From assembly GCA_963855995.1 (NCBI GenBank), contig OY979724.1:11764032-11828031 (forward strand): a stretch of 64,000 nt of DNA, in the 5' to 3' direction. Shown here piece by piece: positions 1 through 64,000 of the stretch; the stretch's first letter is position 1, and the number at the start of each line of letters is the position of its first letter. The position numbers were made by a program, and so were the translations under genes. The notes under the pieces were generated by a model. The model had not been told where the DNA came from, made no database searches, and saw nothing but the letters and a program-made list of their open reading frames with translations. Origin of the DNA: Muricea muricata. Taxonomy: Eukaryota > Cnidaria > Anthozoa > Malacalcyonacea > Plexauridae.

Positions 1-693
1 GATGCCCCGGTTATGGTAAACTGGTATGGGTGGGGTTGTAGTAAAACTACGCTTATAAAATTCATAAACAATTCAGAAAACACGAAAGAAATACATGTTT
101 CATCAATATCTGTAAATCGGATACAGATTTTGCCCTAATTTACATACACTTTATGTTGGATTTTCTAACCAAATATCATCCATGTCTTTGAGACTATGAA
201 AGAATACGAACGTTTTCATCCAAACATTTTATAAGAACAATAAGGCATTCGCATCCGATCTGTATCTTATCTACAACCGCACGCATTCGGCCCGCGTTTG
301 TAAATCAGACTGCTCATGCTTTATCTGTTACATATAAGAACCAAAACTTTTCACGTTAGCCTCCACAGGTTCTTGTCTAATTCTAGCATGTTTTTCTTGT
401 TAGGAGGCAGTGTTCGTCTCTTTATATGCAGTCTCTAACAGAGTAAATATTCTGATACATTTTCCAATACTGCATCAATTATGTGTATTCCCTCTTAACT
501 ACTGTATGTGTTCTTTCGCAGAAGACCATTCATAGTCTATACCAACGGCAGAAAATATATGGTCAAACATGCAGATACCGGGGGAATACCATGAACAAAG
601 TGACGCTATATACACGCACACTTGAGCCGGGGTGCCTTAAACTTCGTACGTAGCGCGCCTCTTTTTATCTCTAACAAAAGAGAATGGACCTAC
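1..693. other. Left-edge intron sequence of the dynein gene
   Basis: No exon was recognised here on either strand. The last dynein exon seen ends at 694 with a consensus donor, so this stretch should be intron. The following coding segment, which in animal relatives continues the heavy-chain tail, was not found and probably lies outside the window. Confidence 0.5.
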
Positions 694-3600
694 CCGGTGA
701 GTAAGCCTTCCATTTCGTCGTACTTGTTCAAGATGGTCATCGCCTCGGCACTTTCGAGAATACTACGAAATAAATAGTTTATCTGTTAGTGAACAAGGCG
801 GGAATCAAAGCCGCGACCCGTAGAAGGGTCGCTCCAGTTGAAACCTTGGAAGTTTATGTCCCCACACACGTTCATTGTGCGGGTTCTGGCCAGTCAACTG
901 CATTTTCTGGCCCATAGAAATACTGAACTGGATGTTCCGCTGTTACTTGAGTCAGTAAACAGCATAAAAGTAGGAGAATATGTTACATTGCTTGGTAGAC
1001 AAGCAATTTAACAGCTTGCCACGTAAACATGAAGATACTCATGAAGTAAGCCTTACCCGTGATTTAGAGACAGCTTAAGGTTGCCCATGGGTGTTTTAAT
1101 TCTCTCTCTCAATTCCTGGGCCCACTTTAGGCAGCCAGAGATTGGCGGTTTGTTTTTGTTGATCGGCAGTGTCTCTTCGTTGCTCTCGTAGGTCTGCTGT
1201 TGATCGAATATGATCTTCGCCGTGTCCAGATCGTCCTCAAACATGGAGAGCAGTACAGGATACTTGTGTTCGAAGTCTGCGTGTATGCGAGGCCGATCCA
1301 TGAGAGAGCCAAAGCAATCGAGAAGCTGTAAAAGATTGTGGATGATAAATACACGCACAGTCAAGAGTGTTACAAGGCTGACGAAACAAGATTGAAACAA
1401 TATCGTTACATTGTTGAACCTTGCATGCGACAAGTCTGATAGTATCAATAATATCACAGTTTGTTCAAAACTTGTTGTCAACTTGGGACAAGCAATGCAA
1501 AAACAATTTGTTGACGGCTAGCGTGTTTACTTTAAAGAGCTACAAAATGCTCATTCCTCAAGATTGGTACAACACAATTTGTTCTTCACTTGTATCGAAG
1601 AAAGGAAGTTTACATTAAATTACCTTGAGAATGCCCAGTGTTCCGCAACTGTCGTCAAACGCTTGGCATAAAACTGAGGCGAGACGTCGATCCAAGTCTG
1701 CAATCTTGCTTGCGAAGTCATTGTAATCATCGACAAATTCCTAACATGGACAAAACACAACGTTGTCTTGGGTGATATGATGCAGAATTGTGTGATATGA
1801 TGTGAATTGACTGAATTCAGGTCGTTCAAGTAAAAAGCACTAAAGAAACGAGGCTATCGTATAGGACAGGGATGGATCATGATTTGGTGTGACCCGCTCT
1901 TCAAAATACTGGGGTAATCTTTGCATGATAAATGCATGATCGTACATCCAAAGGACTACAGTGAATAGTCATGAAATTATCACTCGGGATACTGTGCACG
2001 TAAATAATGCAACAGATAGTGACAATCACTGAATCACAAGACAAGTGTCTAAAGTATCTAGTAAACAAATTCATTAAATTAAAATATAATTTTGTGGAAA
2101 AATACGTAAGTTTAGTAACGCAAAGCTTTCGATCTGTAAGCTCGGATATTCATCAGTGCCGATTTTCATCAATGCATTATTATTAGCACTGACGAAGATC
2201 AGAGCTTACGGAGCAAAAGCTTTGCGCTAAAAAATTTCCACAAAATTATATTTTGATTTGATATTTAATATGTAAACAAACAGGGAATTTAACCAAATTT
2301 ATGTTCACCCCCCCCCCCCCTCCCCTTCCTGCACTCCAAGTGAATCCATCCCAGATACAGGTTCATTCACTACCTGAAACGATATAAACAGAATCGGACG
2401 TTCCGAGCGAAGGCCTTACGTCTGGAAGTTAGTAGTGGCTGTTACTGTAATTTCTCCAAGAGGGATTTTCGCCCAAAACGACAAATTCTGTTTACAACGT
2501 TTCGTGAAAGATTCTTAGTTTTCGAGTGCTTTCGACTGCACTGCCTACTCTGGCAACATTAGTTCGAGATTATTATACAACGGAATACATACTTTGTTCG
2601 TTGCATCTAGACCGTCATAGGTTCTGTTTCCAAACACTGCAAAATACTCGGTGAACTCTTCGAATATTTCAACAACTTGATGACTCAGCATTTTTCCTTT
2701 AATGCCGCCGATTTCGACTTTCTCCAACTTGCAGAATTCGATTGCGGTCGAGAAAAGCTCCTGAGGAAAGATTACGGAGAATGTTATAAAGATATTAGTC
2801 AAGGAGAGGGGGAACTGAGAGAGGGGTGGGTCATAGGAGGAGGAGGAGATAATAATGGATATTACTTTACCCCAACATACAGCCAGAAACACCCAAGGTG
2901 TGGCAAGTCTGCTACAGGCTTGTCAACTCGCTGTCATCAAGTCAATAGGGAGGTTCAGATTTGGCTTCCAATATCTCTACCGCTACCATAATCTATCTTT
3001 CAGCCAATCAGATGTGTCGGACCTACCCGATTAACCAATCAAATTGTTTAAAAATCGGAAAAAGGTAGCAGTTGTGGTAGAGGAAGTCAAATCTGAACCT
3101 CTCTAATATCAGGATGCGTTCGCATTATTTGATCTAGCTAGTTGATAATAAGTCTGCTGCAAGTTGTCAGCAGGCTTGATGCAAGTTGATTGTCGAGACT
3201 TTATCCACAAACTTGATGCAAGTTGTTTTAACAGCGTACAGCAAGCCTGCAAATATCAGGTTCATAAACATAATGCAACTTCAGAAAAGCAACAGACTTG
3301 TCATGCAACTCGATGACAAACGTGCATCACGCCGATAAAATCCACACTTGCATCACGTCTGTGCATGGCGTTCCGTTTCACACGTATTCAATAGCTCCTC
3401 GACCACGTACCTCGACAACTGCTACACGTTCCACGAACTTATCCAACCTGGCAAATGCAAGCTCGTTGGCAAACTCCCAGTTCTTGACTTTCTCTGGATC
3501 TTTATAGAGCTGACTCATGTTTGCTCTCGTGTATAAGAACAGCTCCTTCCACATTCTGCACACTTTCAGAACGACCTGGATTTTTTCCAGCGACTCTTCT

Positions 3601-6600
3601 GCTTCGCCCTTGAATATCTCGGCGGGGTCGAGGAAGTTGCGAGCCTGGAAACAAGAATTGGAATATACATTAATTTATGTTAAAGGGAAATGGCAACCAA
3701 AAATTTAACTCGTCTCATTTAAAAGAGATTTGAAAACAATACATAGAAGTCTATTACAAATTTTTTATACCTGTCTTACTTCGGGGGCTATTCTCACATA
3801 AATCAACGAAATGATTTAGGAATTTCAGACCCCACAGAGGTTTTTGGACTGTAAAAACTAAACGGCCCCCAAAAACTCAATCTTGAATTGAGTTTTGGTT
3901 TTTTTTTAAACCAAAATTTTCAGCGCAGTTAAAATGAAGTTTTTTTCAGTTAAAATCGTCACGGGTGAAATTATTATTAAGAAAAAATCGCTGGAAATCA
4001 TTTCACAACTACCACGCACTTGTTAGTGATAGTTATATACAGGACTGGATAGTTGTATACAGATCTGGATAGTTGTATAGAGGACTGGATAATGGTATAC
4101 AGGACTGGATAGTTGTATACAGGACTCGCTCTTCAAATACTACCCCTTGTCTCAACTACTTTTAGTGGGCAGCCACTTCAGGCCCCTTGCAGTCTACCTG
4201 AACCCAACCCTCTCTGCAAAAACGGACCCGAACGAAAACCTTGAAAGAAACCCTGCCCTCAGATTCTTACCATTTCAATGAGCATGTTACACATCTCTTG
4301 CAGGAGCACAATGATTCTGGCAGGTCGACAGTAGAACTTTGAGTTAGCCCAGATCAGACCAATGGTGTGCATCAGAGCAGGCAGGACTTTCTCAATTTCT
4401 GTGAAGTCGTACTGTTCCATATCTTCAAGTTGCCTCCTCAGCGGCTTGAGGAACGTGTTGATATCCCTCGCTTCTTCCAATGCTGCAAACGGAAAGGACG
4501 CAAGACGATCAAGAGTGTGTTAGCTGCTTTACCACATACCCCCGTATTCCTTAATACTTTACCAGTTTTATTCTCGTGTTGAAAACAATATTTTACTCAC
4601 TCACTGCGCTCGTTCGTAAAATATTGTTTTCACCACTCGAATATAATATTTATATCTTCGCGCCACCGTGTAATATCTCTATATCTTTTTTATACCAAAT
4701 ATATTTTTCATATCTTCATTAGTGTTTTTACGGAAAATACGAGTGTTTTAGTTTACGGTAAAACACCCATAACCATATAATAAAAAACTATATAGTATCG
4801 TGTAGTTTGGGCTATAAATGCATAAATCATGATCGAGTACCGTGTATGCCAGGAAACAGAAATTTATGAATTGTTATCAATTGGCTGCTTGCGCGGAGTG
4901 AAGAGTAACAATGGACTATTAAGTCCTTATTTTCTCTGGATCAGTGTCACAGTATTTTCGACTCTCACAGAAAGGCATAAAAAGCAATGACACCAGGAAT
5001 ATTGAACGCGCAAGAGATAAAAAGTGACTCGAACCCGAAAATGCTGAACTGTTTTACCCGTTACTGAACATGTTTAGAAATTTTGAGAAAATCACCATAT
5101 GTAGTTAGATAGTGCTATCCGCCTTACGTACAACCGACTCCAACCGTGTATAAAGTTTATAAGTCGTGATTCTCATCCAGTGAGGAACACTCAAATGTGA
5201 CATTTCTATTTGTGTTTCCTCCATCACGCACGTACACCCGGGCACTGTTTTAGAATGGGGTATGCCAAGGGGGGGGGGTGTGCCCCTTCTTAAATCATTC
5301 AGGCGATACTAATGGTATGGATACAATAGAACACGCTACGTTTCGCTATTAGTGCGGTTCAGATTTGACTTTCACCACCACTACCACTACCTTATCAAAA
5401 TTTTTAAGCAACCTGATTGGCCAGTTGGGTAGACCAAGCTCATCTGATTGGCTGGAAGATTAATTAAGGTAGTGGTAGTAAAAGTCAAATCTGAATCTCT
5501 CTATTACAGGGTTGAGGTGGAGAAGTGCTTTGATCTTAATCAGGTGCAGAAACACTTACCACATATAACTTCTCTAAATATCGTTTTGAATGCCAAGAAA
5601 TAGCTGCTCTGTGTTTTCTCTAGCAGCTCGGCCATGCTCCTTACGCGATCGTCCCTGAGCTTTAAAATCAACAAAACATATATTATTTTGTTAAGTTTCA
5701 CAAATACCACAGGTGGTTCGATAGTCAGAATTCATTAAAATTTTGTCTCTCCATTTTATAGTGAATGCTTGAGCTTCATTTTGGGTCATTGCACAGCTCT
5801 ACAGCACTGTTTGCAGTATTTGAAACAGTTTCTTCAAAGTTTTTCCAGAACATAGAAATGTTTCCCATTTAAACCCAATTCTAATTAAAGTTCATTTGCA
5901 TAAACTCCACACCCTATGCGTGACAAAAATGGTAGGAGAATAAAACTTTTCCAATTATGAAGACAACCAGTAGAGCAATGGAATGACCTAAATTGAACTC
6001 TATACAATCATGCACTATAAAAGATTCTATGGCAATAAAAGTAGAATGTGCTTCTCTTGAACTCTCTTCATCTTTTAAAAAAATTCCAACCAAAGCAATT
6101 ATTTTGTGAAAAAAAGTGGGCAGCAAACTCTCGTAACAATAACTTTTTCCTACCTGTTCAAAAATGCACTCAAGATTCTCAGCCCTTGCTTTCCAGAAGT
6201 CAAGCTCAACAATGGGACCAGGGTTGGTTCCCTCCAGAAGTGGCTGAGCCGAGTCCCTCTTAAGAACATTCTGTATTTGATGCGACCAATCGATGATGAT
6301 TGATTCAATGGAATGAACCAAACTTCTATCAAATTGTTCCCCTCTACAAAAAGCAAGGAATACTATAATCACATCTATTATGTATAGTTGGTATTTATTA
6401 AGCGATCCAACTTATAACTCAAACTCGATACAAATGCTAAATCTCATCATAGACAATCAAAAGAATGGTCTGGAAATGTGAGCCAAAGCACCAATAGTAT
6501 TATCCATGATATGGCCTGATGTGCTTTACTTTGGAAACCTGTAACTTCACTTTAAATATATTCCAGGACTTTGTGTGTACATATTTTAAAGAAGAAAAGC

Positions 6601-9447
6601 AATGTCTATGGAAATATTGACTTTAAATCTTTTTCCTGCAGGGGTCGGGGGGGGGGGGGGGGTAAACAGGTGGAAAATCACAATTAACATTTTCGTAAGA
6701 ATTTTTAAATGACATCAGTGACGATATTTTTTTGGCACTAAAAAAGAAGGTAAATGTGATTGTCTATGATCAGATCAAAGCCACATTCTAATCCTAACCC
6801 AGTGGAAACCTTAAGACAATCCTAAACTCTAGCCTTCACTCAAAATCCATTGTCTACAGAGTAGTCCTGAATCCAATTTTATTCCAAATCTGATCCTAAT
6901 CCAAAACAACCCCAATGCTAAATCTGACTTTGATGCTGATCCACTGAAATCCTCAAAAAATCCAAAATCTTTCAACCCCCCTGCCTAATTCTAAATATCA
7001 CAATGCAGGATTAAACCTAATCTAATCCACCAAACAACAAACTCTTTAATTTGGCACATGTTTTGAAGACCAACCTTTCATCAGCTTCACAAGCGTCAGA
7101 CACTTGATCTGATCCCACAGGCAGTGGTAACAACGTTTTCCCCTTAACCTGACCAGCAATTACAAACACATTGCTTTTCAAAGAATGCACATGACGTAAC
7201 ACATCATGTGACACAACCGCAGGCCACTGTTCATGATTTCTTTGGTTTGATAACAGAGGAACCAGAATCTGAAAATGAATTTTTCATCACTTAACATTTT
7301 CAATGTCAGCAGATTTCTGCTTGTATGAAACTTTAGGTGAAACTTTAGATATTATTGACAACAGGAATGATATTGTCCCCCCAACATTGTTGCATCCTGT
7401 TTTCATCCCATAACAGGATCTGATTTTTGGCCATATAGCATGTAGTTTTAACAGACTTGTAACTATAATCAGTGACATTGAAAGGTAGGACACTTGGGGA
7501 GGGGGTATTTTTGTAAGTAATTAGAGAGAAAACTTGGAAACTCTCTTCCCCCCTCTCAACGTTGCTGTATCTTCTGGGAGAATCGTCTGAAACACAAAAA
7601 ATCTTCAAATAGACTGCTAAATTTGCTCAACAACATTGAACTGGGGGCATGGAAGGATTTTTTACAATCCCAGCCTAAATTAGTCTTTTTTCTACTTGGT
7701 AAAATTTTTCGCTCAGCGCGAAGTGAAAAATTGAAGTGAAGAATTCGCTAAAATGATTGGTTAAAATTGGTTAACCAAAAAATTTGCCACAAGCACGTAG
7801 GAACTTTTTCTACATTTTTCTGTTTATATGAAAACAGGCTTAACTGATCCACATAATTTGTCACAGATTGTAGCTACAATCCTGGCCAAAAGTCCTTGGG
7901 CCATCACAACTTTTTCATAATTTTTTATCATTTACTTGAAACAGACTTGATTTCATGCAAAATTTCACTATCACCCCCCCCCCTCCCTCCCCCAATCAAT
8001 GTTGAAAAGGGAATGATGCAGACAACTTTTTGCTCAATTTTCAACATCGAAGGGGGTGGGGGTGGGGAGGGGGCGCTAGGGATTAAGTTAACGCCTGTAA
8101 ATGTTCAAGTGCCCCAACACTTTTGACCAGGATTGTATATAGTTGTTATGTGGTGATTAACAGTATCTGATTGCTTGCACCTCAGGAAGGACAGCAATCA
8201 ACACTGACACTAATTACTAGCAATATAAACTTGAAATTTTTGTCAGTATCCAAGTGGATGATCTATTTTTGAAATTTAGTATCCCACATTCAGATACTAC
8301 AGTAGATGTCACATTTTCAAAACTAAAATCATATGATTATATGAAAGAAAGCAACATATTTGAAATATGTACACATTGAAGTATGGAAATGTGCCAATAT
8401 TTTACGTGATTGCTAGTCCCATAATTTTTTATTCTCCTCCCCCCCCAAACCATTGCAAATAAAAACTTTTAGCCTAGAAAAGTTAGTTTTTCTCATTTTT
8501 ACACCAGATCCTCTAACACCACCCACCCCTCGCCCAATTGTGGCCCAAGAGCACAATGGCTGGACGAAATCTTTTTGAGTGACCCTAAGTTTTACTGAAG
8601 GGAAAGTGCTCACAGGATAAACCTCTTTAGGGACCGATTGTTAATTAAGTAACAGGGGGGAAGTAGTTTTGATAGGGGGTGTGCTTTTCAACATTAGTAA
8701 CTTGGGGGGGGGAGGGAGTTTTATGCTACATTAAAAATGCAGGGGGTTAAATTTTATTTAAAAAATGTGAAGAGGGGCAATGCTTTCATTTTAGGTTATT
8801 GTAAAGGGGTAAAAATTTTATTTTCCCATTTTTTCGGAAACCATCACCCCCCCCCCCGATGTAATTAACAATCTGTCCCTTAATTAATAACCTCCACATA
8901 GGAAAGAGGTTATTGCACAAGTTTCCTGCAAAAGGATAATGCCATTGGAGACACTTAATAGTTTTACTTGCTAGTAGCTGTCAAAGTGTAGACCAATTAT
9001 ACTCTTTGAAATATCAAGGTTTGCCACAAAATTTTAGTGTAAACAAAACAAACAAATATGCACAATGAAGTAACTTTTTACTGCAATTTTAACAAAATAT
9101 ACCTCTTCAACGAGAGCAAAAAGCTGTTCTGGCGGTGCGTAGGATAGGTCTCCAAACGCCAGGGCTGTTTTCACATTGTCTTTGCCGATATTCACGGATT
9201 TCTCTTTTTTTGCAATATAAACGGCTTTCGTTTTCAACGTGAGTGGAAAGTCGTAAAGCGGTTGCAGTTGTCCCGCTGAATTCTGCATTATTACAAGCAA
9301 ATGTAACTCTGGCTTCTCGAAGAAGTTTAAAATTTGTTGCCTGTATTCCTCGTTGCCTTCCATCTTTGCCCACTTGTCATTTTTGAGTTTCATGCTCTTC
9401 AGGACATAGTCCGACAAGAAGTCAAAACGTGGGTCACTAAACTCCAT
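694..9447 (-). CDS. DNAH9/11/17-like: Axonemal dynein heavy chain, outer-arm beta type, N-terminal ten exons (partial)
   Basis: Force-generating heavy chain of the ciliary outer dynein arm; only the N-terminal tail (DHC_N1 region, about 632 residues) is present. Exons in transcript order: 9103-9447, 7075-7268, 6154-6343, 5560-5659, 4271-4482, 3411-3644, 2593-2760, 1624-1740, 1057-1325, 694-762. Every junction has AG/GT ends and compatible phase. The joined protein aligns by eye along its length with remembered sea-urchin and human beta-type chains, with landmarks VKGKTLLPLP, QPLLEG, VELDFWKAR, RIIVLLQEMCN and KWAQELRERI. I chose the Met at 9447 (MEFSDP...) because relatives have about ten residues before the FLSDYVLKS block; an in-frame Met at 9483 adds 12 residues. 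The AAA motor lies beyond the left edge. The family cannot be resolved further between DNAH9, 11 and 17. Confidence 0.9.
785..990 (+). repeat. Dispersed repeat family R1, copy 1
   Basis: The core around 830-960 resembles 23478-23660 and 47355-47530 in the same orientation. Shared landmarks are a GAAACCTTxGAAGTTT block, a CCCCAC block, a GTTCTGG block and TTTTCTGGCC. The left end has a degenerate tRNA B-box-like stretch on the minus strand, so a SINE origin is possible but unproven. Confidence 0.55.
2082..2254. mobile_element. MITE with long terminal inverted repeats, family M1, copy 1
   Basis: The ends are inverted copies of AAATATAATTTTGTGGAAA. Inside them are inverted copies of a CGCAAAGCTTT block and of a GTAAGCTC block. 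The same element occurs at 29377-29524 and 58361-58513. It has no coding capacity and lies in a dynein intron. Confidence 0.7.
2948..3103. mobile_element. MITE with TA target site, family M2, copy 1
   Basis: Terminal inverted repeats centred on GGTTCAGATTTG are flanked by TA on both sides (2946-2947 and 3104-3105), as expected for a Tc1/mariner-type non-autonomous element. A second copy is at 5352-5501 in another intron of the same gene. Confidence 0.7.
3120..3310. repeat. GCAAGTTG-rich repeat, family R2
   Basis: This stretch has many forward and inverted copies of GCAAGTTG or its complement CAACTTGC (for example GATGCAAGTTG twice). It resembles the repeat that fills the intron of the first esterase at 18640-18970. 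Confidence 0.5.
4028..4126. repeat. Tandem repeat, 20-bp unit, about 5 copies
   Basis: The unit is approximately AGTTGTATACAGGACTGGAT, repeated about five times with a few substitutions, in a dynein intron. Confidence 0.85.
4581..4631. repeat. Perfect 16-bp-stem hairpin
   Basis: GAAAACAATATTTTAC at 4581-4596 is followed by its exact reverse complement at 4616-4631, with a 19-base spacer. It is probably the core of a small inverted-repeat element. Confidence 0.6.
4955..5150. repeat. Dispersed repeat family R3, copy 1
   Basis: Resembles 33268-33505 and 62110-62350. Shared stretches include CAGAAAGGCATAAAAA, an ACACCAGG block, AAAATGCTGAACT and a terminal GTACAACCGA. The copies near the TPR-CHAT genes have GATAGCGC-type inverted ends, suggesting a short DNA element. 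Confidence 0.6.
5352..5501. mobile_element. MITE with TA target site, family M2, copy 2
   Basis: Inverted ends GTTCAGATTTGACTTT and AAAGTCAAATCTGAAT are flanked by TA at 5350-5351 and 5502-5503. Same family as 2948-3103. Confidence 0.7.
7877..8135. mobile_element. Tc1/mariner-like MITE
   Basis: Inverted ends CAATCCTGGCCAAAAGT and ACTTTTGACCAGGATTG are flanked by TA (7875-7876 and 8136-8137). The end sequence is typical of Tc1-like elements. The interior is poly-C on the left and G-rich on the right and codes for nothing. Confidence 0.75.
8630..8879. mobile_element. MITE with TTA target site (PIF/Harbinger-like)
   Basis: Inverted ends GGGACCGATTGTTAATTA and TAATTAACAATCTGTCCC are flanked by TTA on both sides (8627-8629 and 8880-8882). 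The interior contains G and C homopolymers and no open frame of note. It lies in the first dynein intron. Confidence 0.6.
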
Positions 9448-9483
9448 GTTGCCAACGCCACCAAAAACTCGTCGACTTTGCAA

Positions 9484-9918
9484 AATTTACAAATAATTTA
9501 ACTACTAATAAACGGTGACGATGCGACCAAGTATATCGCAGTCATACTTCTTCAATAAATAGTGTATAAAATACAAAATTTCTCTCCAAAATCATACAAT
9601 TTTTGCGGCAAAGTTTTCACTACTTGTGCGCTTGCCAACTTGGGTCGCTATCGTTGCTATGACGACAAAGTGTATGCACACCAGGAAGAATAACCCCGGA
9701 ATAATTGTCCTATCGTACCGTCGTTTTCATCTAAGATGAACAGTCTGCGATGTTCAAACCACATATGCAGAGCAAATTTCAGTCTAGTCTGTACAAGCTA
9801 AATATAATATATATACACCCAATTTCAATTAAATTTACATATAAGATCTAGTAAATATTAACAAGTCAATTATAGTGTTTATAAATATTCTCGATTTGTT
9901 CTAATTCTTCAATTGAAC
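9484..9918. other. Intergenic: dynein promoter side and MAP2K4 3' UTR
   Basis: The MAP2K4 stop codon is at 9919-9921 and the dynein start at 9447 or 9483, both on the minus strand, so this 435-bp gap must hold the MAP2K4 3' UTR and the dynein promoter. No TATA box could be assigned and no canonical minus-strand AATAAA was identified. Confidence 0.5.
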
Positions 9919-12900
9919 CTAGAAATGACTTTCATATACTTCAGGTCTATCATTCAATATTTCTTTCACCCAGCTACCAACATCCACTTGGATTTTTTCC
10001 TGCTCATACATTTGGAGGAAAGGAAACTCCTAAAACATGAAATAAAATACTAATTGTTGTTTTGACCATGTCAAAGATACACATGTACTATTTTGCGCAA
10101 CATAGGTTCGTCGGGCAAAAATACTTCACCTACCAATAGTCTTGTGTACTTGGGCCTCTTGGACACGTCTTTAGTCACACTAAGTACAAAAATGCATGAT
10201 GCAGATTGCGAATTCTATATTCGCACTATGCACATAGGTAGTTCGTCCTGATGGATTACCCGTCTGCTTTCCCACGTTTATACACAAACGAATCATCAGA
10301 CGAACTATCTTTTTACGCAGTACGTCTGGATAGTTCGTCTTGTGTTTATACTTAGACGGACGATCTGTCAGACAGATGATCCGTCCCTAGCATAAATGGG
10401 GCGAATGCGATGACGAAATAACTGATAGGGATTAGTCGTTCTTAAAAAAACGACCAATTTGATTGACTGTTCTTATTTCTATACAAGAAAAAACATACTC
10501 CGAAGAACATTTTGTAAACTCAAGATATGAGCTGTTAACAACAAGATAACAGTTTTGCGGTGATATTTCGACTATATTTTAAAGTCATTGTCAAATCACA
10601 ATAAACTATTTACAAGCTTGCTATCAAAGTATATACAAAGAAACAGGAAGAAATGACGTAACAGTAATGCAACACTACACTACACTATGGACAAACAATG
10701 ATGCCTAAAAAAAGACTGCAAAAGTTTCTTTGTACATAGTATGATAGCAAGCTTGTAAATAGTTTATTCTGGTTTGACAAGGACTTTGAAATAGAGTCGA
10801 AACATCACCGCAAAACTGTTGTCTTGTTGTGGGTACTCATCTGAGAAAAAGCCCTGAAGATAGAAGGACCTAATGAGCCTGTTAGCAGTATCCTCATGCG
10901 AAAGGAAAGACTCTGCTTTTTAAAAAATATTCACCAAACATGAATGTTGAAATTATGGCGATTAAAAAATGAGCAGATCGAGTATCAGCAGAAAGAAAAA
11001 TTTGCTCGTCCATGGTAGGATTCGAACCTGCAACGTCTGAATCTTAAGTCCAAAGTTTTGCCAACTATAAGTTACGTAGCCATGTCTGTTCGAACTATCG
11101 TTCCGAAATATCACATGCTCGAACCCATTTGACCACGTGGTTCAGTTGGCAGAGCATTACTGGATCAGCTGTTAAAGGTTCGAATCCCACCGTGGTCAAG
11201 TGATATTTTCTTGCTTGGTCAACTTCCTTACCAAGTATTTACGAAGTCCATGAATTCGGGGCTAAAAGGGGTCCTCGAGGGATCATCGTTGGATAACTGA
11301 GGTGGTTCACCCATAACGACAGCGGTGAGTTGATCAAATACCGACGTCCATTTCGGGTAGGGAAACTTGCCAGTTGCAAGTTCAATCTGAAAATAGCAAA
11401 ACTTTTATCAGGCCTTGTAATCGGTCGAGAAAAAAGGACAGAATTCGTGTGGTTTGGGGATAAATACCAATTCAAAACGATCAGGTTTTGTGATTTAGTC
11501 CGGCAGATAAAGGCCGATATACTTGTCATATCGAGGGGCAATTCTATTTTAGTTTCATATTGTCCCTTTAAGGTTAGTAAGTATATTTCTACATGTCGGA
11601 CAAGGTTGAAATTTCTTGTAGGCTCTTGCCAACACGTTTTTCTACGATACTACTATAAAACTGTATTATTGTCAAAAAGGTGGTATTTCAAATTCAATTT
11701 TAGAAAAAATGACTAACATCATCCAAAAGCTCATAAAAACTACATATAAGGCATTTAAATGGCTACCCCCATTTTTTCAAGCGGTTTTAAGTTATTGATC
11801 CTCCAAACTACGAAAAAATGCGAAAATTTCACAAAAATCTTGGGCACTAGTATAAAAATAGGATTTCAAAGACTCATACAGTAACTCATTAAAAACTGGA
11901 AAAATTAAGGTGACGATTAAAATGTCTTATATGTAGTTTTTCACGAGCTTTCTGATGATCAAAGTTTTTTTTTAAATTGAACTTGAAATATCACCTTTTT
12001 TAACAGTAATACAGTTTTGTTGTAACATCAACGAAAAACGTGTTGGCAAGAGCACACAAGAAATTTCAACGCGGTCGACATGCAGAAATATACTTACTAA
12101 CCTTAAAGGAACAAGATAAAACCAAAATGGAATTGCCTTTCGTTATGGTAAGTAAACATGCTTTTTTGTACTCTAGCTGCCGGACTAATTGGCCTTTTGA
12201 AACTTAAACCAATTCCTAAAGTTCGATGTCATTCATTGTTCTAACCAACCATTTACAAAGCCTGTTAAGTAAACGTTGGTGACGAGAGAGACATTTCATG
12301 CAGTATTATGGGGTGTATGGTTGCTAAGTATAAAATTACCATAGTCAAGCCAAAGCTCCAAACATCAGAACGAACGTCGTATCCGTTCTTCAAAGAATCT
12401 GGATCGATTCGTTCCGGCTAAAAGATGAAATTGCGAATCTTAGTTTAGAGTCCAACCCACTCTTTTGCAACAATCAAAAGCAGAAATGGCAGCAGAACGA
12501 TAAAGAAATCGCAGTCATTACGATGAAGTGATCAAAAGGCTCATGGTTTCTGTCAGGGTTTTCCCTTGGGTCCGTTTTTTGCAGGAAAGGTCCAGTTTTA
12601 TATAATACCTCATTAAATTCTGGTCGTTTAATTGGTTGATAATGGTCACGCGATATTAAATAAAAAGTTCCATTTTCCAAGAGTGCAATGGAAAACGTTC
12701 CATTGCACTCCTAGGAGTGCAATAGTTTTTTCCATTGCACTCTCACAATTCCCATCCGTCAAAAAGCTCTTCGTACGGTCTTCGTAGTTTACTTTAGGCT
12801 GGTTTCGGTCTTGAGATGAATGCGAAATAACCCAAGTACTAAAATACGACTCAAATGCGTGTTGTTTTAAATGTCGAATAAATTGGTTTTAAAAAAACAA

Positions 12901-15858
12901 TAGTCTGGTATTATACAGTATAAAAGAAATAATGAATGTTTTTATTCGTGCAATAGTAAGAATCTTTCATTCAGTGAAAGATTGATTGTTCCATTCAACT
13001 CTGCTATCGCCTCGTTGAACGGAACAATCAATCTTTCACCTCATGAAAATATTCTTACCATTGCACTCATAAACATTCATTATTTGTATATAGGTGAAGG
13101 AAGTGGCTGTCCTCTAACACAGTAGTTGAGAAGGAGGCATTAGTTGGAAATGAAAAGAGCGAGTTCTGCTCGCTGCATACGACTGCCAGAAACAACAATG
13201 CGTAATTTTTTCTTGTGTTGTGAAATGATCTTCAGCAAGAGGTTTCGGTTTCTAGTTAAAATATAATTCTACGCGTGACAAATTTAGCTCAAACAACTTC
13301 ATTTAAACTGCTTTGAACGTTTTCGTGAGAACATTGAGTTCACAATTCATGATTGAGTTCTGAGGGCTGTTTTACAATCCTAAAAATTCCCTGAAAACCC
13401 CCCTGAACACTGCATCCCTTCGTTCAGCTAAAAATTGATGATGATGAAGATATATTGCACAGACTTACAGCCATGTATGGTTTACAGCCTGCATCCCGGG
13501 TTTTTGCAATGGAGTCCACTAAATGTCCACTGATCCCAAAATCACACAACTTGATGTTGCCATTCAGGTCGAGCAAAATATTTGAAGGTTTCACGTCTGG
13601 GAATGAAAAACAATAAAGGATGAAAATTCGCGGGGGGAAGGGGGGTAACTGACAACAAAAAACAAGCAATTACATGTATATATATATGGCGTCTCTTTGA
13701 ATATCAAGTCTCCCATCCTGCAGATCTGATCGTGCGTAAAAGACTTGGAACTAGCTGCGAATAACAATCCATTTTGCTGTTTTTAATCACTTGTATCTTG
13801 TTTTTTCCTTTATGAAACTTGTTGAAACTTTGTAATTATGTTCCCACCGGAAATTTGCAACCGAAGTAAATTATACTCAATGAGAAATTTGCTAGTTTGG
13901 CTCACGATATGGATTTCTATTTGACAACCAGTGCCAGTACTTTTCCATGCTTTCAGATCACCTAGATCAATGACTTTACCTCTATGTATTATATTTAAGC
14001 TTGACTTTAAATAATCCAGTGCTTTGACAACCTTAGAAAGAAATTTTACAAGTAGAATGAAAAACTTAAGAGAAACAGTTTTGCATGAAATACAAGTATA
14101 TCGCATCTTAACAAACAGGACAGACGTAGAAATGACGTTACATCTTGAAATCAGAACAAACAGTACAATCCACATCACTAAAGTGTATTGTACTCACTGC
14201 TAAAGCTATTACTCCAAGAATATTTTCTGGTATGGCTTGCCCTAACTTTCCATACACTAATTTGTACACTATGTCCAGCGATGTTTCCATAAGTTCCATA
14301 CAGATCCATGCGTCACCCTGGAGATGAAATGACAGGTGTGGAACATTACTGCCAGCAGTAGTGTAGCATGTGTTGGTTAGTAAACACTTTGGACAATGGC
14401 GATTCAGTGATTGTGACCGCGACTAGAGCTCCAAACTATTGTCACTATCTGTAGTATCATTTGCACGCACAGTGTCTGAATAGTATACATGTTCAACGTT
14501 TTCCTTACAATTGTTTTAGCTCTTTGGATGTATGATGATCATGCACTTATAGTGCAAACGTTACTCCTGTGTTTTGAAGGGCAAATGAGACACTTCACTG
14601 AGAGTCTAAGACTAACACAGCTCAAGCACTGGACATATATAATGATTAGAGCTGGCAGAACACTCCCAACCCCAGCCAGATCAAGTGCTGCATCTATCCC
14701 CGACTAGATGGTGATTGTCCTTGGTAAATATTATACTTTAGGTGTGTTATCTCTGATAGTATTTTCATGCAAGTCTCACTACACTACTTATTATAACTAT
14801 TACTTTTTTTTTGGATAATTTTTGTACAGGTAAGGTTTAGACTTCTGATTTATTAGAGAAGGAATGACCTAATTCTGAATTCAAACAAACCTCAGTGAAC
14901 AAGGCTCCGTAAAACTTGACAATGTACGGACATTCACTGCTCTTCATGACAACTTCTAAATCCATCAGAAGTTGTTTCTGTTCTTTCTCATCAACCGTTG
15001 AATGTATTCTCTGCAAAAAAGTAATTGAAGATAGACTAAATTTAGCCATCTTTAGAAATGAAGGTAGAGAAGTTCGAGTTAAAGAGAGTGAGGCAATGAG
15101 ATACTTGATTCCTCAGGTGAGGGGCAACCTAAGGGAAAGCATAACATCGGAGGTGGGTGAAATTTGAGGGGGGGTATGTTTAAAGGTAAATCCAATTTCA
15201 AGGGATCCAAGTTAAAGAGGGTGAGACCATGAGTTACCTGAAAGGGTTTAAAGGCAACCTAAGCAGGAAAGTAACATGGGAGGTGGGGGAAATTTGAGGG
15301 CCAGGGGGTATATTTGAAGCTAGTCAGCAAATTTGATGTATGACAGGTTAAAGGGTCCCATTATTCCAACTTAAGGGGGAACCAGAGGGAGACAATGGGA
15401 GATCACTATGAGATAGGGGTATAATATGGGAGTTCACACTAAACCTGAAATCTTTTCTAAATTAAGTATGAACAGCATCAATTTGCAAGGGAGTCAGATC
15501 TCAACCTGACATCAATTTGCTACCGAACCTAGCACTAGCTTTGCCAGCCTTGCTCCTACCTTTACTGCCATTTTTGTTTGACTTTGTCTGTGAAGCATTT
15601 GGTTCACCGAACCAAAATTTCCTTTCCCAATCTCACCCAAGTCAATGAGATCCTCTGATGTGTACTCATAGATTTCCTGGAAATAAAATTACCAAATTAA
15701 CACATTCATAAATGCATATGAAATTATGCACAAGACAATGAGCTAGTACATATTAGCTGTACCACATCTTGGCTGTTTGTATCTTTCCAACTAGCTTATC
15801 TGACCACAAGTAAAAGGCCTGGAACTAGCTACCAAATAGAAACCCATTTTGCTGTTTA

Positions 15859-15951
<93 letters not shown>

Positions 15952-17637
15952 TTTATTTTTCTTTATGAAACTTGTTGAAACTTAGTAATTGTCATTAATA
16001 AAGAAAATCATAAGTCTGCCAGAAATTTAGAAACAAAGTATATTACATTTCATGAGAAATTTGATAACTTGGATCAAAAAATGGACTTCCATTTGACAAC
16101 TAGTGCCAGTACTTTTCCGTGTTTTCAGATCAACTGCAACTATGTACTCATTTATGTTATTTGACACAACATTTACTTATTAGGAACCTCATTTGGTCCA
16201 AATCTTAACTTTCCAACAGCCTTGTGATCTTTGATTCTTTGTCTTGAAAGAAAATGTTAATCATTACATAGTTCAACCCCACACCCTTTCTAAGGGGGAA
16301 GGAGGGGGATAGGAGGGGGATTTATGGAAGGAGGGGGATAAATATTTTTCTTTGAAAATGGGGGGTTACTAGAAAGGGGTGGGTTGATTTAAAAAGAGGG
16401 GGAGTCACAATGCTCTCACACTTATTAGCAACAAGTGAGACAGTTAGTGTTTTAAAAAAAAAATTGCAAGAGAATGAAGATAAAATTAATTTCAGTTGGA
16501 TGTAATTGTTTGGTGCATCATTTTGACTGATCAATTTAACAATAAAATTTTTGTTTTCCAAAAGGCTGGGGGGATAAAAAGTTTTTAAAAAGGGGTGGCA
16601 TTGGTAAAATGGGGAGAGATAATTTAAAAGGGGGGATTAAACCCCTTTCCAAACTATGCATTAGGTATTAATATTCAGCTTCTGTAGAACCAAGCCCCAA
16701 CCATTCCAGAGTCATCTGATAGATGACGGTTATACTCACATATTCACAGAATGAGAGACAGGGGGCTTGCTCTTTGCTGGAACTTTCTTTTTGCTAATAC
16801 CACTGTCAAAACTTAACTTCTTCAAATCATGTCTTAAGTTTTCTGCCGAAGTATCTCCTATTACAGAATATAAAAAATAAAAATTACTTATAAATTTATC
16901 CTTATGTTGGTCTCAAATTTGTAATGATGTACTTTTGTGATGCAGTTTTAGGGCAAATGATTTTCTAACCAGATATTTCATCATATCCATTCAAAACATC
17001 ATGAAATGTTGCGTTGAAGCAGGCAAAAAAACTTAATTTTGCCAACCTGAATTCTTCTAGGGCCAGACTGGAAATTACAGCTGTTTTCGACAAGCGTGCA
17101 GTGTGCAAAACAGTGTCAAGTGCACTTACGTGTGCATGTTAGCTAAGTAACACTGATCACACTCAATATATTCAGCATTAAACCAAGTGTGTAAACCTTG
17201 AACATAATGCTGGCTCTACCACCAGTAAATTTTTAGCATGTGCAGCTCAGACAGATCTCCGGGATCAGTCTGACACACATACTAGTAAATTCTTTTACCA
17301 ATCTAATTTTCTTAACTTCAAAGGTGTGCATTTAATACACAAGACAGGGCTACTGCTACGCAAATGTATGAATAAGTTCTAAATAGGTTTTGTATATACA
17401 GTTGACCAGACAACAAAAATCGCTTTACCGTCTTTGCGTAATATAGACACATCTAGAAAAACCATCTCAACTCTGATAGAGAAATCGAAAAATCGAATAA
17501 AAATAAAATCAGACCAGAGTACATTATTTATGAATTTAATAGGCCGAAGTGTATGATACAGGGGTACTTTAAAACAACTTTGAAGTACTTTTTATAGTAC
17601 CGAAGAATGCTCTTAACATACCTGTATTCGACGCCAT
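9919..17637 (-). CDS. MAP2K4: Dual-specificity MAP kinase kinase 4 (MKK4/SEK1)
   Basis: Kinase kinase that phosphorylates JNK and p38 on Thr and Tyr in stress signalling. Exons in transcript order: 17622-17637, 16740 (or 16748)-16857, 15560-15676, 14891-15010, 14198-14317, 13980-14031, 13469-13596, 12340-12417, 11232-11386, 10134-10179, 9919-10029, about 350 residues in total. Visible in order: a lysine-rich N-terminus with a KKLSF stretch that may be the MAPK docking site; the glycine loop [11 protein letters not shown]; the MAVK lysine; IIHRD; DFG in LCDFGISG; the activation-loop sites in SIAKT; the APE motif in MAPERIDP; and a final FPFLQMYEQ block. [10 protein letters not shown] distinguishes MKK4 from MKK7. 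Exon 1 encodes only five residues plus one base. Phases agree from exon 3 to the stop. Exon 2 to 3 agrees only with the weaker donor at 16748, or if an unseen small exon lies between them. Confidence 0.92.
10215..10400. repeat. GTTCGTC-type inverted and direct repeats
   Basis: GATAGTTCGTC-like words recur in both orientations between a left TAGTTCGTCC and a right GATCCGTCCC. This looks like a small decayed DNA element in a MAP2K4 intron. No clear target-site duplication was found. Confidence 0.4.
10517..10853. mobile_element. Foldback element with about 100-bp inverted arms
   Basis: The left arm (about 10517-10628) and the right arm (about 10741-10853) are inverted copies. Shared blocks include AACAGTTTTGCGGTGAT and AAACTATTTACAAGCTTG. 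The central 110 bp is unique. The family and target site could not be decided. It lies in a MAP2K4 intron. Confidence 0.65.
11009..11085 (-). repeat. tRNA-like sequence (SINE head or tRNA pseudogene)
   Basis: Read on the minus strand it has an exact B-box GGTTCGAATCC (11018-11028). It also has a five-pair anticodon-like stem using two G-U pairs, with a CTTAAGA loop (UAA anticodon). The acceptor stem pairs poorly and the long variable arm of a true tRNA-Leu is absent, so it is not a functional tRNA. Confidence 0.5.
11131..11198 (+). repeat. tRNA-like sequence with perfect acceptor stem but broken arms
   Basis: GACCACG (11131-11137) pairs perfectly with CGTGGTC (11191-11197). There is an A-box TGGTTCAGTTGG (11138-11149) and a B-box GGTTCGAATCC (11177-11187). 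The D stem pairs, but the anticodon stem and three pairs of the T stem do not. It is best called a tRNA-derived element that may retain an internal Pol III promoter. Confidence 0.55.
11537..12145. mobile_element. Large foldback element, about 220-bp inverted arms
   Basis: The left arm (about 11537-11760) and right arm (about 11920-12145) are inverted, diverged copies. Shared blocks include CCTTTAAGGTTAGTAAGTA, GCCAACACGTTTTTC and ACTACATATAAG. The central 160 bp is unrelated and AT-rich. The 128-codon plus-strand frame across the left arm is not a gene. It lies between two MAP2K4 kinase-domain exons. Confidence 0.75.
12681..12752. repeat. Nested palindromes of GAGTGCAAT
   Basis: Four alternating copies of GAGTGCAATGG and its complement occur in 72 bp. 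They include a perfect 22-bp palindrome at 12702-12723 centred on CCTAGG. Confidence 0.7.
12930..13085. mobile_element. Palindromic MITE
   Basis: Outer inverted arms of about 40 bp (TAATGAATGTTTTTAT, TGCAATAGTAAGAAT and their complements) enclose an inner inverted pair GAAAGATTGATTGTTCC. It shares the TGCAAT word with the palindromes at 12681-12752. Confidence 0.6.
13735..13978. repeat. Dispersed repeat family R4, copy 1
   Basis: Matches 15795-16147 in another intron of the same gene. Landmarks are CTTTATGAAACTTGTTGAAA, ATTTGACAACxAGTGCCAGT and TTTCAGATCA. A third partial copy is at 51640-51775. This copy runs up to the donor of the MAP2K4 exon that ends at 13980. Confidence 0.7.
15075..15315. 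repeat. Imperfect tandem duplication, about 130-bp unit
   Basis: Two successive units share GAGTTAAAGAGxGTGAG, GGCAACCTAAG and GGAGGTGGGxGAAATTTGAG. It lies in a MAP2K4 intron just upstream, in transcript sense, of the exon at 14891-15010. Confidence 0.7.
15795..16147. repeat. Dispersed repeat family R4, copy 2, interrupted by a TA microsatellite
   Basis: Same family as 13735-13978. About 90 bp of TA dinucleotides (15857-15949, one TACATA interruption) sit at the point where copy 1 has a short unique sequence, suggesting microsatellite expansion inside the element. Confidence 0.75.
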
Positions 17638-18178
17638 AAACAACGCGAGGAAACTATATGAAGAATTTAGCCCGTACAAATACAATATTCAAGATATTTT
17701 AAGCAGGATTTGCAAAGAGTTACCCTTTAATATTTGATATGTTTTGCTTGACAAGTAGCCATGTTGAATTCCGAAAGCAAAGAACGCCGAAGTCGCGAGT
17801 TTCCCGGAAATACACTGGCGACGAATTTCTAATTATGAATAATTCTGCAAATCATCAGAAAAAAGTGAACCAATCAAAATGAACCAATCAAAAACAGGCT
17901 TGCTCTCGTATGTGCCCCCCCAGCCCCAGTTTGTGCCCAGTGCCTCAGTACTGCTCCCTACTCCATCCCCGTCCCCAGGGCTACCCCCCTCACACAAATA
18001 CCTCTTGTCCTCCCTCTCCCTCTTGTCCTTCCTCTCCGCTCCAATTACGCCAGTGAACTAATTATTTGCCACGTACCGTATTTCCCCTTCTCCATTACAA
18101 ATTTATAAATAGTAATACACCTCAGGGCAAAATGTGACGCCAGCCGTAATAGATGATCTTTGTACTTTGGTAGAAAAA
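17638..18178. promoter_or_regulatory. Divergent promoter region between MAP2K4 and esterase 1
   Basis: The two start codons, on opposite strands, are about 540 bp apart, so both promoters must lie here. The right two thirds hold a pyrimidine-rich stretch (about 17910-18045) whose 60-codon open frame is low complexity and not a gene. No core-promoter motif could be assigned with confidence. Confidence 0.45.
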
Positions 18179-19910
18179 ATGTTTAGAAAAGGCTTAGCCC
18201 TATTCGTCGCGTTTTCTGCCGTGTTTTCTGGATTAATTTGGTACAAAGTATATCTGCCTATCTCTTCGAAACTCGAAGGCGATCAAAAATTGATACCATT
18301 TCTGTTTAATCTCAACAACATTTTGAGCCAAATATTCAGTGATAAATTGGGTCTTGTTCCAAAATACCAATGGTTTCGCTGGTTTTTCGATACACTTGGT
18401 ACATCTAATGTGTTCTCAAAGGCTCGTGAAGCTAAAGGAATCACTGTCGAAGACTCAGTTATTGCTGGTGTACCTGTAAAAATATTTAAACCAGAGAAAG
18501 TCGAGGGTGAATATCAAGGTCATACTGGTGTGGTATTTTTACATGGTGGTGGCTTGGTATTTGGGAGCGCAAATTGGAATTGTTACATTGAACAGTGTAG
18601 CATGATTGCTCAAGGTGCGATGCTTTGATGTCGGAGGTTTTGTAGACTATGCAACAAGTCTGTTCACATCTTGCAACAAGCTAATAAACTAGCTATGATG
18701 CATTTGTATGGTTTGTACATGACAGCTTGTTGATGACAAGTCTATCTGTTGCAAGTTTTTAACAGAATAATTGTTGGAAGTTGATTGCGAAAACTAAATC
18801 TTTCAACAAGTTGCAACAATTCTGCAAATGACAATTTGCAACCAGCCTGATTTTAACAGACTTGTTGCAAGTTGATGAAATTAATGAAATTAATGTTGTA
18901 ACTTGTTGACAAGTTGAAACAAATAACACCAGTGAAATATTGACAACTTGCAACAAGTTTGTAGCATTTTTTACTGTGTACCCCCCTCCGCCCCTCCAAC
19001 TCGGAAATATGTCCCTTAGTTAGGAGAACACTGTAATTAGGTGCCATTTCCAGTACCCATTCACAAGTCAGCACTCAGCAGGGTATTTGGTGGTATATCT
19101 AGATAAAGATTAGCTTGTGTTCTAGGTACAAAATCAGTGGTGATTTCAGTTGATTACCGTTTGGCACCCGAGCATCCATTCCCAGCACAATTTGATGACT
19201 GTTATTCTGTTGTAAATGCTGTTGCCAATGAACCAAAGAAATTTGGGATTTTAAAGCACAAGATTGCAATTGCTGGAGATAGTGCAGGAGGACAGATGAC
19301 TGCAGCGATTACTCTTGAATTTGCAAAGCAAAACAGATCATCTCAACTAGCTGCTCAAGTATTGATCTATCCTTGGCTTCAGCTCATTGATATCTTATGC
19401 CTGCCATCCTTTCAGAAATATGATAAAGGTTTTCAGTTCAATGTCAAGGAGACAGCTTACTTCATGTCAGTTGTAGTGATGGGGAATGACAGTATGCATC
19501 AAACGTATCTTGTTGGCAATGTCACACGATATTTCATGAAGACACCATATTGGCAGTTCTTGGAAATTCCAGATACTTCAAATTGTGACATTTATAAAGA
19601 CAATGCTGATGCATCGTTGCCCCCAGATTTTGTTAGAAAAGTGACTGACCGACGGTTTTCGCCACTCCTGGCCAAAAGCCTAGAGGGATCCCCACCCACT
19701 TTGCTAGTGATACCAGAGTATGATGTCCTAGCAAGTGAAGGGATTCTGTATGGAAAACGGCTGCAGGCAGCCGGCGTACCTGTTGTTACTAAAATGTACA
19801 AAACTTTGCATGCATTTTTGTTCCGTCTTTCAATACCTTTTGTAAATGTAACTATAGAAAAACAAGGCATTGAAGATATAGTAACTTTTTTGCATTCTGT
19901 ATTTAATTAG
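18179..19910 (+). CDS. Arylacetamide deacetylase-like esterase 1 (alpha/beta hydrolase, HSL family)
   Basis: Predicted ER-membrane carboxylesterase of the AADAC/NCEH1 group, hydrolysing ester or amide bonds of lipids or xenobiotics. Two exons, 18179-18614 and 19126-19910, join in phase 1 to give 406 residues. A signal-anchor helix lies near residues 5-25. The oxyanion motif HGGG is at 122-125, DYRLAPEH follows the splice site, and the nucleophile is Ser198 in GDSAGG. The Asp lies in EYDVLASEG and the His in LHAFLF, where the next gene has the commoner YHGF. I chose the Met at 18179 over the in-frame one at 18134 because it matches the neighbouring paralogue. A poly(A) signal AATAAA lies at 20007-20012. 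The substrate cannot be read from sequence. Confidence 0.88.
18640..18970. repeat. TTGCAACAAG-rich repeat filling the esterase 1 intron (family R2)
   Basis: At least ten forward or inverted copies of CAACTTG or TTGCAACAAG occur here. The repeat occupies about two thirds of the 511-bp intron and resembles 3120-3310. Confidence 0.65.
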
Positions 19911-20362
19911 TAACCAATGAAATCGTTTGCCCGTTTTATAAAGTATAAAATATGTAAATTAATTAGTAAACTACGTATTTGCCTTTTTCTCTGCCTATGA
20001 TATTTTAATAAATGAATGTACATTTTTTGACGTTGAAAATTAAATTGCAGCGGTTCGAAATCTGTTTCAAACTCATTTAGGTTGCAGTTACACGCGAGGG
20101 CATTATTTAAAAAAACTCTTTTTAGTCCTTGAATTTCCTGATATACGTCTTCGAAAATCCTTGAAAGTTGCGAAATTTGAAATTGTTTTAGCATCCTACG
20201 GTGAAGGAATTTACCGGAAATTGTCCAATTTTCAATATAAACTAGGCGTTCCAATTTACATAACAAGGTTTCGATGTTATTTGTCTTCAAATAAATACAT
20301 CGATAAAGCCCTTGTACAACAGTAGTACAGTACAACTCTAGACCTTTGTCGCGATACAAAAG
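19911..20362. other. Intergenic between the two esterases
   Basis: About 450 bp that should hold the 3' UTR of esterase 1 (AATAAA at 20007-20012) and the promoter of esterase 2. The 150-codon minus-strand frame has no ATG start and no recognisable product. Confidence 0.5.
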
Positions 20363-21607
20363 ATGGTTAAAAAAGCTATTACTATTTTTGTCACATGTCT
20401 TGCTGTCATGACGGGCATAATATGGTACGAAGTGTATCTGCCATTGTCGCCAAAACTCGGCGGACCTCTCTTAAAGTTGTTGCCATTTGCATTACGGTTC
20501 AGCGAGGTAGCTGGTCAAGCTGGAAGCAAAATCGGCTTGGGCTCCACTTTGCCCATTAATCGAGCTACATTAGCTGGACTTTCATGGATAGAGTATTTGT
20601 TTGACTTTGCAATTGGCCAAGATGAATGGAAAAATGGCATAGATGTAAAAGACACGGTAGTTGCTGGTGTTCCTGTGATTGTATTTCGCCCAGATGCAAG
20701 TACAATCCAAAGTCCAGCTCCCCCTGTAGTTATTTACTTTCATGGTGGAGGTTTGGCATTAGCAAGCCCAAAGTTCAAGTCCTATATGCTAACATGCTTC
20801 ATGATTGCAAGGCAAACAAAATCAGTTGTGATCTCTGTGGATTATCGACTGGCACCTGAACATGTTTTCCCTGCTCAGTTCGATGATGGTTTCGCTGTGG
20901 TGTCTGCAGTTATGAATGAACCAACAAAATTTGGTGTGGATGGTAACAAAATTGCTCTGGCAGGTGACAGCGCAGGTGGCCTGCTGTCTGCAGCAATTTC
21001 CCTTGAATTTGCAAAGCTCACAAATGCACCAAGCAAAATTGCTGCACAAGTGTTAATATACCCTTGGCTACAATCCATTGATGTGGTGTGCTTGCCCTCG
21101 TACAAGGCTTATGGGAAGGGTTTTGCATTGTCTGATATAGGGATGGCCCAGTTTGGGTCAGCAGCTGCCATCGGTAACATTGATATGGTACCAGAATATT
21201 TAGTCGGCAATGTCTCGCAATATTTCATGCAAACTCCATATTGGAAATACCTTGCAGAACATTCCAGTTGCAAAATACCTACTGAAAAATCCACAATTAA
21301 CTTACCATCAAATTTTGTTGACAAAGTCACTGACCCACGGCTATCCCCACTCCTAGCTGATGATGTGAGTGGGTCACCAGTAACATTTGTTGTTATTGCC
21401 AACCATGATGTCTTGGCAAACGAAGGTGACCTGTATGCAAAGAGACTGGAATTGGCTGGAGTACATGTCTCCAAGAAAGAATACGAAACATATCATGGTT
21501 TTCTGCAAAATCTTGAACTATCGAATCTGAATGCAGGCACCATTTCTAAAATAGCTATGGATGACATAGCAAACTTTCTGAACTCTGTATTTTATAAAAA
21601 TGCATAA
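20363..21607 (+). CDS. Arylacetamide deacetylase-like esterase 2, intronless
   Basis: 414 residues in one exon, a tandem paralogue of esterase 1. N-terminal signal-anchor helix (about 5-22); oxyanion motif HGGG at 127-130; DYRLAPEH at 160-167; nucleophile Ser203 in GDSAGG (201-206); Asp349 in NHDVLANEG; His378 in YHGF. The catalytic triad is complete, so it should be an active membrane-bound carboxylesterase of the AADAC/NCEH1 type. Codon 150, where esterase 1 has its intron, is continuous here. The N-terminal third is less alike between the two than the catalytic part. The poly(A) signal is at 21707-21712. Confidence 0.9.
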   Translation: MVKKAITIFVTCLAVMTGIIWYEVYLPLSPKLGGPLLKLLPFALRFSEVAGQAGSKIGLGSTLPINRATLAGLSWIEYLFDFAIGQDEWKNGIDVKDTVVAGVPVIVFRPDASTIQSPAPPVVIYFHGGGLALASPKFKSYMLTCFMIARQTKSVVISVDYRLAPEHVFPAQFDDGFAVVSAVMNEPTKFGVDGNKIALAGDSAGGLLSAAISLEFAKLTNAPSKIAAQVLIYPWLQSIDVVCLPSYKAYGKGFALSDIGMAQFGSAAAIGNIDMVPEYLVGNVSQYFMQTPYWKYLAEHSSCKIPTEKSTINLPSNFVDKVTDPRLSPLLADDVSGSPVTFVVIANHDVLANEGDLYAKRLELAGVHVSKKEYETYHGFLQNLELSNLNAGTISKIAMDDIANFLNSVFYKNA

Positions 21608-21706
21608 GGCTATCAAGTAAATGTTAAATACCAATCCTTTCCCAATATCACCACCCACATTTTCCAAGTATCATTTTTTGGTTTATAAAATTTTTAAAAT
21701 TTTTTT

Positions 21707-21712
21707 AATAAA
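21707..21712 (+). terminator. Poly(A) signal of esterase 2
   Basis: AATAAA about 100 bp after the stop codon, in a T-rich context. Confidence 0.6.
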
Positions 21713-23088
21713 ATTTTTTTATTCAAGGGGTTCAAGTGTTCTTATATGTTCAAGGGTTCTATACATATTCAGCTGTTTTTATTGCAAGTAATAGTGTAAT
21801 TGTATTGGTTGTAAGTAATTGTGCACTATTCCAAATAAACAGGTTCTTACAATACATGTTGGTTGGACTCCGAGGTTTGAGATTTCCAGAGATTGTGTTC
21901 ATGTGGGGGGTGCGATTAAAAATACTTCCAAAGCTGAGTGTGAGTGTCTAGCATAATGCTGAAGACTTGGTAGGTCAGCAACAAACTTGAAAAAGTTTCC
22001 CCCCCCCTTGCACACACACTTGGTATCCCCCTGATACTATTAAATTATTTTTGCCCGATTCCAAATCTTCTCTTCACAGAGGAAAATAATTTATGATATA
22101 GATTGTAAATGACTAATGAACAAACTATCTCTTACTCCCCCCCCCCTCTAATTCATGAAACAGAAAAAAACTATCTTTTCCCCCCCCCCCCCCCCCCCCA
22201 CACACACACGCGCATCCCTTACTCGCGCCACACCCTCACACATTTCTTCAGTCTTACTCTCCCCACCCTCATGACGGCATTACCTAAAAACAGCAGGTTG
22301 CAAGCTTCGGGCAAATGCTGGGTTTGGACGCGTGGAAATGACGTAATCTAGCAAAAGTCGTGTACCTGCGTGTGATACTTAAGAAATATAAAACATTTTC
22401 CGTGTTGATTAGATATTAGCACTATTAGAGTCATTTCAACACAATTGGATGGCGCAATATAAAAAGGATTTTTTCACTGCTGTTATACATATCATCAATG
22501 GAGGTGGTTAATTGCTCTGACTATGGTAAGTCTGTGATCTTGTCTTCTAGATATTAGTATTCTATATTTCTAGATATTTCTATTAGTATTGTAGATAATA
22601 TCCATGACCAAGTACTTTTAGCATAGGTTTCGAATTAAAGCGTCCTTGCCGATGCTATAGATTTTGATCATACATTCTATAAAGTTTTATATTGATAGTG
22701 GCTTATATAGAGGATCTCAATAAAGTACTCCTAAAATAAGCTTATAGATTCCAGCTACACGCCTACACTCAGAGACGCACTTTTCATTTTTTTTTATTGG
22801 TTTGAATATCACGCAAAGAATGCAAATGTTACAGGGCAGGTCACTCCACCTTCACCCACACAGAAACAAACCTGTGATTTCATTTGTCTCTACTGTACAT
22901 TTGTTCATCAACTTAAACCAAGGGCATCGATCCTGGGGGGAAATGGGGGAATGCGTCCCCTCAATTTTTGGATTGGGGGGGGACAAATATCTAATCAAAA
23001 ATCCTTTCATTTTAAAGTTTAAGTCTCAGCTATTTTAATAAAGTATAATCGAACTCGCATCAAACTCGGTCAAACATGCTTACACAAT

Positions 23089-23254
23089 CAGGGCCGTGGC
23101 TAGAGCGTTAATTGGGGGTGTATATTCATATATTCGTGTTATGCTCGACTAATTTCTTTTGAAAATAACCCCAAAGACAACTGATTTCAAAAGAAATTAG
23201 TTGGTCATAACACGAATATACACCCCCCCAATTAACACTCTAGCCACGGCCCTG
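23089..23254. mobile_element. hAT-type palindromic MITE with exact 8-bp target-site duplication
   Basis: 166 bp, nearly all of it two inverted arms beginning CAGGGCCGTGGCTAGAG. The element is flanked by TACACAAT on both sides (23081-23088 and 23255-23262). An 8-bp duplication and CAGGG ends are the signature of hAT transposition. Confidence 0.9.
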
Positions 23255-23477
23255 TACACAATCTTGTTTTTTCCCCAATTTCCCATAGTGTGTTTAATTG
23301 ATTTATATTACGATCTTTATAAAAAAGAGGCTAGAACATTATGGAAAATTAAAAAATTTGAGAAGCATACCCTGGCATCTTTATTTTTGAAATTATCCCC
23401 CCCCCCCCACTTTTTTGAACGGATTGTCACCCTTGACTTAAACTTGCAACAATTAATATTGACCATAACCTTGGGAT

Positions 23478-23660
23478 AGAAAATAAACAGAAGGACCACT
23501 TGAGTCGAAACCTTTGAAGTTTGTCTCCCCACGCATGTCGCATTACGCATCTTCATTATACAGGTTCTGGTCTGTCAATTACTTTTTCTGGCCAACAGAA
23601 ATGCTGAACTGGCTGTACTGTCAGTACTCTGGCCGGTCAATTGCATAAAAATACTTTTTG
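23478..23660 (+). repeat. Dispersed repeat family R1, copy 2
   Basis: Closely matches 47355-47530, including the leading AAATAAACAGAAxG and the shared CGCATGTCGCATTACG block. Related to 785-990. Confidence 0.65.
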
Positions 23661-24849
23661 CTATACTGCACCATAACTATAGAATTAAATAGTATTAGAT
23701 CAGATGGCTCACTCTCGGAATTTCCGCCCAACGTGTTCAGTACCTGCCAGTGAACTAAGTATTTTCAGTATCTGGAATGATAACATTCAGTCATTCAGAC
23801 CAGAAACAAGTGAAGTCGTAGTCTTTCACACGGCCCATGTCCATAGGTCAAATTCAGTGTCCCGAATGCAAACAGATACACGGTCTGCACGTCAGTTTCA
23901 GTGGACTGAAGTTTCAGTGGATTGAAGGGTCAGTGGTGGAGTTCCCTAGGAGGAGCTTAGAGAAATCCAATAAAAGCATTGAGAATTGCAGTGTTCAGTC
24001 TGTCAGAGCCCAGGAAATGCAATCAAATTCAAATCCATCGTGTAGCACTGATTATAATTTACAGCCATTCAATCTCAATTTAATTACAAGGACATTATGC
24101 CCCCATGATCTGCATCCCATATGATGCCATAAAGCTACACCTCTATCCTATTTTTTTTTTCATTTTCCCACAATAATATATTTTTTGTATATATAGTTAA
24201 GCTGCATAATTTAAATGCATCAGTGACTGTAGAAGATTGATAAGTGGTGGGGGGGGGGGTGATATTCACATGTTTGTCTCAGGACTATATTACTTATCCA
24301 ATTGAAAAAAAAAATTATGGTTGGTTGATACAAATATATGAAAATGCATGCACATTTCCCCCGTCCCCCATGCTTGTCAAGCGTCTGCTGTCACTGCATA
24401 CATCAGTACAATATAATAGTCTCAAATAAATAATATAATAGTGTCAAATAAACTCTGTGGTTCAATGGCTTTTAGCCCCCCCCCCCTAGCTCTACAGTCA
24501 GTAAATGATTCTTTTAGACTAGAACGCCAATTTTCACAACATATAACAACCACAATGGATGAAAATGAAAACTGAATAAAAACTAAAATAAAAATTCAAA
24601 CTAGCTATACCCTGAGCAAAATCTACAATTGCATGTATATTTAAAAAATACAGACGCCCCATCAAGTCATCTTCAATAAACTGCAATTTTCTCTGCTTCC
24701 AACTTGCCTGCCATGTACGTTTTCTTGAGAACAAAGCAAGTGTGATACGAGTAAAACTGTATATTATTGTTTAAATGTGTGTCGTAATATCTAAGACAGT
24801 CCCAGAGAGAGTGGACATGCTCTATTGGTACACCTTTTTTGATAGTAAA

Positions 24850-24907
24850 CACATTGTTGGTAATTAAACAAATTGTTGGTAATTAAACAAATTGTTGGTA
24901 AGTAAAC
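24850..24907. repeat. 19-bp tandem repeat, three copies
   Basis: ATTGTTGGTAATTAAACAA twice, then a variant. Only one degenerate unit is present at the matching place in the second segmental copy (near 52020). Confidence 0.75.
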
Positions 24908-25184
24908 ACAACTGTAGGAATTTGAATGAAATTGTGCATCGTATGTTATACTGTATAAGAGAGTGGACATGTTCCTAACATGGAAAATCCACCCACTAGT
25001 CTTTGCAGCCACTTATCTATCCATCTGTACGTATACTTTCTCTCCTGTAAATAGGTGAGCAATCCATGTTTCAAGTGATTTCTTACTTGATTGAATTTTC
25101 AAATGAAGCAGTAATGGTAGGGGCATGTCGATTTTACCAGAATGCATTGCGGTTATCAAGTAAGAAAAGAAAAAAATCAACACA

Positions 25185-25325
25185 AGTGTGAGAAAAATTT
25201 TAACACAAGTGTGAAAAAATTTCAACACAAGTGTGAAAAAATTTCATCACAAGTGTGAAAAATTTCAAGACAAACGTGAAAAAACTTAAGCACAAATGTG
25301 AAATTTCACCACAAGTGTGAAAACA
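25185..25325. repeat. Minisatellite upstream of TPR-CHAT A
   Basis: A unit of about 22-24 bp built on CACAAGTGTGAAAAAATTTCA is repeated six or seven times. The same array stands at the same place before TPR-CHAT C (52485-52625). Confidence 0.85.
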
Positions 25326-25523
25326 ACCTATTGTCTTCTGTCTGTTCTTGAAAAGACGTTCACGTGCCTTTTCAACGATTTCAGACCACCATGCCTTCTG
25401 GTAAAATCGACATCTCCCCATCTTTTTTGCTACGGTGATTTGCAAGAGGTGTTCTCTGCTTTTTTAGAGCTGAAGTAAAAGATTAAAAGGTAATTCATTG
25501 ACATCCAAACGCAAGAACAGAGA

Positions 25524-28351
25524 ATGTTGGAGACTGGTGCTGCAAACTATGACGCCTTGGATATAGCAAATGATAGTATGATTCAAGGTGACACTTATCT
25601 AAGTTCAGGGAAGTATGAAACAATTTAGTGAGCAATCAGCAATAGCAAATGTCAATTGACTCTTGGGTAGTACATATTGATCAGTCAGGAATGGCAAATA
25701 GCAATGTCAGTTTAGGCGCAGCCTATCTCAGTTTGGAAGATTATCAAAACGCAATTAAACATTACGAAGAATTTTTAGTCATAAGCACTGTCATTAACGA
25801 TCAGTCAGGAATAGCAAAAAGCAATTGCAATTTGGGCAAAATCTATCACAATTTGGGAGAATACCAAAAAGCAATTCAGCATTATGAAAAAGGTTTAGAA
25901 ATAAGCACCGCTATTGGGGATCAGTCAGGAATAGCAAATAACAATTTCAATTTGGGGAATGCCTATCTCAGCTTAGGGGGATATCAAAAAGCAATTCAGT
26001 ATTATGAAAAAGCATTAGAAATAAGCACTGCCATCGGCGATCGGTCAGGAATAGCAGATAGCAATTGCAATTTGGGTAGTGCCTATTTCAGCTTAGGGGA
26101 ATATCAAAAAGCAATTCAGTATTACAAAAAAGCATTGGAAATAAGCACTGCCATCGGCGATCGGTCAGGAGAAGCAGATAGCAATTGCAATTTGGGCAAT
26201 GCCTATTTCAGCTTAGGGGAATATCAAAAAGCAATTCAGTATTATGAAAAAGGATTGGAAATAAGCACTGCCATTGGCGATCGGTTAGGAATAGCAAATA
26301 GCAATTGCAATTTGGGCAATGTCTATCGCAACTTTGGAGAATATCAAAAAGCAATTCAGTATTATGAAAAAGGATTAGAAATAAGCACTGCCATTGGCGA
26401 TCGGTCAGGAATAGCGGATAACAATGGCAATTTGGGCAATGTCTATCTCAGCTTGGGAGAATATCAAAAAGCAATTCAGTATAATGAAAAAGCTTTAGAA
26501 CTAAGCACCGCCATTGGCAATCAGTCGGGAATAGCAAGGAGCAATGACAATTTGGGCAATGTCTATCGCAGCTTGGGAGAATACAAAAAAGCAATTCAGT
26601 ATTATGAAAAAAGTTTAGAATTAAGCACCGCCATTGGAGATCAGAGAGTAATAGCAACTACCAATGGCAATTTGGGCAATGCTTATCTCAGCTTGGGAGA
26701 ATATCAAAAAGCAATTCAGTATTATGAAAAAGGTTTAAAAATAAGCACCGCCACAGGGGATCAGTCAGCAATAGCAAGTAAGAATAGCAATTTAGGCAAT
26801 GCGTATCTTTATTTAGGAGAATATAAAGACGCGTGGTCGCATCTAGAGGACGCAATTCGACACTTCGATAAAATCTTTTTAAAGTTTGTTCCGGATCGAC
26901 ATAAACTGTCCTTTATAACACAGTATTTTACAACTTATCGTCTTTTAATGACTTGTTTTCTTTCTTTGAAACGGGACAAGTCGGCGTTGTTGGTCATTGA
27001 CCTTGGTAAAGCTGAGGAGCTGCATTTCCGCATTGAAAGAAGTAAAAATCGTGCATACGCGGAAATGAAAGATTTCTCAGTTACGACATGGAATAGAATC
27101 AGAGCCTCCGAGGAGGAAATAGAAATCCACGAAATTCAACAAATTCTGCACACGGAGCAAAATGATACTTCGATATTAGTATTTGCCTTTGACAACAAAG
27201 GGTTTCTAAATATCTGTGTATTAAACGAAGGTTTTGTCTTTAGAATGGTTGATGCTCCAAGCGAAGCAATGCTTTTGCTGTTGATAGAACTTTTTGAAAT
27301 GGTAAATGTTAACGTCGATCGTAATTCTTCGTTTCAAGAAAATACCTACAATCAGGTTAATGATCCCTTAGGTATCTGAAGTCGAAAACCACAACCTATA
27401 GACGGGGTTGGAAAAAATTCTAAATCTAATAGTTGTGGTCGTCAGGAAATTTTAGAAAAATTGTTTCAACTCGTGATTGATCCCGTAAAGAATTCCCTAA
27501 AAGGTAACAAGCTTATCATTGTACCTGATCAATTCTTGTTTTTTGCTCCGTTTTCTGCTTTGGTTGATGCAAACGGCTGCTTTCTCTCTTCTAAATACAG
27601 CATTCAAATTACACCTTCTTTGCATACCTTGAAGGCTAGTATGCAACGAGAACCTGACCCAAACATTGGGTTTGCATTGTTTGTTGGTAATCCAAGTGTT
27701 AAAAAAGTTTGTTTTAACGGAGAACAGTATAATTCTCTACCTGGAGCCGCTGAAGAGGTAAAATATCTTGCAAATCTTTTCCAAGCTACTGCTTTATTGG
27801 GACGTGCGGCGAGAAAACAAGTAGTTCTGGAACTTCTCAGTAAGGCTAGTATAATCCATATAGCTGCCCATGGAGAACCAAAAAGAGGTGAAATAATACT
27901 TGCCCCGAACAAATCTCATGACCAGTCACCAGAATCATTCCTTCTGAGACAGGAGGATATTACAAGTATTTCAGTGCAAGCTCGCTTGGTAGTTTTGTGT
28001 TGTTGTTTTACCGGACAAGGTGAAGTTTCTTCAGAAGGTGTCGTAGGTATAGCTCGATCATTTCTTGCCGCAGGAGCTCGCTCTGTGCTTGCCACTCTAT
28101 GGCCTATTAATGACGCGGCCACAGTAGAGTTGATGAAAAAGTTCTACGACAAACTCTTCCAGGAAACTCCAGTTTGTGAAGCTTTAAAAAGGGCAAAGAA
28201 CTTCTTCCACGAAAAACCAATTAGAGTTTGGGCTCCATTTACTATCTGTGGAGAAGATGTGAAATTTGAAAAACACGAGATTGAAGAAATCAAGAAAAAA
28301 TCTCGTGAATATTTCACTGGTTTCGTTGTACCACATGAACGTTACCCATGA
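25524..28351 (+). pseudogene. TPR-CHAT protein A, disrupted copy
   Basis: Relative of the intact gene at 52799. Aligned with it, copy A has lost the matching ATG, has a one-base deletion, lacks about 41 nt after 25615 and about 71 nt near 25678, and has TGA for a Trp codon near 25657. Then 25649-27379 stays open through about ten 40-residue TPR units. TGA at 27377-27379 (ATC TGA AGT, where copy C has ATC TCG AGT) separates this from an open CHAT half in the same frame to 28351. The CHAT half keeps the His of HIAAHG (27869-27871) and the Cys of LCCCFTG (28004-28006). It is most likely a recent pseudogene. Translation of the separate halves, or readthrough, is possible but not shown. Confidence 0.8.
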
Positions 28352-29376
28352 ACATTTCCCATGCACCACCGGTGCATATCGTTATAGCCATTGTATGCAT
28401 CTAGACTGTGTAGATTTATCATTCTCTGAATTAATAGCATCATTGTTAGAATAGTATAAAATAGCAATATTCATCATCAATGATCACAATACATCATTGT
28501 TAGAATAGTATAAAATAGTAATAGGTTGAATAAGAGAATATTCTAACACAGCATGCCATTGTCTGTGTTGCAGTTGTGCTGCATGTAAGTCATTTTAAGT
28601 GATAAGATACTTCAATGATTCATAGTTGTGGAGGTGAAACTATAAGCGACTTTCATTAAAGTTCTTCGAAAAATGCAGTGCAAAACTATCGGGAGTTTAA
28701 GTTGTTAGAAAGTGTGTAGTTAGTCATGTTGTCCGTTGATAAGTGCTACATTAGATCTGCCGAATGCGCAAGAAGGGAGGAGATACTGAATGTATAGTTC
28801 ACTCTTTTGTCAGTTTTTGTCCACTGTTAATCGAAAAATCAGATTCTTATTGCAGTTGCACACATTACCAAATTTGTTCTCAAACAAGAGGAAAAAAAAT
28901 AGAAAATATAATTCTGGCAAGTAAATCCTGGAGTTTAGGTAAGCTTGAAATAGTTTTTGTCATTCAATTTAATAATTTGAATCACAGACATGCTTGCAGG
29001 CTCAAAAAAATGAAGCGATTTCGTTAACGTGATTAATTTTGCAATGAGTTTAAGTTACGTTTTCAAGCTGCGATTTTGATTCTGGCGTATGGAATAATAT
29101 ACAATATTCGCAATCACTCGTGACATTACGAATCGCAACTAGGTTTCAACACTGACGTCAGCTAGTGTTTTATCCATTTCTTTAACTATCCATGGTGCTA
29201 ACACCAGAATTCAAGTTTATTTAGTTTTGTGGTGAAATCTGAAATGCCATCACTTTATATGCGTCTGCATTAAATTGCATACGCCAGAATGCGAATCGTA
29301 TTCGACAAACGCAGTGTAAACATACAGCTGCCTTAAATACGTTCCCCGTATGTTTGCATGGTGAATATCAAATTTA

Positions 29377-29524
29377 AATATAATTTTGGGGAAACAAACA
29401 TTACAATTTATAATCGCAAAGCTTTCGATCCGTAAGCTCGAATCTTTATCATTGTTAACAATAATGCATTATCAAAAGCTTTGCGATAGTAAATTTACGT
29501 GGTGTTTCCACAAAATTATATTTT
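29377..29524. mobile_element. MITE family M1, copy 2
   Basis: Inverted AAATATAATTTT ends and inner GCAAAGCTTT pair, as at 2082-2254. The matching copy at 58361-58513 was duplicated with the segment. Confidence 0.7.
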
Positions 29525-29837
29525 AAGCTGCCTTTAAGTTTCAGTGAATCCCTAAGCGTGGGAACTCAGACAGATATTTTCAGATATATTGCCTACACAG
29601 TTTTAGCTGCAGAAAATTACCAAAATCATTGGCGAAATAAAACGACTTTCAGACCGAATTATTACCAGTTTTAAGAAAACTTTTTCAAATATAAAATTTT
29701 CAAAATTTTTGAAGAAAAGCAAAAGACCATTGAAAAATATATGGCTTAAATATGTGCGATATCCAGCTCTCAGCCAGCATCTATTCTGTTTTCGTTTCAC
29801 TTAATGTTGTAAATTCTATTCTAATTGAATGCTTTAA

Positions 29838-30205
29838 GGGGCTGTGTCAGGCTACTTTTTACCAAAAATGTCCTGCATTAAAAAAACTGGTGTGAAATGT
29901 GAAATCTGCAACAATATATGGGTAGTATTAACTATTATAAGTATATTATAGGCTTCAACATTCAATGTTGGGCAATATGTTATAAAAATTTGACCAAAAC
30001 TTGAAAAGCTGTTTGCCAACAACTTTTTATAAGATGACAAATACCATCCAACTCAGTCCTTGACTAATCATGACCATGCGTATTTCTGTACAATTATTTT
30101 GTATTTGTTATCGATTTAATTTGGGCTTGCAGCTATTATTTTTGAGAGTTTATTGCAAAATTTGCAGGTGTATGAGAATTACTCAAAATGGCCTGACACT
30201 GCCTC
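29838..30205. mobile_element. TTAA-flanked inverted-repeat element, copy 1
   Basis: The ends GGGGCTGTGTC and GACACTGCCTC are inverted and flanked by TTAA on both sides. The copy at 58830-59197 has perfect GGGGCAGTGTC ends. TTAA is the piggyBac target, but the end sequence is not the usual piggyBac CCC, so the class is uncertain. Confidence 0.55.
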
Positions 30206-31294
30206 TTAAAATGTGTCATTTATAAGGAAGCTAATGTTGTTCTAATATCAATATGATACGGTTAACGAATGATAGAGTATTTGCTGGCTGCTAAAACTTT
30301 GCTGGTGGAAACAACGTTGCAGAAAACCTAGTGGAAATTTGTGTGAACTTTGATAACGCTTCTTCATGTAAAATTACTTAAATTCATTTTTCTTGCAACA
30401 AGCTTAACCGTCGACGTGTTTACTGGATTAAAGTCCTGACAAAAAAAATCAATTATAATATATGTGCATTTAAACTTCGCTCTCAAAAGTTGCCATATAT
30501 TTGATTTAACGCCGCTAACGTCGTTTCCTTTTTGGACATTTCTAAAATTTGCAGTCGCTCACAATGGTATTAATATCAGACACTATAGCCTAGAATTACA
30601 AACAACCTGAAGAAAGTTTATGCAAACTTTACTAACGAAAGACGATATTCAGAAACGCTTTCAAAGGAGATGTTAATAATAAAGGAGGAACGCTTTTAGT
30701 TAAAAACGAAAAATTATTTGGTTGGAATACGATAAAATTATCTTCTTAATTATCTTATTTCATTTTTTGTACAAGTTTGTATAGACTTTTAATTTGTTAC
30801 TGCTAATACAACAATCGCATTAAGGTATGTAACACATACAGTCCAGTATTTAAGTGACTGAGAAATGAAAGCATTGAACAACATTTTGTAACGTGCGTGG
30901 TGGAAGATTGACGATGGAAGAAAATAGATGGAGCAAGCATTACGATCAAAAGATAAGATCACTATCTTGAAATGGAAACAGAACTCACTTGAAAACTTTC
31001 AACACGGACAGCAGACATATGATGTTGATGCTCAGTGTTTTCTCGTGTACTTTGGGAAAAGTAACGTTAAATTTCACAAACTAGTGTGAAACGTTGAGAT
31101 GGAACATTGATGAAACTATTATGACTTTAAAGAAATATCATAACGGGAATTTCAACACTGCGCTCCTTTCTGATCCTTGACAAAAGAACGACGGTAGTTA
31201 TTCCTATGTTACCTGAGTGAATAAAGAAATGAAGAGTATAAATGAATCGCTGATTTATCGTGGAAAACTCAATATCCTAAGATTTCAGCTGATT

Positions 31295-31890
31295 ATTTCC
31301 ACGAAAGATATATATTCCGCGTCTTGCCTTCTTGTTCTTATATCGAAAGAACTTCAAATTCAAAAGAGCAAAGAAACTTGACGGACCAAGAATTCTTGTG
31401 TTCAGTCGAACATCAAAAGAGTGAATACTAATAACTGAAACATTTGCTCGAGGAAGTTTAAAGAAAGTTATAAAGTTTTACGGAAGAAAATGCAAATGTT
31501 TATTTTATTCAAACAACGACATGCAGTAACGGTATAATACTGGTGATCTGTGACATCATGCAACTGGTTAATCCATCAAATGGTTATGCTGAAAATAAAA
31601 GATATCTATCCCGCGTCCTGCCTTCTTGTTCGCCAAGGACTGCAGTTATATCGAGAGAAATTCAAATTCAAAAGAGCAAAGAAACTTGACGGAACAAGAA
31701 TTCTTGTGTTCAGTCGAACAACAAATGACTGAATACTAATAACTGAAACATTTGTTCGAGAAACTTTAGAGAAAGTTATAAAGTTTTACGAAGGAAAATG
31801 CAAATGTTTACTTTGTTCAAACAATGACATGCAGTAACGGAATATTACTGGTGATTTGTGACATCATGCAACTGGTTAATCCATCAAATG
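31295..31890. repeat. Tandem duplication of about 290 bp
   Basis: 31295-31582 and 31592-31890 share CTTGCCTTCTTGTTC-like, TTCAAATTCAAAAGAGCAAA and GTGACATCATGCAACTGGTT blocks in the same order. A more eroded pair is at 60305-60720. Confidence 0.75.
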
Positions 31891-33267
31891 CTCAAAATAA
31901 AACACTTATTACTGGTGTCGCAGCCACTATCTTAATGGTTCACTTTATGTAACGTTGAACTTATACATCCTGGTCGTAAAAACATGGGAAAGAATCCACA
32001 GTTAACTCTTGTTGTCATGCTTTTCAAAATATTTTGAATGATCAGCTGAGATGAAAATGATCATGGACATGATGACTAAGGCTATGTACATTCGGAAAGG
32101 GCGCAGCTGTCGTGTTGGATGTTTTACACGCTGAAAGTTAAAATCTGTTAACAGAAACTCAAAATTGAAGAAACACCACGAAAAGGATTGTGACAGTCTA
32201 CAAGTTAGTCCACGCACGTTGCTCGCAATGTTGATAACGTTCGGTAACTAAGAACCTTTTAAGTAAAAATCTTCTTTCTAAATATAACCAATTAGTTTTA
32301 GAAAACTATTGTGATAGTGTCTGATATTATTCACAATTCCATTGTTGCAATTAGTGGAGTAATACTAGTATGCTATTGCAAACGCTAAAATTTGATTGGC
32401 TACTCTACTCGCTATCTATTGCTCATAGATAGCGAGTATAGCAAAACAATCATTTTCCTGCTGCAAAATGGTTTAAACTCAACTCTCTGCTGTGGAATAT
32501 TTTGTTTGATCTGTGATTAGGATCACAACAGTTAGATTACTAACACTCGATTTTGGTTCCGCTTTGTAATCTAATTGTTAATTTGTGTCGGAGGTGTGGG
32601 AAAGTGACAGAGGTGTACAAGCTTGTGCAGATATTGCAGCATAAAAAATAATTTTAAAGTTTTGTGTCATTATTAAAGTAATTTTTGCATGTTTAAATAT
32701 AAATGCTTGCAAAAATAAGATACGTTTATATAGTCGTAACTCGGCTTACATGCCTCTAACATTCTGACGCCTCTCAAAGAATTTATTATTATTAAAAGAC
32801 AAAAAACAGTTCAAATTGTGATAGTTACTTAGTTTATTTATTTACGAGAACACTTTGAAGTTCAGCATCTATTGCTGGGTTTTTTAATGTTAGAGTGTTT
32901 GAATGAAAAGTAATTTGTGGACATCAAAATTTGTGGACAAAAACTCCTGTATAATGGTATATATCATTCATAGAATTTTGCATGCATTAATTTTGTTCAA
33001 TACATTAATGTATATGATTTATTATTTGTTAAAATATATTGTTAAACTCTAAAGATGGCTACTTTCTTTATTATTTCTTATATCTGTATCTTGTGTGGTG
33101 TTTCTGCACTGAGACAAATTGCTTAGACAAAATCTGAGCATGAAATATGAATGGATTCAAATGGGAACAAATAGATAACATGCGTTCACTTAGTTATTGC
33201 ACAGGAGGCCTCGAAAATCATTACCACTATAACAGTAGTGTACCCAGCCCGAGAATTCTATAGTCCT

Positions 33268-33505
33268 GGGGCGGGTTGTATGAAAGATGGATAGCGCTAT
33301 CCACTGGGTAGAGATTTTTTCAACTGTCGCAGAAAGGCATAAAAAAGCAACGACACCAGGGATATTAAACTCACAAGAGATGAAAGTGACTTCAACTCGA
33401 AAATGCTGAACTTTAATATGAGTTTTACCAGTTACTGAGCATGTTCAGAAAGTTTTAAGAAAATCATTATCCGGTGGAAAGCGCTATTCACATTTCGTAC
33501 AACCG
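33268..33505. repeat. Dispersed repeat family R3, copy 2
   Basis: Resembles 4955-5150. GGTTGTA with a GATAGCGC palindrome on the left and GCGCTATxCACAT with GTACAACC on the right suggest inverted ends. Matching copy at 62110-62350. Confidence 0.6.
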
Positions 33506-33987
33506 AGCACAGTTATGCAAATTATCATCATTCATCTCTTGAGATTGATTGTTTTCACAGTCAATGAAGATGGAAATATTTGCATCGTCAGGCTGGCTGC
33601 GCTACTGGGCACTAACATTCTCTGTCACCAAATACTGTCTGGAATAAGCATGCTTTTTTTAATTATAACCTGGTTGCCCTTTCGAGCGTTTGTTTATTAC
33701 CTCTATATGATGTGGAAACCACGCAGTTTTGAACTGTTATCTGTTATCTAATGTGATCTTACATATGCCTTTTGATAGTAAGTGATGTCATGCTTTCAAT
33801 AATTCAGGTGGAGAAAATGCATAATAAAGCAAATTTGAGGTAAAGCAATACTGTTATGAACATTGTCCTGTCCCTATTTTATTAAACGTCTTCGCGCAAA
33901 TGCTGAAACTGACTTTGAAACGATAATCGAAGTGAGGATATAAATTTCTATTTGCTTTAGCAAGGATGAAATAAATGATCTGCTTTA

Positions 33988-34303
33988 GGGGCTGATTATA
34001 TGGTCCCGCTTACCCGGGATTAAGTGAAGCGTAAAATGATCTTGAGGTATTGAAAAATGTCATTTTATGAAATGAAACGACCAAAGTTCGAATGCTTTCA
34101 GCATTGATCAATACAAAGATAGATTTAACAAAAATTAATGCGATATACACCATTTTGTTTACTTCATATTTCGGCAAAACGAAAATCTCAAGCAATCAAG
34201 GATTAAGCATTTTTTACAACGTAAACTATGACTTATTTCAATACCTCAAAATCATGTTACGCTTCACGTAATCCCGGGTAAGCGGGATCATATAATCAAC
34301 CCC
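33988..34303. mobile_element. MITE with TTA target-site duplication and a preserved empty site
   Basis: 316 bp with inverted ends of about 44 bp (GGGGCTGATTATATGGTCCC and its complement), flanked by TTA (33985-33987 and 34304-34306). The matching place in the second segmental copy (near 62826) has one TTA and no insert. A TTA duplication points to the PIF/Harbinger superfamily. Confidence 0.85.
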
Positions 34304-34748
34304 TTAGAACTACATAACAATCTAGTATTTTTTTATTTTTAACCCGTCTCTCGGGCGAATGCTGCTCGTCTGCACCGTGGTTGGTGCCCATGCACATTAG
34401 GATCGATAAAAATAATATTATTTTGTGTTTTACCACAAAGATGCCGACGTGCAAGTGAAGAAACAAAATTATTAAAGTCCGCTCCCCACTAGCGACATAA
34501 GCACAAGCTAAAACAAAAGACAAAACAAAGAAATGCAGTGAAGTGTGTGAAATGAGCATCGACTGAAGCACAAGCACTACGAGCATGAGCATGAAAATTC
34601 TTCCTGTTTTGGCTTCATAAACCTCTGAGGAAAAGTTATCCTTTGTTATGTTGCTTACGCTTATATACGTCGCTAGTGACGAGCAGGCTTAAATCAAGAA
34701 GACAGATAAAAAATAAAAGCATATGTTGTTATAAACAGCTACACTAAC

Positions 34749-34883
34749 CTTCGTGCCGTAAGGTGGCATGTTTAACAGGAATAACGAGCTGTCGTTGGGT
34801 ATACGTTAATCTTCTTCTCTGACAGAATGACTTTTCAAGTACATAACATGATGAACATCTGAGTTTCTTTCCATTCCCATCCG
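34749..34883 (-). pseudogene. RRP7A: RRP7A-like exon, disrupted copy
   Basis: 135 nt with acceptor and donor. The translation resembles the start of ribosomal RNA-processing protein 7 (HHVMYLKSHSV ... LFLLNMPPYGTK), but AAA of the sister exon at 63261-63395 is TAA here (plus-strand 34806-34808). No other RRP7A exon was found nearby on this strand. Confidence 0.65.
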
Positions 34884-35837
34884 CTAAGTTGGAAATATTT
34901 TACAGATCAATATTCATGTTTTAGACACGACTTATTCTTGATAAATAATCACGTAACTTCGCACAATAGGCAAACATTTTGCTGAGCGAAGTCGTTTAGT
35001 CAACGTTAAAAAACGTCAATTATTCTTCCTCAAAAAGTGTAAAGAATGTAAAAATATTCGTGTTTGCAAGGCATGAAGGGCAGTGGAATTTTAAGAACAA
35101 TGAAAAGATAATACAACATTTTGGTCGTTGAATTGAGACTGGTTTCAACAATTGTTTGGCTAACTTCTACCAGGACTTCCACAGTTTAAAGGAAATTTCG
35201 TTCAAAATTATAATCACTGTAGCGGGGGCAATATTAACCCTTTATATTATACACTAGAATCTTTTTAAAAGTTCTTTGTCTTTCTTTTGGTCAACCCCCT
35301 GTCAAGGCAGGCGCATAAAACTCGATTTACAACTCATTCCGGATTGAGTTCATTCCATTTTTCATTCCGGGCGGACACTTGATCCGGAATGAAATGCTGT
35401 CCTGGAATCATGTATGCATATATACGTGGATGGAGATTTCGCTCTGGAATGAGACTCGGAATGAAATTGACGTCTATTACAGTCAAAATTAAAGATTGTT
35501 TGCAAAATGGGGAGTTTCATTAACGTACTAAATGTGTATATGCTAAAATTAGTGCATGACCTTATTTCATATAGTCATGTTCAATCACGATATTTCTTTA
35601 AATGTTTATGGATTAGTTTATGAAGTTTCATTGCCGGTGACGGCGGATATTCGACGAGTTATGTTTTGTCTTACAAATATCTGGAGTGGGATTCATATAC
35701 AAATGTTAAAATTCAAGACGGGAACAGTTGAGAAAAATTTATCATCAACTATAGGTCGTACTTTTACTTACGGGCAGCGTTTATTCTGAATTTTGTAACA
35801 TAGACTATTAATCTATTGTTTAATTCCAATTCGTAAT

Positions 35838-36265
35838 CAGGGGCGTAGGAAGGTGGGGGGGGGGGGCACGTCCCCCCCCCAACTTTTAAAGTGATGAGAC
35901 CAAGTGCACTTTTTAAAAGGAAACTGCCCTTTTTGCATGGCTAACAATAACATTGGTATGCCCTTCTGAAAGATACGAGATTGTGACTGAATGATTGTTG
36001 GTAAAACATTTTGTAAGGTCCCCATATTTCACTACAATTCACTACATTTAAGGCTTTTAGATGGGGTTTTCTTGCCCCTTGCGATAGTCACATTAATACG
36101 AATAGATGCATGAATTGCAGATAATCACTATTTAACAATTTCAAAGACAATTGCGTTGTATAGCCACCGTAAATGAATTTACTTGAAGGTGCTCTTTTTT
36201 ATGAAAAAGCGCCCCTGAAAGCCAGAGCCCCCCCCCCAACTTTTAACTTGCTTCTTACGCCCCTG
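35838..36265. mobile_element. Non-autonomous hAT element with 8-bp target-site duplication
   Basis: 428 bp beginning CAGGGGCGTAGGAAG and ending CTTCTTACGCCCCTG, flanked by TTCGTAAT on both sides (35830-35837 and 36266-36273). The subterminal sequence is poly-G or poly-C. No transposase is encoded. Confidence 0.88.
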
Positions 36266-36399
36266 TTCGTAATCGTAACTTTTACATTTCTAAAGTATTC
36301 AAGCTCCAAAATTATGAAATACAAAACAACGGTAACTCCGAAAATAAACATTTTGAATTTAATCTAGCTTTCGACTATATTTTAGTCATATTTAACAAC

Positions 36400-36455
36400 A
36401 ACGGCGTTTACTCGAGAGCGGCGTTTATTCGAGCGCGGCGTCTATCCGCGTTCAC
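36400..36455. repeat. Short tandem repeat built on GGCGTTTATTCGAG
   Basis: Three or four diverged units of about 18 bp (CGGCGTTTACTCGAGAG and variants). Confidence 0.55.
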
Positions 36456-37138
36456 TCAGGCATTCAAATGATTACGTTGATAAATATAATCACGCAGTTA
36501 ACCAGTGAGAACACCAGAACACAGCAGATGAATATTTTCATATTTGGATGACTGAGAATGAGGTTAACTGTAAACAAGACGCCCTACAGAGCGTTTAGTC
36601 GCTGGGATTAAAGTACACGGAGGATTGTTTACTCTGTGTTACATGCCTGTGTAGAGTTGTATTCTTATCACCTTACGATTGTTCCGGATTTACTAGTTAC
36701 TAATGACTATTTTCATAAATTTCCTTTTAAAATTCGCGAATTTTCCTTAAAAAGTGGGGTCATTTATGGGTAATTTGGGTGAATTTTCAATTAAACTAGG
36801 GTAATTTATGGATAACATGGGTAGAAATACCCAAGCGACTACTGCGTCAGCGTTTCTAAGAATGAGCCCACATTTGTTCGTGAAGTCGCGATGAACATGC
36901 CACGAAACAGAGAAAACACAGAAGCTTTCAAAGCTGGTTGAGAAGCTGCTACGAAAACCAACTTACTAAAATCCATAAAGGGTAAGTGTTTTTATTTCAC
37001 AGTGTAAAAATTTCTAATTTGTTTAAAAGCAGTGTTACACCGCGGGAAAATTCTTCCAGCTGCTTGCAAAGCAACGATAACGAAAGTAAGGCAAGTCGCA
37101 TAGAGCATCATTCTCAAACGTTGGCAGTTTTCTTCACA

Positions 37139-37855
37139 ATGAAGTCATGGATTTTTTCTCGACAAGTAGCGTGTGTTCTGGCCTTGTATTTGCTTACAGG
37201 TTCGGTATTTTTATAAGAAAGGTCAATGCTCAACATAACGCTGTGAGTAAAGCCATAATTCATAAAAGCGAGATTTAGAGTAGAAAATATTGATCGTGTG
37301 ACGCTTCGTCTTAACTTAAGACATCTTCAGACAAATGGATAATATTACATACAAAATTTCAACAGATATAATATTTCCAAATATTGTGAGAAAAGTTTCC
37401 GAAACCTAACGTGGTCCTAGCAACTTATAATTGTTCAGTTTGGTTGGGTAAAGTAGTCAAAGTAGACTTAAGTTGAAATCCTTTCAATAAACTTGGAGCC
37501 TTCATCGAAAGATATCAGAAACTGTACAATATTTACAGTTTTCAAGACCTACAAAGACATTTTTGATAGACTCCGCAAGGAAGAGGGATTGTCTAATTTT
37601 ATATGTAAAAATTAACTAAACCTTGTTCACAATTTTGGATTTTTGTGTTGAGACTTAACTTTGTAATTATAGCAGCAGTATTTTCGGATGAAGAGCCACA
37701 TTGCTGGAATGCGGAAATAAATCGTTATTATTCTTATTATTATTGTACTACGAAAAATTGTCCCGTAAATTTTTCGTACAAGACAATTTGCAAGGTAGCG
37801 AAATTTCACGACATAGCGATATTGCTTGCCGCCACTTGCGACGCAACGCGCCATT
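37139..37855 (+). CDS. Possible small secreted cysteine-rich protein, two exons (incomplete)
   Basis: Exon 1 (37139-37199) reads MKSWIFSRQVACVLALYLLT, a convincing signal peptide, and stops at a GT donor in phase 1. An acceptor at 37672 opens exon 2 (37673-37855), which restores the frame as AAVFSDEEPHCW and holds cysteines in a CTTKNCP ... TICK ... TCDATRH pattern. Exon 2 ends at a GTAAGT donor, again in phase 1, or else reads through to a stop at 37914. Phase 1-1 exons are common for extracellular modules. The exon 1 donor (GTTCGG) is weak, no family is recognised, and the 3' end is not found; a decayed LINE follows. This is a prediction only. Confidence 0.35.
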
Positions 37856-38369
37856 GTAAGTTACGAATAATTTTGTACATGTGTCCTCCTTGGCTGCACA
37901 AGGATTTTAGTTAGCTTAATTTTTGAAATATAATGGGTTAAAGTGGGGTCGTAGTTCCTTCTAACGATACGAAGACATTTTTAAAGTTGGCCAGAGATAT
38001 GCCTGGCTCTCTTCGACATATCTACTGTTCGATTTTCCAACATAATCGATTTCTTTGGCCGGCAAGTTACCGACACGAGGGGGTTAATGGCATGGAACGT
38101 ATAGTCTTAGTGTAGACTCAAATATCCAACCGTATTACTACGTAGCCTTCGAAAATGTTCCACGAGTCTGTCATTGGACAAGTCCACTTTCGAAAGACTT
38201 AAAATTCCCAATATTTTGAACCCGTTTCGTCGGTGCAGGAGCGGATGTAAAGTAAAGTCAACTCAGCAAGCAAGAATATTAAAAATCCAAGTCATTACAC
38301 AAACAAGAAGAATTTGCATGCCGAATCCCGTGCCTTATATCAACAAACTTAAAAACATTACAGAGACGT

Positions 38370-40600
38370 TACCTGGCGGCTCTTAACAGGGCTCAAGCTC
38401 CTCTTGCTCCTCGACTCCCTACGATTACTTTGTTAAATTCCCGTCATTAATTCCCGATCACTTTTGCCAAAGATTGACGAGCTTTCTATCCTTTCGCCGC
38501 AATACCGGTCGGATATAGCAGTTATTGCCCAGACATGGTTAAGACCTGACGTGAGCAGCGAGCTTAACTATCAAGAGATATAACTTGCATCGAGCGGACA
38601 GACGTGGTGGCGGGGTATGTGTCTTTTCTTCTATCGACATCTCTTGTAAACGTCGTTTTGCATGATTTAGAAAGTTCTGATTTTGAATGTCTATATGGCT
38701 ACGGTTGCGCCCTTATCGTTAGCCTAGACCATTTACAGGCATTGCCTTTTGCGCCCAATTTTTTTGCTCCGCTAGGGTCATCGGACCATAACGTCGTTCA
38801 CTGGACCCCAAAAGGTATATAGTCATTTGAACTGTGCCACTGTCCCCCCCCTCCTACCACACGTTACACCTGCAGTTTTCCACGGTCGGGGCTTGAAGCT
38901 TTCGGACGTTGGATCTGTGGCGTTCACTGGTTTGCTGATGTTGACCAAGTCTCAACTATATAACAACTTGACCGATTCCCTAACAACCACTCTTACTACC
39001 GCTGTTGATATTTTCTTTCCCTTGAAGCCTATAATTAAGTTTCACACATCCGACAAACCATGGATTTCCCATGCCATCAAGTCCCTAATTCGGAAACGAC
39101 AGAAAGCTTTCAAAAACCACGACTCAGTCTTATGGAGGCACTATAAGAACAAGGCTAAGAAAGCCAAGGCAAGAAAGCTTTTTACGAAGATAGGATTAAG
39201 CACCTTAAGAATGAGGATTGTAAGAAATGGTGGAGATTTGTAAACAGCGTATCACGAAGACGAAATAAATCACAAACGCTTACTATCGAGAAGGGCGGGT
39301 CAACTTTAATGAAGATATCCCCCCTGGATATAAACTGTATACCAACTATCTGTCCATCTGTTAATGAAGATATCCCCCCTGGATATAAACTGTATACCAA
39401 CTTTCCTTTCAGCGGAAGAACCCCTCCCAAAGATCTTTGACTGCTTGTCTCTCAAAAGTATTGGAAGATTTTGTGGTAAACTGGATTATCTCGGACCTAA
39501 GTCATAAAATCGACCCCAGCAAATTGGATGTCTAAAAGGCTCCTCTACAGCCTATTGCCTACTCGATATACTTCACAGCTGGTTAAGCCATCTTGACAAC
39601 CCTGGGAATTACATCCGTACTTGTTTCCTTGATTTCTGTACAGCATTCGATCGCATTGACCACAACACCGTCATTTCGAAACTTATTAGCTTAGGCGTAC
39701 GAACAGCCCTGATCCCGTGGATATGCAGCTTCTTGTCTGGTCGGATGCAGTCTGTTAAAGTTCACTAATTTTCTCTAACTAGGCTCCTGTTACTGCCCGT
39801 GTCCCGCAAGGTACCAAACTTAATTCTATTGAAGCCTGGTCGGCGAGTAAATAACATGAAATTACAACCTAAAAAGTGCAAGGACTTTACCATCTCCTTC
39901 CTACGTAACCGGCCACAAAATTTGTTTTCCACTTTGTCCATCAACTCCCAGCCCTTAGAGAAGGTTGCCGGTTTTAAATTGCTGGGTGTTACCTTACAAA
40001 ATGACCTAAAGTGGAACGCCCACGTCGATTCAATCACGTCCTAATAAGCCTCAAAGAGTCTCGGCATTTTGCATGTTTTGCATAATTTCGGAATCCCTGT
40101 TCAGGACCTTCTAACCAACTACATTTCCATTATCAGATCTGTGCTGGAATACTGTTGTGCAGTCTGGAGTACGTCTATTCCTTTTTACATTTCTGATAAA
40201 ATCGAAAGGGTTCAACGCCGTGCTCTACGGATTTTATATCGAAGCATGTCCTATTCAGCTGCGCTTCCTACCTCCTCCCTCCTCCCTTTGACCGACCGCC
40301 GTGATATTCTTAGTAAGAAGGTGTTGAATAAAATAGCAATACCATCATCGCGCCTCAACCATCTTTTACCTCTGACACGGTTTTGGTCGCATGGCGGTGA
40401 ACTTCGTTGCTCTAATAATTTCAGTCTATTTAAATGTAGGACGGGAAGATTTAAGAACAGTTTCTTTCCAGCTATGTGCTTACGTACTACAATGAAGTCA
40501 TGACTGTTTTTAATTAGGTTTACAATCATTTACAATGTATATTACTATGAGTTTCTTAGTTGTAGATAGAATATATTCTCATTATTTATAATTTTATACC
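38370..40600 (+). mobile_element. Decayed CR1/L2-like non-LTR retrotransposon
   Basis: Broken frames on the plus strand give, in order: endonuclease fragments (VIAQTWLRPDV near 38520, then LGSSDHNVVHW near 38790); a spacer typical of this group (DKPWISHAIKSLIRKRQKAF, KKWWRFVNSVSRR); reverse-transcriptase pieces (CFLDFCTAFDRIDH near 39640, FLSGRMQSVKV, ARVPQGTK); and the C-terminal region (QRRALRILY) ending near 40500. The block that should carry the catalytic F/YADD is deleted, and several frameshifts and stops are present, so it cannot be active. A 54-bp tandem duplication lies at about 39309-39400. Confidence 0.85.
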
Positions 40601-40604
40601 TGTA

Positions 40605-43380
40605 AAGTATTTTAAATATACCGTCTATCTTTATTATTATTACAAGGAAAATTCATGCCTTTTGCCGATTGTCTTTGTTTTATGCGAAATGCGAGACCAG
40701 AGATTCCAAGGATATAAAAAGTTAACATGACTTTAATGATCATGTCTATGGCGATGAAAACACAAAATAAGTCATTCTGAGGGCACAAAGACACACTTGA
40801 AATTGCCGATAGCGTGTTATCTGTCTCTACACCTTCTCCTTCCAGGCTGTTCAATCACTTCAGTGAATAATTCTGCACGAGTTGTCCGGCGGATTCAATC
40901 AAACTGTGTGTGATGAAATTCGATGTCACGTAAAAATTTTGTGTAAGAATTGTGGGCCGTCGCCCTTCGGAATACAACCGGTTAAAATGTGTGCATGTTG
41001 GAATTTAAACTTTAGAAAATCTGTGACTGTGAATTAAATTTCTGATTTCATTCTTTCAAAAAATGTCGTACATGGACGTCTGGCTTGCATTATTCTAAAG
41101 ACTAAAACAAACTCGTTATAAACAGAAGCTCCAAGAAATTCCCCAGACTGTGCTAATGCTAACAAACTATGGGTTTAATATGTTGTTATGGCAGCTTCCT
41201 TGACTAAGGTTGTCCGAATAGACTGTCTCACCTGCTTAAATTTAAGCCATTTTGTATGCACAATTTCGAGGAAAATATAAATGACAGAAATTTAGGACAG
41301 CTTTTCGTTGATTACTCAAGACAATCTAATAAAATGTGAACTGAAATTATTTCATAACCTCTAAAATCAACGATTATATTCGAGAATGTTAAAAGTGTAC
41401 ATCAAAAATTGCAATATCTTTACTAAATTCTAATAAAGTTCGCACATTTTAGTTCATCCCGCTAGAGGAGAGTCCTTACTACACGACAATTGTTATTCTT
41501 TCTGTATATTTTTTCAAAATGACAACATATTGAGTCTTTAATCCTTGTTTTATTGACAATTTTTTAAAATGGCACAACATTTGTCATCGGTATGTTATTA
41601 CGCCTAATGTAAGCTTAAATTTGGTATAAAATACGACCTATTAATTACATATATTAGACGTTTTCAAATATTTATGAAACTAAATTTTTATCTACATAAA
41701 CTTTGAGTTTGAAATAAAACCGTATCAAGCCAATTTTGTATCCTCGCTCATATTCTTTTACATGGAAAGTCCGTCAATATTTTGAAATACAGTAATAAGA
41801 AGACAGTCTTGCATTTACAAAACATAAACTTACTCTGGAATTTAAACAGTGAATAGACTGGAGGAGTACGGCTACGCCGGCCTTTATAAAGCATTAAAAC
41901 ACAAGTATAAATACGCATTGTCAACAAACTTGCCTTGTGTTTCACGCCATAGTCAATTCTTGGCGCTTCTCTATATTTTCCCCGAATTAATCTCTCTTCA
42001 AGAGTCTTGTCGCAGTCGTTTTCGTCTTATTTCTCGCCTTTTTGGATGCCTTAAGTTTTTGCTACTCCTAATAGTCCGCCATATTTTTGAGATCAGTGAT
42101 GACCACCTACTCAGAGCCACGCGCCCGCGATATTTGATGAACTTCAGACTTCGCTATGCTTTCCTTTTCCCGGGTGTAAATAGCCGTGCGGAATTAGTAC
42201 CCTCGCACCGGGCTAACGCCCGGAACGGCGCTTCGCGTCGTTGGCTCGGGGACAAAACAATGCAACATAACAATAAAGCGCTGGAGATGAAAGGCTGTGA
42301 GTCAATGAAAGGCTGCCTGTTGTTCAGGGTAAAATCATGGTATTACACGAACATGGTTAGTCTGCAAGCAGACTCATTTCTCGTCCTACAATGTAGACTA
42401 TAATAAGATTTACAGTTTGCTCAATTTCTCCGTTTATAAATACAAATTCTAGGAGTGTTTATTAGAGAACGCCGTCAACGATATTTTCTACAATTTTTAA
42501 AAATGGATAAATTCAGAAATTATTTACAAGTGGATCAAACAAACTAAAGGCACTGTGATTTGTATTGTAAAAAATTGCAAAGGTACCAATATATTGTAAT
42601 GCATATTACTGTTGAAAAACTGGCATTACGTCCGTGACTGTAACGATTGTAATTTAGCTGCATTGCCAGTTAATGTTATTTGCAGTCTTTCTACCCGGTT
42701 GAATGTGGGTATTTTCCAAACCAACAGAAATATTTAGGCACAACATCGTCACTTCATAATTTGTGAATGAACTGTTCTATTTGAGTAATTGTCTCTTGTG
42801 TTCACGTTTAATTAATGCATACTATACAGGCAGCTAAATAATTTAATACATACTTTAGAAACAATTTTACTCTTACCATTGACGATATAGAGGAAAATAA
42901 TGAAATGGATCAGCTAATTGGAAGCACATGCAATTAAGAGTACCCCTACTAAAGTCGGAAACTTTGAAGTGCGCGTCCGTACATGTCACAGAAATAATGT
43001 CACCATTGTACATTATTCCAGCGAGTTCATTACTGGCTGCTCGCAGCCAGGAATTAATTAAACTGCACAATAATAAAGCGCCACGTTGCAAAGATGAGTA
43101 GCTTTATTGGATGTCCATTCATTTGAGACAGTGTGCCTTTAAGGTCACAGAATACTCTATCTGCCAATGCTCGACCAATTTGTACCCAATCTCTATCCAC
43201 CACCGTCCGATTATTGCTACAAGTTTATGTTTTTGCTGCCTTTCCGCCACGATCAGTGAGAACTTGTAAAACTATAAATTATCCCAATACCATCCTGCCA
43301 TAAAATATTGTAAAACAAGTTTAGAAATAAGCACTAATATTCGCGAGCCATCAGGAATAGCCAGTAGCAATTGCCTCTTT
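40605..43380. other. Spacer before TPR-CHAT B, partly duplicated upstream of C
   Basis: No gene recognised. 40925-41130 matches 50587-50800, and 42797-43005 matches 51402-51602, in the same order. A GC-richer patch near 42120-42260 with CGGGCTAACGCCCG-type palindromes lies inside a 184-codon frame that lacks an ATG start and is not supported as a gene. Confidence 0.55.
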
Positions 43381-43381
43381 A

Positions 43382-45889
43382 GAAATAAGCACCGCCATTG
43401 GGGACCGGTCAGGAATAGCAAGTAGCAATGGCAACTTAGGCAGTGCCTATCTCAGCTTGGGAGAATATCAAAAAGCAATTCAATATTATGAAAAAGGTTT
43501 AGAATTAAGCACCGCCATTGGGGATCAGTCAGGAATAGCAAGTAACAATGGCAACTTAGGCGATGCCTATCTCAGCTTAGGAGAATACCATAAAGCAACT
43601 CAATGTTATGAAAAATGTTTAGAAATACGCATCGCTATTGGGGATCAGTCAGGAGAAGCAAATAGCAATGGCACCTTAGGCAGTGCCTATCTCAGCTTGG
43701 GAGAATATCAAAAAGCAATTCAGTATTTTGAAAAAGGTTTAGAATTAAGCACCGCCATTGGGAATCAGTCAGGAATGGCAAGTGACAATATCAATTTAGC
43801 CAATGCCTATTGTAATATGGGAGAATATCAAAAAGCAATTCAGTATTGTGAAAAAGGTTTAGAATTAAGCACCGCCATTGGGAATCAGTCAGGAATAGCA
43901 AGTAGCAATGTCAATTTGGGCAATGCCTATTGTAATATGGGAGAATATCAAAAAGCAATTCAGTATTATAAAAAAGTTTTAGAATTAAGCACCGCTATTG
44001 GGGACCAGTCAGTAATAGCAAGTAGCAATAACAACTTAGGCAATGCCTATAACAGCTTGGGAGAATATCATAAAGCAATTCAATATCATGAAAAAGGTTT
44101 AAAAATAAGTACTGCAATTGGTGATCAGTCAGGAATAGCAAGTAAAAATTGCAACTTAGGCAATGCCTACCGCAGTTTGGGAGAATACCAAAAAGCAATT
44201 CAGTATTATGAAAAAGGTTTAGAATTAAGCACCGTCATTGGGAGTCAGTCAGGAATAGCAAGTAACAATGGCAACTTAGGCGATGCCTATCTCAGCTTAG
44301 GAGAATACCATAAAGCAACTCAATGTTATGAAAAATGTTTAGAAATACGCATCGCTATTGGGGATCAGTCAGGAGTAGCAAATAGCAATGGCACCTTAGG
44401 CAGTGCCTATCTCAGCTTGGGAGAATATCAAAAAGCAATTCAGTATTTTGAAAAAGGTTTAGAAATAAGCACTGCTATTGGGTATCAGTCAGGAATAGCA
44501 AGTAACAATAGCAGTTTGGGCAATGCCTATCTCAGCTTGGGAGAATATCAAAAAGCAATTCAATATTATGAAAAAGGTTTAGCAATAAGTACTGCCATTG
44601 GCAATCAGTTAGAAATAGCAAGTAACAATGGCAATTTGGGTAATGCCTATCTCAGGTTGGGAGAATATCAAAAAGCAATCCAGTATCATGAAAAAGGTTT
44701 AGAAATAAGCACCGCCATTGGTCATCGATCAGGAATAGCGAGTAACAATAGCAATTTAGGCAGTGCGTATCTTGATTTAGGGGAATATAAGGACGCACGG
44801 TCACATCTAGAGGACGCAGTTGGACACTTCAATCAAATCTTTTTAAAGTTTGTACCGGACCGACATAAACTGTCCTTTATAACACAGTATTTTAAAACTT
44901 ATCGTCTTTTAATGAGTTGTTTTCTTTCTTTGCAACGGGACAAGTCGGCGTTGTTGGTCATTGACCTTGGTAAAGCTAAGGAGCTGCATTTCCGCATTGA
45001 AAGAAGTAAAAATCGTGCAGACGCGGAATTGAAAGATTTCTCAATTACGACATGGAATAGAATTAGAGCCTCTGAGGAGGAAATAGAAATCCAACAAATT
45101 CAACAAATTCTGCACACGGAGCAAAATGAAATTTCGATATTGGTATTTGCCTTTGATATCCATGGGCTTCTTAATATCTGGGTATTAAACGAAGGTTTTG
45201 TCTTCAGAAAGGTTGATGCTCCAAGCGATGATATCCTTCGGTTGATGGTAGAACTTCCTGAAATGGCAAATGTTATCGTCAATCGTAATTCTTCGTTTCA
45301 AGAAAATATCTACAATAAGGTTAATGATCCCGGTCGAAAACCACGACCCACAGGTGAGGTTGGAAAAAATTCTAAATCTGTTAGTTGTGGTCGTCACGAA
45401 ATTTTAGAAATATTGTTTCAACTCGTGATTGATCCCGTAAAGAATTCCCTAAAAGGTAACAAGCTTATCATTGTACCTGATCATTTCTTGTTTTTTGCCC
45501 CGTTTTCTGCTTTGGTTGATACAAACGGCTGCTTTCTCTCTTCTAAATACAGCATTCAAATTACACCTTCTTTGCATACCTTGAAGGCTAGTATGCAACG
45601 AGAACATGACCCAAACATTGGGTTTGCATTGTTTGTTGGTAATCCAACTGCTGAAAAAATTTCTTTAAACGGAGAATGCTTTATTCCCCTAGTTGGAGCC
45701 GCTGAAGAGGTAAAATATCTTGCAAATCTTTTCCAAGCTACTCCTTTATTGGGACGCGTGGCGAGAAAACAAGTAGTTCTGGAACTTCTTAGTAAGGCTA
45801 GTATAATCCATATCGCTGCCCATGGAGAACCAAAAAAAGGTGAAATTATTCTTGTATTAATATTTTTAATGCCCTCACAAACCTCATGA
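43382..45889 (+). pseudogene. TPR-CHAT protein B, truncated copy
   Basis: The open frame has no ATG at its 5' end. Upstream of 43382 the TPR sequence continues only as a deleted, out-of-frame remnant (about 43300-43380). About 12 TPR units of 40 residues follow, including two nearly identical pairs 720 bp apart (43501-43740 and 44221-44460). Next come the linker helices and the first half of the CHAT domain, including HIAAHGEP with the catalytic His. Similarity to A and C ends abruptly at about 45854; the frame adds about a dozen unrelated residues and stops. The second half, with the catalytic Cys, is absent, so it cannot be a CHAT peptidase. Confidence 0.8.
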
Positions 45890-47295
45890 GATAAACGCTT
45901 GAATTTCGTGAATGTCACATGATAAACGCGGGCAAAACTAAGTAGGAGTGCATGGTTATTTTCCGGACCCCTGATTACCGTTATTTGGGTTCCATAAATG
46001 GTGAAGACCTGAAAAGCTCGCTGGGACATCTTAATTTAACCAATATTTTGCCGTCATTTATGCATGTTAAGGTTCACTACTCGGCTCCAATTAAAATAAA
46101 GGTCAAAATATCAAAACATTTGCTTTCCGCTTCATTTGAGTCGAAACTATTCTAACGAAAGGATATTGTAATGTTTATATCTAAATAGTCTAGTCAACAA
46201 GGTTTGGGTGTTGCCAACATTGATCTTGAGTTTTTCTATCGAAAATATCGAACAGTTTCAATCTAATTTTATGAAACACGTTTAAACTTAACTAAAGGAT
46301 TTGCTTATAACAAGAGATACTACGTCTTCGTTTTATGTAGTTTTAAATTTCAAATCTTCGAATTTGTATACAGTTAAGTTAAAGTATGTCTTATAATAGT
46401 TTTGCACGTTAATATTAGAATATTTATAGCTTCTCGGATAGTCGCTTGCGCAAAAGACTTTCTAGTCGTGATATGGTTTTATGATCATTACTATGATGAC
46501 CAATAAGAATGCAACCATAAATCTGGGACTTTTCTCGCAATAGCCATTCAGTTTGACAATCTCTATGAAGCAAAAAGGTTTTGGCATTAAGGAATTGACT
46601 ACAGAACAGAGTAGCAGCCACTCCTCCAGGGATATGTATAGCTCAGTATACGCACACCAAACTAGCGAACGTCATACATTAATCAATTTTTATCATATAC
46701 GAGGTCCCCTGGATCGCTTTTGCAAACAAAAACATATTTGGCGTCCCGCAACTACGCAGTATGGTGCTATACTATAATTTTCGAAAGTACTATATATGGT
46801 ATATGGTATTGTAATTCTGATCAATCATAACTTGTTTATGTGGGTATGTTATTGAACAAAAATGCAAATATTACACGCAAACCTTCACACCAGCACATAC
46901 AAAGGAAGAAGCATGTGAATTTGTCTCTAATGTACAATTGTTGATCAAGTGAGACTTGCAACAGTTTGTGAAGCTTTATAGAAAGTGATTACTTCAAAAG
47001 TTAGATTTTATTCTAAAACTGTTCAGCGGGCTCACTGTGTCAGTGGACGTTGTATGCAGTGAAATGGAACGATTCTATAAGTTTCATGTTACAAGTGGGA
47101 TGAACTCAGGAACTCGCTCATCCACATGCTAAATCTGTTTCGATGACAACACCTTTAGAACAGTTCGCTTCGCTTGCTCAGGAGGTTCTCTGACTTTGAC
47201 TTATTGATTTGAAGCTTTTCCTCTGGGTACATAGATTACAGCGACTCTTGCAGGAGTTGTAGGCTTGCGCACGCTTAAGAATTAACCATTTAATA

Positions 47296-47351
47296 TCAAA
47301 ATCCTTACAATCACATCGTGTGGAATTTGTAGAATAATTGTAAGGATTTTG
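47296..47351. repeat. Hairpin with 16-bp stem
   Basis: TCAAAATCCTTACAAT and its exact reverse complement are separated by about 24 bases. It is followed closely by an R1 repeat. Confidence 0.6.
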
Positions 47352-47354
47352 ACC

Positions 47355-47530
47355 CAACCCACAAAATAGGAAATAAACAGAAAGGCCACTCGAGTCGGAA
47401 CCTTTGAAGTTTGTGCCCCCACGCATGTCGCATTACGAATCTTCATTATACACGCTCTGGTCAGTCAATTTTATTTTCTGGCCAATAAAAACATTGAACT
47501 GGCCGTTTTATTGATATTTGATGCTACTTA
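47355..47530 (+). repeat. Dispersed repeat family R1, copy 3
   Basis: Close match to 23478-23660 and related to 785-990. Confidence 0.65.
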
Positions 47531-49892
47531 TCCTGCAATGCTTTCAAAATTTACGCTAAATTCGAAAGTCCTCTTATTTACAAACCACACCCAACTTTAA
47601 AAAAGTTCAGGAAAAATGAAATATTGCCATGTTTTTGTACAGAAAACACTCAAAAACAAGTTCTGCGGCTTCTTGCCAATTTTTTGCCGAACCACGACCA
47701 TATCACGCGAAAGTCGCGAGGAGGACATCTGACCTCACTGATCTATATAAATCATTTACACACTGAACCAAACTGTGCGCAACTTAGCGACTGTTGTTTT
47801 AGTTAACCGCGAAAAATGTTCGACGTTTGTGTTAATCTATTAAGATAGACCAATCACGCACAAAACAATTCACTAAAACATTGACCACATTCGCATTGAA
47901 TTCAATGTCAAGATATTCATACCAGTAACTGACTCGTAGGAGACTGTGTTCTGTATTCGATTTCAGACCCTTTTAATCATATAGACAGGGGAGACATGCC
48001 CCAAGCTTTCTTACCCCCTGTTATTGCCCCGTGTAAGTTCCCCTGAAGTCCATGTTGGATGTAATGAACTGGATAATTTGAGAGGCCTCATATATATCTG
48101 GTAACCAACCTACCCAGGTCGACTTATACCTGGGTGCCACGAGCACGACAGAGCTACCTTTAGTATTTTCCTTTTAATTGACTCACCTGAATCAGAAAGT
48201 GTACAAGACATTCTGAGACATCACGTCATATCGTACATTTTGTGATTTTATTCAATCTAAAGTAAAGTTAAATATCTTCTTTACATAACCAGCTATATTA
48301 CATAAATTAATGATGAAAACAAATAGTTTGATGCTCTCTATGAAGTTGAACCGAAGGGATTTCGGCATGGGAGGTTGTAGAGGACACTCTAGTTGATTGA
48401 ACAAAAGATAGCAGTTACTCCTCCAGGGATTATGTACAGTTTAGGATATCATACACGGCACAGACTTGCGAAAGTCATATTCAATTTGCGTATAATATTG
48501 TTGAAACACTGCGCAAATTTACTATAAGCTCGGATCTTAAACATTGGTAATATCCGGTCATGAAGATGCAAGCTTCAGAATCTTTATACTCAGATTTATA
48601 ATCACTATGCAAACATACGAGGAACTTATAATCAATTATTATCGTAATTGAGATCTACAGGATTGCTTTAAAACAAAAACATATTTGGCGCCCCGCAATT
48701 ACGCAGTATGGTGCTATGTTATACGCCATATAAGTACCATATTTGGTAGATGGTATTATAATTCTGACAAATCATAACTTGTTTATCAGTTTATGCAAGT
48801 ATATTATTGTATAAAAATGCAAATATTACACAGCAGATCACTTCACCAGCACACACAAAGAAACAAGTATGTGAAGTTGTTTCGACTGTACACTTGTTGA
48901 TCAAGTGAAACTTTTGTAAAGATTTGTGAAGCTTTATGGAAAGAGATTACAATTTTAAAGGTAAGATTTCATTCTGAAACTGTTCAGCGGACTCGCTACG
49001 TCAGCGGACGTCATATGCATTGAAATGGAACGGTTATATAACTTTGATGTTCAGGTCTCAAGTAGGATGTATTTAGGGACTCGTTCATTTTAAATTCAAG
49101 CCAGCTTTCTCACTACTGACATTTGTGACCAAAACATGGGACCAATAGAAAACCTTACCATATCGTATTTATTTTATTTGTATAATTATGTAATATGTGC
49201 ATGCGTGGAATGTGGGTGTAATACGTTTAGAAATGCCTGCTGCTTCTTTCTGCTCGCAATTATGATTTTCTCGAAATCATGATACAATTAATTACATTAG
49301 AATTTCTTTTGGACGTATGAATAGTGTAGGTATTAATAATATAGCTGTATGTTCATTCTTACGTATAAGCATGCCTGCGTAACTAGGTTTTTAGAATCAC
49401 GAAAAGCTTCAGATGAAGAACTTCAGATAGCTAAAAATGGGATCAATGGTGAACCTTACTTGGCAATAAATGTTCACTTGCTAATAATGTTTGGATAAAA
49501 TGCTTTCAAGTGCTCTCATATATGTGTGTATGTATACATGGATATGCTTAGAATATGTGGTTGTAAAGTGAGGAAAGCTTGCTGTTTCTTCCTGATCGCA
49601 ATTATAATTTTCTGAATATCATGATATAATTACAATGCTACATCTTCTACTTCTTATTATGATTGTATGTGAGACATGTTTCATAGACATCTTATAAGGA
49701 CAGTGTTTAGTAGACCTGAGATTGGTACTTGAACAACGAGTGAACTCTATATACTTTCATTATAAAGTCTTAAGATGTTTGCCCACTGATTATGAACCAT
49801 TTTGCACTGAGCATTTTTTCTGTCCATGGAGAACTTTAAAAAGTTAAATATATGAAATAAGGAGAAAGTTTAAAGTGATTTTAGTGAAGAAT

Positions 49893-50585
49893 AGCTAACG
49901 AAAGGATATTGTAATGTTTATATCTAAATAGTCTAGTCAACAAGGTTTGGGTGTTGCCAACATTGATCTTGAGTTTTTCTATCGAAAATATCGAACAGTT
50001 TCAATCTAATTTTATGAAACACGTTTAAACTTAACTAAAGGATTTGCTTATAACAAGAGATACTACGTCTTCGTTTTATGTAGTTTTAAATTTCAAATCC
50101 TCGAATTTGTATACAGTTAAGTTAAAGTATGTCTTACAATAGTTTTACACGTTAATATTAGAATATTTATAGCTTCTCGGATAGTCGCTTGCGCAAAAGA
50201 CTTTCTAGTCGTGATATGGTATTATGATCATTATTATAATGACCAATAAGAATGCAACCGTAAATCTGGGACTTTCTCGCAATAGCCATTAAGTTTGGCA
50301 ATCTCTATGAAGCAAAAGGTTTTGGCATTAAGGAATTGACTACAGAACAGAGTAGCAGCCACTCCTCCAGGGATATGTATAGCTCAGTATACGCACACTA
50401 AACTAGCGAACGTCATACATTAATCAATTTTTATCATATACGAGGTCCCCTGGATTGCTTTTGCAAACAAAAACATATTTGGCGTCCCGCAACTACGCAG
50501 TATGGTGCTATGCTATAATTTTCGAAAGTACTATATATGGTATATGTTATTGTAATTCTGATGAATCATAACTTGTTTATGTGGT
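49893..50585. repeat. Duplicated downstream block of TPR-CHAT B, with no gene before it
   Basis: Nearly identical over about 690 bp to 46143-46835, which follows copy B. Here it is followed directly, at about 50586, by sequence that elsewhere stands upstream of copy B (40925 onward). Confidence 0.8.
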
Positions 50586-52484
50586 TGTAAAAATTTTTTG
50601 TGTAAGAATTGTGGGCCGTTGGCCTTCGAAATACAACCAGTTAAGATGTGTGCATGTTGCAATTTGAACTTTAGAAAGTCTGTGACTGTGAATTAAATTT
50701 CTGATTTTAATCTTTAAAAAAATTTCGTGCATGGACCTCTGGCTTGCATTATTCTAAAGACTAAAAAAAATTCGTTATAAACAGAGGCTGCAAGGAATTT
50801 AGTCAACGCTTATCCCACAATACAAGTCTACACATTTTATTCAATGAAACCTCCCTCTACGTATATATACCTGAGATGTGGTCGTTGTGCACAGTCTAAT
50901 TTTTACCTTGGCCGCTGAAATTTTTATCACCACTGAGGTACAAAGTGAAAATTTTACTTAACATTAAAAAGAAATCATTCAAACGATTACAGAAAGGGGT
51001 GTGAACAACAAAGTTAGATACATAGCCGGTTTGGTATCGACCTTGAATGTGCGGTCAGATTACAGTATTAATATGCTTAGCACTTTTTAACTACTCCGGA
51101 GATATATTAATTAAAGAATTTTTTGTTTCCGTTTTTCACATTTCATTTTTGTAAGGAAAGACGCTTAATAAATTATTCTCGCATGATTTTGCACACCTGT
51201 CGTTTGCAGGCGTCCGGATTTATTGCCACCAGTTAATGTGGAGAGCGAATAGCCAGTAAAAATGGAGAGCATAAAAAATAAGTAGAGTAAACATGACAAA
51301 ATATTTTATATTTATATAATAAAAGCTCTTTCTGGATTTTCATTGGTCGAGAGATGTGCCTTACTATGGTACACACGCACAGATGACGTCATCGAATCAT
51401 CGTTCACGTTTAATTAAGGCACACTATACAGGCTGTTAAATAATTTAATACATACTTTAGAAACAATTTTGCTGTTACCCTTCACGATATAGAGAAAAAT
51501 AATGAAATGGATCAGCTAATTGGAAGCACATGCAATTAAGAGTACCCCTACTAAAGTCGGAAACTTTGAAATGCGCGTCCGTACATGTCGCAGAAATAAT
51601 GAAACTTGTGTTGATGCTCAGTAATCATGTTTAGTAAAGACAATTGTAATTCTACCAGAAATTTCAAAGCAGGATAAATTATTTTTCATTGAATTTTTTG
51701 ATCGAAAAACAATTTGACAACTACTGCCCGTGCGTTTCCGTGTTCTCAGATCACCAGAAACTTGCACCCATCAGAAAATCCGTTTATGACAAGAACACTT
51801 TAAAAATTGTATGACTGACCACTTCGCGATGTTTACATATGACCACACTGCAAGGATCGCGATCGTAGACAGGATGATTTTCATGAACTTATATATATTT
51901 GTCACCATATATGATCACATTGTTAGTGTGATAGAGTTGGATAGAGTTGGAGTTCAGAGTGCCAGAGAGAGTGGACATGCTATATTGGTATCCATTACCT
52001 TTTTGATAACGTAGCAAACATCTTGTTGGTAATATGAGAGACAATTGTGGGAATTTGAGTGAAATCGTGCATCGTATTATACTGTATAAGAGAAAATCCA
52101 CCCACTAGTCTTTCGGCCACGTATCTGTCCATCTGTACGTATGTACCCCTGTAAATAGGTGAGCAATCCACGTTTCAAGTGATTTCCTACTTAACTAAAT
52201 TGTCAAATGACGCAGTAATGAAATATCATTGGCAAAGCGGTTAGGATAATGGAAAAAATTTAACTAATTCGTTTCGTGATTACATTGTTGTGATATGAAA
52301 CAATAACCGCTCACCTTAAGATTTCTAGCCCGCTCGTTTACACCAATAAAAAAGTAGGAAAAGGAGGTGGGGGCATCTCACCGTAGCAAAAAAAGGTGGG
52401 GGCATGTCGATTTTACTAGAATGCATTTCGGTTATCAGTAAGCATATGCGGTTATAGTAAGAAAAGAGATAAATTGAACACAAG

Positions 52485-52625
52485 TGGGAAAAAAATTTCA
52501 ACACAAATGTGAAAAAATTTCAACACAAGTGTGAAAAAATTTCAACACAAATGTGAAAATAATTCAACAAAGGTGTGAAAAAAATTCAACACGAGTGCAA
52601 AAATTTCAACACAAGTGTGAAAATA
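52485..52625. repeat. Minisatellite upstream of TPR-CHAT C
   Basis: About six units of CACAAGTGTGAAAAAATTTCAA type, about 170 bp before the start codon. Counterpart of 25185-25325. Confidence 0.85.
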
Positions 52626-52798
52626 ACCTATTGTCTTCTGTCTGTTCTTCAAAAGACGTTGACGTGCCCTTTTCAACACTTTCAGACCACCATGCCTTCT
52701 GGTAAAATCTACAAGTGCCCATCTTTTTTGCTACGGTGAATTGCAACGGGTATACTCTGCTTTTTTAGAGCTGAAGTGAAAGATTAAGAGATAAATGA

Positions 52799-55700
52799 AT
52801 GTCATCCAAACGCAACTACAGAAAATGTTCGGAGACTGGTGGTGCAAACTATGACACTTTGGGTAAGGCAAATGATAGTGTGATTCAAGGGAACACTTAT
52901 CTAAGTTCAGGGAAGTATGAAACGGCTATTGTGTACTATAAGAAGAGTTTAGAAATTTACACTAATTTTGGTGAGCAATCGGCAATAGCAAATGCCAATT
53001 GGCTCTTGGGTAACGCATATTATCGGATTGGAAAGTATAAAGAAGCAATTAGCTGTTTCGAAGAAGGCTTAAAAATAAGCACTGCCATTGGCGATCAGTC
53101 AGGAATAGCAACTAACAATGTCAGTTTGGCCAATGTCTATCTCTGTTTAGGAGTATATCAAAAAGCAATTCAATATTGCAAAAAGAGTTCAGAAAAAAGC
53201 ACTGCCATTGGCGACCAGTCAGGAATAAGAATAGCAATTACCACCAGCAATTTGGGCAATGTCTATCTCAGATTGGGAGAATATCAAAAAGCGATTCAGT
53301 ATTGTGAAAAAGGATTAGAATTAAGCACCGTCATTGGGGATCAGTCAGGAATAGCAAGTAGCAATGGCAATCTGGGCAATGCCTATCTCAGCTTGGGAGA
53401 ATATCAAAAAGCAATTCAGTATTATGAAAAAGGATTAGAAATAAGCACCGCCATTGGGGATCAGTCAGGAATAGCAAGTAGCAATGGCAATTTGGGCAAT
53501 GCCTATCGCAGCTTGGGAGAATATCAAAAAGCAATTCAGTATTGTGAAAAAGGATTAGAAATAAGCACCGTCATTGGGGATCAGTCAGGAATAGCAAGTA
53601 ACAATGGATATTTGGGCAATGCCTATCTCAGCTTGGGAGAATATCAAAAAGCAATTCAGTATTATGAAAAAGGATTAGAAATAAGCACTGCTATTGGTGA
53701 TCAGTCGGGAATAGCGAATAACAATGGCAATTTGGGCGGTGCCTATCGCAGCTTGGGAGAATATCAAAAAGCAATTCAATATTGTGAAAAAGGATTAGAA
53801 ATAAGCACCGCCATTGGGGATCAGTCAGGAATAGCAAGTAGCAATGGCAATTTGGGCAATGCCTATCGCAGCTTGGGAGAATATCAAAAAGCAATTCAGT
53901 ATTGTGAAAAAGGATTAGAAATAAGCACCGTCATTGGGGATCAGTCAGGAATAGCAAGTAACAATGGATATTTGGGCAATGCCTATCTCAGCTTGGGAGA
54001 ATATCAAAAAGCAATTCAGTATTATGAAAAAGGATTAGAAATAAGCACCGCCATTGGGGATCAGTCAGGAATAGCAAGTAGCAATGGCAATTTGGGCAAT
54101 GCCTATCGCAGCTTGGGAGAATATCAAAAAGCAATTCAGTATTGTGAAAAAGGATTAGAAATAAGCACCGTCATTGGGGATCAGTCAGGAATAGCAAGTA
54201 ACAATGGATATTTGGGCAATGCCTATCTCAGCTTGGGAGAATATCAAAAAGCAATTCAGTATTATGAAAAAGGATTAGAAATAAGCACTGCTATTGGTGA
54301 TCAGTCGGGAATAGCGAATAACAATGGCAATTTGGGCGGTGCCTATCGCAGCTTGGGAGAATATCAAAAAGCAATTCAATATTGTGAAAAAGGATTAGAA
54401 ATAAGCACCGCCATTGGGGATCAGTCAGGAATAGCAAGTAGCAATGGCAATTTGGGCAATGCCTATCGCAGCTTGGGAGAATATCAAAAAGCAATTCAGT
54501 ATTGTGAAAAAGGATTAGAAATAAGCACCGTCATTGGGGATCAGTCAGGAATAGCAAGTAACAATGGATATTTGGGCAATGCCTATCTCAGCTTGGGAGA
54601 ATATCAAAAAGCAATTCAGTATTATGAAAAAGGATTAGAAATAAGCACTGCTATTGGTGATCAGTCGGGAATAGCGAATAACAATGGCAATTTGGGCGGT
54701 GCCTATCGCAGCTTGGGAGAATATCAAAAAGCAATTCAATATTGTGAAAAAGGATTAGAAATAAGCACCGTCATTGGGGATCAGTCAGGAATAGCAAGTA
54801 GCAATGGCAATTTGGGCAATGCCTATCTCAGCTTGGGAGAATATCAAAAAGCAATTCAGTATTATGAAAAAGGATTAGAAATAAGCACCGCCATTGGGGA
54901 TCAGTCAGGAATAGCAAGTAAGAATGGAAATTTGGGCAGTGCCTATCTCAGCTTGGGAGAATATCAAAAAGCAATTCAATATTGTGAAAAAGGATTAGAA
55001 ATAAACACCGTCATTGGAAATCAGTCAGGAATAGCAAGTAACAATGGCAATTTGGGCAATGCCTACCTCAGCTTGGGAGATTATCAAAAAGCAATTCAGT
55101 ATTATGAAAAAGGATTAGAAATAAGCACCGCCATTGGGGATCAGTCAGGAATAGCAAGTAAGAATGGAAATTTGGGCAATGCCTATCGTAACATGGGAGA
55201 ATATCAAAAAGCCATTCAGTATTATGAAAAAGGATTAGAAATAAGCACTGCTATTGGTGATCAGTCAGGAATAGCGAATAACAATGGCAATTTGGGCAGT
55301 GCCTATCGTAATATGGGAGAATATCAAAAAGCGATTCAGTATTATGAAAAAGGATTAGAAATAAGCACTGCTATTGGTTATCAGTCGGGAATAGCATGTA
55401 ACAATGGCAATTTGGGCAGTGCCTATTGCAGCTTGGGAGAATATCCAAAAGCAATTCAATATTGTGAAAAAGGATTAGAAATAAGCACCGTCATTGGGGA
55501 TCAGTCAGGAATAGCAAGTAACAATGGCAATTTGGGCAAAGCCTATCGTAATATGGGAGAATATCAAAAAGCGATTCAGTATTATGAAAAAGGATTAGAA
55601 ATAAGCACTGCTATTGGGGATCAGTCAGGAATAGCATGTAACAATAGCAATTTGGGCAGTGCCTATCTCAGTTTGGGAGAATTTCAAAAAGCAATTAAGT

Positions 55701-57331
55701 ATTATGAAAAAGGATTAGAAATAAGCACCGCTATTGGGGATCAGTCAGGAATAGCAGTTGACAAGAGCAATTTAGGCAAGGCATATCTTGATTTAGGAGA
55801 ATGTAAAGACGCGTGGTCGCATCTAGAGGACGCAATTAGACACTTCGATAAAATCTTTTTAAAGTTTGTTCCGGATCGACATAAACTGTCCTTTATAACA
55901 CAGTATTTTATAACTTATCGTCTTTTAATGACTTGTTTTCTTTCTTTGAAACGGGACAAGTCGGCGTTGTTGGTCACTGACCTTGGTAAAGCTAAGGAGC
56001 TGCATTTCCGCATTGAAAGAAGTAAAAATCGTGCGGACGCTGAAATGAAAGATTTCTCAGTTACGACATGGAATAGAATCAGAGCCTCTGAGGAGGAGAT
56101 AGAAATCCAAGAAATTCAACAAATTCTACACACGGAGCAAAATGATACTTCGATATTAGTATTTGCCTTTGACAACAAAGGGTTTCTAAATAGCTGGGTA
56201 TTAAACGAAGGTTTTGTCTTTAGAATGGTTGATTCTCCAAGCGAAGCAATGCTTTTGCTGTTGATAAAACTTTTTGAAATGGTAAATGTTAACGTCGATC
56301 GTAATTCTTCGTTTCAAGAAAATACCTACAATCAGGTTAATGATCCCTTTGATATCTCGAGTCGAAAACCACGACCTATGGGCGATGTTGGAAAAAATTC
56401 TAAATCTAATAGTTGTGGTCGTCAGGAAATTTTAGAAAAATTGTTTCAACTCGTGATTGATCCCGTAAAGAATTCCCTAAAAGGTAACAAGCTTATCATT
56501 GTACCTGATCAATTCTTGTTTTTTGCCCCGTTTTCTGCTTTGGTTGATGCAAACGGCTGCTTTCTCTCTTCTAAATACAGCATTCAAATTACACCTTCTT
56601 TGCATACCTTGAAGGCTAGTATGCAACGAGAACCTGACCCAAACATTGGGTTTGCATTGTTTGTTGGTAATCCAAGTGTTAAAAAAGTTTCTTTTAATGG
56701 AGAAGAGTATAATTCTCTACCTGGAGCCGCTGAAGAGGTAAAATATCTTGCAAATCTTTTCCAAGCTACTGCTTTATTGGGACGCGCGGCGAGAAAACAA
56801 GTAGTTCTGGAACTTCTCAGTAAGGCTAGTATAATCCATATAGCTGCCCATGGAGAACCAAAAAGAGGTGAAATAATACTTGCCCCGAACAAATCTCATG
56901 ACCAGTCACCAGAATCATTCCTTCTGAGACAGGAGGATATTACAAGTATTTCAGTGCAAGCTCGCCTAGTAGTTTTATGTTGTTGTTTTACCGGACAAGG
57001 TGAAGTTTCTTCAGAAGGTGTCGTAGGTATAGCTCGATCATTTCTTGCCGCAGGAGCTCGCTCTGTACTTGGCACTCTATGGCCTATTAATGACGCGGCC
57101 ACAGTAGAGTTGATGAAAAAGTTCTACGACGAACTCTTCCAGGAAACTCCAGTTTGTGAAGCTTTAAAAAGGGCAAAGAACTTCTTCCACGAAAAACCAA
57201 TTAGAGTTTGGGCTCCATTTACCATCTATGGAGAAGATGTGAAATTTGAAAAAGACGAGATTGAAGAAATCAAGAAAAAATCTCGTGAATATTTCACTGG
57301 TTTCGTTGAACCACATGAACGTTACCCATGA
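52799..57331 (+). CDS. TPR-CHAT protein C: TPR array fused to a caspase-like CHAT peptidase
   Basis: One exon, 1510 residues. After a short polar N-terminus come about 24 TPR units of 40 residues (roughly residues 15-1000; consensus SLGEYQKAIQYYEKGLEIST). A helical linker follows (KIFLKFVPDRHKLSFITQYF), then a CHAT domain (about 1205-1490). The predicted dyad is His1351 in HIAAHGEP and Cys1396 in LCCCFTGQG, matching the HG and CxTG motifs of CHAT (clan CD, relatives of caspases). TPR-CHAT proteins are known as proteases activated by a TPR-bound partner, for example Csx29 in type III-E CRISPR systems; here a cytosolic sensor-protease role is inference. Several TPR units are identical at the DNA level. 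Two ATGs overlap at the start (52795 and 52799); only the second opens this frame. No poly(A) signal was assigned. Confidence 0.9.
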   Translation: MSSKRNYRKCSETGGANYDTLGKANDSVIQGNTYLSSGKYETAIVYYKKSLEIYTNFGEQSAIANANWLLGNAYYRIGKYKEAISCFEEGLKISTAIGDQSGIATNNVSLANVYLCLGVYQKAIQYCKKSSEKSTAIGDQSGIRIAITTSNLGNVYLRLGEYQKAIQYCEKGLELSTVIGDQSGIASSNGNLGNAYLSLGEYQKAIQYYEKGLEISTAIGDQSGIASSNGNLGNAYRSLGEYQKAIQYCEKGLEISTVIGDQSGIASNNGYLGNAYLSLGEYQKAIQYYEKGLEISTAIGDQSGIANNNGNLGGAYRSLGEYQKAIQYCEKGLEISTAIGDQSGIASSNGNLGNAYRSLGEYQKAIQYCEKGLEISTVIGDQSGIASNNGYLGNAYLSLGEYQKAIQYYEKGLEISTAIGDQSGIASSNGNLGNAYRSLGEYQKAIQYCEKGLEISTVIGDQSGIASNNGYLGNAYLSLGEYQKAIQYYEKGLEISTAIGDQSGIANNNGNLGGAYRSLGEYQKAIQYCEKGLEISTAIGDQSGIASSNGNLGNAYRSLGEYQKAIQYCEKGLEISTVIGDQSGIASNNGYLGNAYLSLGEYQKAIQYYEKGLEISTAIGDQSGIANNNGNLGGAYRSLGEYQKAIQYCEKGLEISTVIGDQSGIASSNGNLGNAYLSLGEYQKAIQYYEKGLEISTAIGDQSGIASKNGNLGSAYLSLGEYQKAIQYCEKGLEINTVIGNQSGIASNNGNLGNAYLSLGDYQKAIQYYEKGLEISTAIGDQSGIASKNGNLGNAYRNMGEYQKAIQYYEKGLEISTAIGDQSGIANNNGNLGSAYRNMGEYQKAIQYYEKGLEISTAIGYQSGIACNNGNLGSAYCSLGEYPKAIQYCEKGLEISTVIGDQSGIASNNGNLGKAYRNMGEYQKAIQYYEKGLEISTAIGDQSGIACNNSNLGSAYLSLGEFQKAIKYYEKGLEISTAIGDQSGIAVDKSNLGKAYLDLGECKDAWSHLEDAIRHFDKIFLKFVPDRHKLSFITQYFITYRLLMTCFLSLKRDKSALLVTDLGKAKELHFRIERSKNRADAEMKDFSVTTWNRIRASEEEIEIQEIQQILHTEQNDTSILVFAFDNKGFLNSWVLNEGFVFRMVDSPSEAMLLLLIKLFEMVNVNVDRNSSFQENTYNQVNDPFDISSRKPRPMGDVGKNSKSNSCGRQEILEKLFQLVIDPVKNSLKGNKLIIVPDQFLFFAPFSALVDANGCFLSSKYSIQITPSLHTLKASMQREPDPNIGFALFVGNPSVKKVSFNGEEYNSLPGAAEEVKYLANLFQATALLGRAARKQVVLELLSKASIIHIAAHGEPKRGEIILAPNKSHDQSPESFLLRQEDITSISVQARLVVLCCCFTGQGEVSSEGVVGIARSFLAAGARSVLGTLWPINDAATVELMKKFYDELFQETPVCEALKRAKNFFHEKPIRVWAPFTIYGEDVKFEKDEIEEIKKKSREYFTGFVEPHERYP
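53461..54780 (+). repeat. Higher-order tandem repeat inside the TPR array
   Basis: Three 120-bp unit types, X (...SSNGNLGNAYRS), Y (...NNGYLGNAYLS) and Z (...NNNGNLGGAYRS), follow the order XYZ XY XYZ XYZ. 53461 to about 54050 is identical to 54061 to about 54650, line by line. Confidence 0.9.
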
Positions 57332-58360
57332 ACATTTCCCATGCACCACCAGTGCATGTCGTTATAGCCATTTGTTGTGCATCTAGACTGTGTAGATATA
57401 TCATTCCCTGTATTACTAGCATCAATGTTAGAATAGTTAAAATAGTATTGTTAGAATAGTATAAAATAGTAATATTCATCATCAATGATCACAATACATC
57501 ATTGTTAGAATAGTATTAAATAATAATAGGTTGAATAAGAGAATATTCCTATCACAGCATGCCATTGTCAGTGTTGTAATTGATAAGATACTTACATGAT
57601 TCATAGTTGTGGAGGTGAAACTATAAGCGACTTTCATTAAAGTTCTTCGAAAAATGCAGTGCAAAACTATCGGGAGTTTTAGTTGTTAGAAAGTGTGGAG
57701 TTAGTCTTGTTGTCTTTTGATAAGTGCTACATTAGAGATGCAGAATGCGCAAGAAGGGAGGAGATACTGAATGTATAGTTCACTCTTTTGTCAGTTTTTG
57801 TCCATTGTTAATCGAAAAATCAGATTCTTATTACAGTCGTACAAATTCACCAAAGTTGTTCTCAAACAAGAAGAAAACAAGAAAATATAATTCTGGCAAG
57901 TAAATCCTGGAGTTTAGGTAAGCTTGAAATAGTTTTTGTCATTCAATGTAATAATTTGAATCACAGACATGCTTGCAGGCTCAAAAAAATGAAGTGATTT
58001 CGTTAACGTGATTAATTTTGCAATGAGTTTAAGTTACGTTTGCAAGCTGCGATTTTGATTCTGGCGTATGGAATAATATACAATATTCGCAATCATTTCT
58101 GACATCACGAATCGCAAGTAGATCTCAACAGTCAACACTGACGTCAGCTAGTGTCCTATCCATTTCTTTAACTATCCATGGTGCTAACACCAGAATTCAA
58201 GTTTATTTAGTTTTGTGGTGAAATCTGAAATGCCATCACTTTATATGCATCTGCATTAAATTGCATACGCCAGAATGCGAATCGTATTCGACAAACGCAG
58301 TGTAAACATACAGCTGCCTTAAATACGTTCCCCGTATGTTTGCATGTGAATATCAAATAA

Positions 58361-58513
58361 AAATATGATTTTGTGAAACACCACAAACATTACAATTTAT
58401 AATCGCAAAGCTTTCGATCCGTAAGCTCGGATATTTATCATTGTTAACAATAATGCATTATCAAAAGCTTTGCGATGGTAAATTTACGTGGTGTTTCCAC
58501 AAAATTATATTTT
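58361..58513. mobile_element. MITE family M1, copy 3
   Basis: Sister of 29377-29524 through the segmental duplication. Confidence 0.7.
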
Positions 58514-58829
58514 AAGCTGCCTTAAAGTTTCAGTGAATCCCCAAGCGTGGGAACTCAAACAGATATTTTCAGATATATTGCCTACACAGTTTTAGCTGCA
58601 GAAAATTACCAAAATCATCGGCGAAGTAAAACGATCTTCAGACCGAATTATTACCAATTTTAAGAAAACTTTTTCAAATAAAAAAAATTTCAAAATTTTT
58701 GAAGAAAAGCAAAAGACCATAGAAAAATATATGGCTTAAATATTTGAACGATATCCAGCTCTCGGCCAGCATCTATTCTGTCTTCGTTTTACTTAATGTT
58801 GTAAATTCTATTCTAATTGAATGCTTTAA

Positions 58830-59197
58830 GGGGCAGTGTCCCTTATTTTTACCAAAAATATCCTGCATTCAAAAAACTGGTGTGAAATGTGAAATCTGCA
58901 ACAATATATGGGTAGTATTAACTATTATAAGTATATTATAAGCTTCAACATTCAATGTTGGGCAAAATTCTATCAAAATTTGACCAAAACTTGAAAAGCT
59001 GTTTGCCAACAACTTTTTATAAGATGACAAATACAATCCAACTCAATCCTTGACTAATCATGACCATGTGTATTTCTGTACAATTTTTTTTTGTATTTGT
59101 GATCGATGTATTTTGTGCTTACAGCTATTATTTTTTAGAGTTTAATGCAAAATTTGCAGGTGCATAAGAATTACTTAAAATGGGTTGACACTGCCCC
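58830..59197. mobile_element. TTAA-flanked inverted-repeat element, copy 2
   Basis: 368 bp with perfect GGGGCAGTGTC ends and TTAA at 58826-58829 and 59198-59201. Confidence 0.6.
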
Positions 59198-62109
59198 TTA
59201 AAATGTGTCATTTATAAGGTAGCTAATGTTGTTCTAATATCAATATTATCTTATCATTTCAATGTGGTTGTTAACGAATGATAGAGTATTTGCTGGCTGC
59301 TAAAACTTTGCTGGTGGAAACAACGTTGCAGAAAACCTAGTGGAAATTTGTGTGAACTTTGATAACGCTTCTTCATGTAAAATTGCTCAAATTCATTTTT
59401 CTTGCAACAAGCTTAACCATCGACGTGTTTACTGGATTAAAGTCCTGACAAAAATAAAATCATTAATTTATGTGCATTTAAACCTCGCTCTCAAAAGTTG
59501 CCATATATTTGATTTAACGCTGCTAACGTTGTTTCTTTTTGACATTTCTGAAATTTACAGTGGCTGACAATGGTATTAATATCAGACACTATACTCTAGA
59601 ATTACAAGCAACCTGAAGAAAGTTTATGCAAACTTTACTAACGAAAGACGATATTCAGACACGCTTTCAAAAGAGATGTTAATAATAAAGGAGGAACGCT
59701 TTTAGTTCAAAACGAAAAATCATTTGGTTGGAATAAGATAAAATTATATAAAAAATGAAGTTGTTTTTATTGTCGTTTCATTTTTTGTACAAGTTTGTAT
59801 AGACTTTTAATTTGTTACTTCTGATACAACCATCGCATTAAGGTATGTAACACATACAGTCCAGTATTTGAGTGTTGCGCAACATTTTGCAACGTGCGTG
59901 ATGGAAGATCAACGATGGAAGAAAGAAAATGGAGCAAGAAGTAAGATCATTGGATAGGATCACTATCTTGAAATGGAGACAGAACTCATTTGAAAACTTT
60001 CAACACGGACAGCAGACATACAATATGGGCGTTTAGTAGTTTGTCGTGTGTTTTGGGAAAAGTGTCGTTAAACTTTACACACTAGTGTGGAACATTGAGA
60101 TGGAACATTGATGAAACCATCACGACTTTAAGGAAATATCATAATGGGAATTCCACCATTGCGCTCCTTTCTGATCCTTGACAAAAGAACGACGGTAGTT
60201 ATTCCTACGTATCCTGAGTGAATAAAGAACTGAAGAGTATCAATGAATCACTGATTTATCGAGGAAAACGTAATATCTGAAGATCTCAGCTGATTATTTC
60301 CACGAATGATATCTATCCCGCGTCGTCGTTTCTTCTTGTTCGCCAAGAACTGCAGTATATTACGAGAACTGCAAATTCAAAAGAGCAAAGAAATTTGACA
60401 GTTAATCCGTCAAATACTGAAAATAAAAGATATCTATTCCGTGTCTTGCCTTCTTGTTCGCCAAGGACTGCAGTTATATCGAGAGAATTTTAAATTCAAA
60501 AGAGCAAAAAACTTGACGAAACAAGAATTCCTGTGCTCAGTCGAACATAAAAAGAGTGAATACTATTAACTGAGAAATTTGTTCCCGAAACTTTAAAGAA
60601 AATTATAAAGTTTTACAAAGGAAACTGCAAATGTTGACTTTATTCAAAGAACGACATGCAGTAACGGAATAATACTGGTGATCTGTGACATCATGCAACT
60701 GGTTAATCAATCAAATGCTGAAAATATAACACTTATTACTGGTGTCGCAGGCACTATCTTAATGGTTCTCTTTATATAACGCTGAACTTATACATCCTGG
60801 TCATAAAAACGTCGGAAAGAATCCACAGTTAACTCTTGTTGTCATGCTTTTCAAAATATTTTGAATGATCAGCTGAGATGAAAGTGATCATGGACATGAT
60901 GACTAAGGCTATGTACATTCGGAAAGGGCGCAACTGTCGTGTTGGATGCTTTACTCGCTGAAGGTTAACATCTGTTAACAGAAACTCAAAATTGAAGAAA
61001 CACCACAAAAAAGATTGTGACAGTCTACAAGTTAGTCCACGCACGTTGCTCGCAATGTTGATAACAGTCGCTAACTACGATCATTTTAAGTAAAAATCTT
61101 CTTCTTTCTAAATGTAACCAATTAGTTTTAGAAGACTATAGTGATAGTGTCTCATATTATTCATCATTCCATCGCTACAATTAGTAGAATACTGTAATAA
61201 TAGCATGCTATTGCAAATGCTAAAATTTGATTGGCTACTTTACTCGCCAGCTATTGCTCAATAGATAGCGAGTATGGCAAAACAACCATTTTCCTACTGC
61301 AAAATGGTTTAAACTCAATTTTCTATTGTGGAATAGTTTCTTTGATCTGTGATTAGGATCACAACAGTTAGGTTACTAACCCTCGATTTTGATTCGGCTT
61401 TGTAATCTAATTGTTAATTTGTGTCGGAGGTGTGGGAAAGTGACAGAGGTGTACAAGCTTGTGCAGATATTGCAGCATAAAAAATAATTTTAAAGTTTTG
61501 TGTCATTATTAAAGTAATTTTTGCATGTTTAAATATAAATGCTTGCAAAAATAAGATACGTTTATATAGTCGTAACTCGGCTTACATGCCTCTAACATTC
61601 TGACGCCTCTCAAAGAATTTATTATTATTAAAAGACAAAAAACAATTCAAATTGTGATAGTTACTTAGTTTATTTATTTACGAGAACACTTTGAAGTTCA
61701 GCATCTATTGCTGGGTTTTTTAATGTTAGAGTGTTTGAATGAAAAGTAATTTGTGGACATCAAAATTTGTGGACAAAAACTCATGTATAATAATATATAT
61801 CATTCATAGAATTTTGCATGCATTAATTTTGTTCAATACATTAATGTGCATGATTTATTATTTGTTAAAATATATTGTTAAACTCTAAAGATGGCTACTT
61901 TCTTTATTATTTTTTATATCTGTATCTTGTGTGGTTTTTCTGCACTGAGACAAATTGCTTAGACAAAATCTGAGCATGAAATATGAATGGAATGGATTCA
62001 AATGGGAACAAATTGATAACATGCGTTCACTTAGTCAGTGCACAGGAAGCCTCGAAAATCATTACCACTATAACAGTATAGTGTACCCAGCCCGAGAATT
62101 CTATAGTCC

Positions 62110-62350
62110 TGGGGCGGGTTGTACGAAAAATGGATCGCGCTATCCACTGGGTAGAGATTTTTTCAACTGTCGCAGAAAGGCATAAAAAGCAACGACACCA
62201 GGAATATTAAACTCACAAGAGATGAAAGCGACTTCAACTCGAAAATGCTGAACTTTAATATGAGTTTTACCAGTTACTAAACATGTTCAGAAAGTTTTAA
62301 GAAAATCATTATCCCGTGGATAGCGCCATTCACATTTCGTACAACCGAGC
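62110..62350. repeat. Dispersed repeat family R3, copy 3
   Basis: Sister of 33268-33505. Confidence 0.6.
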
Positions 62351-63260
62351 ACAGTTATGCAAATTATCATCATTCATCTCTTGAAATTGATTGTTTTCAC
62401 AGTCAATGAAGATGGAAATATTTGCATCGTCAGGCTGGCTGCGCTACTGAGCACTAACATTCTCTGTCACCAAATACTGTCTGGAATAAGCATGTTTTTT
62501 TTAATTATAACCTGGTTGCCCTTTCGAGCGTTTGTTTATTATCTCTATATGATGTGGAAACCACGCAGTTTTGAACTGTTATCTGTTATCTAATGTGATC
62601 TTAGATATGCCTTTTGATAGTAAGTGATGTCATGCTTTCAATAATTCAGGTGGAGAAAATGCATAATAAAGCAAATTTGAGGTAAAGCAACACTGTTATG
62701 AACATTGTCCTGTCCCTATTTTATTAAACGTCTTCGCGCAAATCCTGAAACTGGCTTTGAAACGATAATCGAAGTGAGGATATAAATTTCTATTTGCTTT
62801 AGCAAGGATGAAATAAATGATCTGCTTTAGAACTACAGAACAATCTAGTATTTTTTTATTTTTAACCCGTATCTCGGGCGAATGCTGCTCGCCTGCACCG
62901 TGGTTGGTGCCCATGCACATTAGGATCGATAAAAATAATATTATTTTGTGTTTTACCACAAAGATGCCGACGTGCAGGTGAAGAAACAAAATTATTAAAG
63001 TCTGCTCCCCACTAGCGACATAAGCACAAGCTAAAACAAAAGACAAAACAAAGAAGTTGCGACATGAGCATCGACTGAAGCACAAGCACTACGAGCATGA
63101 GCATGAAAATTCTTCCTGCTTTGGCTTCATAAACCTCTGAGGAGAAGTTATCCTTTGTCATGTTGCTTGCGCTCATATATGTCGCTAGTGACGAGCAGGC
63201 TTAAATCAAGAAGACAGATAAAAAATAAAAGTATATGTTATTATAAACAGCTACACTAAC

Positions 63261-63395
63261 CTTCGTGCCGTAAGGTGGCACATTTAACAGGAATAACGTG
63301 CTGTCGTCGGGTATAGGTTTATCTTCCTCTCTGACAGAATGACTTTTCAAGTACATAACATGATGAGCATCTGAGTTTCTTTCCATTCCCATCCG
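63261..63395 (-). CDS. RRP7A: RRP7A-like exon, open copy (isolated)
   Basis: 135 nt, 45 codons, with an AG acceptor upstream and an AAG|GTTAGT donor. The translation contains HHVMYLKSHSVREED and DDSTLFLLNVPPYGTK, matching the N-terminal part of RRP7A, a small-subunit pre-rRNA processing factor, just before its RNA-recognition-like fold. The exon is open, unlike its sister at 34749-34883. No exon encoding the rest of the protein was found in the 5.9 kb downstream in transcript sense, so this is probably a gene fragment, unless the intron is very long. Upstream exons could lie beyond the right edge. Confidence 0.65.
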
Positions 63396-64000
63396 CTAAG
63401 TCGGAAATATTTTACAGATCAGTATTCATGTTTTAGACACGACCTATATTCTTGGTAAATAATCACGTAGCTTCGCATAACAGACAAACATTATGCTGAG
63501 CGAAACGTTTAGTCAACGTTAAAAAACGTTAATTCTTCCTCAAAAAGTGCAAAGAATGTAAAAATATTCGTGTTTGCAAGGCATGAAGGGCAGTGGAATT
63601 TTAAGAACAATGAAAAGACAATACAACATTTTGGTCGTCGAATTGTGACTGGCTTGAACCATTGTTTCGTTAACTCCTAGCAGGACTTCCACAGTTTCCT
63701 TTAAACTTTTGGTAAAAATGATAATCACTGTAGCGGGGGCAATATTAACCCCTCATATTATACACTACAATCTTTTCAAAAGTTCTTTTTCTCTCTTTTG
63801 GTCAACCCCCTGTCAAAGCAGGCCATAAAACTCGATTTACAACTTATTCAGCCGGATTGAGTTCATTCCATTTTTCATTCCGGGCGAACACTTGATCCGG
63901 AAAGAAATGTTTTCCCGGAATCATGTAAACATGGATGGAGATTTCGCTCTGGAATGAGACTCGGAATGAAATTGACGTCTATACGGTCAAAATAGTTTGA

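Follow-up and report, generated by a model that had tools for sequence, protein, structure and literature searches.

A cluster of three TPR-CHAT copies, A, B and C, in the window (the whole 64,000-nucleotide stretch of Muricea muricata DNA analyzed here) raises the question of whether an animal TPR-CHAT gene encodes a working protease, and whether the gain and loss of its tandem copies points to a role in immunity. The answer we prefer, with moderate confidence, is that copy C is an intact TTC28-like member of the TPR-CHAT family and likely a TPR-gated cysteine protease belonging to the separase/Csx29 clan, with copies A and B as decayed relatives. The features of copy C are as follows.

52799-57331 (+): copy C, intact TPR-CHAT gene, single open frame from ATG to stop, 1510 aa
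52799-55870 (+): TPR array of copy C, 24 pattern-matched 40-aa units plus 1 degenerate N-terminal unit (by eye)
55796-56422 (+): final TPR with the linker leading into CHAT, residues 1000-1208
56423-57235 (+): CHAT domain (Pfam PF12770), residues 1209-1479
56849-56851 (+): codon of His1351, within IIHIAAHG of CHAT
56984-56986 (+): codon of Cys1396, within LVVLCCCFTG of CHAT

The initial annotation described copy C as a 1510-codon open frame with a His/Cys dyad, and this description held: the frame is full, the CHAT domain is full-length and the residue numbering is correct. The chance of a random open frame of 1510 codons was ~3e-45 for one given frame at the local base composition, a value that carries the caveat that the frame is largely repeat. 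The Pfam profile PF12770 matched copy C with 186 bits, above the curated cut-off, over positions 1-289 of 289. By pattern, 24 TPR units were counted in C, 10 in A and 12 in B, each unit being 40 residues (120 bp) long, and the long array of copy C followed by one C-terminal CHAT domain is the architecture of animal TTC28-like proteins. The linker between them probably corresponds in position to the pseudo-protease half found in separase and Csx29. Note that CTCTGCTTTTTTAG at 52755-52768, shortly 5' of the copy C ATG and retained in copy A, resembles a 3' splice site, so that a 5' untranslated exon is possible.

His1351 and Cys1396 were aligned with the catalytic H585 and C627 of the Craspase TPR-CHAT protein, and when CHAT domains were aligned with bacterial relatives, both columns were invariant among the non-gap rows. 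The bacterial relatives were found by two patterns, one containing the Cys and neither including the His, so that the count of conserved Cys is partly selected. Copy C has the complete dyad of the CHAT family, and copy B is without the Cys. The residue after the Cys is Phe (Phe1397) in copies A and C, at a position where 66 of the 77 non-gap rows have D or E, suggesting that activation may differ from that of Csx29.

Modeling of the CHAT fold, which the initial annotation had proposed, supported its comparison with Csx29. An AlphaFold model of residues 867-1510 of copy C reached a pLDDT of 87 and a pTM of 0.88, and a fold search with it returned Csx29/Craspase and separase as the top structural matches; the predicted structure has the TPR-linker-CHAT fold of Csx29 as well as the fold of the separase protease domain. 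The presumed adjacency of His1351 and Cys1396 was judged indirectly, as both residues are predicted to follow core strands of this confident model and are aligned to Craspase. DdvA was the one CHAT protein that plain sequence searches against solved structures brought up, and it was the sole match of the copy A CHAT domain and also of a 5-row profile. A 79-row profile matched 222 sequences, the best 60 of the 222 being nearly all TPR proteins, and Csx29 was reached in solved structures by the CHAT-only profile alone.

In Csx29, according to the available part of PMC10028731, the TPR array detects the activator and passes the signal on to the active site in CHAT. If copy C works in a similar way, its long TPR superhelix would bind a partner on its concave face. 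This binding would be relayed via the linker, freeing the His1351/Cys1396 dyad of CHAT, and the freed dyad would then cut a substrate protein.

The other two copies and the duplicated segments around them are listed below.

25518-28351 (+): pseudogene of copy A with the N-terminus in shifted frames, then 10 TPR units, a single in-frame stop and a complete CHAT
43379-45854 (+): fragment of copy B with 12 TPR units, a linker and the His half of CHAT, no start
24885-35489 (no strand assigned): segmental duplication unit with copy A, 10.6 kb
52016-63993 (no strand assigned): segmental duplication unit with copy C, 12.0 kb, reaching the window end
25169-25323 (no strand assigned): 22-bp minisatellite a few hundred bases 5' of copy A, common to C
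52477-52623 (no strand assigned): 22-bp minisatellite a few hundred bases 5' of copy C, common to A

One intact and two decayed copies fit the birth-and-death pattern suggested in the initial annotation. Copy A was said to have deletions and stops. The deletions are real, since DNA alignment with C showed a 1-base and a 41-base deletion together with a replaced start codon, but only a single stop was present in the 2.7-kb frame of TPR and CHAT. Specifically, the N-terminal homology of copy A begins at about 25518 and is readable in shifted frames only, the TPR frame opens at 25649, and past the sole in-frame stop (27377-27379) the frame is unbroken through a complete CHAT to 28351, with both dyad residues kept and a match of 186.6 bits to PF12770 (profile 7-288). 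Misassembly or a wrongly called base might account for the single-base lesion. We considered whether copy A makes two working proteins, TPR and CHAT apart, and left this reading, though the CHAT frame is clean, because the start is lost and the N-terminus is frameshifted. In copy B, the TPR array runs from about 43379 without an in-frame N-terminus, and the CHAT domain covers only 3-154 of the 289 profile positions. The Cys half of CHAT is absent from copy B, and tblastn over the whole window matched it in A and C only, in agreement with the earlier statement that B had lost its start and this half.

The initial annotation did not mention that A and C lie in a shared segmental duplication, with B outside the shared segment. 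A and C represent a recent segmental duplication, and B is more diverged and truncated. Identity between the two units was 91.8% at 26828-31382, 94.4% at 31567-33988 and 91.4% at 34304-35489, and non-coding mismatches in four aligned blocks amounted to 6.8% and 4.6% in the long two and 10% and 12% in the short two; synonymous divergence in CHAT was 0.041. In the comparison within the window, no homology with C was seen downstream of copy B, and the match with A was limited to 47 bp; copy B also had two pieces, 213 and 200 bp long, in common with the region upstream of C.

Omega between A and C was 0.25 in CHAT (7 nonsynonymous and 8 synonymous changes; Fisher p 0.008), 0.62 in the linker and 0.42 in linker plus CHAT (p 0.015), and comparisons with B gave 0.65-0.93. 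For the His half of CHAT, polarized nonsynonymous (N) and synonymous (S) changes were 16 N/4 S on B, 1 N/2 S on A and 0 N/1 S on C; the linker had 29 N/10 S, 5 N/1 S and 4 N/4 S, respectively. Most of the nonsynonymous differences thus fall on B, a count that, as the polarization used no outgroup, takes in the branch that A and C have in common. Most simply, B would have been free of constraint, or diverged, for a long time, with A under constraint until recently, although no constraint is apparent in the linker of A. The low omega in CHAT could alternatively stem from gene conversion between the two copies A and C.

Several other features were observed in the window. Two tandem alpha/beta-hydrolase genes, which we take to be AADAC-like, occupy 18116-21604 (+), with Abhydrolase_3 matches at 19107-19907 and 20342-21604; the piece at 18116-18625, with no Pfam match, was assigned to the first of them by eye. 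A MAP2K4/6-like kinase exon at 14840-15112 (-) matched MKK4 in PDB by phmmer (E 6.6e-18) with no Pfam match, and further exons of this gene were seen by eye, probably on to 13813. The N-terminal region of a dynein heavy chain lies at 1056-1517 (-) (DHC_N1, E 1.9e-23) and perhaps extends to 9486, the frame at 9037-9486 (-) being dynein-like by eye with no Pfam match. These dynein, MAP2K and abhydrolase neighbors are in keeping with an animal genome, and the pattern of the TPR-CHAT family suits an anthozoan. A (TA) run of 46 copies was found at 15857-15949. Between A and B, a probable broken retroelement was located at 38776-40500 (+), where 1 of 3 scanned pieces gave a reverse transcriptase match with an E of 3.5e-4, below the curated cut-off.

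TPR units turn over most visibly in copy C. Pairs of units with at least 99% DNA identity numbered 13 of 276 in C, 1 of 66 in B and 0 of 45 in A, and unit identity in C peaked at lags of 2, 3, 5 and 8 units, which together mark recent unequal exchange within C. Positions within the unit were numbered by the L7-G8-Y11-A20 pattern, which we take to set the TPR register. Amino-acid entropy over all 46 units was greatest at positions 2, 5, 3, 12, 24 and 9. The concave set of Magliery and Regan comprises positions 2, 5, 9, 12, 13, 33 and 34, as given in the accessible text of PMC1261162. When 42 of the 46 units (35 distinct; the last unit per array and C1 removed) were used, this set was more variable than the other positions within 1-34 (Mann-Whitney p 0.003); positions 33 and 34 of the set vary little, and positions 3 and 24, outside it, vary much. 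In the register control, mean entropy was 1.41 in register, 1.29 at +3 and 0.28-1.11 at eleven other shifts, a modest control for the concave set. The variation on the concave face suggests, as far as sequence can tell, that the copies may differ in what they bind. Note that variability of concave positions is a general behavior of TPRs according to the same text (PMC1261162).

Over all units, omega was 0.76 for the concave set and 0.30 elsewhere, and on concave positions it was 0.63 in C, 0.94 in A and 0.70 in B; a position set picked post hoc gave 0.85. Positive selection was not found by TPR position class, omega being below 1 in every class. Single-position omegas exceeded 1 at concave positions 2, 5, 9 and 12 (28, 1.9, 4.4 and 1.5, respectively) and also at the non-concave positions 3, 10, 16, 18 and 30; as some come from very few synonymous differences and they carry no significance test, they would speak neither for nor against diversifying selection. 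The initial annotation regarded birth and death of tandem copies with fast TPR turnover as typical of recognition or immune families. The turnover itself was seen, but unequal exchange yields it whatever the function.

These results argue fairly well for an intact protease and hint weakly at an immune role of the cluster. TTC28, the putative human homologue of the family, is described as a cytokinesis protein in the available part of PMC12314368, which weakens the immune reading, as do the omega values below 1 in both TPR position classes. Copy C could accordingly be a TTC28-type cell-division or cytoskeletal scaffold that keeps the CHAT fold for structure or binding and cuts nothing; we consider this possible but somewhat unlikely, as the dyad is retained in C and even in the decaying A, and a housekeeping scaffold would hardly be expected in hundreds of copies that vary in TPR length. 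It is also conceivable, though quite unlikely, that copy number and TPR turnover are neutral, arising from recombining 120-bp units and segmental duplicates with no selected recognition role. Unequal exchange predicts just such near-identical unit pairs (13 of 276 in C) and lag peaks (2, 3, 5 and 8), A and C do lie within a large segmental duplication, and two of the three copies are broken; on the other hand, the A-C omega of 0.25 in CHAT (p 0.008) and the bias of amino-acid variation toward the concave face stand against neutrality.

That this cluster responds to microbes in symbiosis or under heat stress, instead of serving anti-pathogen defense, also seems to us improbable. In the portions available, 56 TTC28-like genes were differentially expressed, mostly down-regulated, in coral given a bacterial strain under heat stress (PMC10668361), and TTC28 is listed in a table under establishment and maintenance of symbiosis (PMC10363134); however, this evidence comes from other loci in the named coral studies, and expression is not function. 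As for gasdermin as a possible substrate, coral gasdermin is reported in the text at hand to be cleaved by coral caspase-3 (PMC8866957), so that a CHAT protease would not be needed for that step. Returning to the gated protease that we prefer for copy C, a broader and unlikely extension is that corals hold a large, fast-renewing set of Craspase-like TPR proteases, whose concave faces, differing from copy to copy, would sense microbial or stress ligands and whose CHAT domains, where they bear the dyad, would cleave in response. If so, truncated copies such as B might be decoys if expressed.

Among prokaryotic sequences, the nearest were cyanobacterial CHAT-TPR proteins, which were 27-39% identical across the 80 loci kept; in the plasmid collection, 179 records matched, the best 30 of the 179 were listed and 7 loci were fetched, the best plasmid match among those listed being 34% identical. 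Around the catalytic Cys, the cyanobacterial proteins mostly have SAC, then D/E/N and TG, and copy C has CCCFTG. In two of the seven fetched loci (five annotated), L001:1-3499 and L005:644-5436, the cyanobacterial TPR-CHAT gene adjoins a caspase-family gene. IMG/VR yielded no relatives, either with the copy C C-terminus (10 stretches matching the pattern) or with a mixed alignment (16 stretches), and tblastn against the phage collection gave no match. The cluster was not assigned to a known defense system, as the PADLOC matches were limited to weak ones to BovA (20 bits) and others driven by TPRs.

Copy C shares with Csx29/Craspase of type III-E CRISPR, its best structural match, the order of TPR, linker and CHAT as well as the aligned dyad, with ~12% identity over the structural match. 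To our knowledge, an animal would not be expected to have CRISPR partners. The NCBIfam Csx29 model NF041237 scored 21.3 bits on copy C against a cut-off of 300. According to the accessible text of PMC10028731, Csx29 has eight TPRs, compared with about 25 in copy C, and an acidic residue after the catalytic Cys, E659, without a counterpart in copy C. With separase, the match at the sequence level was weak even when the CHAT profile was used (E 0.013-0.018); unlike separase, copy C carries TPRs of the canonical type, and its CHAT domain matches PF12770.

The closest likeness is to coral genes already in print, and copy C is a fresh member of this published expansion; the cluster is real and mostly ordinary. 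In the available part of PMC12314368, TPR-CHAT genes number 276 in Acropora tenuis and 304 in A. digitifera (reference haplotypes), and 6 to 362 among the examined corals; Nematostella has 15 and most other animals have 1-2. The Acropora genes lie in tandem arrays and differ widely in TPR length. What TPR and CHAT do is said there to be not well understood, even in the human homologue. TTC28-like genes are also expanded in Montipora (PMC9145168), and apoptotic signaling has been suggested for them (PMC6208414), both according to the text available. A test of CHAT activity in an animal was not found in the accessible CHAT, TPR-CHAT and TTC28 literature on corals and cnidarians. Like copy C, the TPR-CHAT or TTC28-like proteins of Acropora, Montipora and Pocillopora have a TPR array followed by a single CHAT and arose by tandem duplication, and those of Acropora (31-3832 aa) vary greatly in TPR length, as this cluster does. 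Catalytic residues, pseudogenes and a varying TPR face are not discussed in the portions of these papers at hand. To the family, its coral expansion and the apoptotic suggestion, our analysis adds evidence on the dyad and the fold, purifying selection in the A-C comparison of CHAT, more rapid change in B, and a bias of TPR variation toward the ligand-binding face. With hundreds of such genes per coral genome in print (PMC12314368), a dyad in the right predicted fold together with this bias would turn an "expanded TTC28-like gene" into a testable family of ligand-gated proteases.
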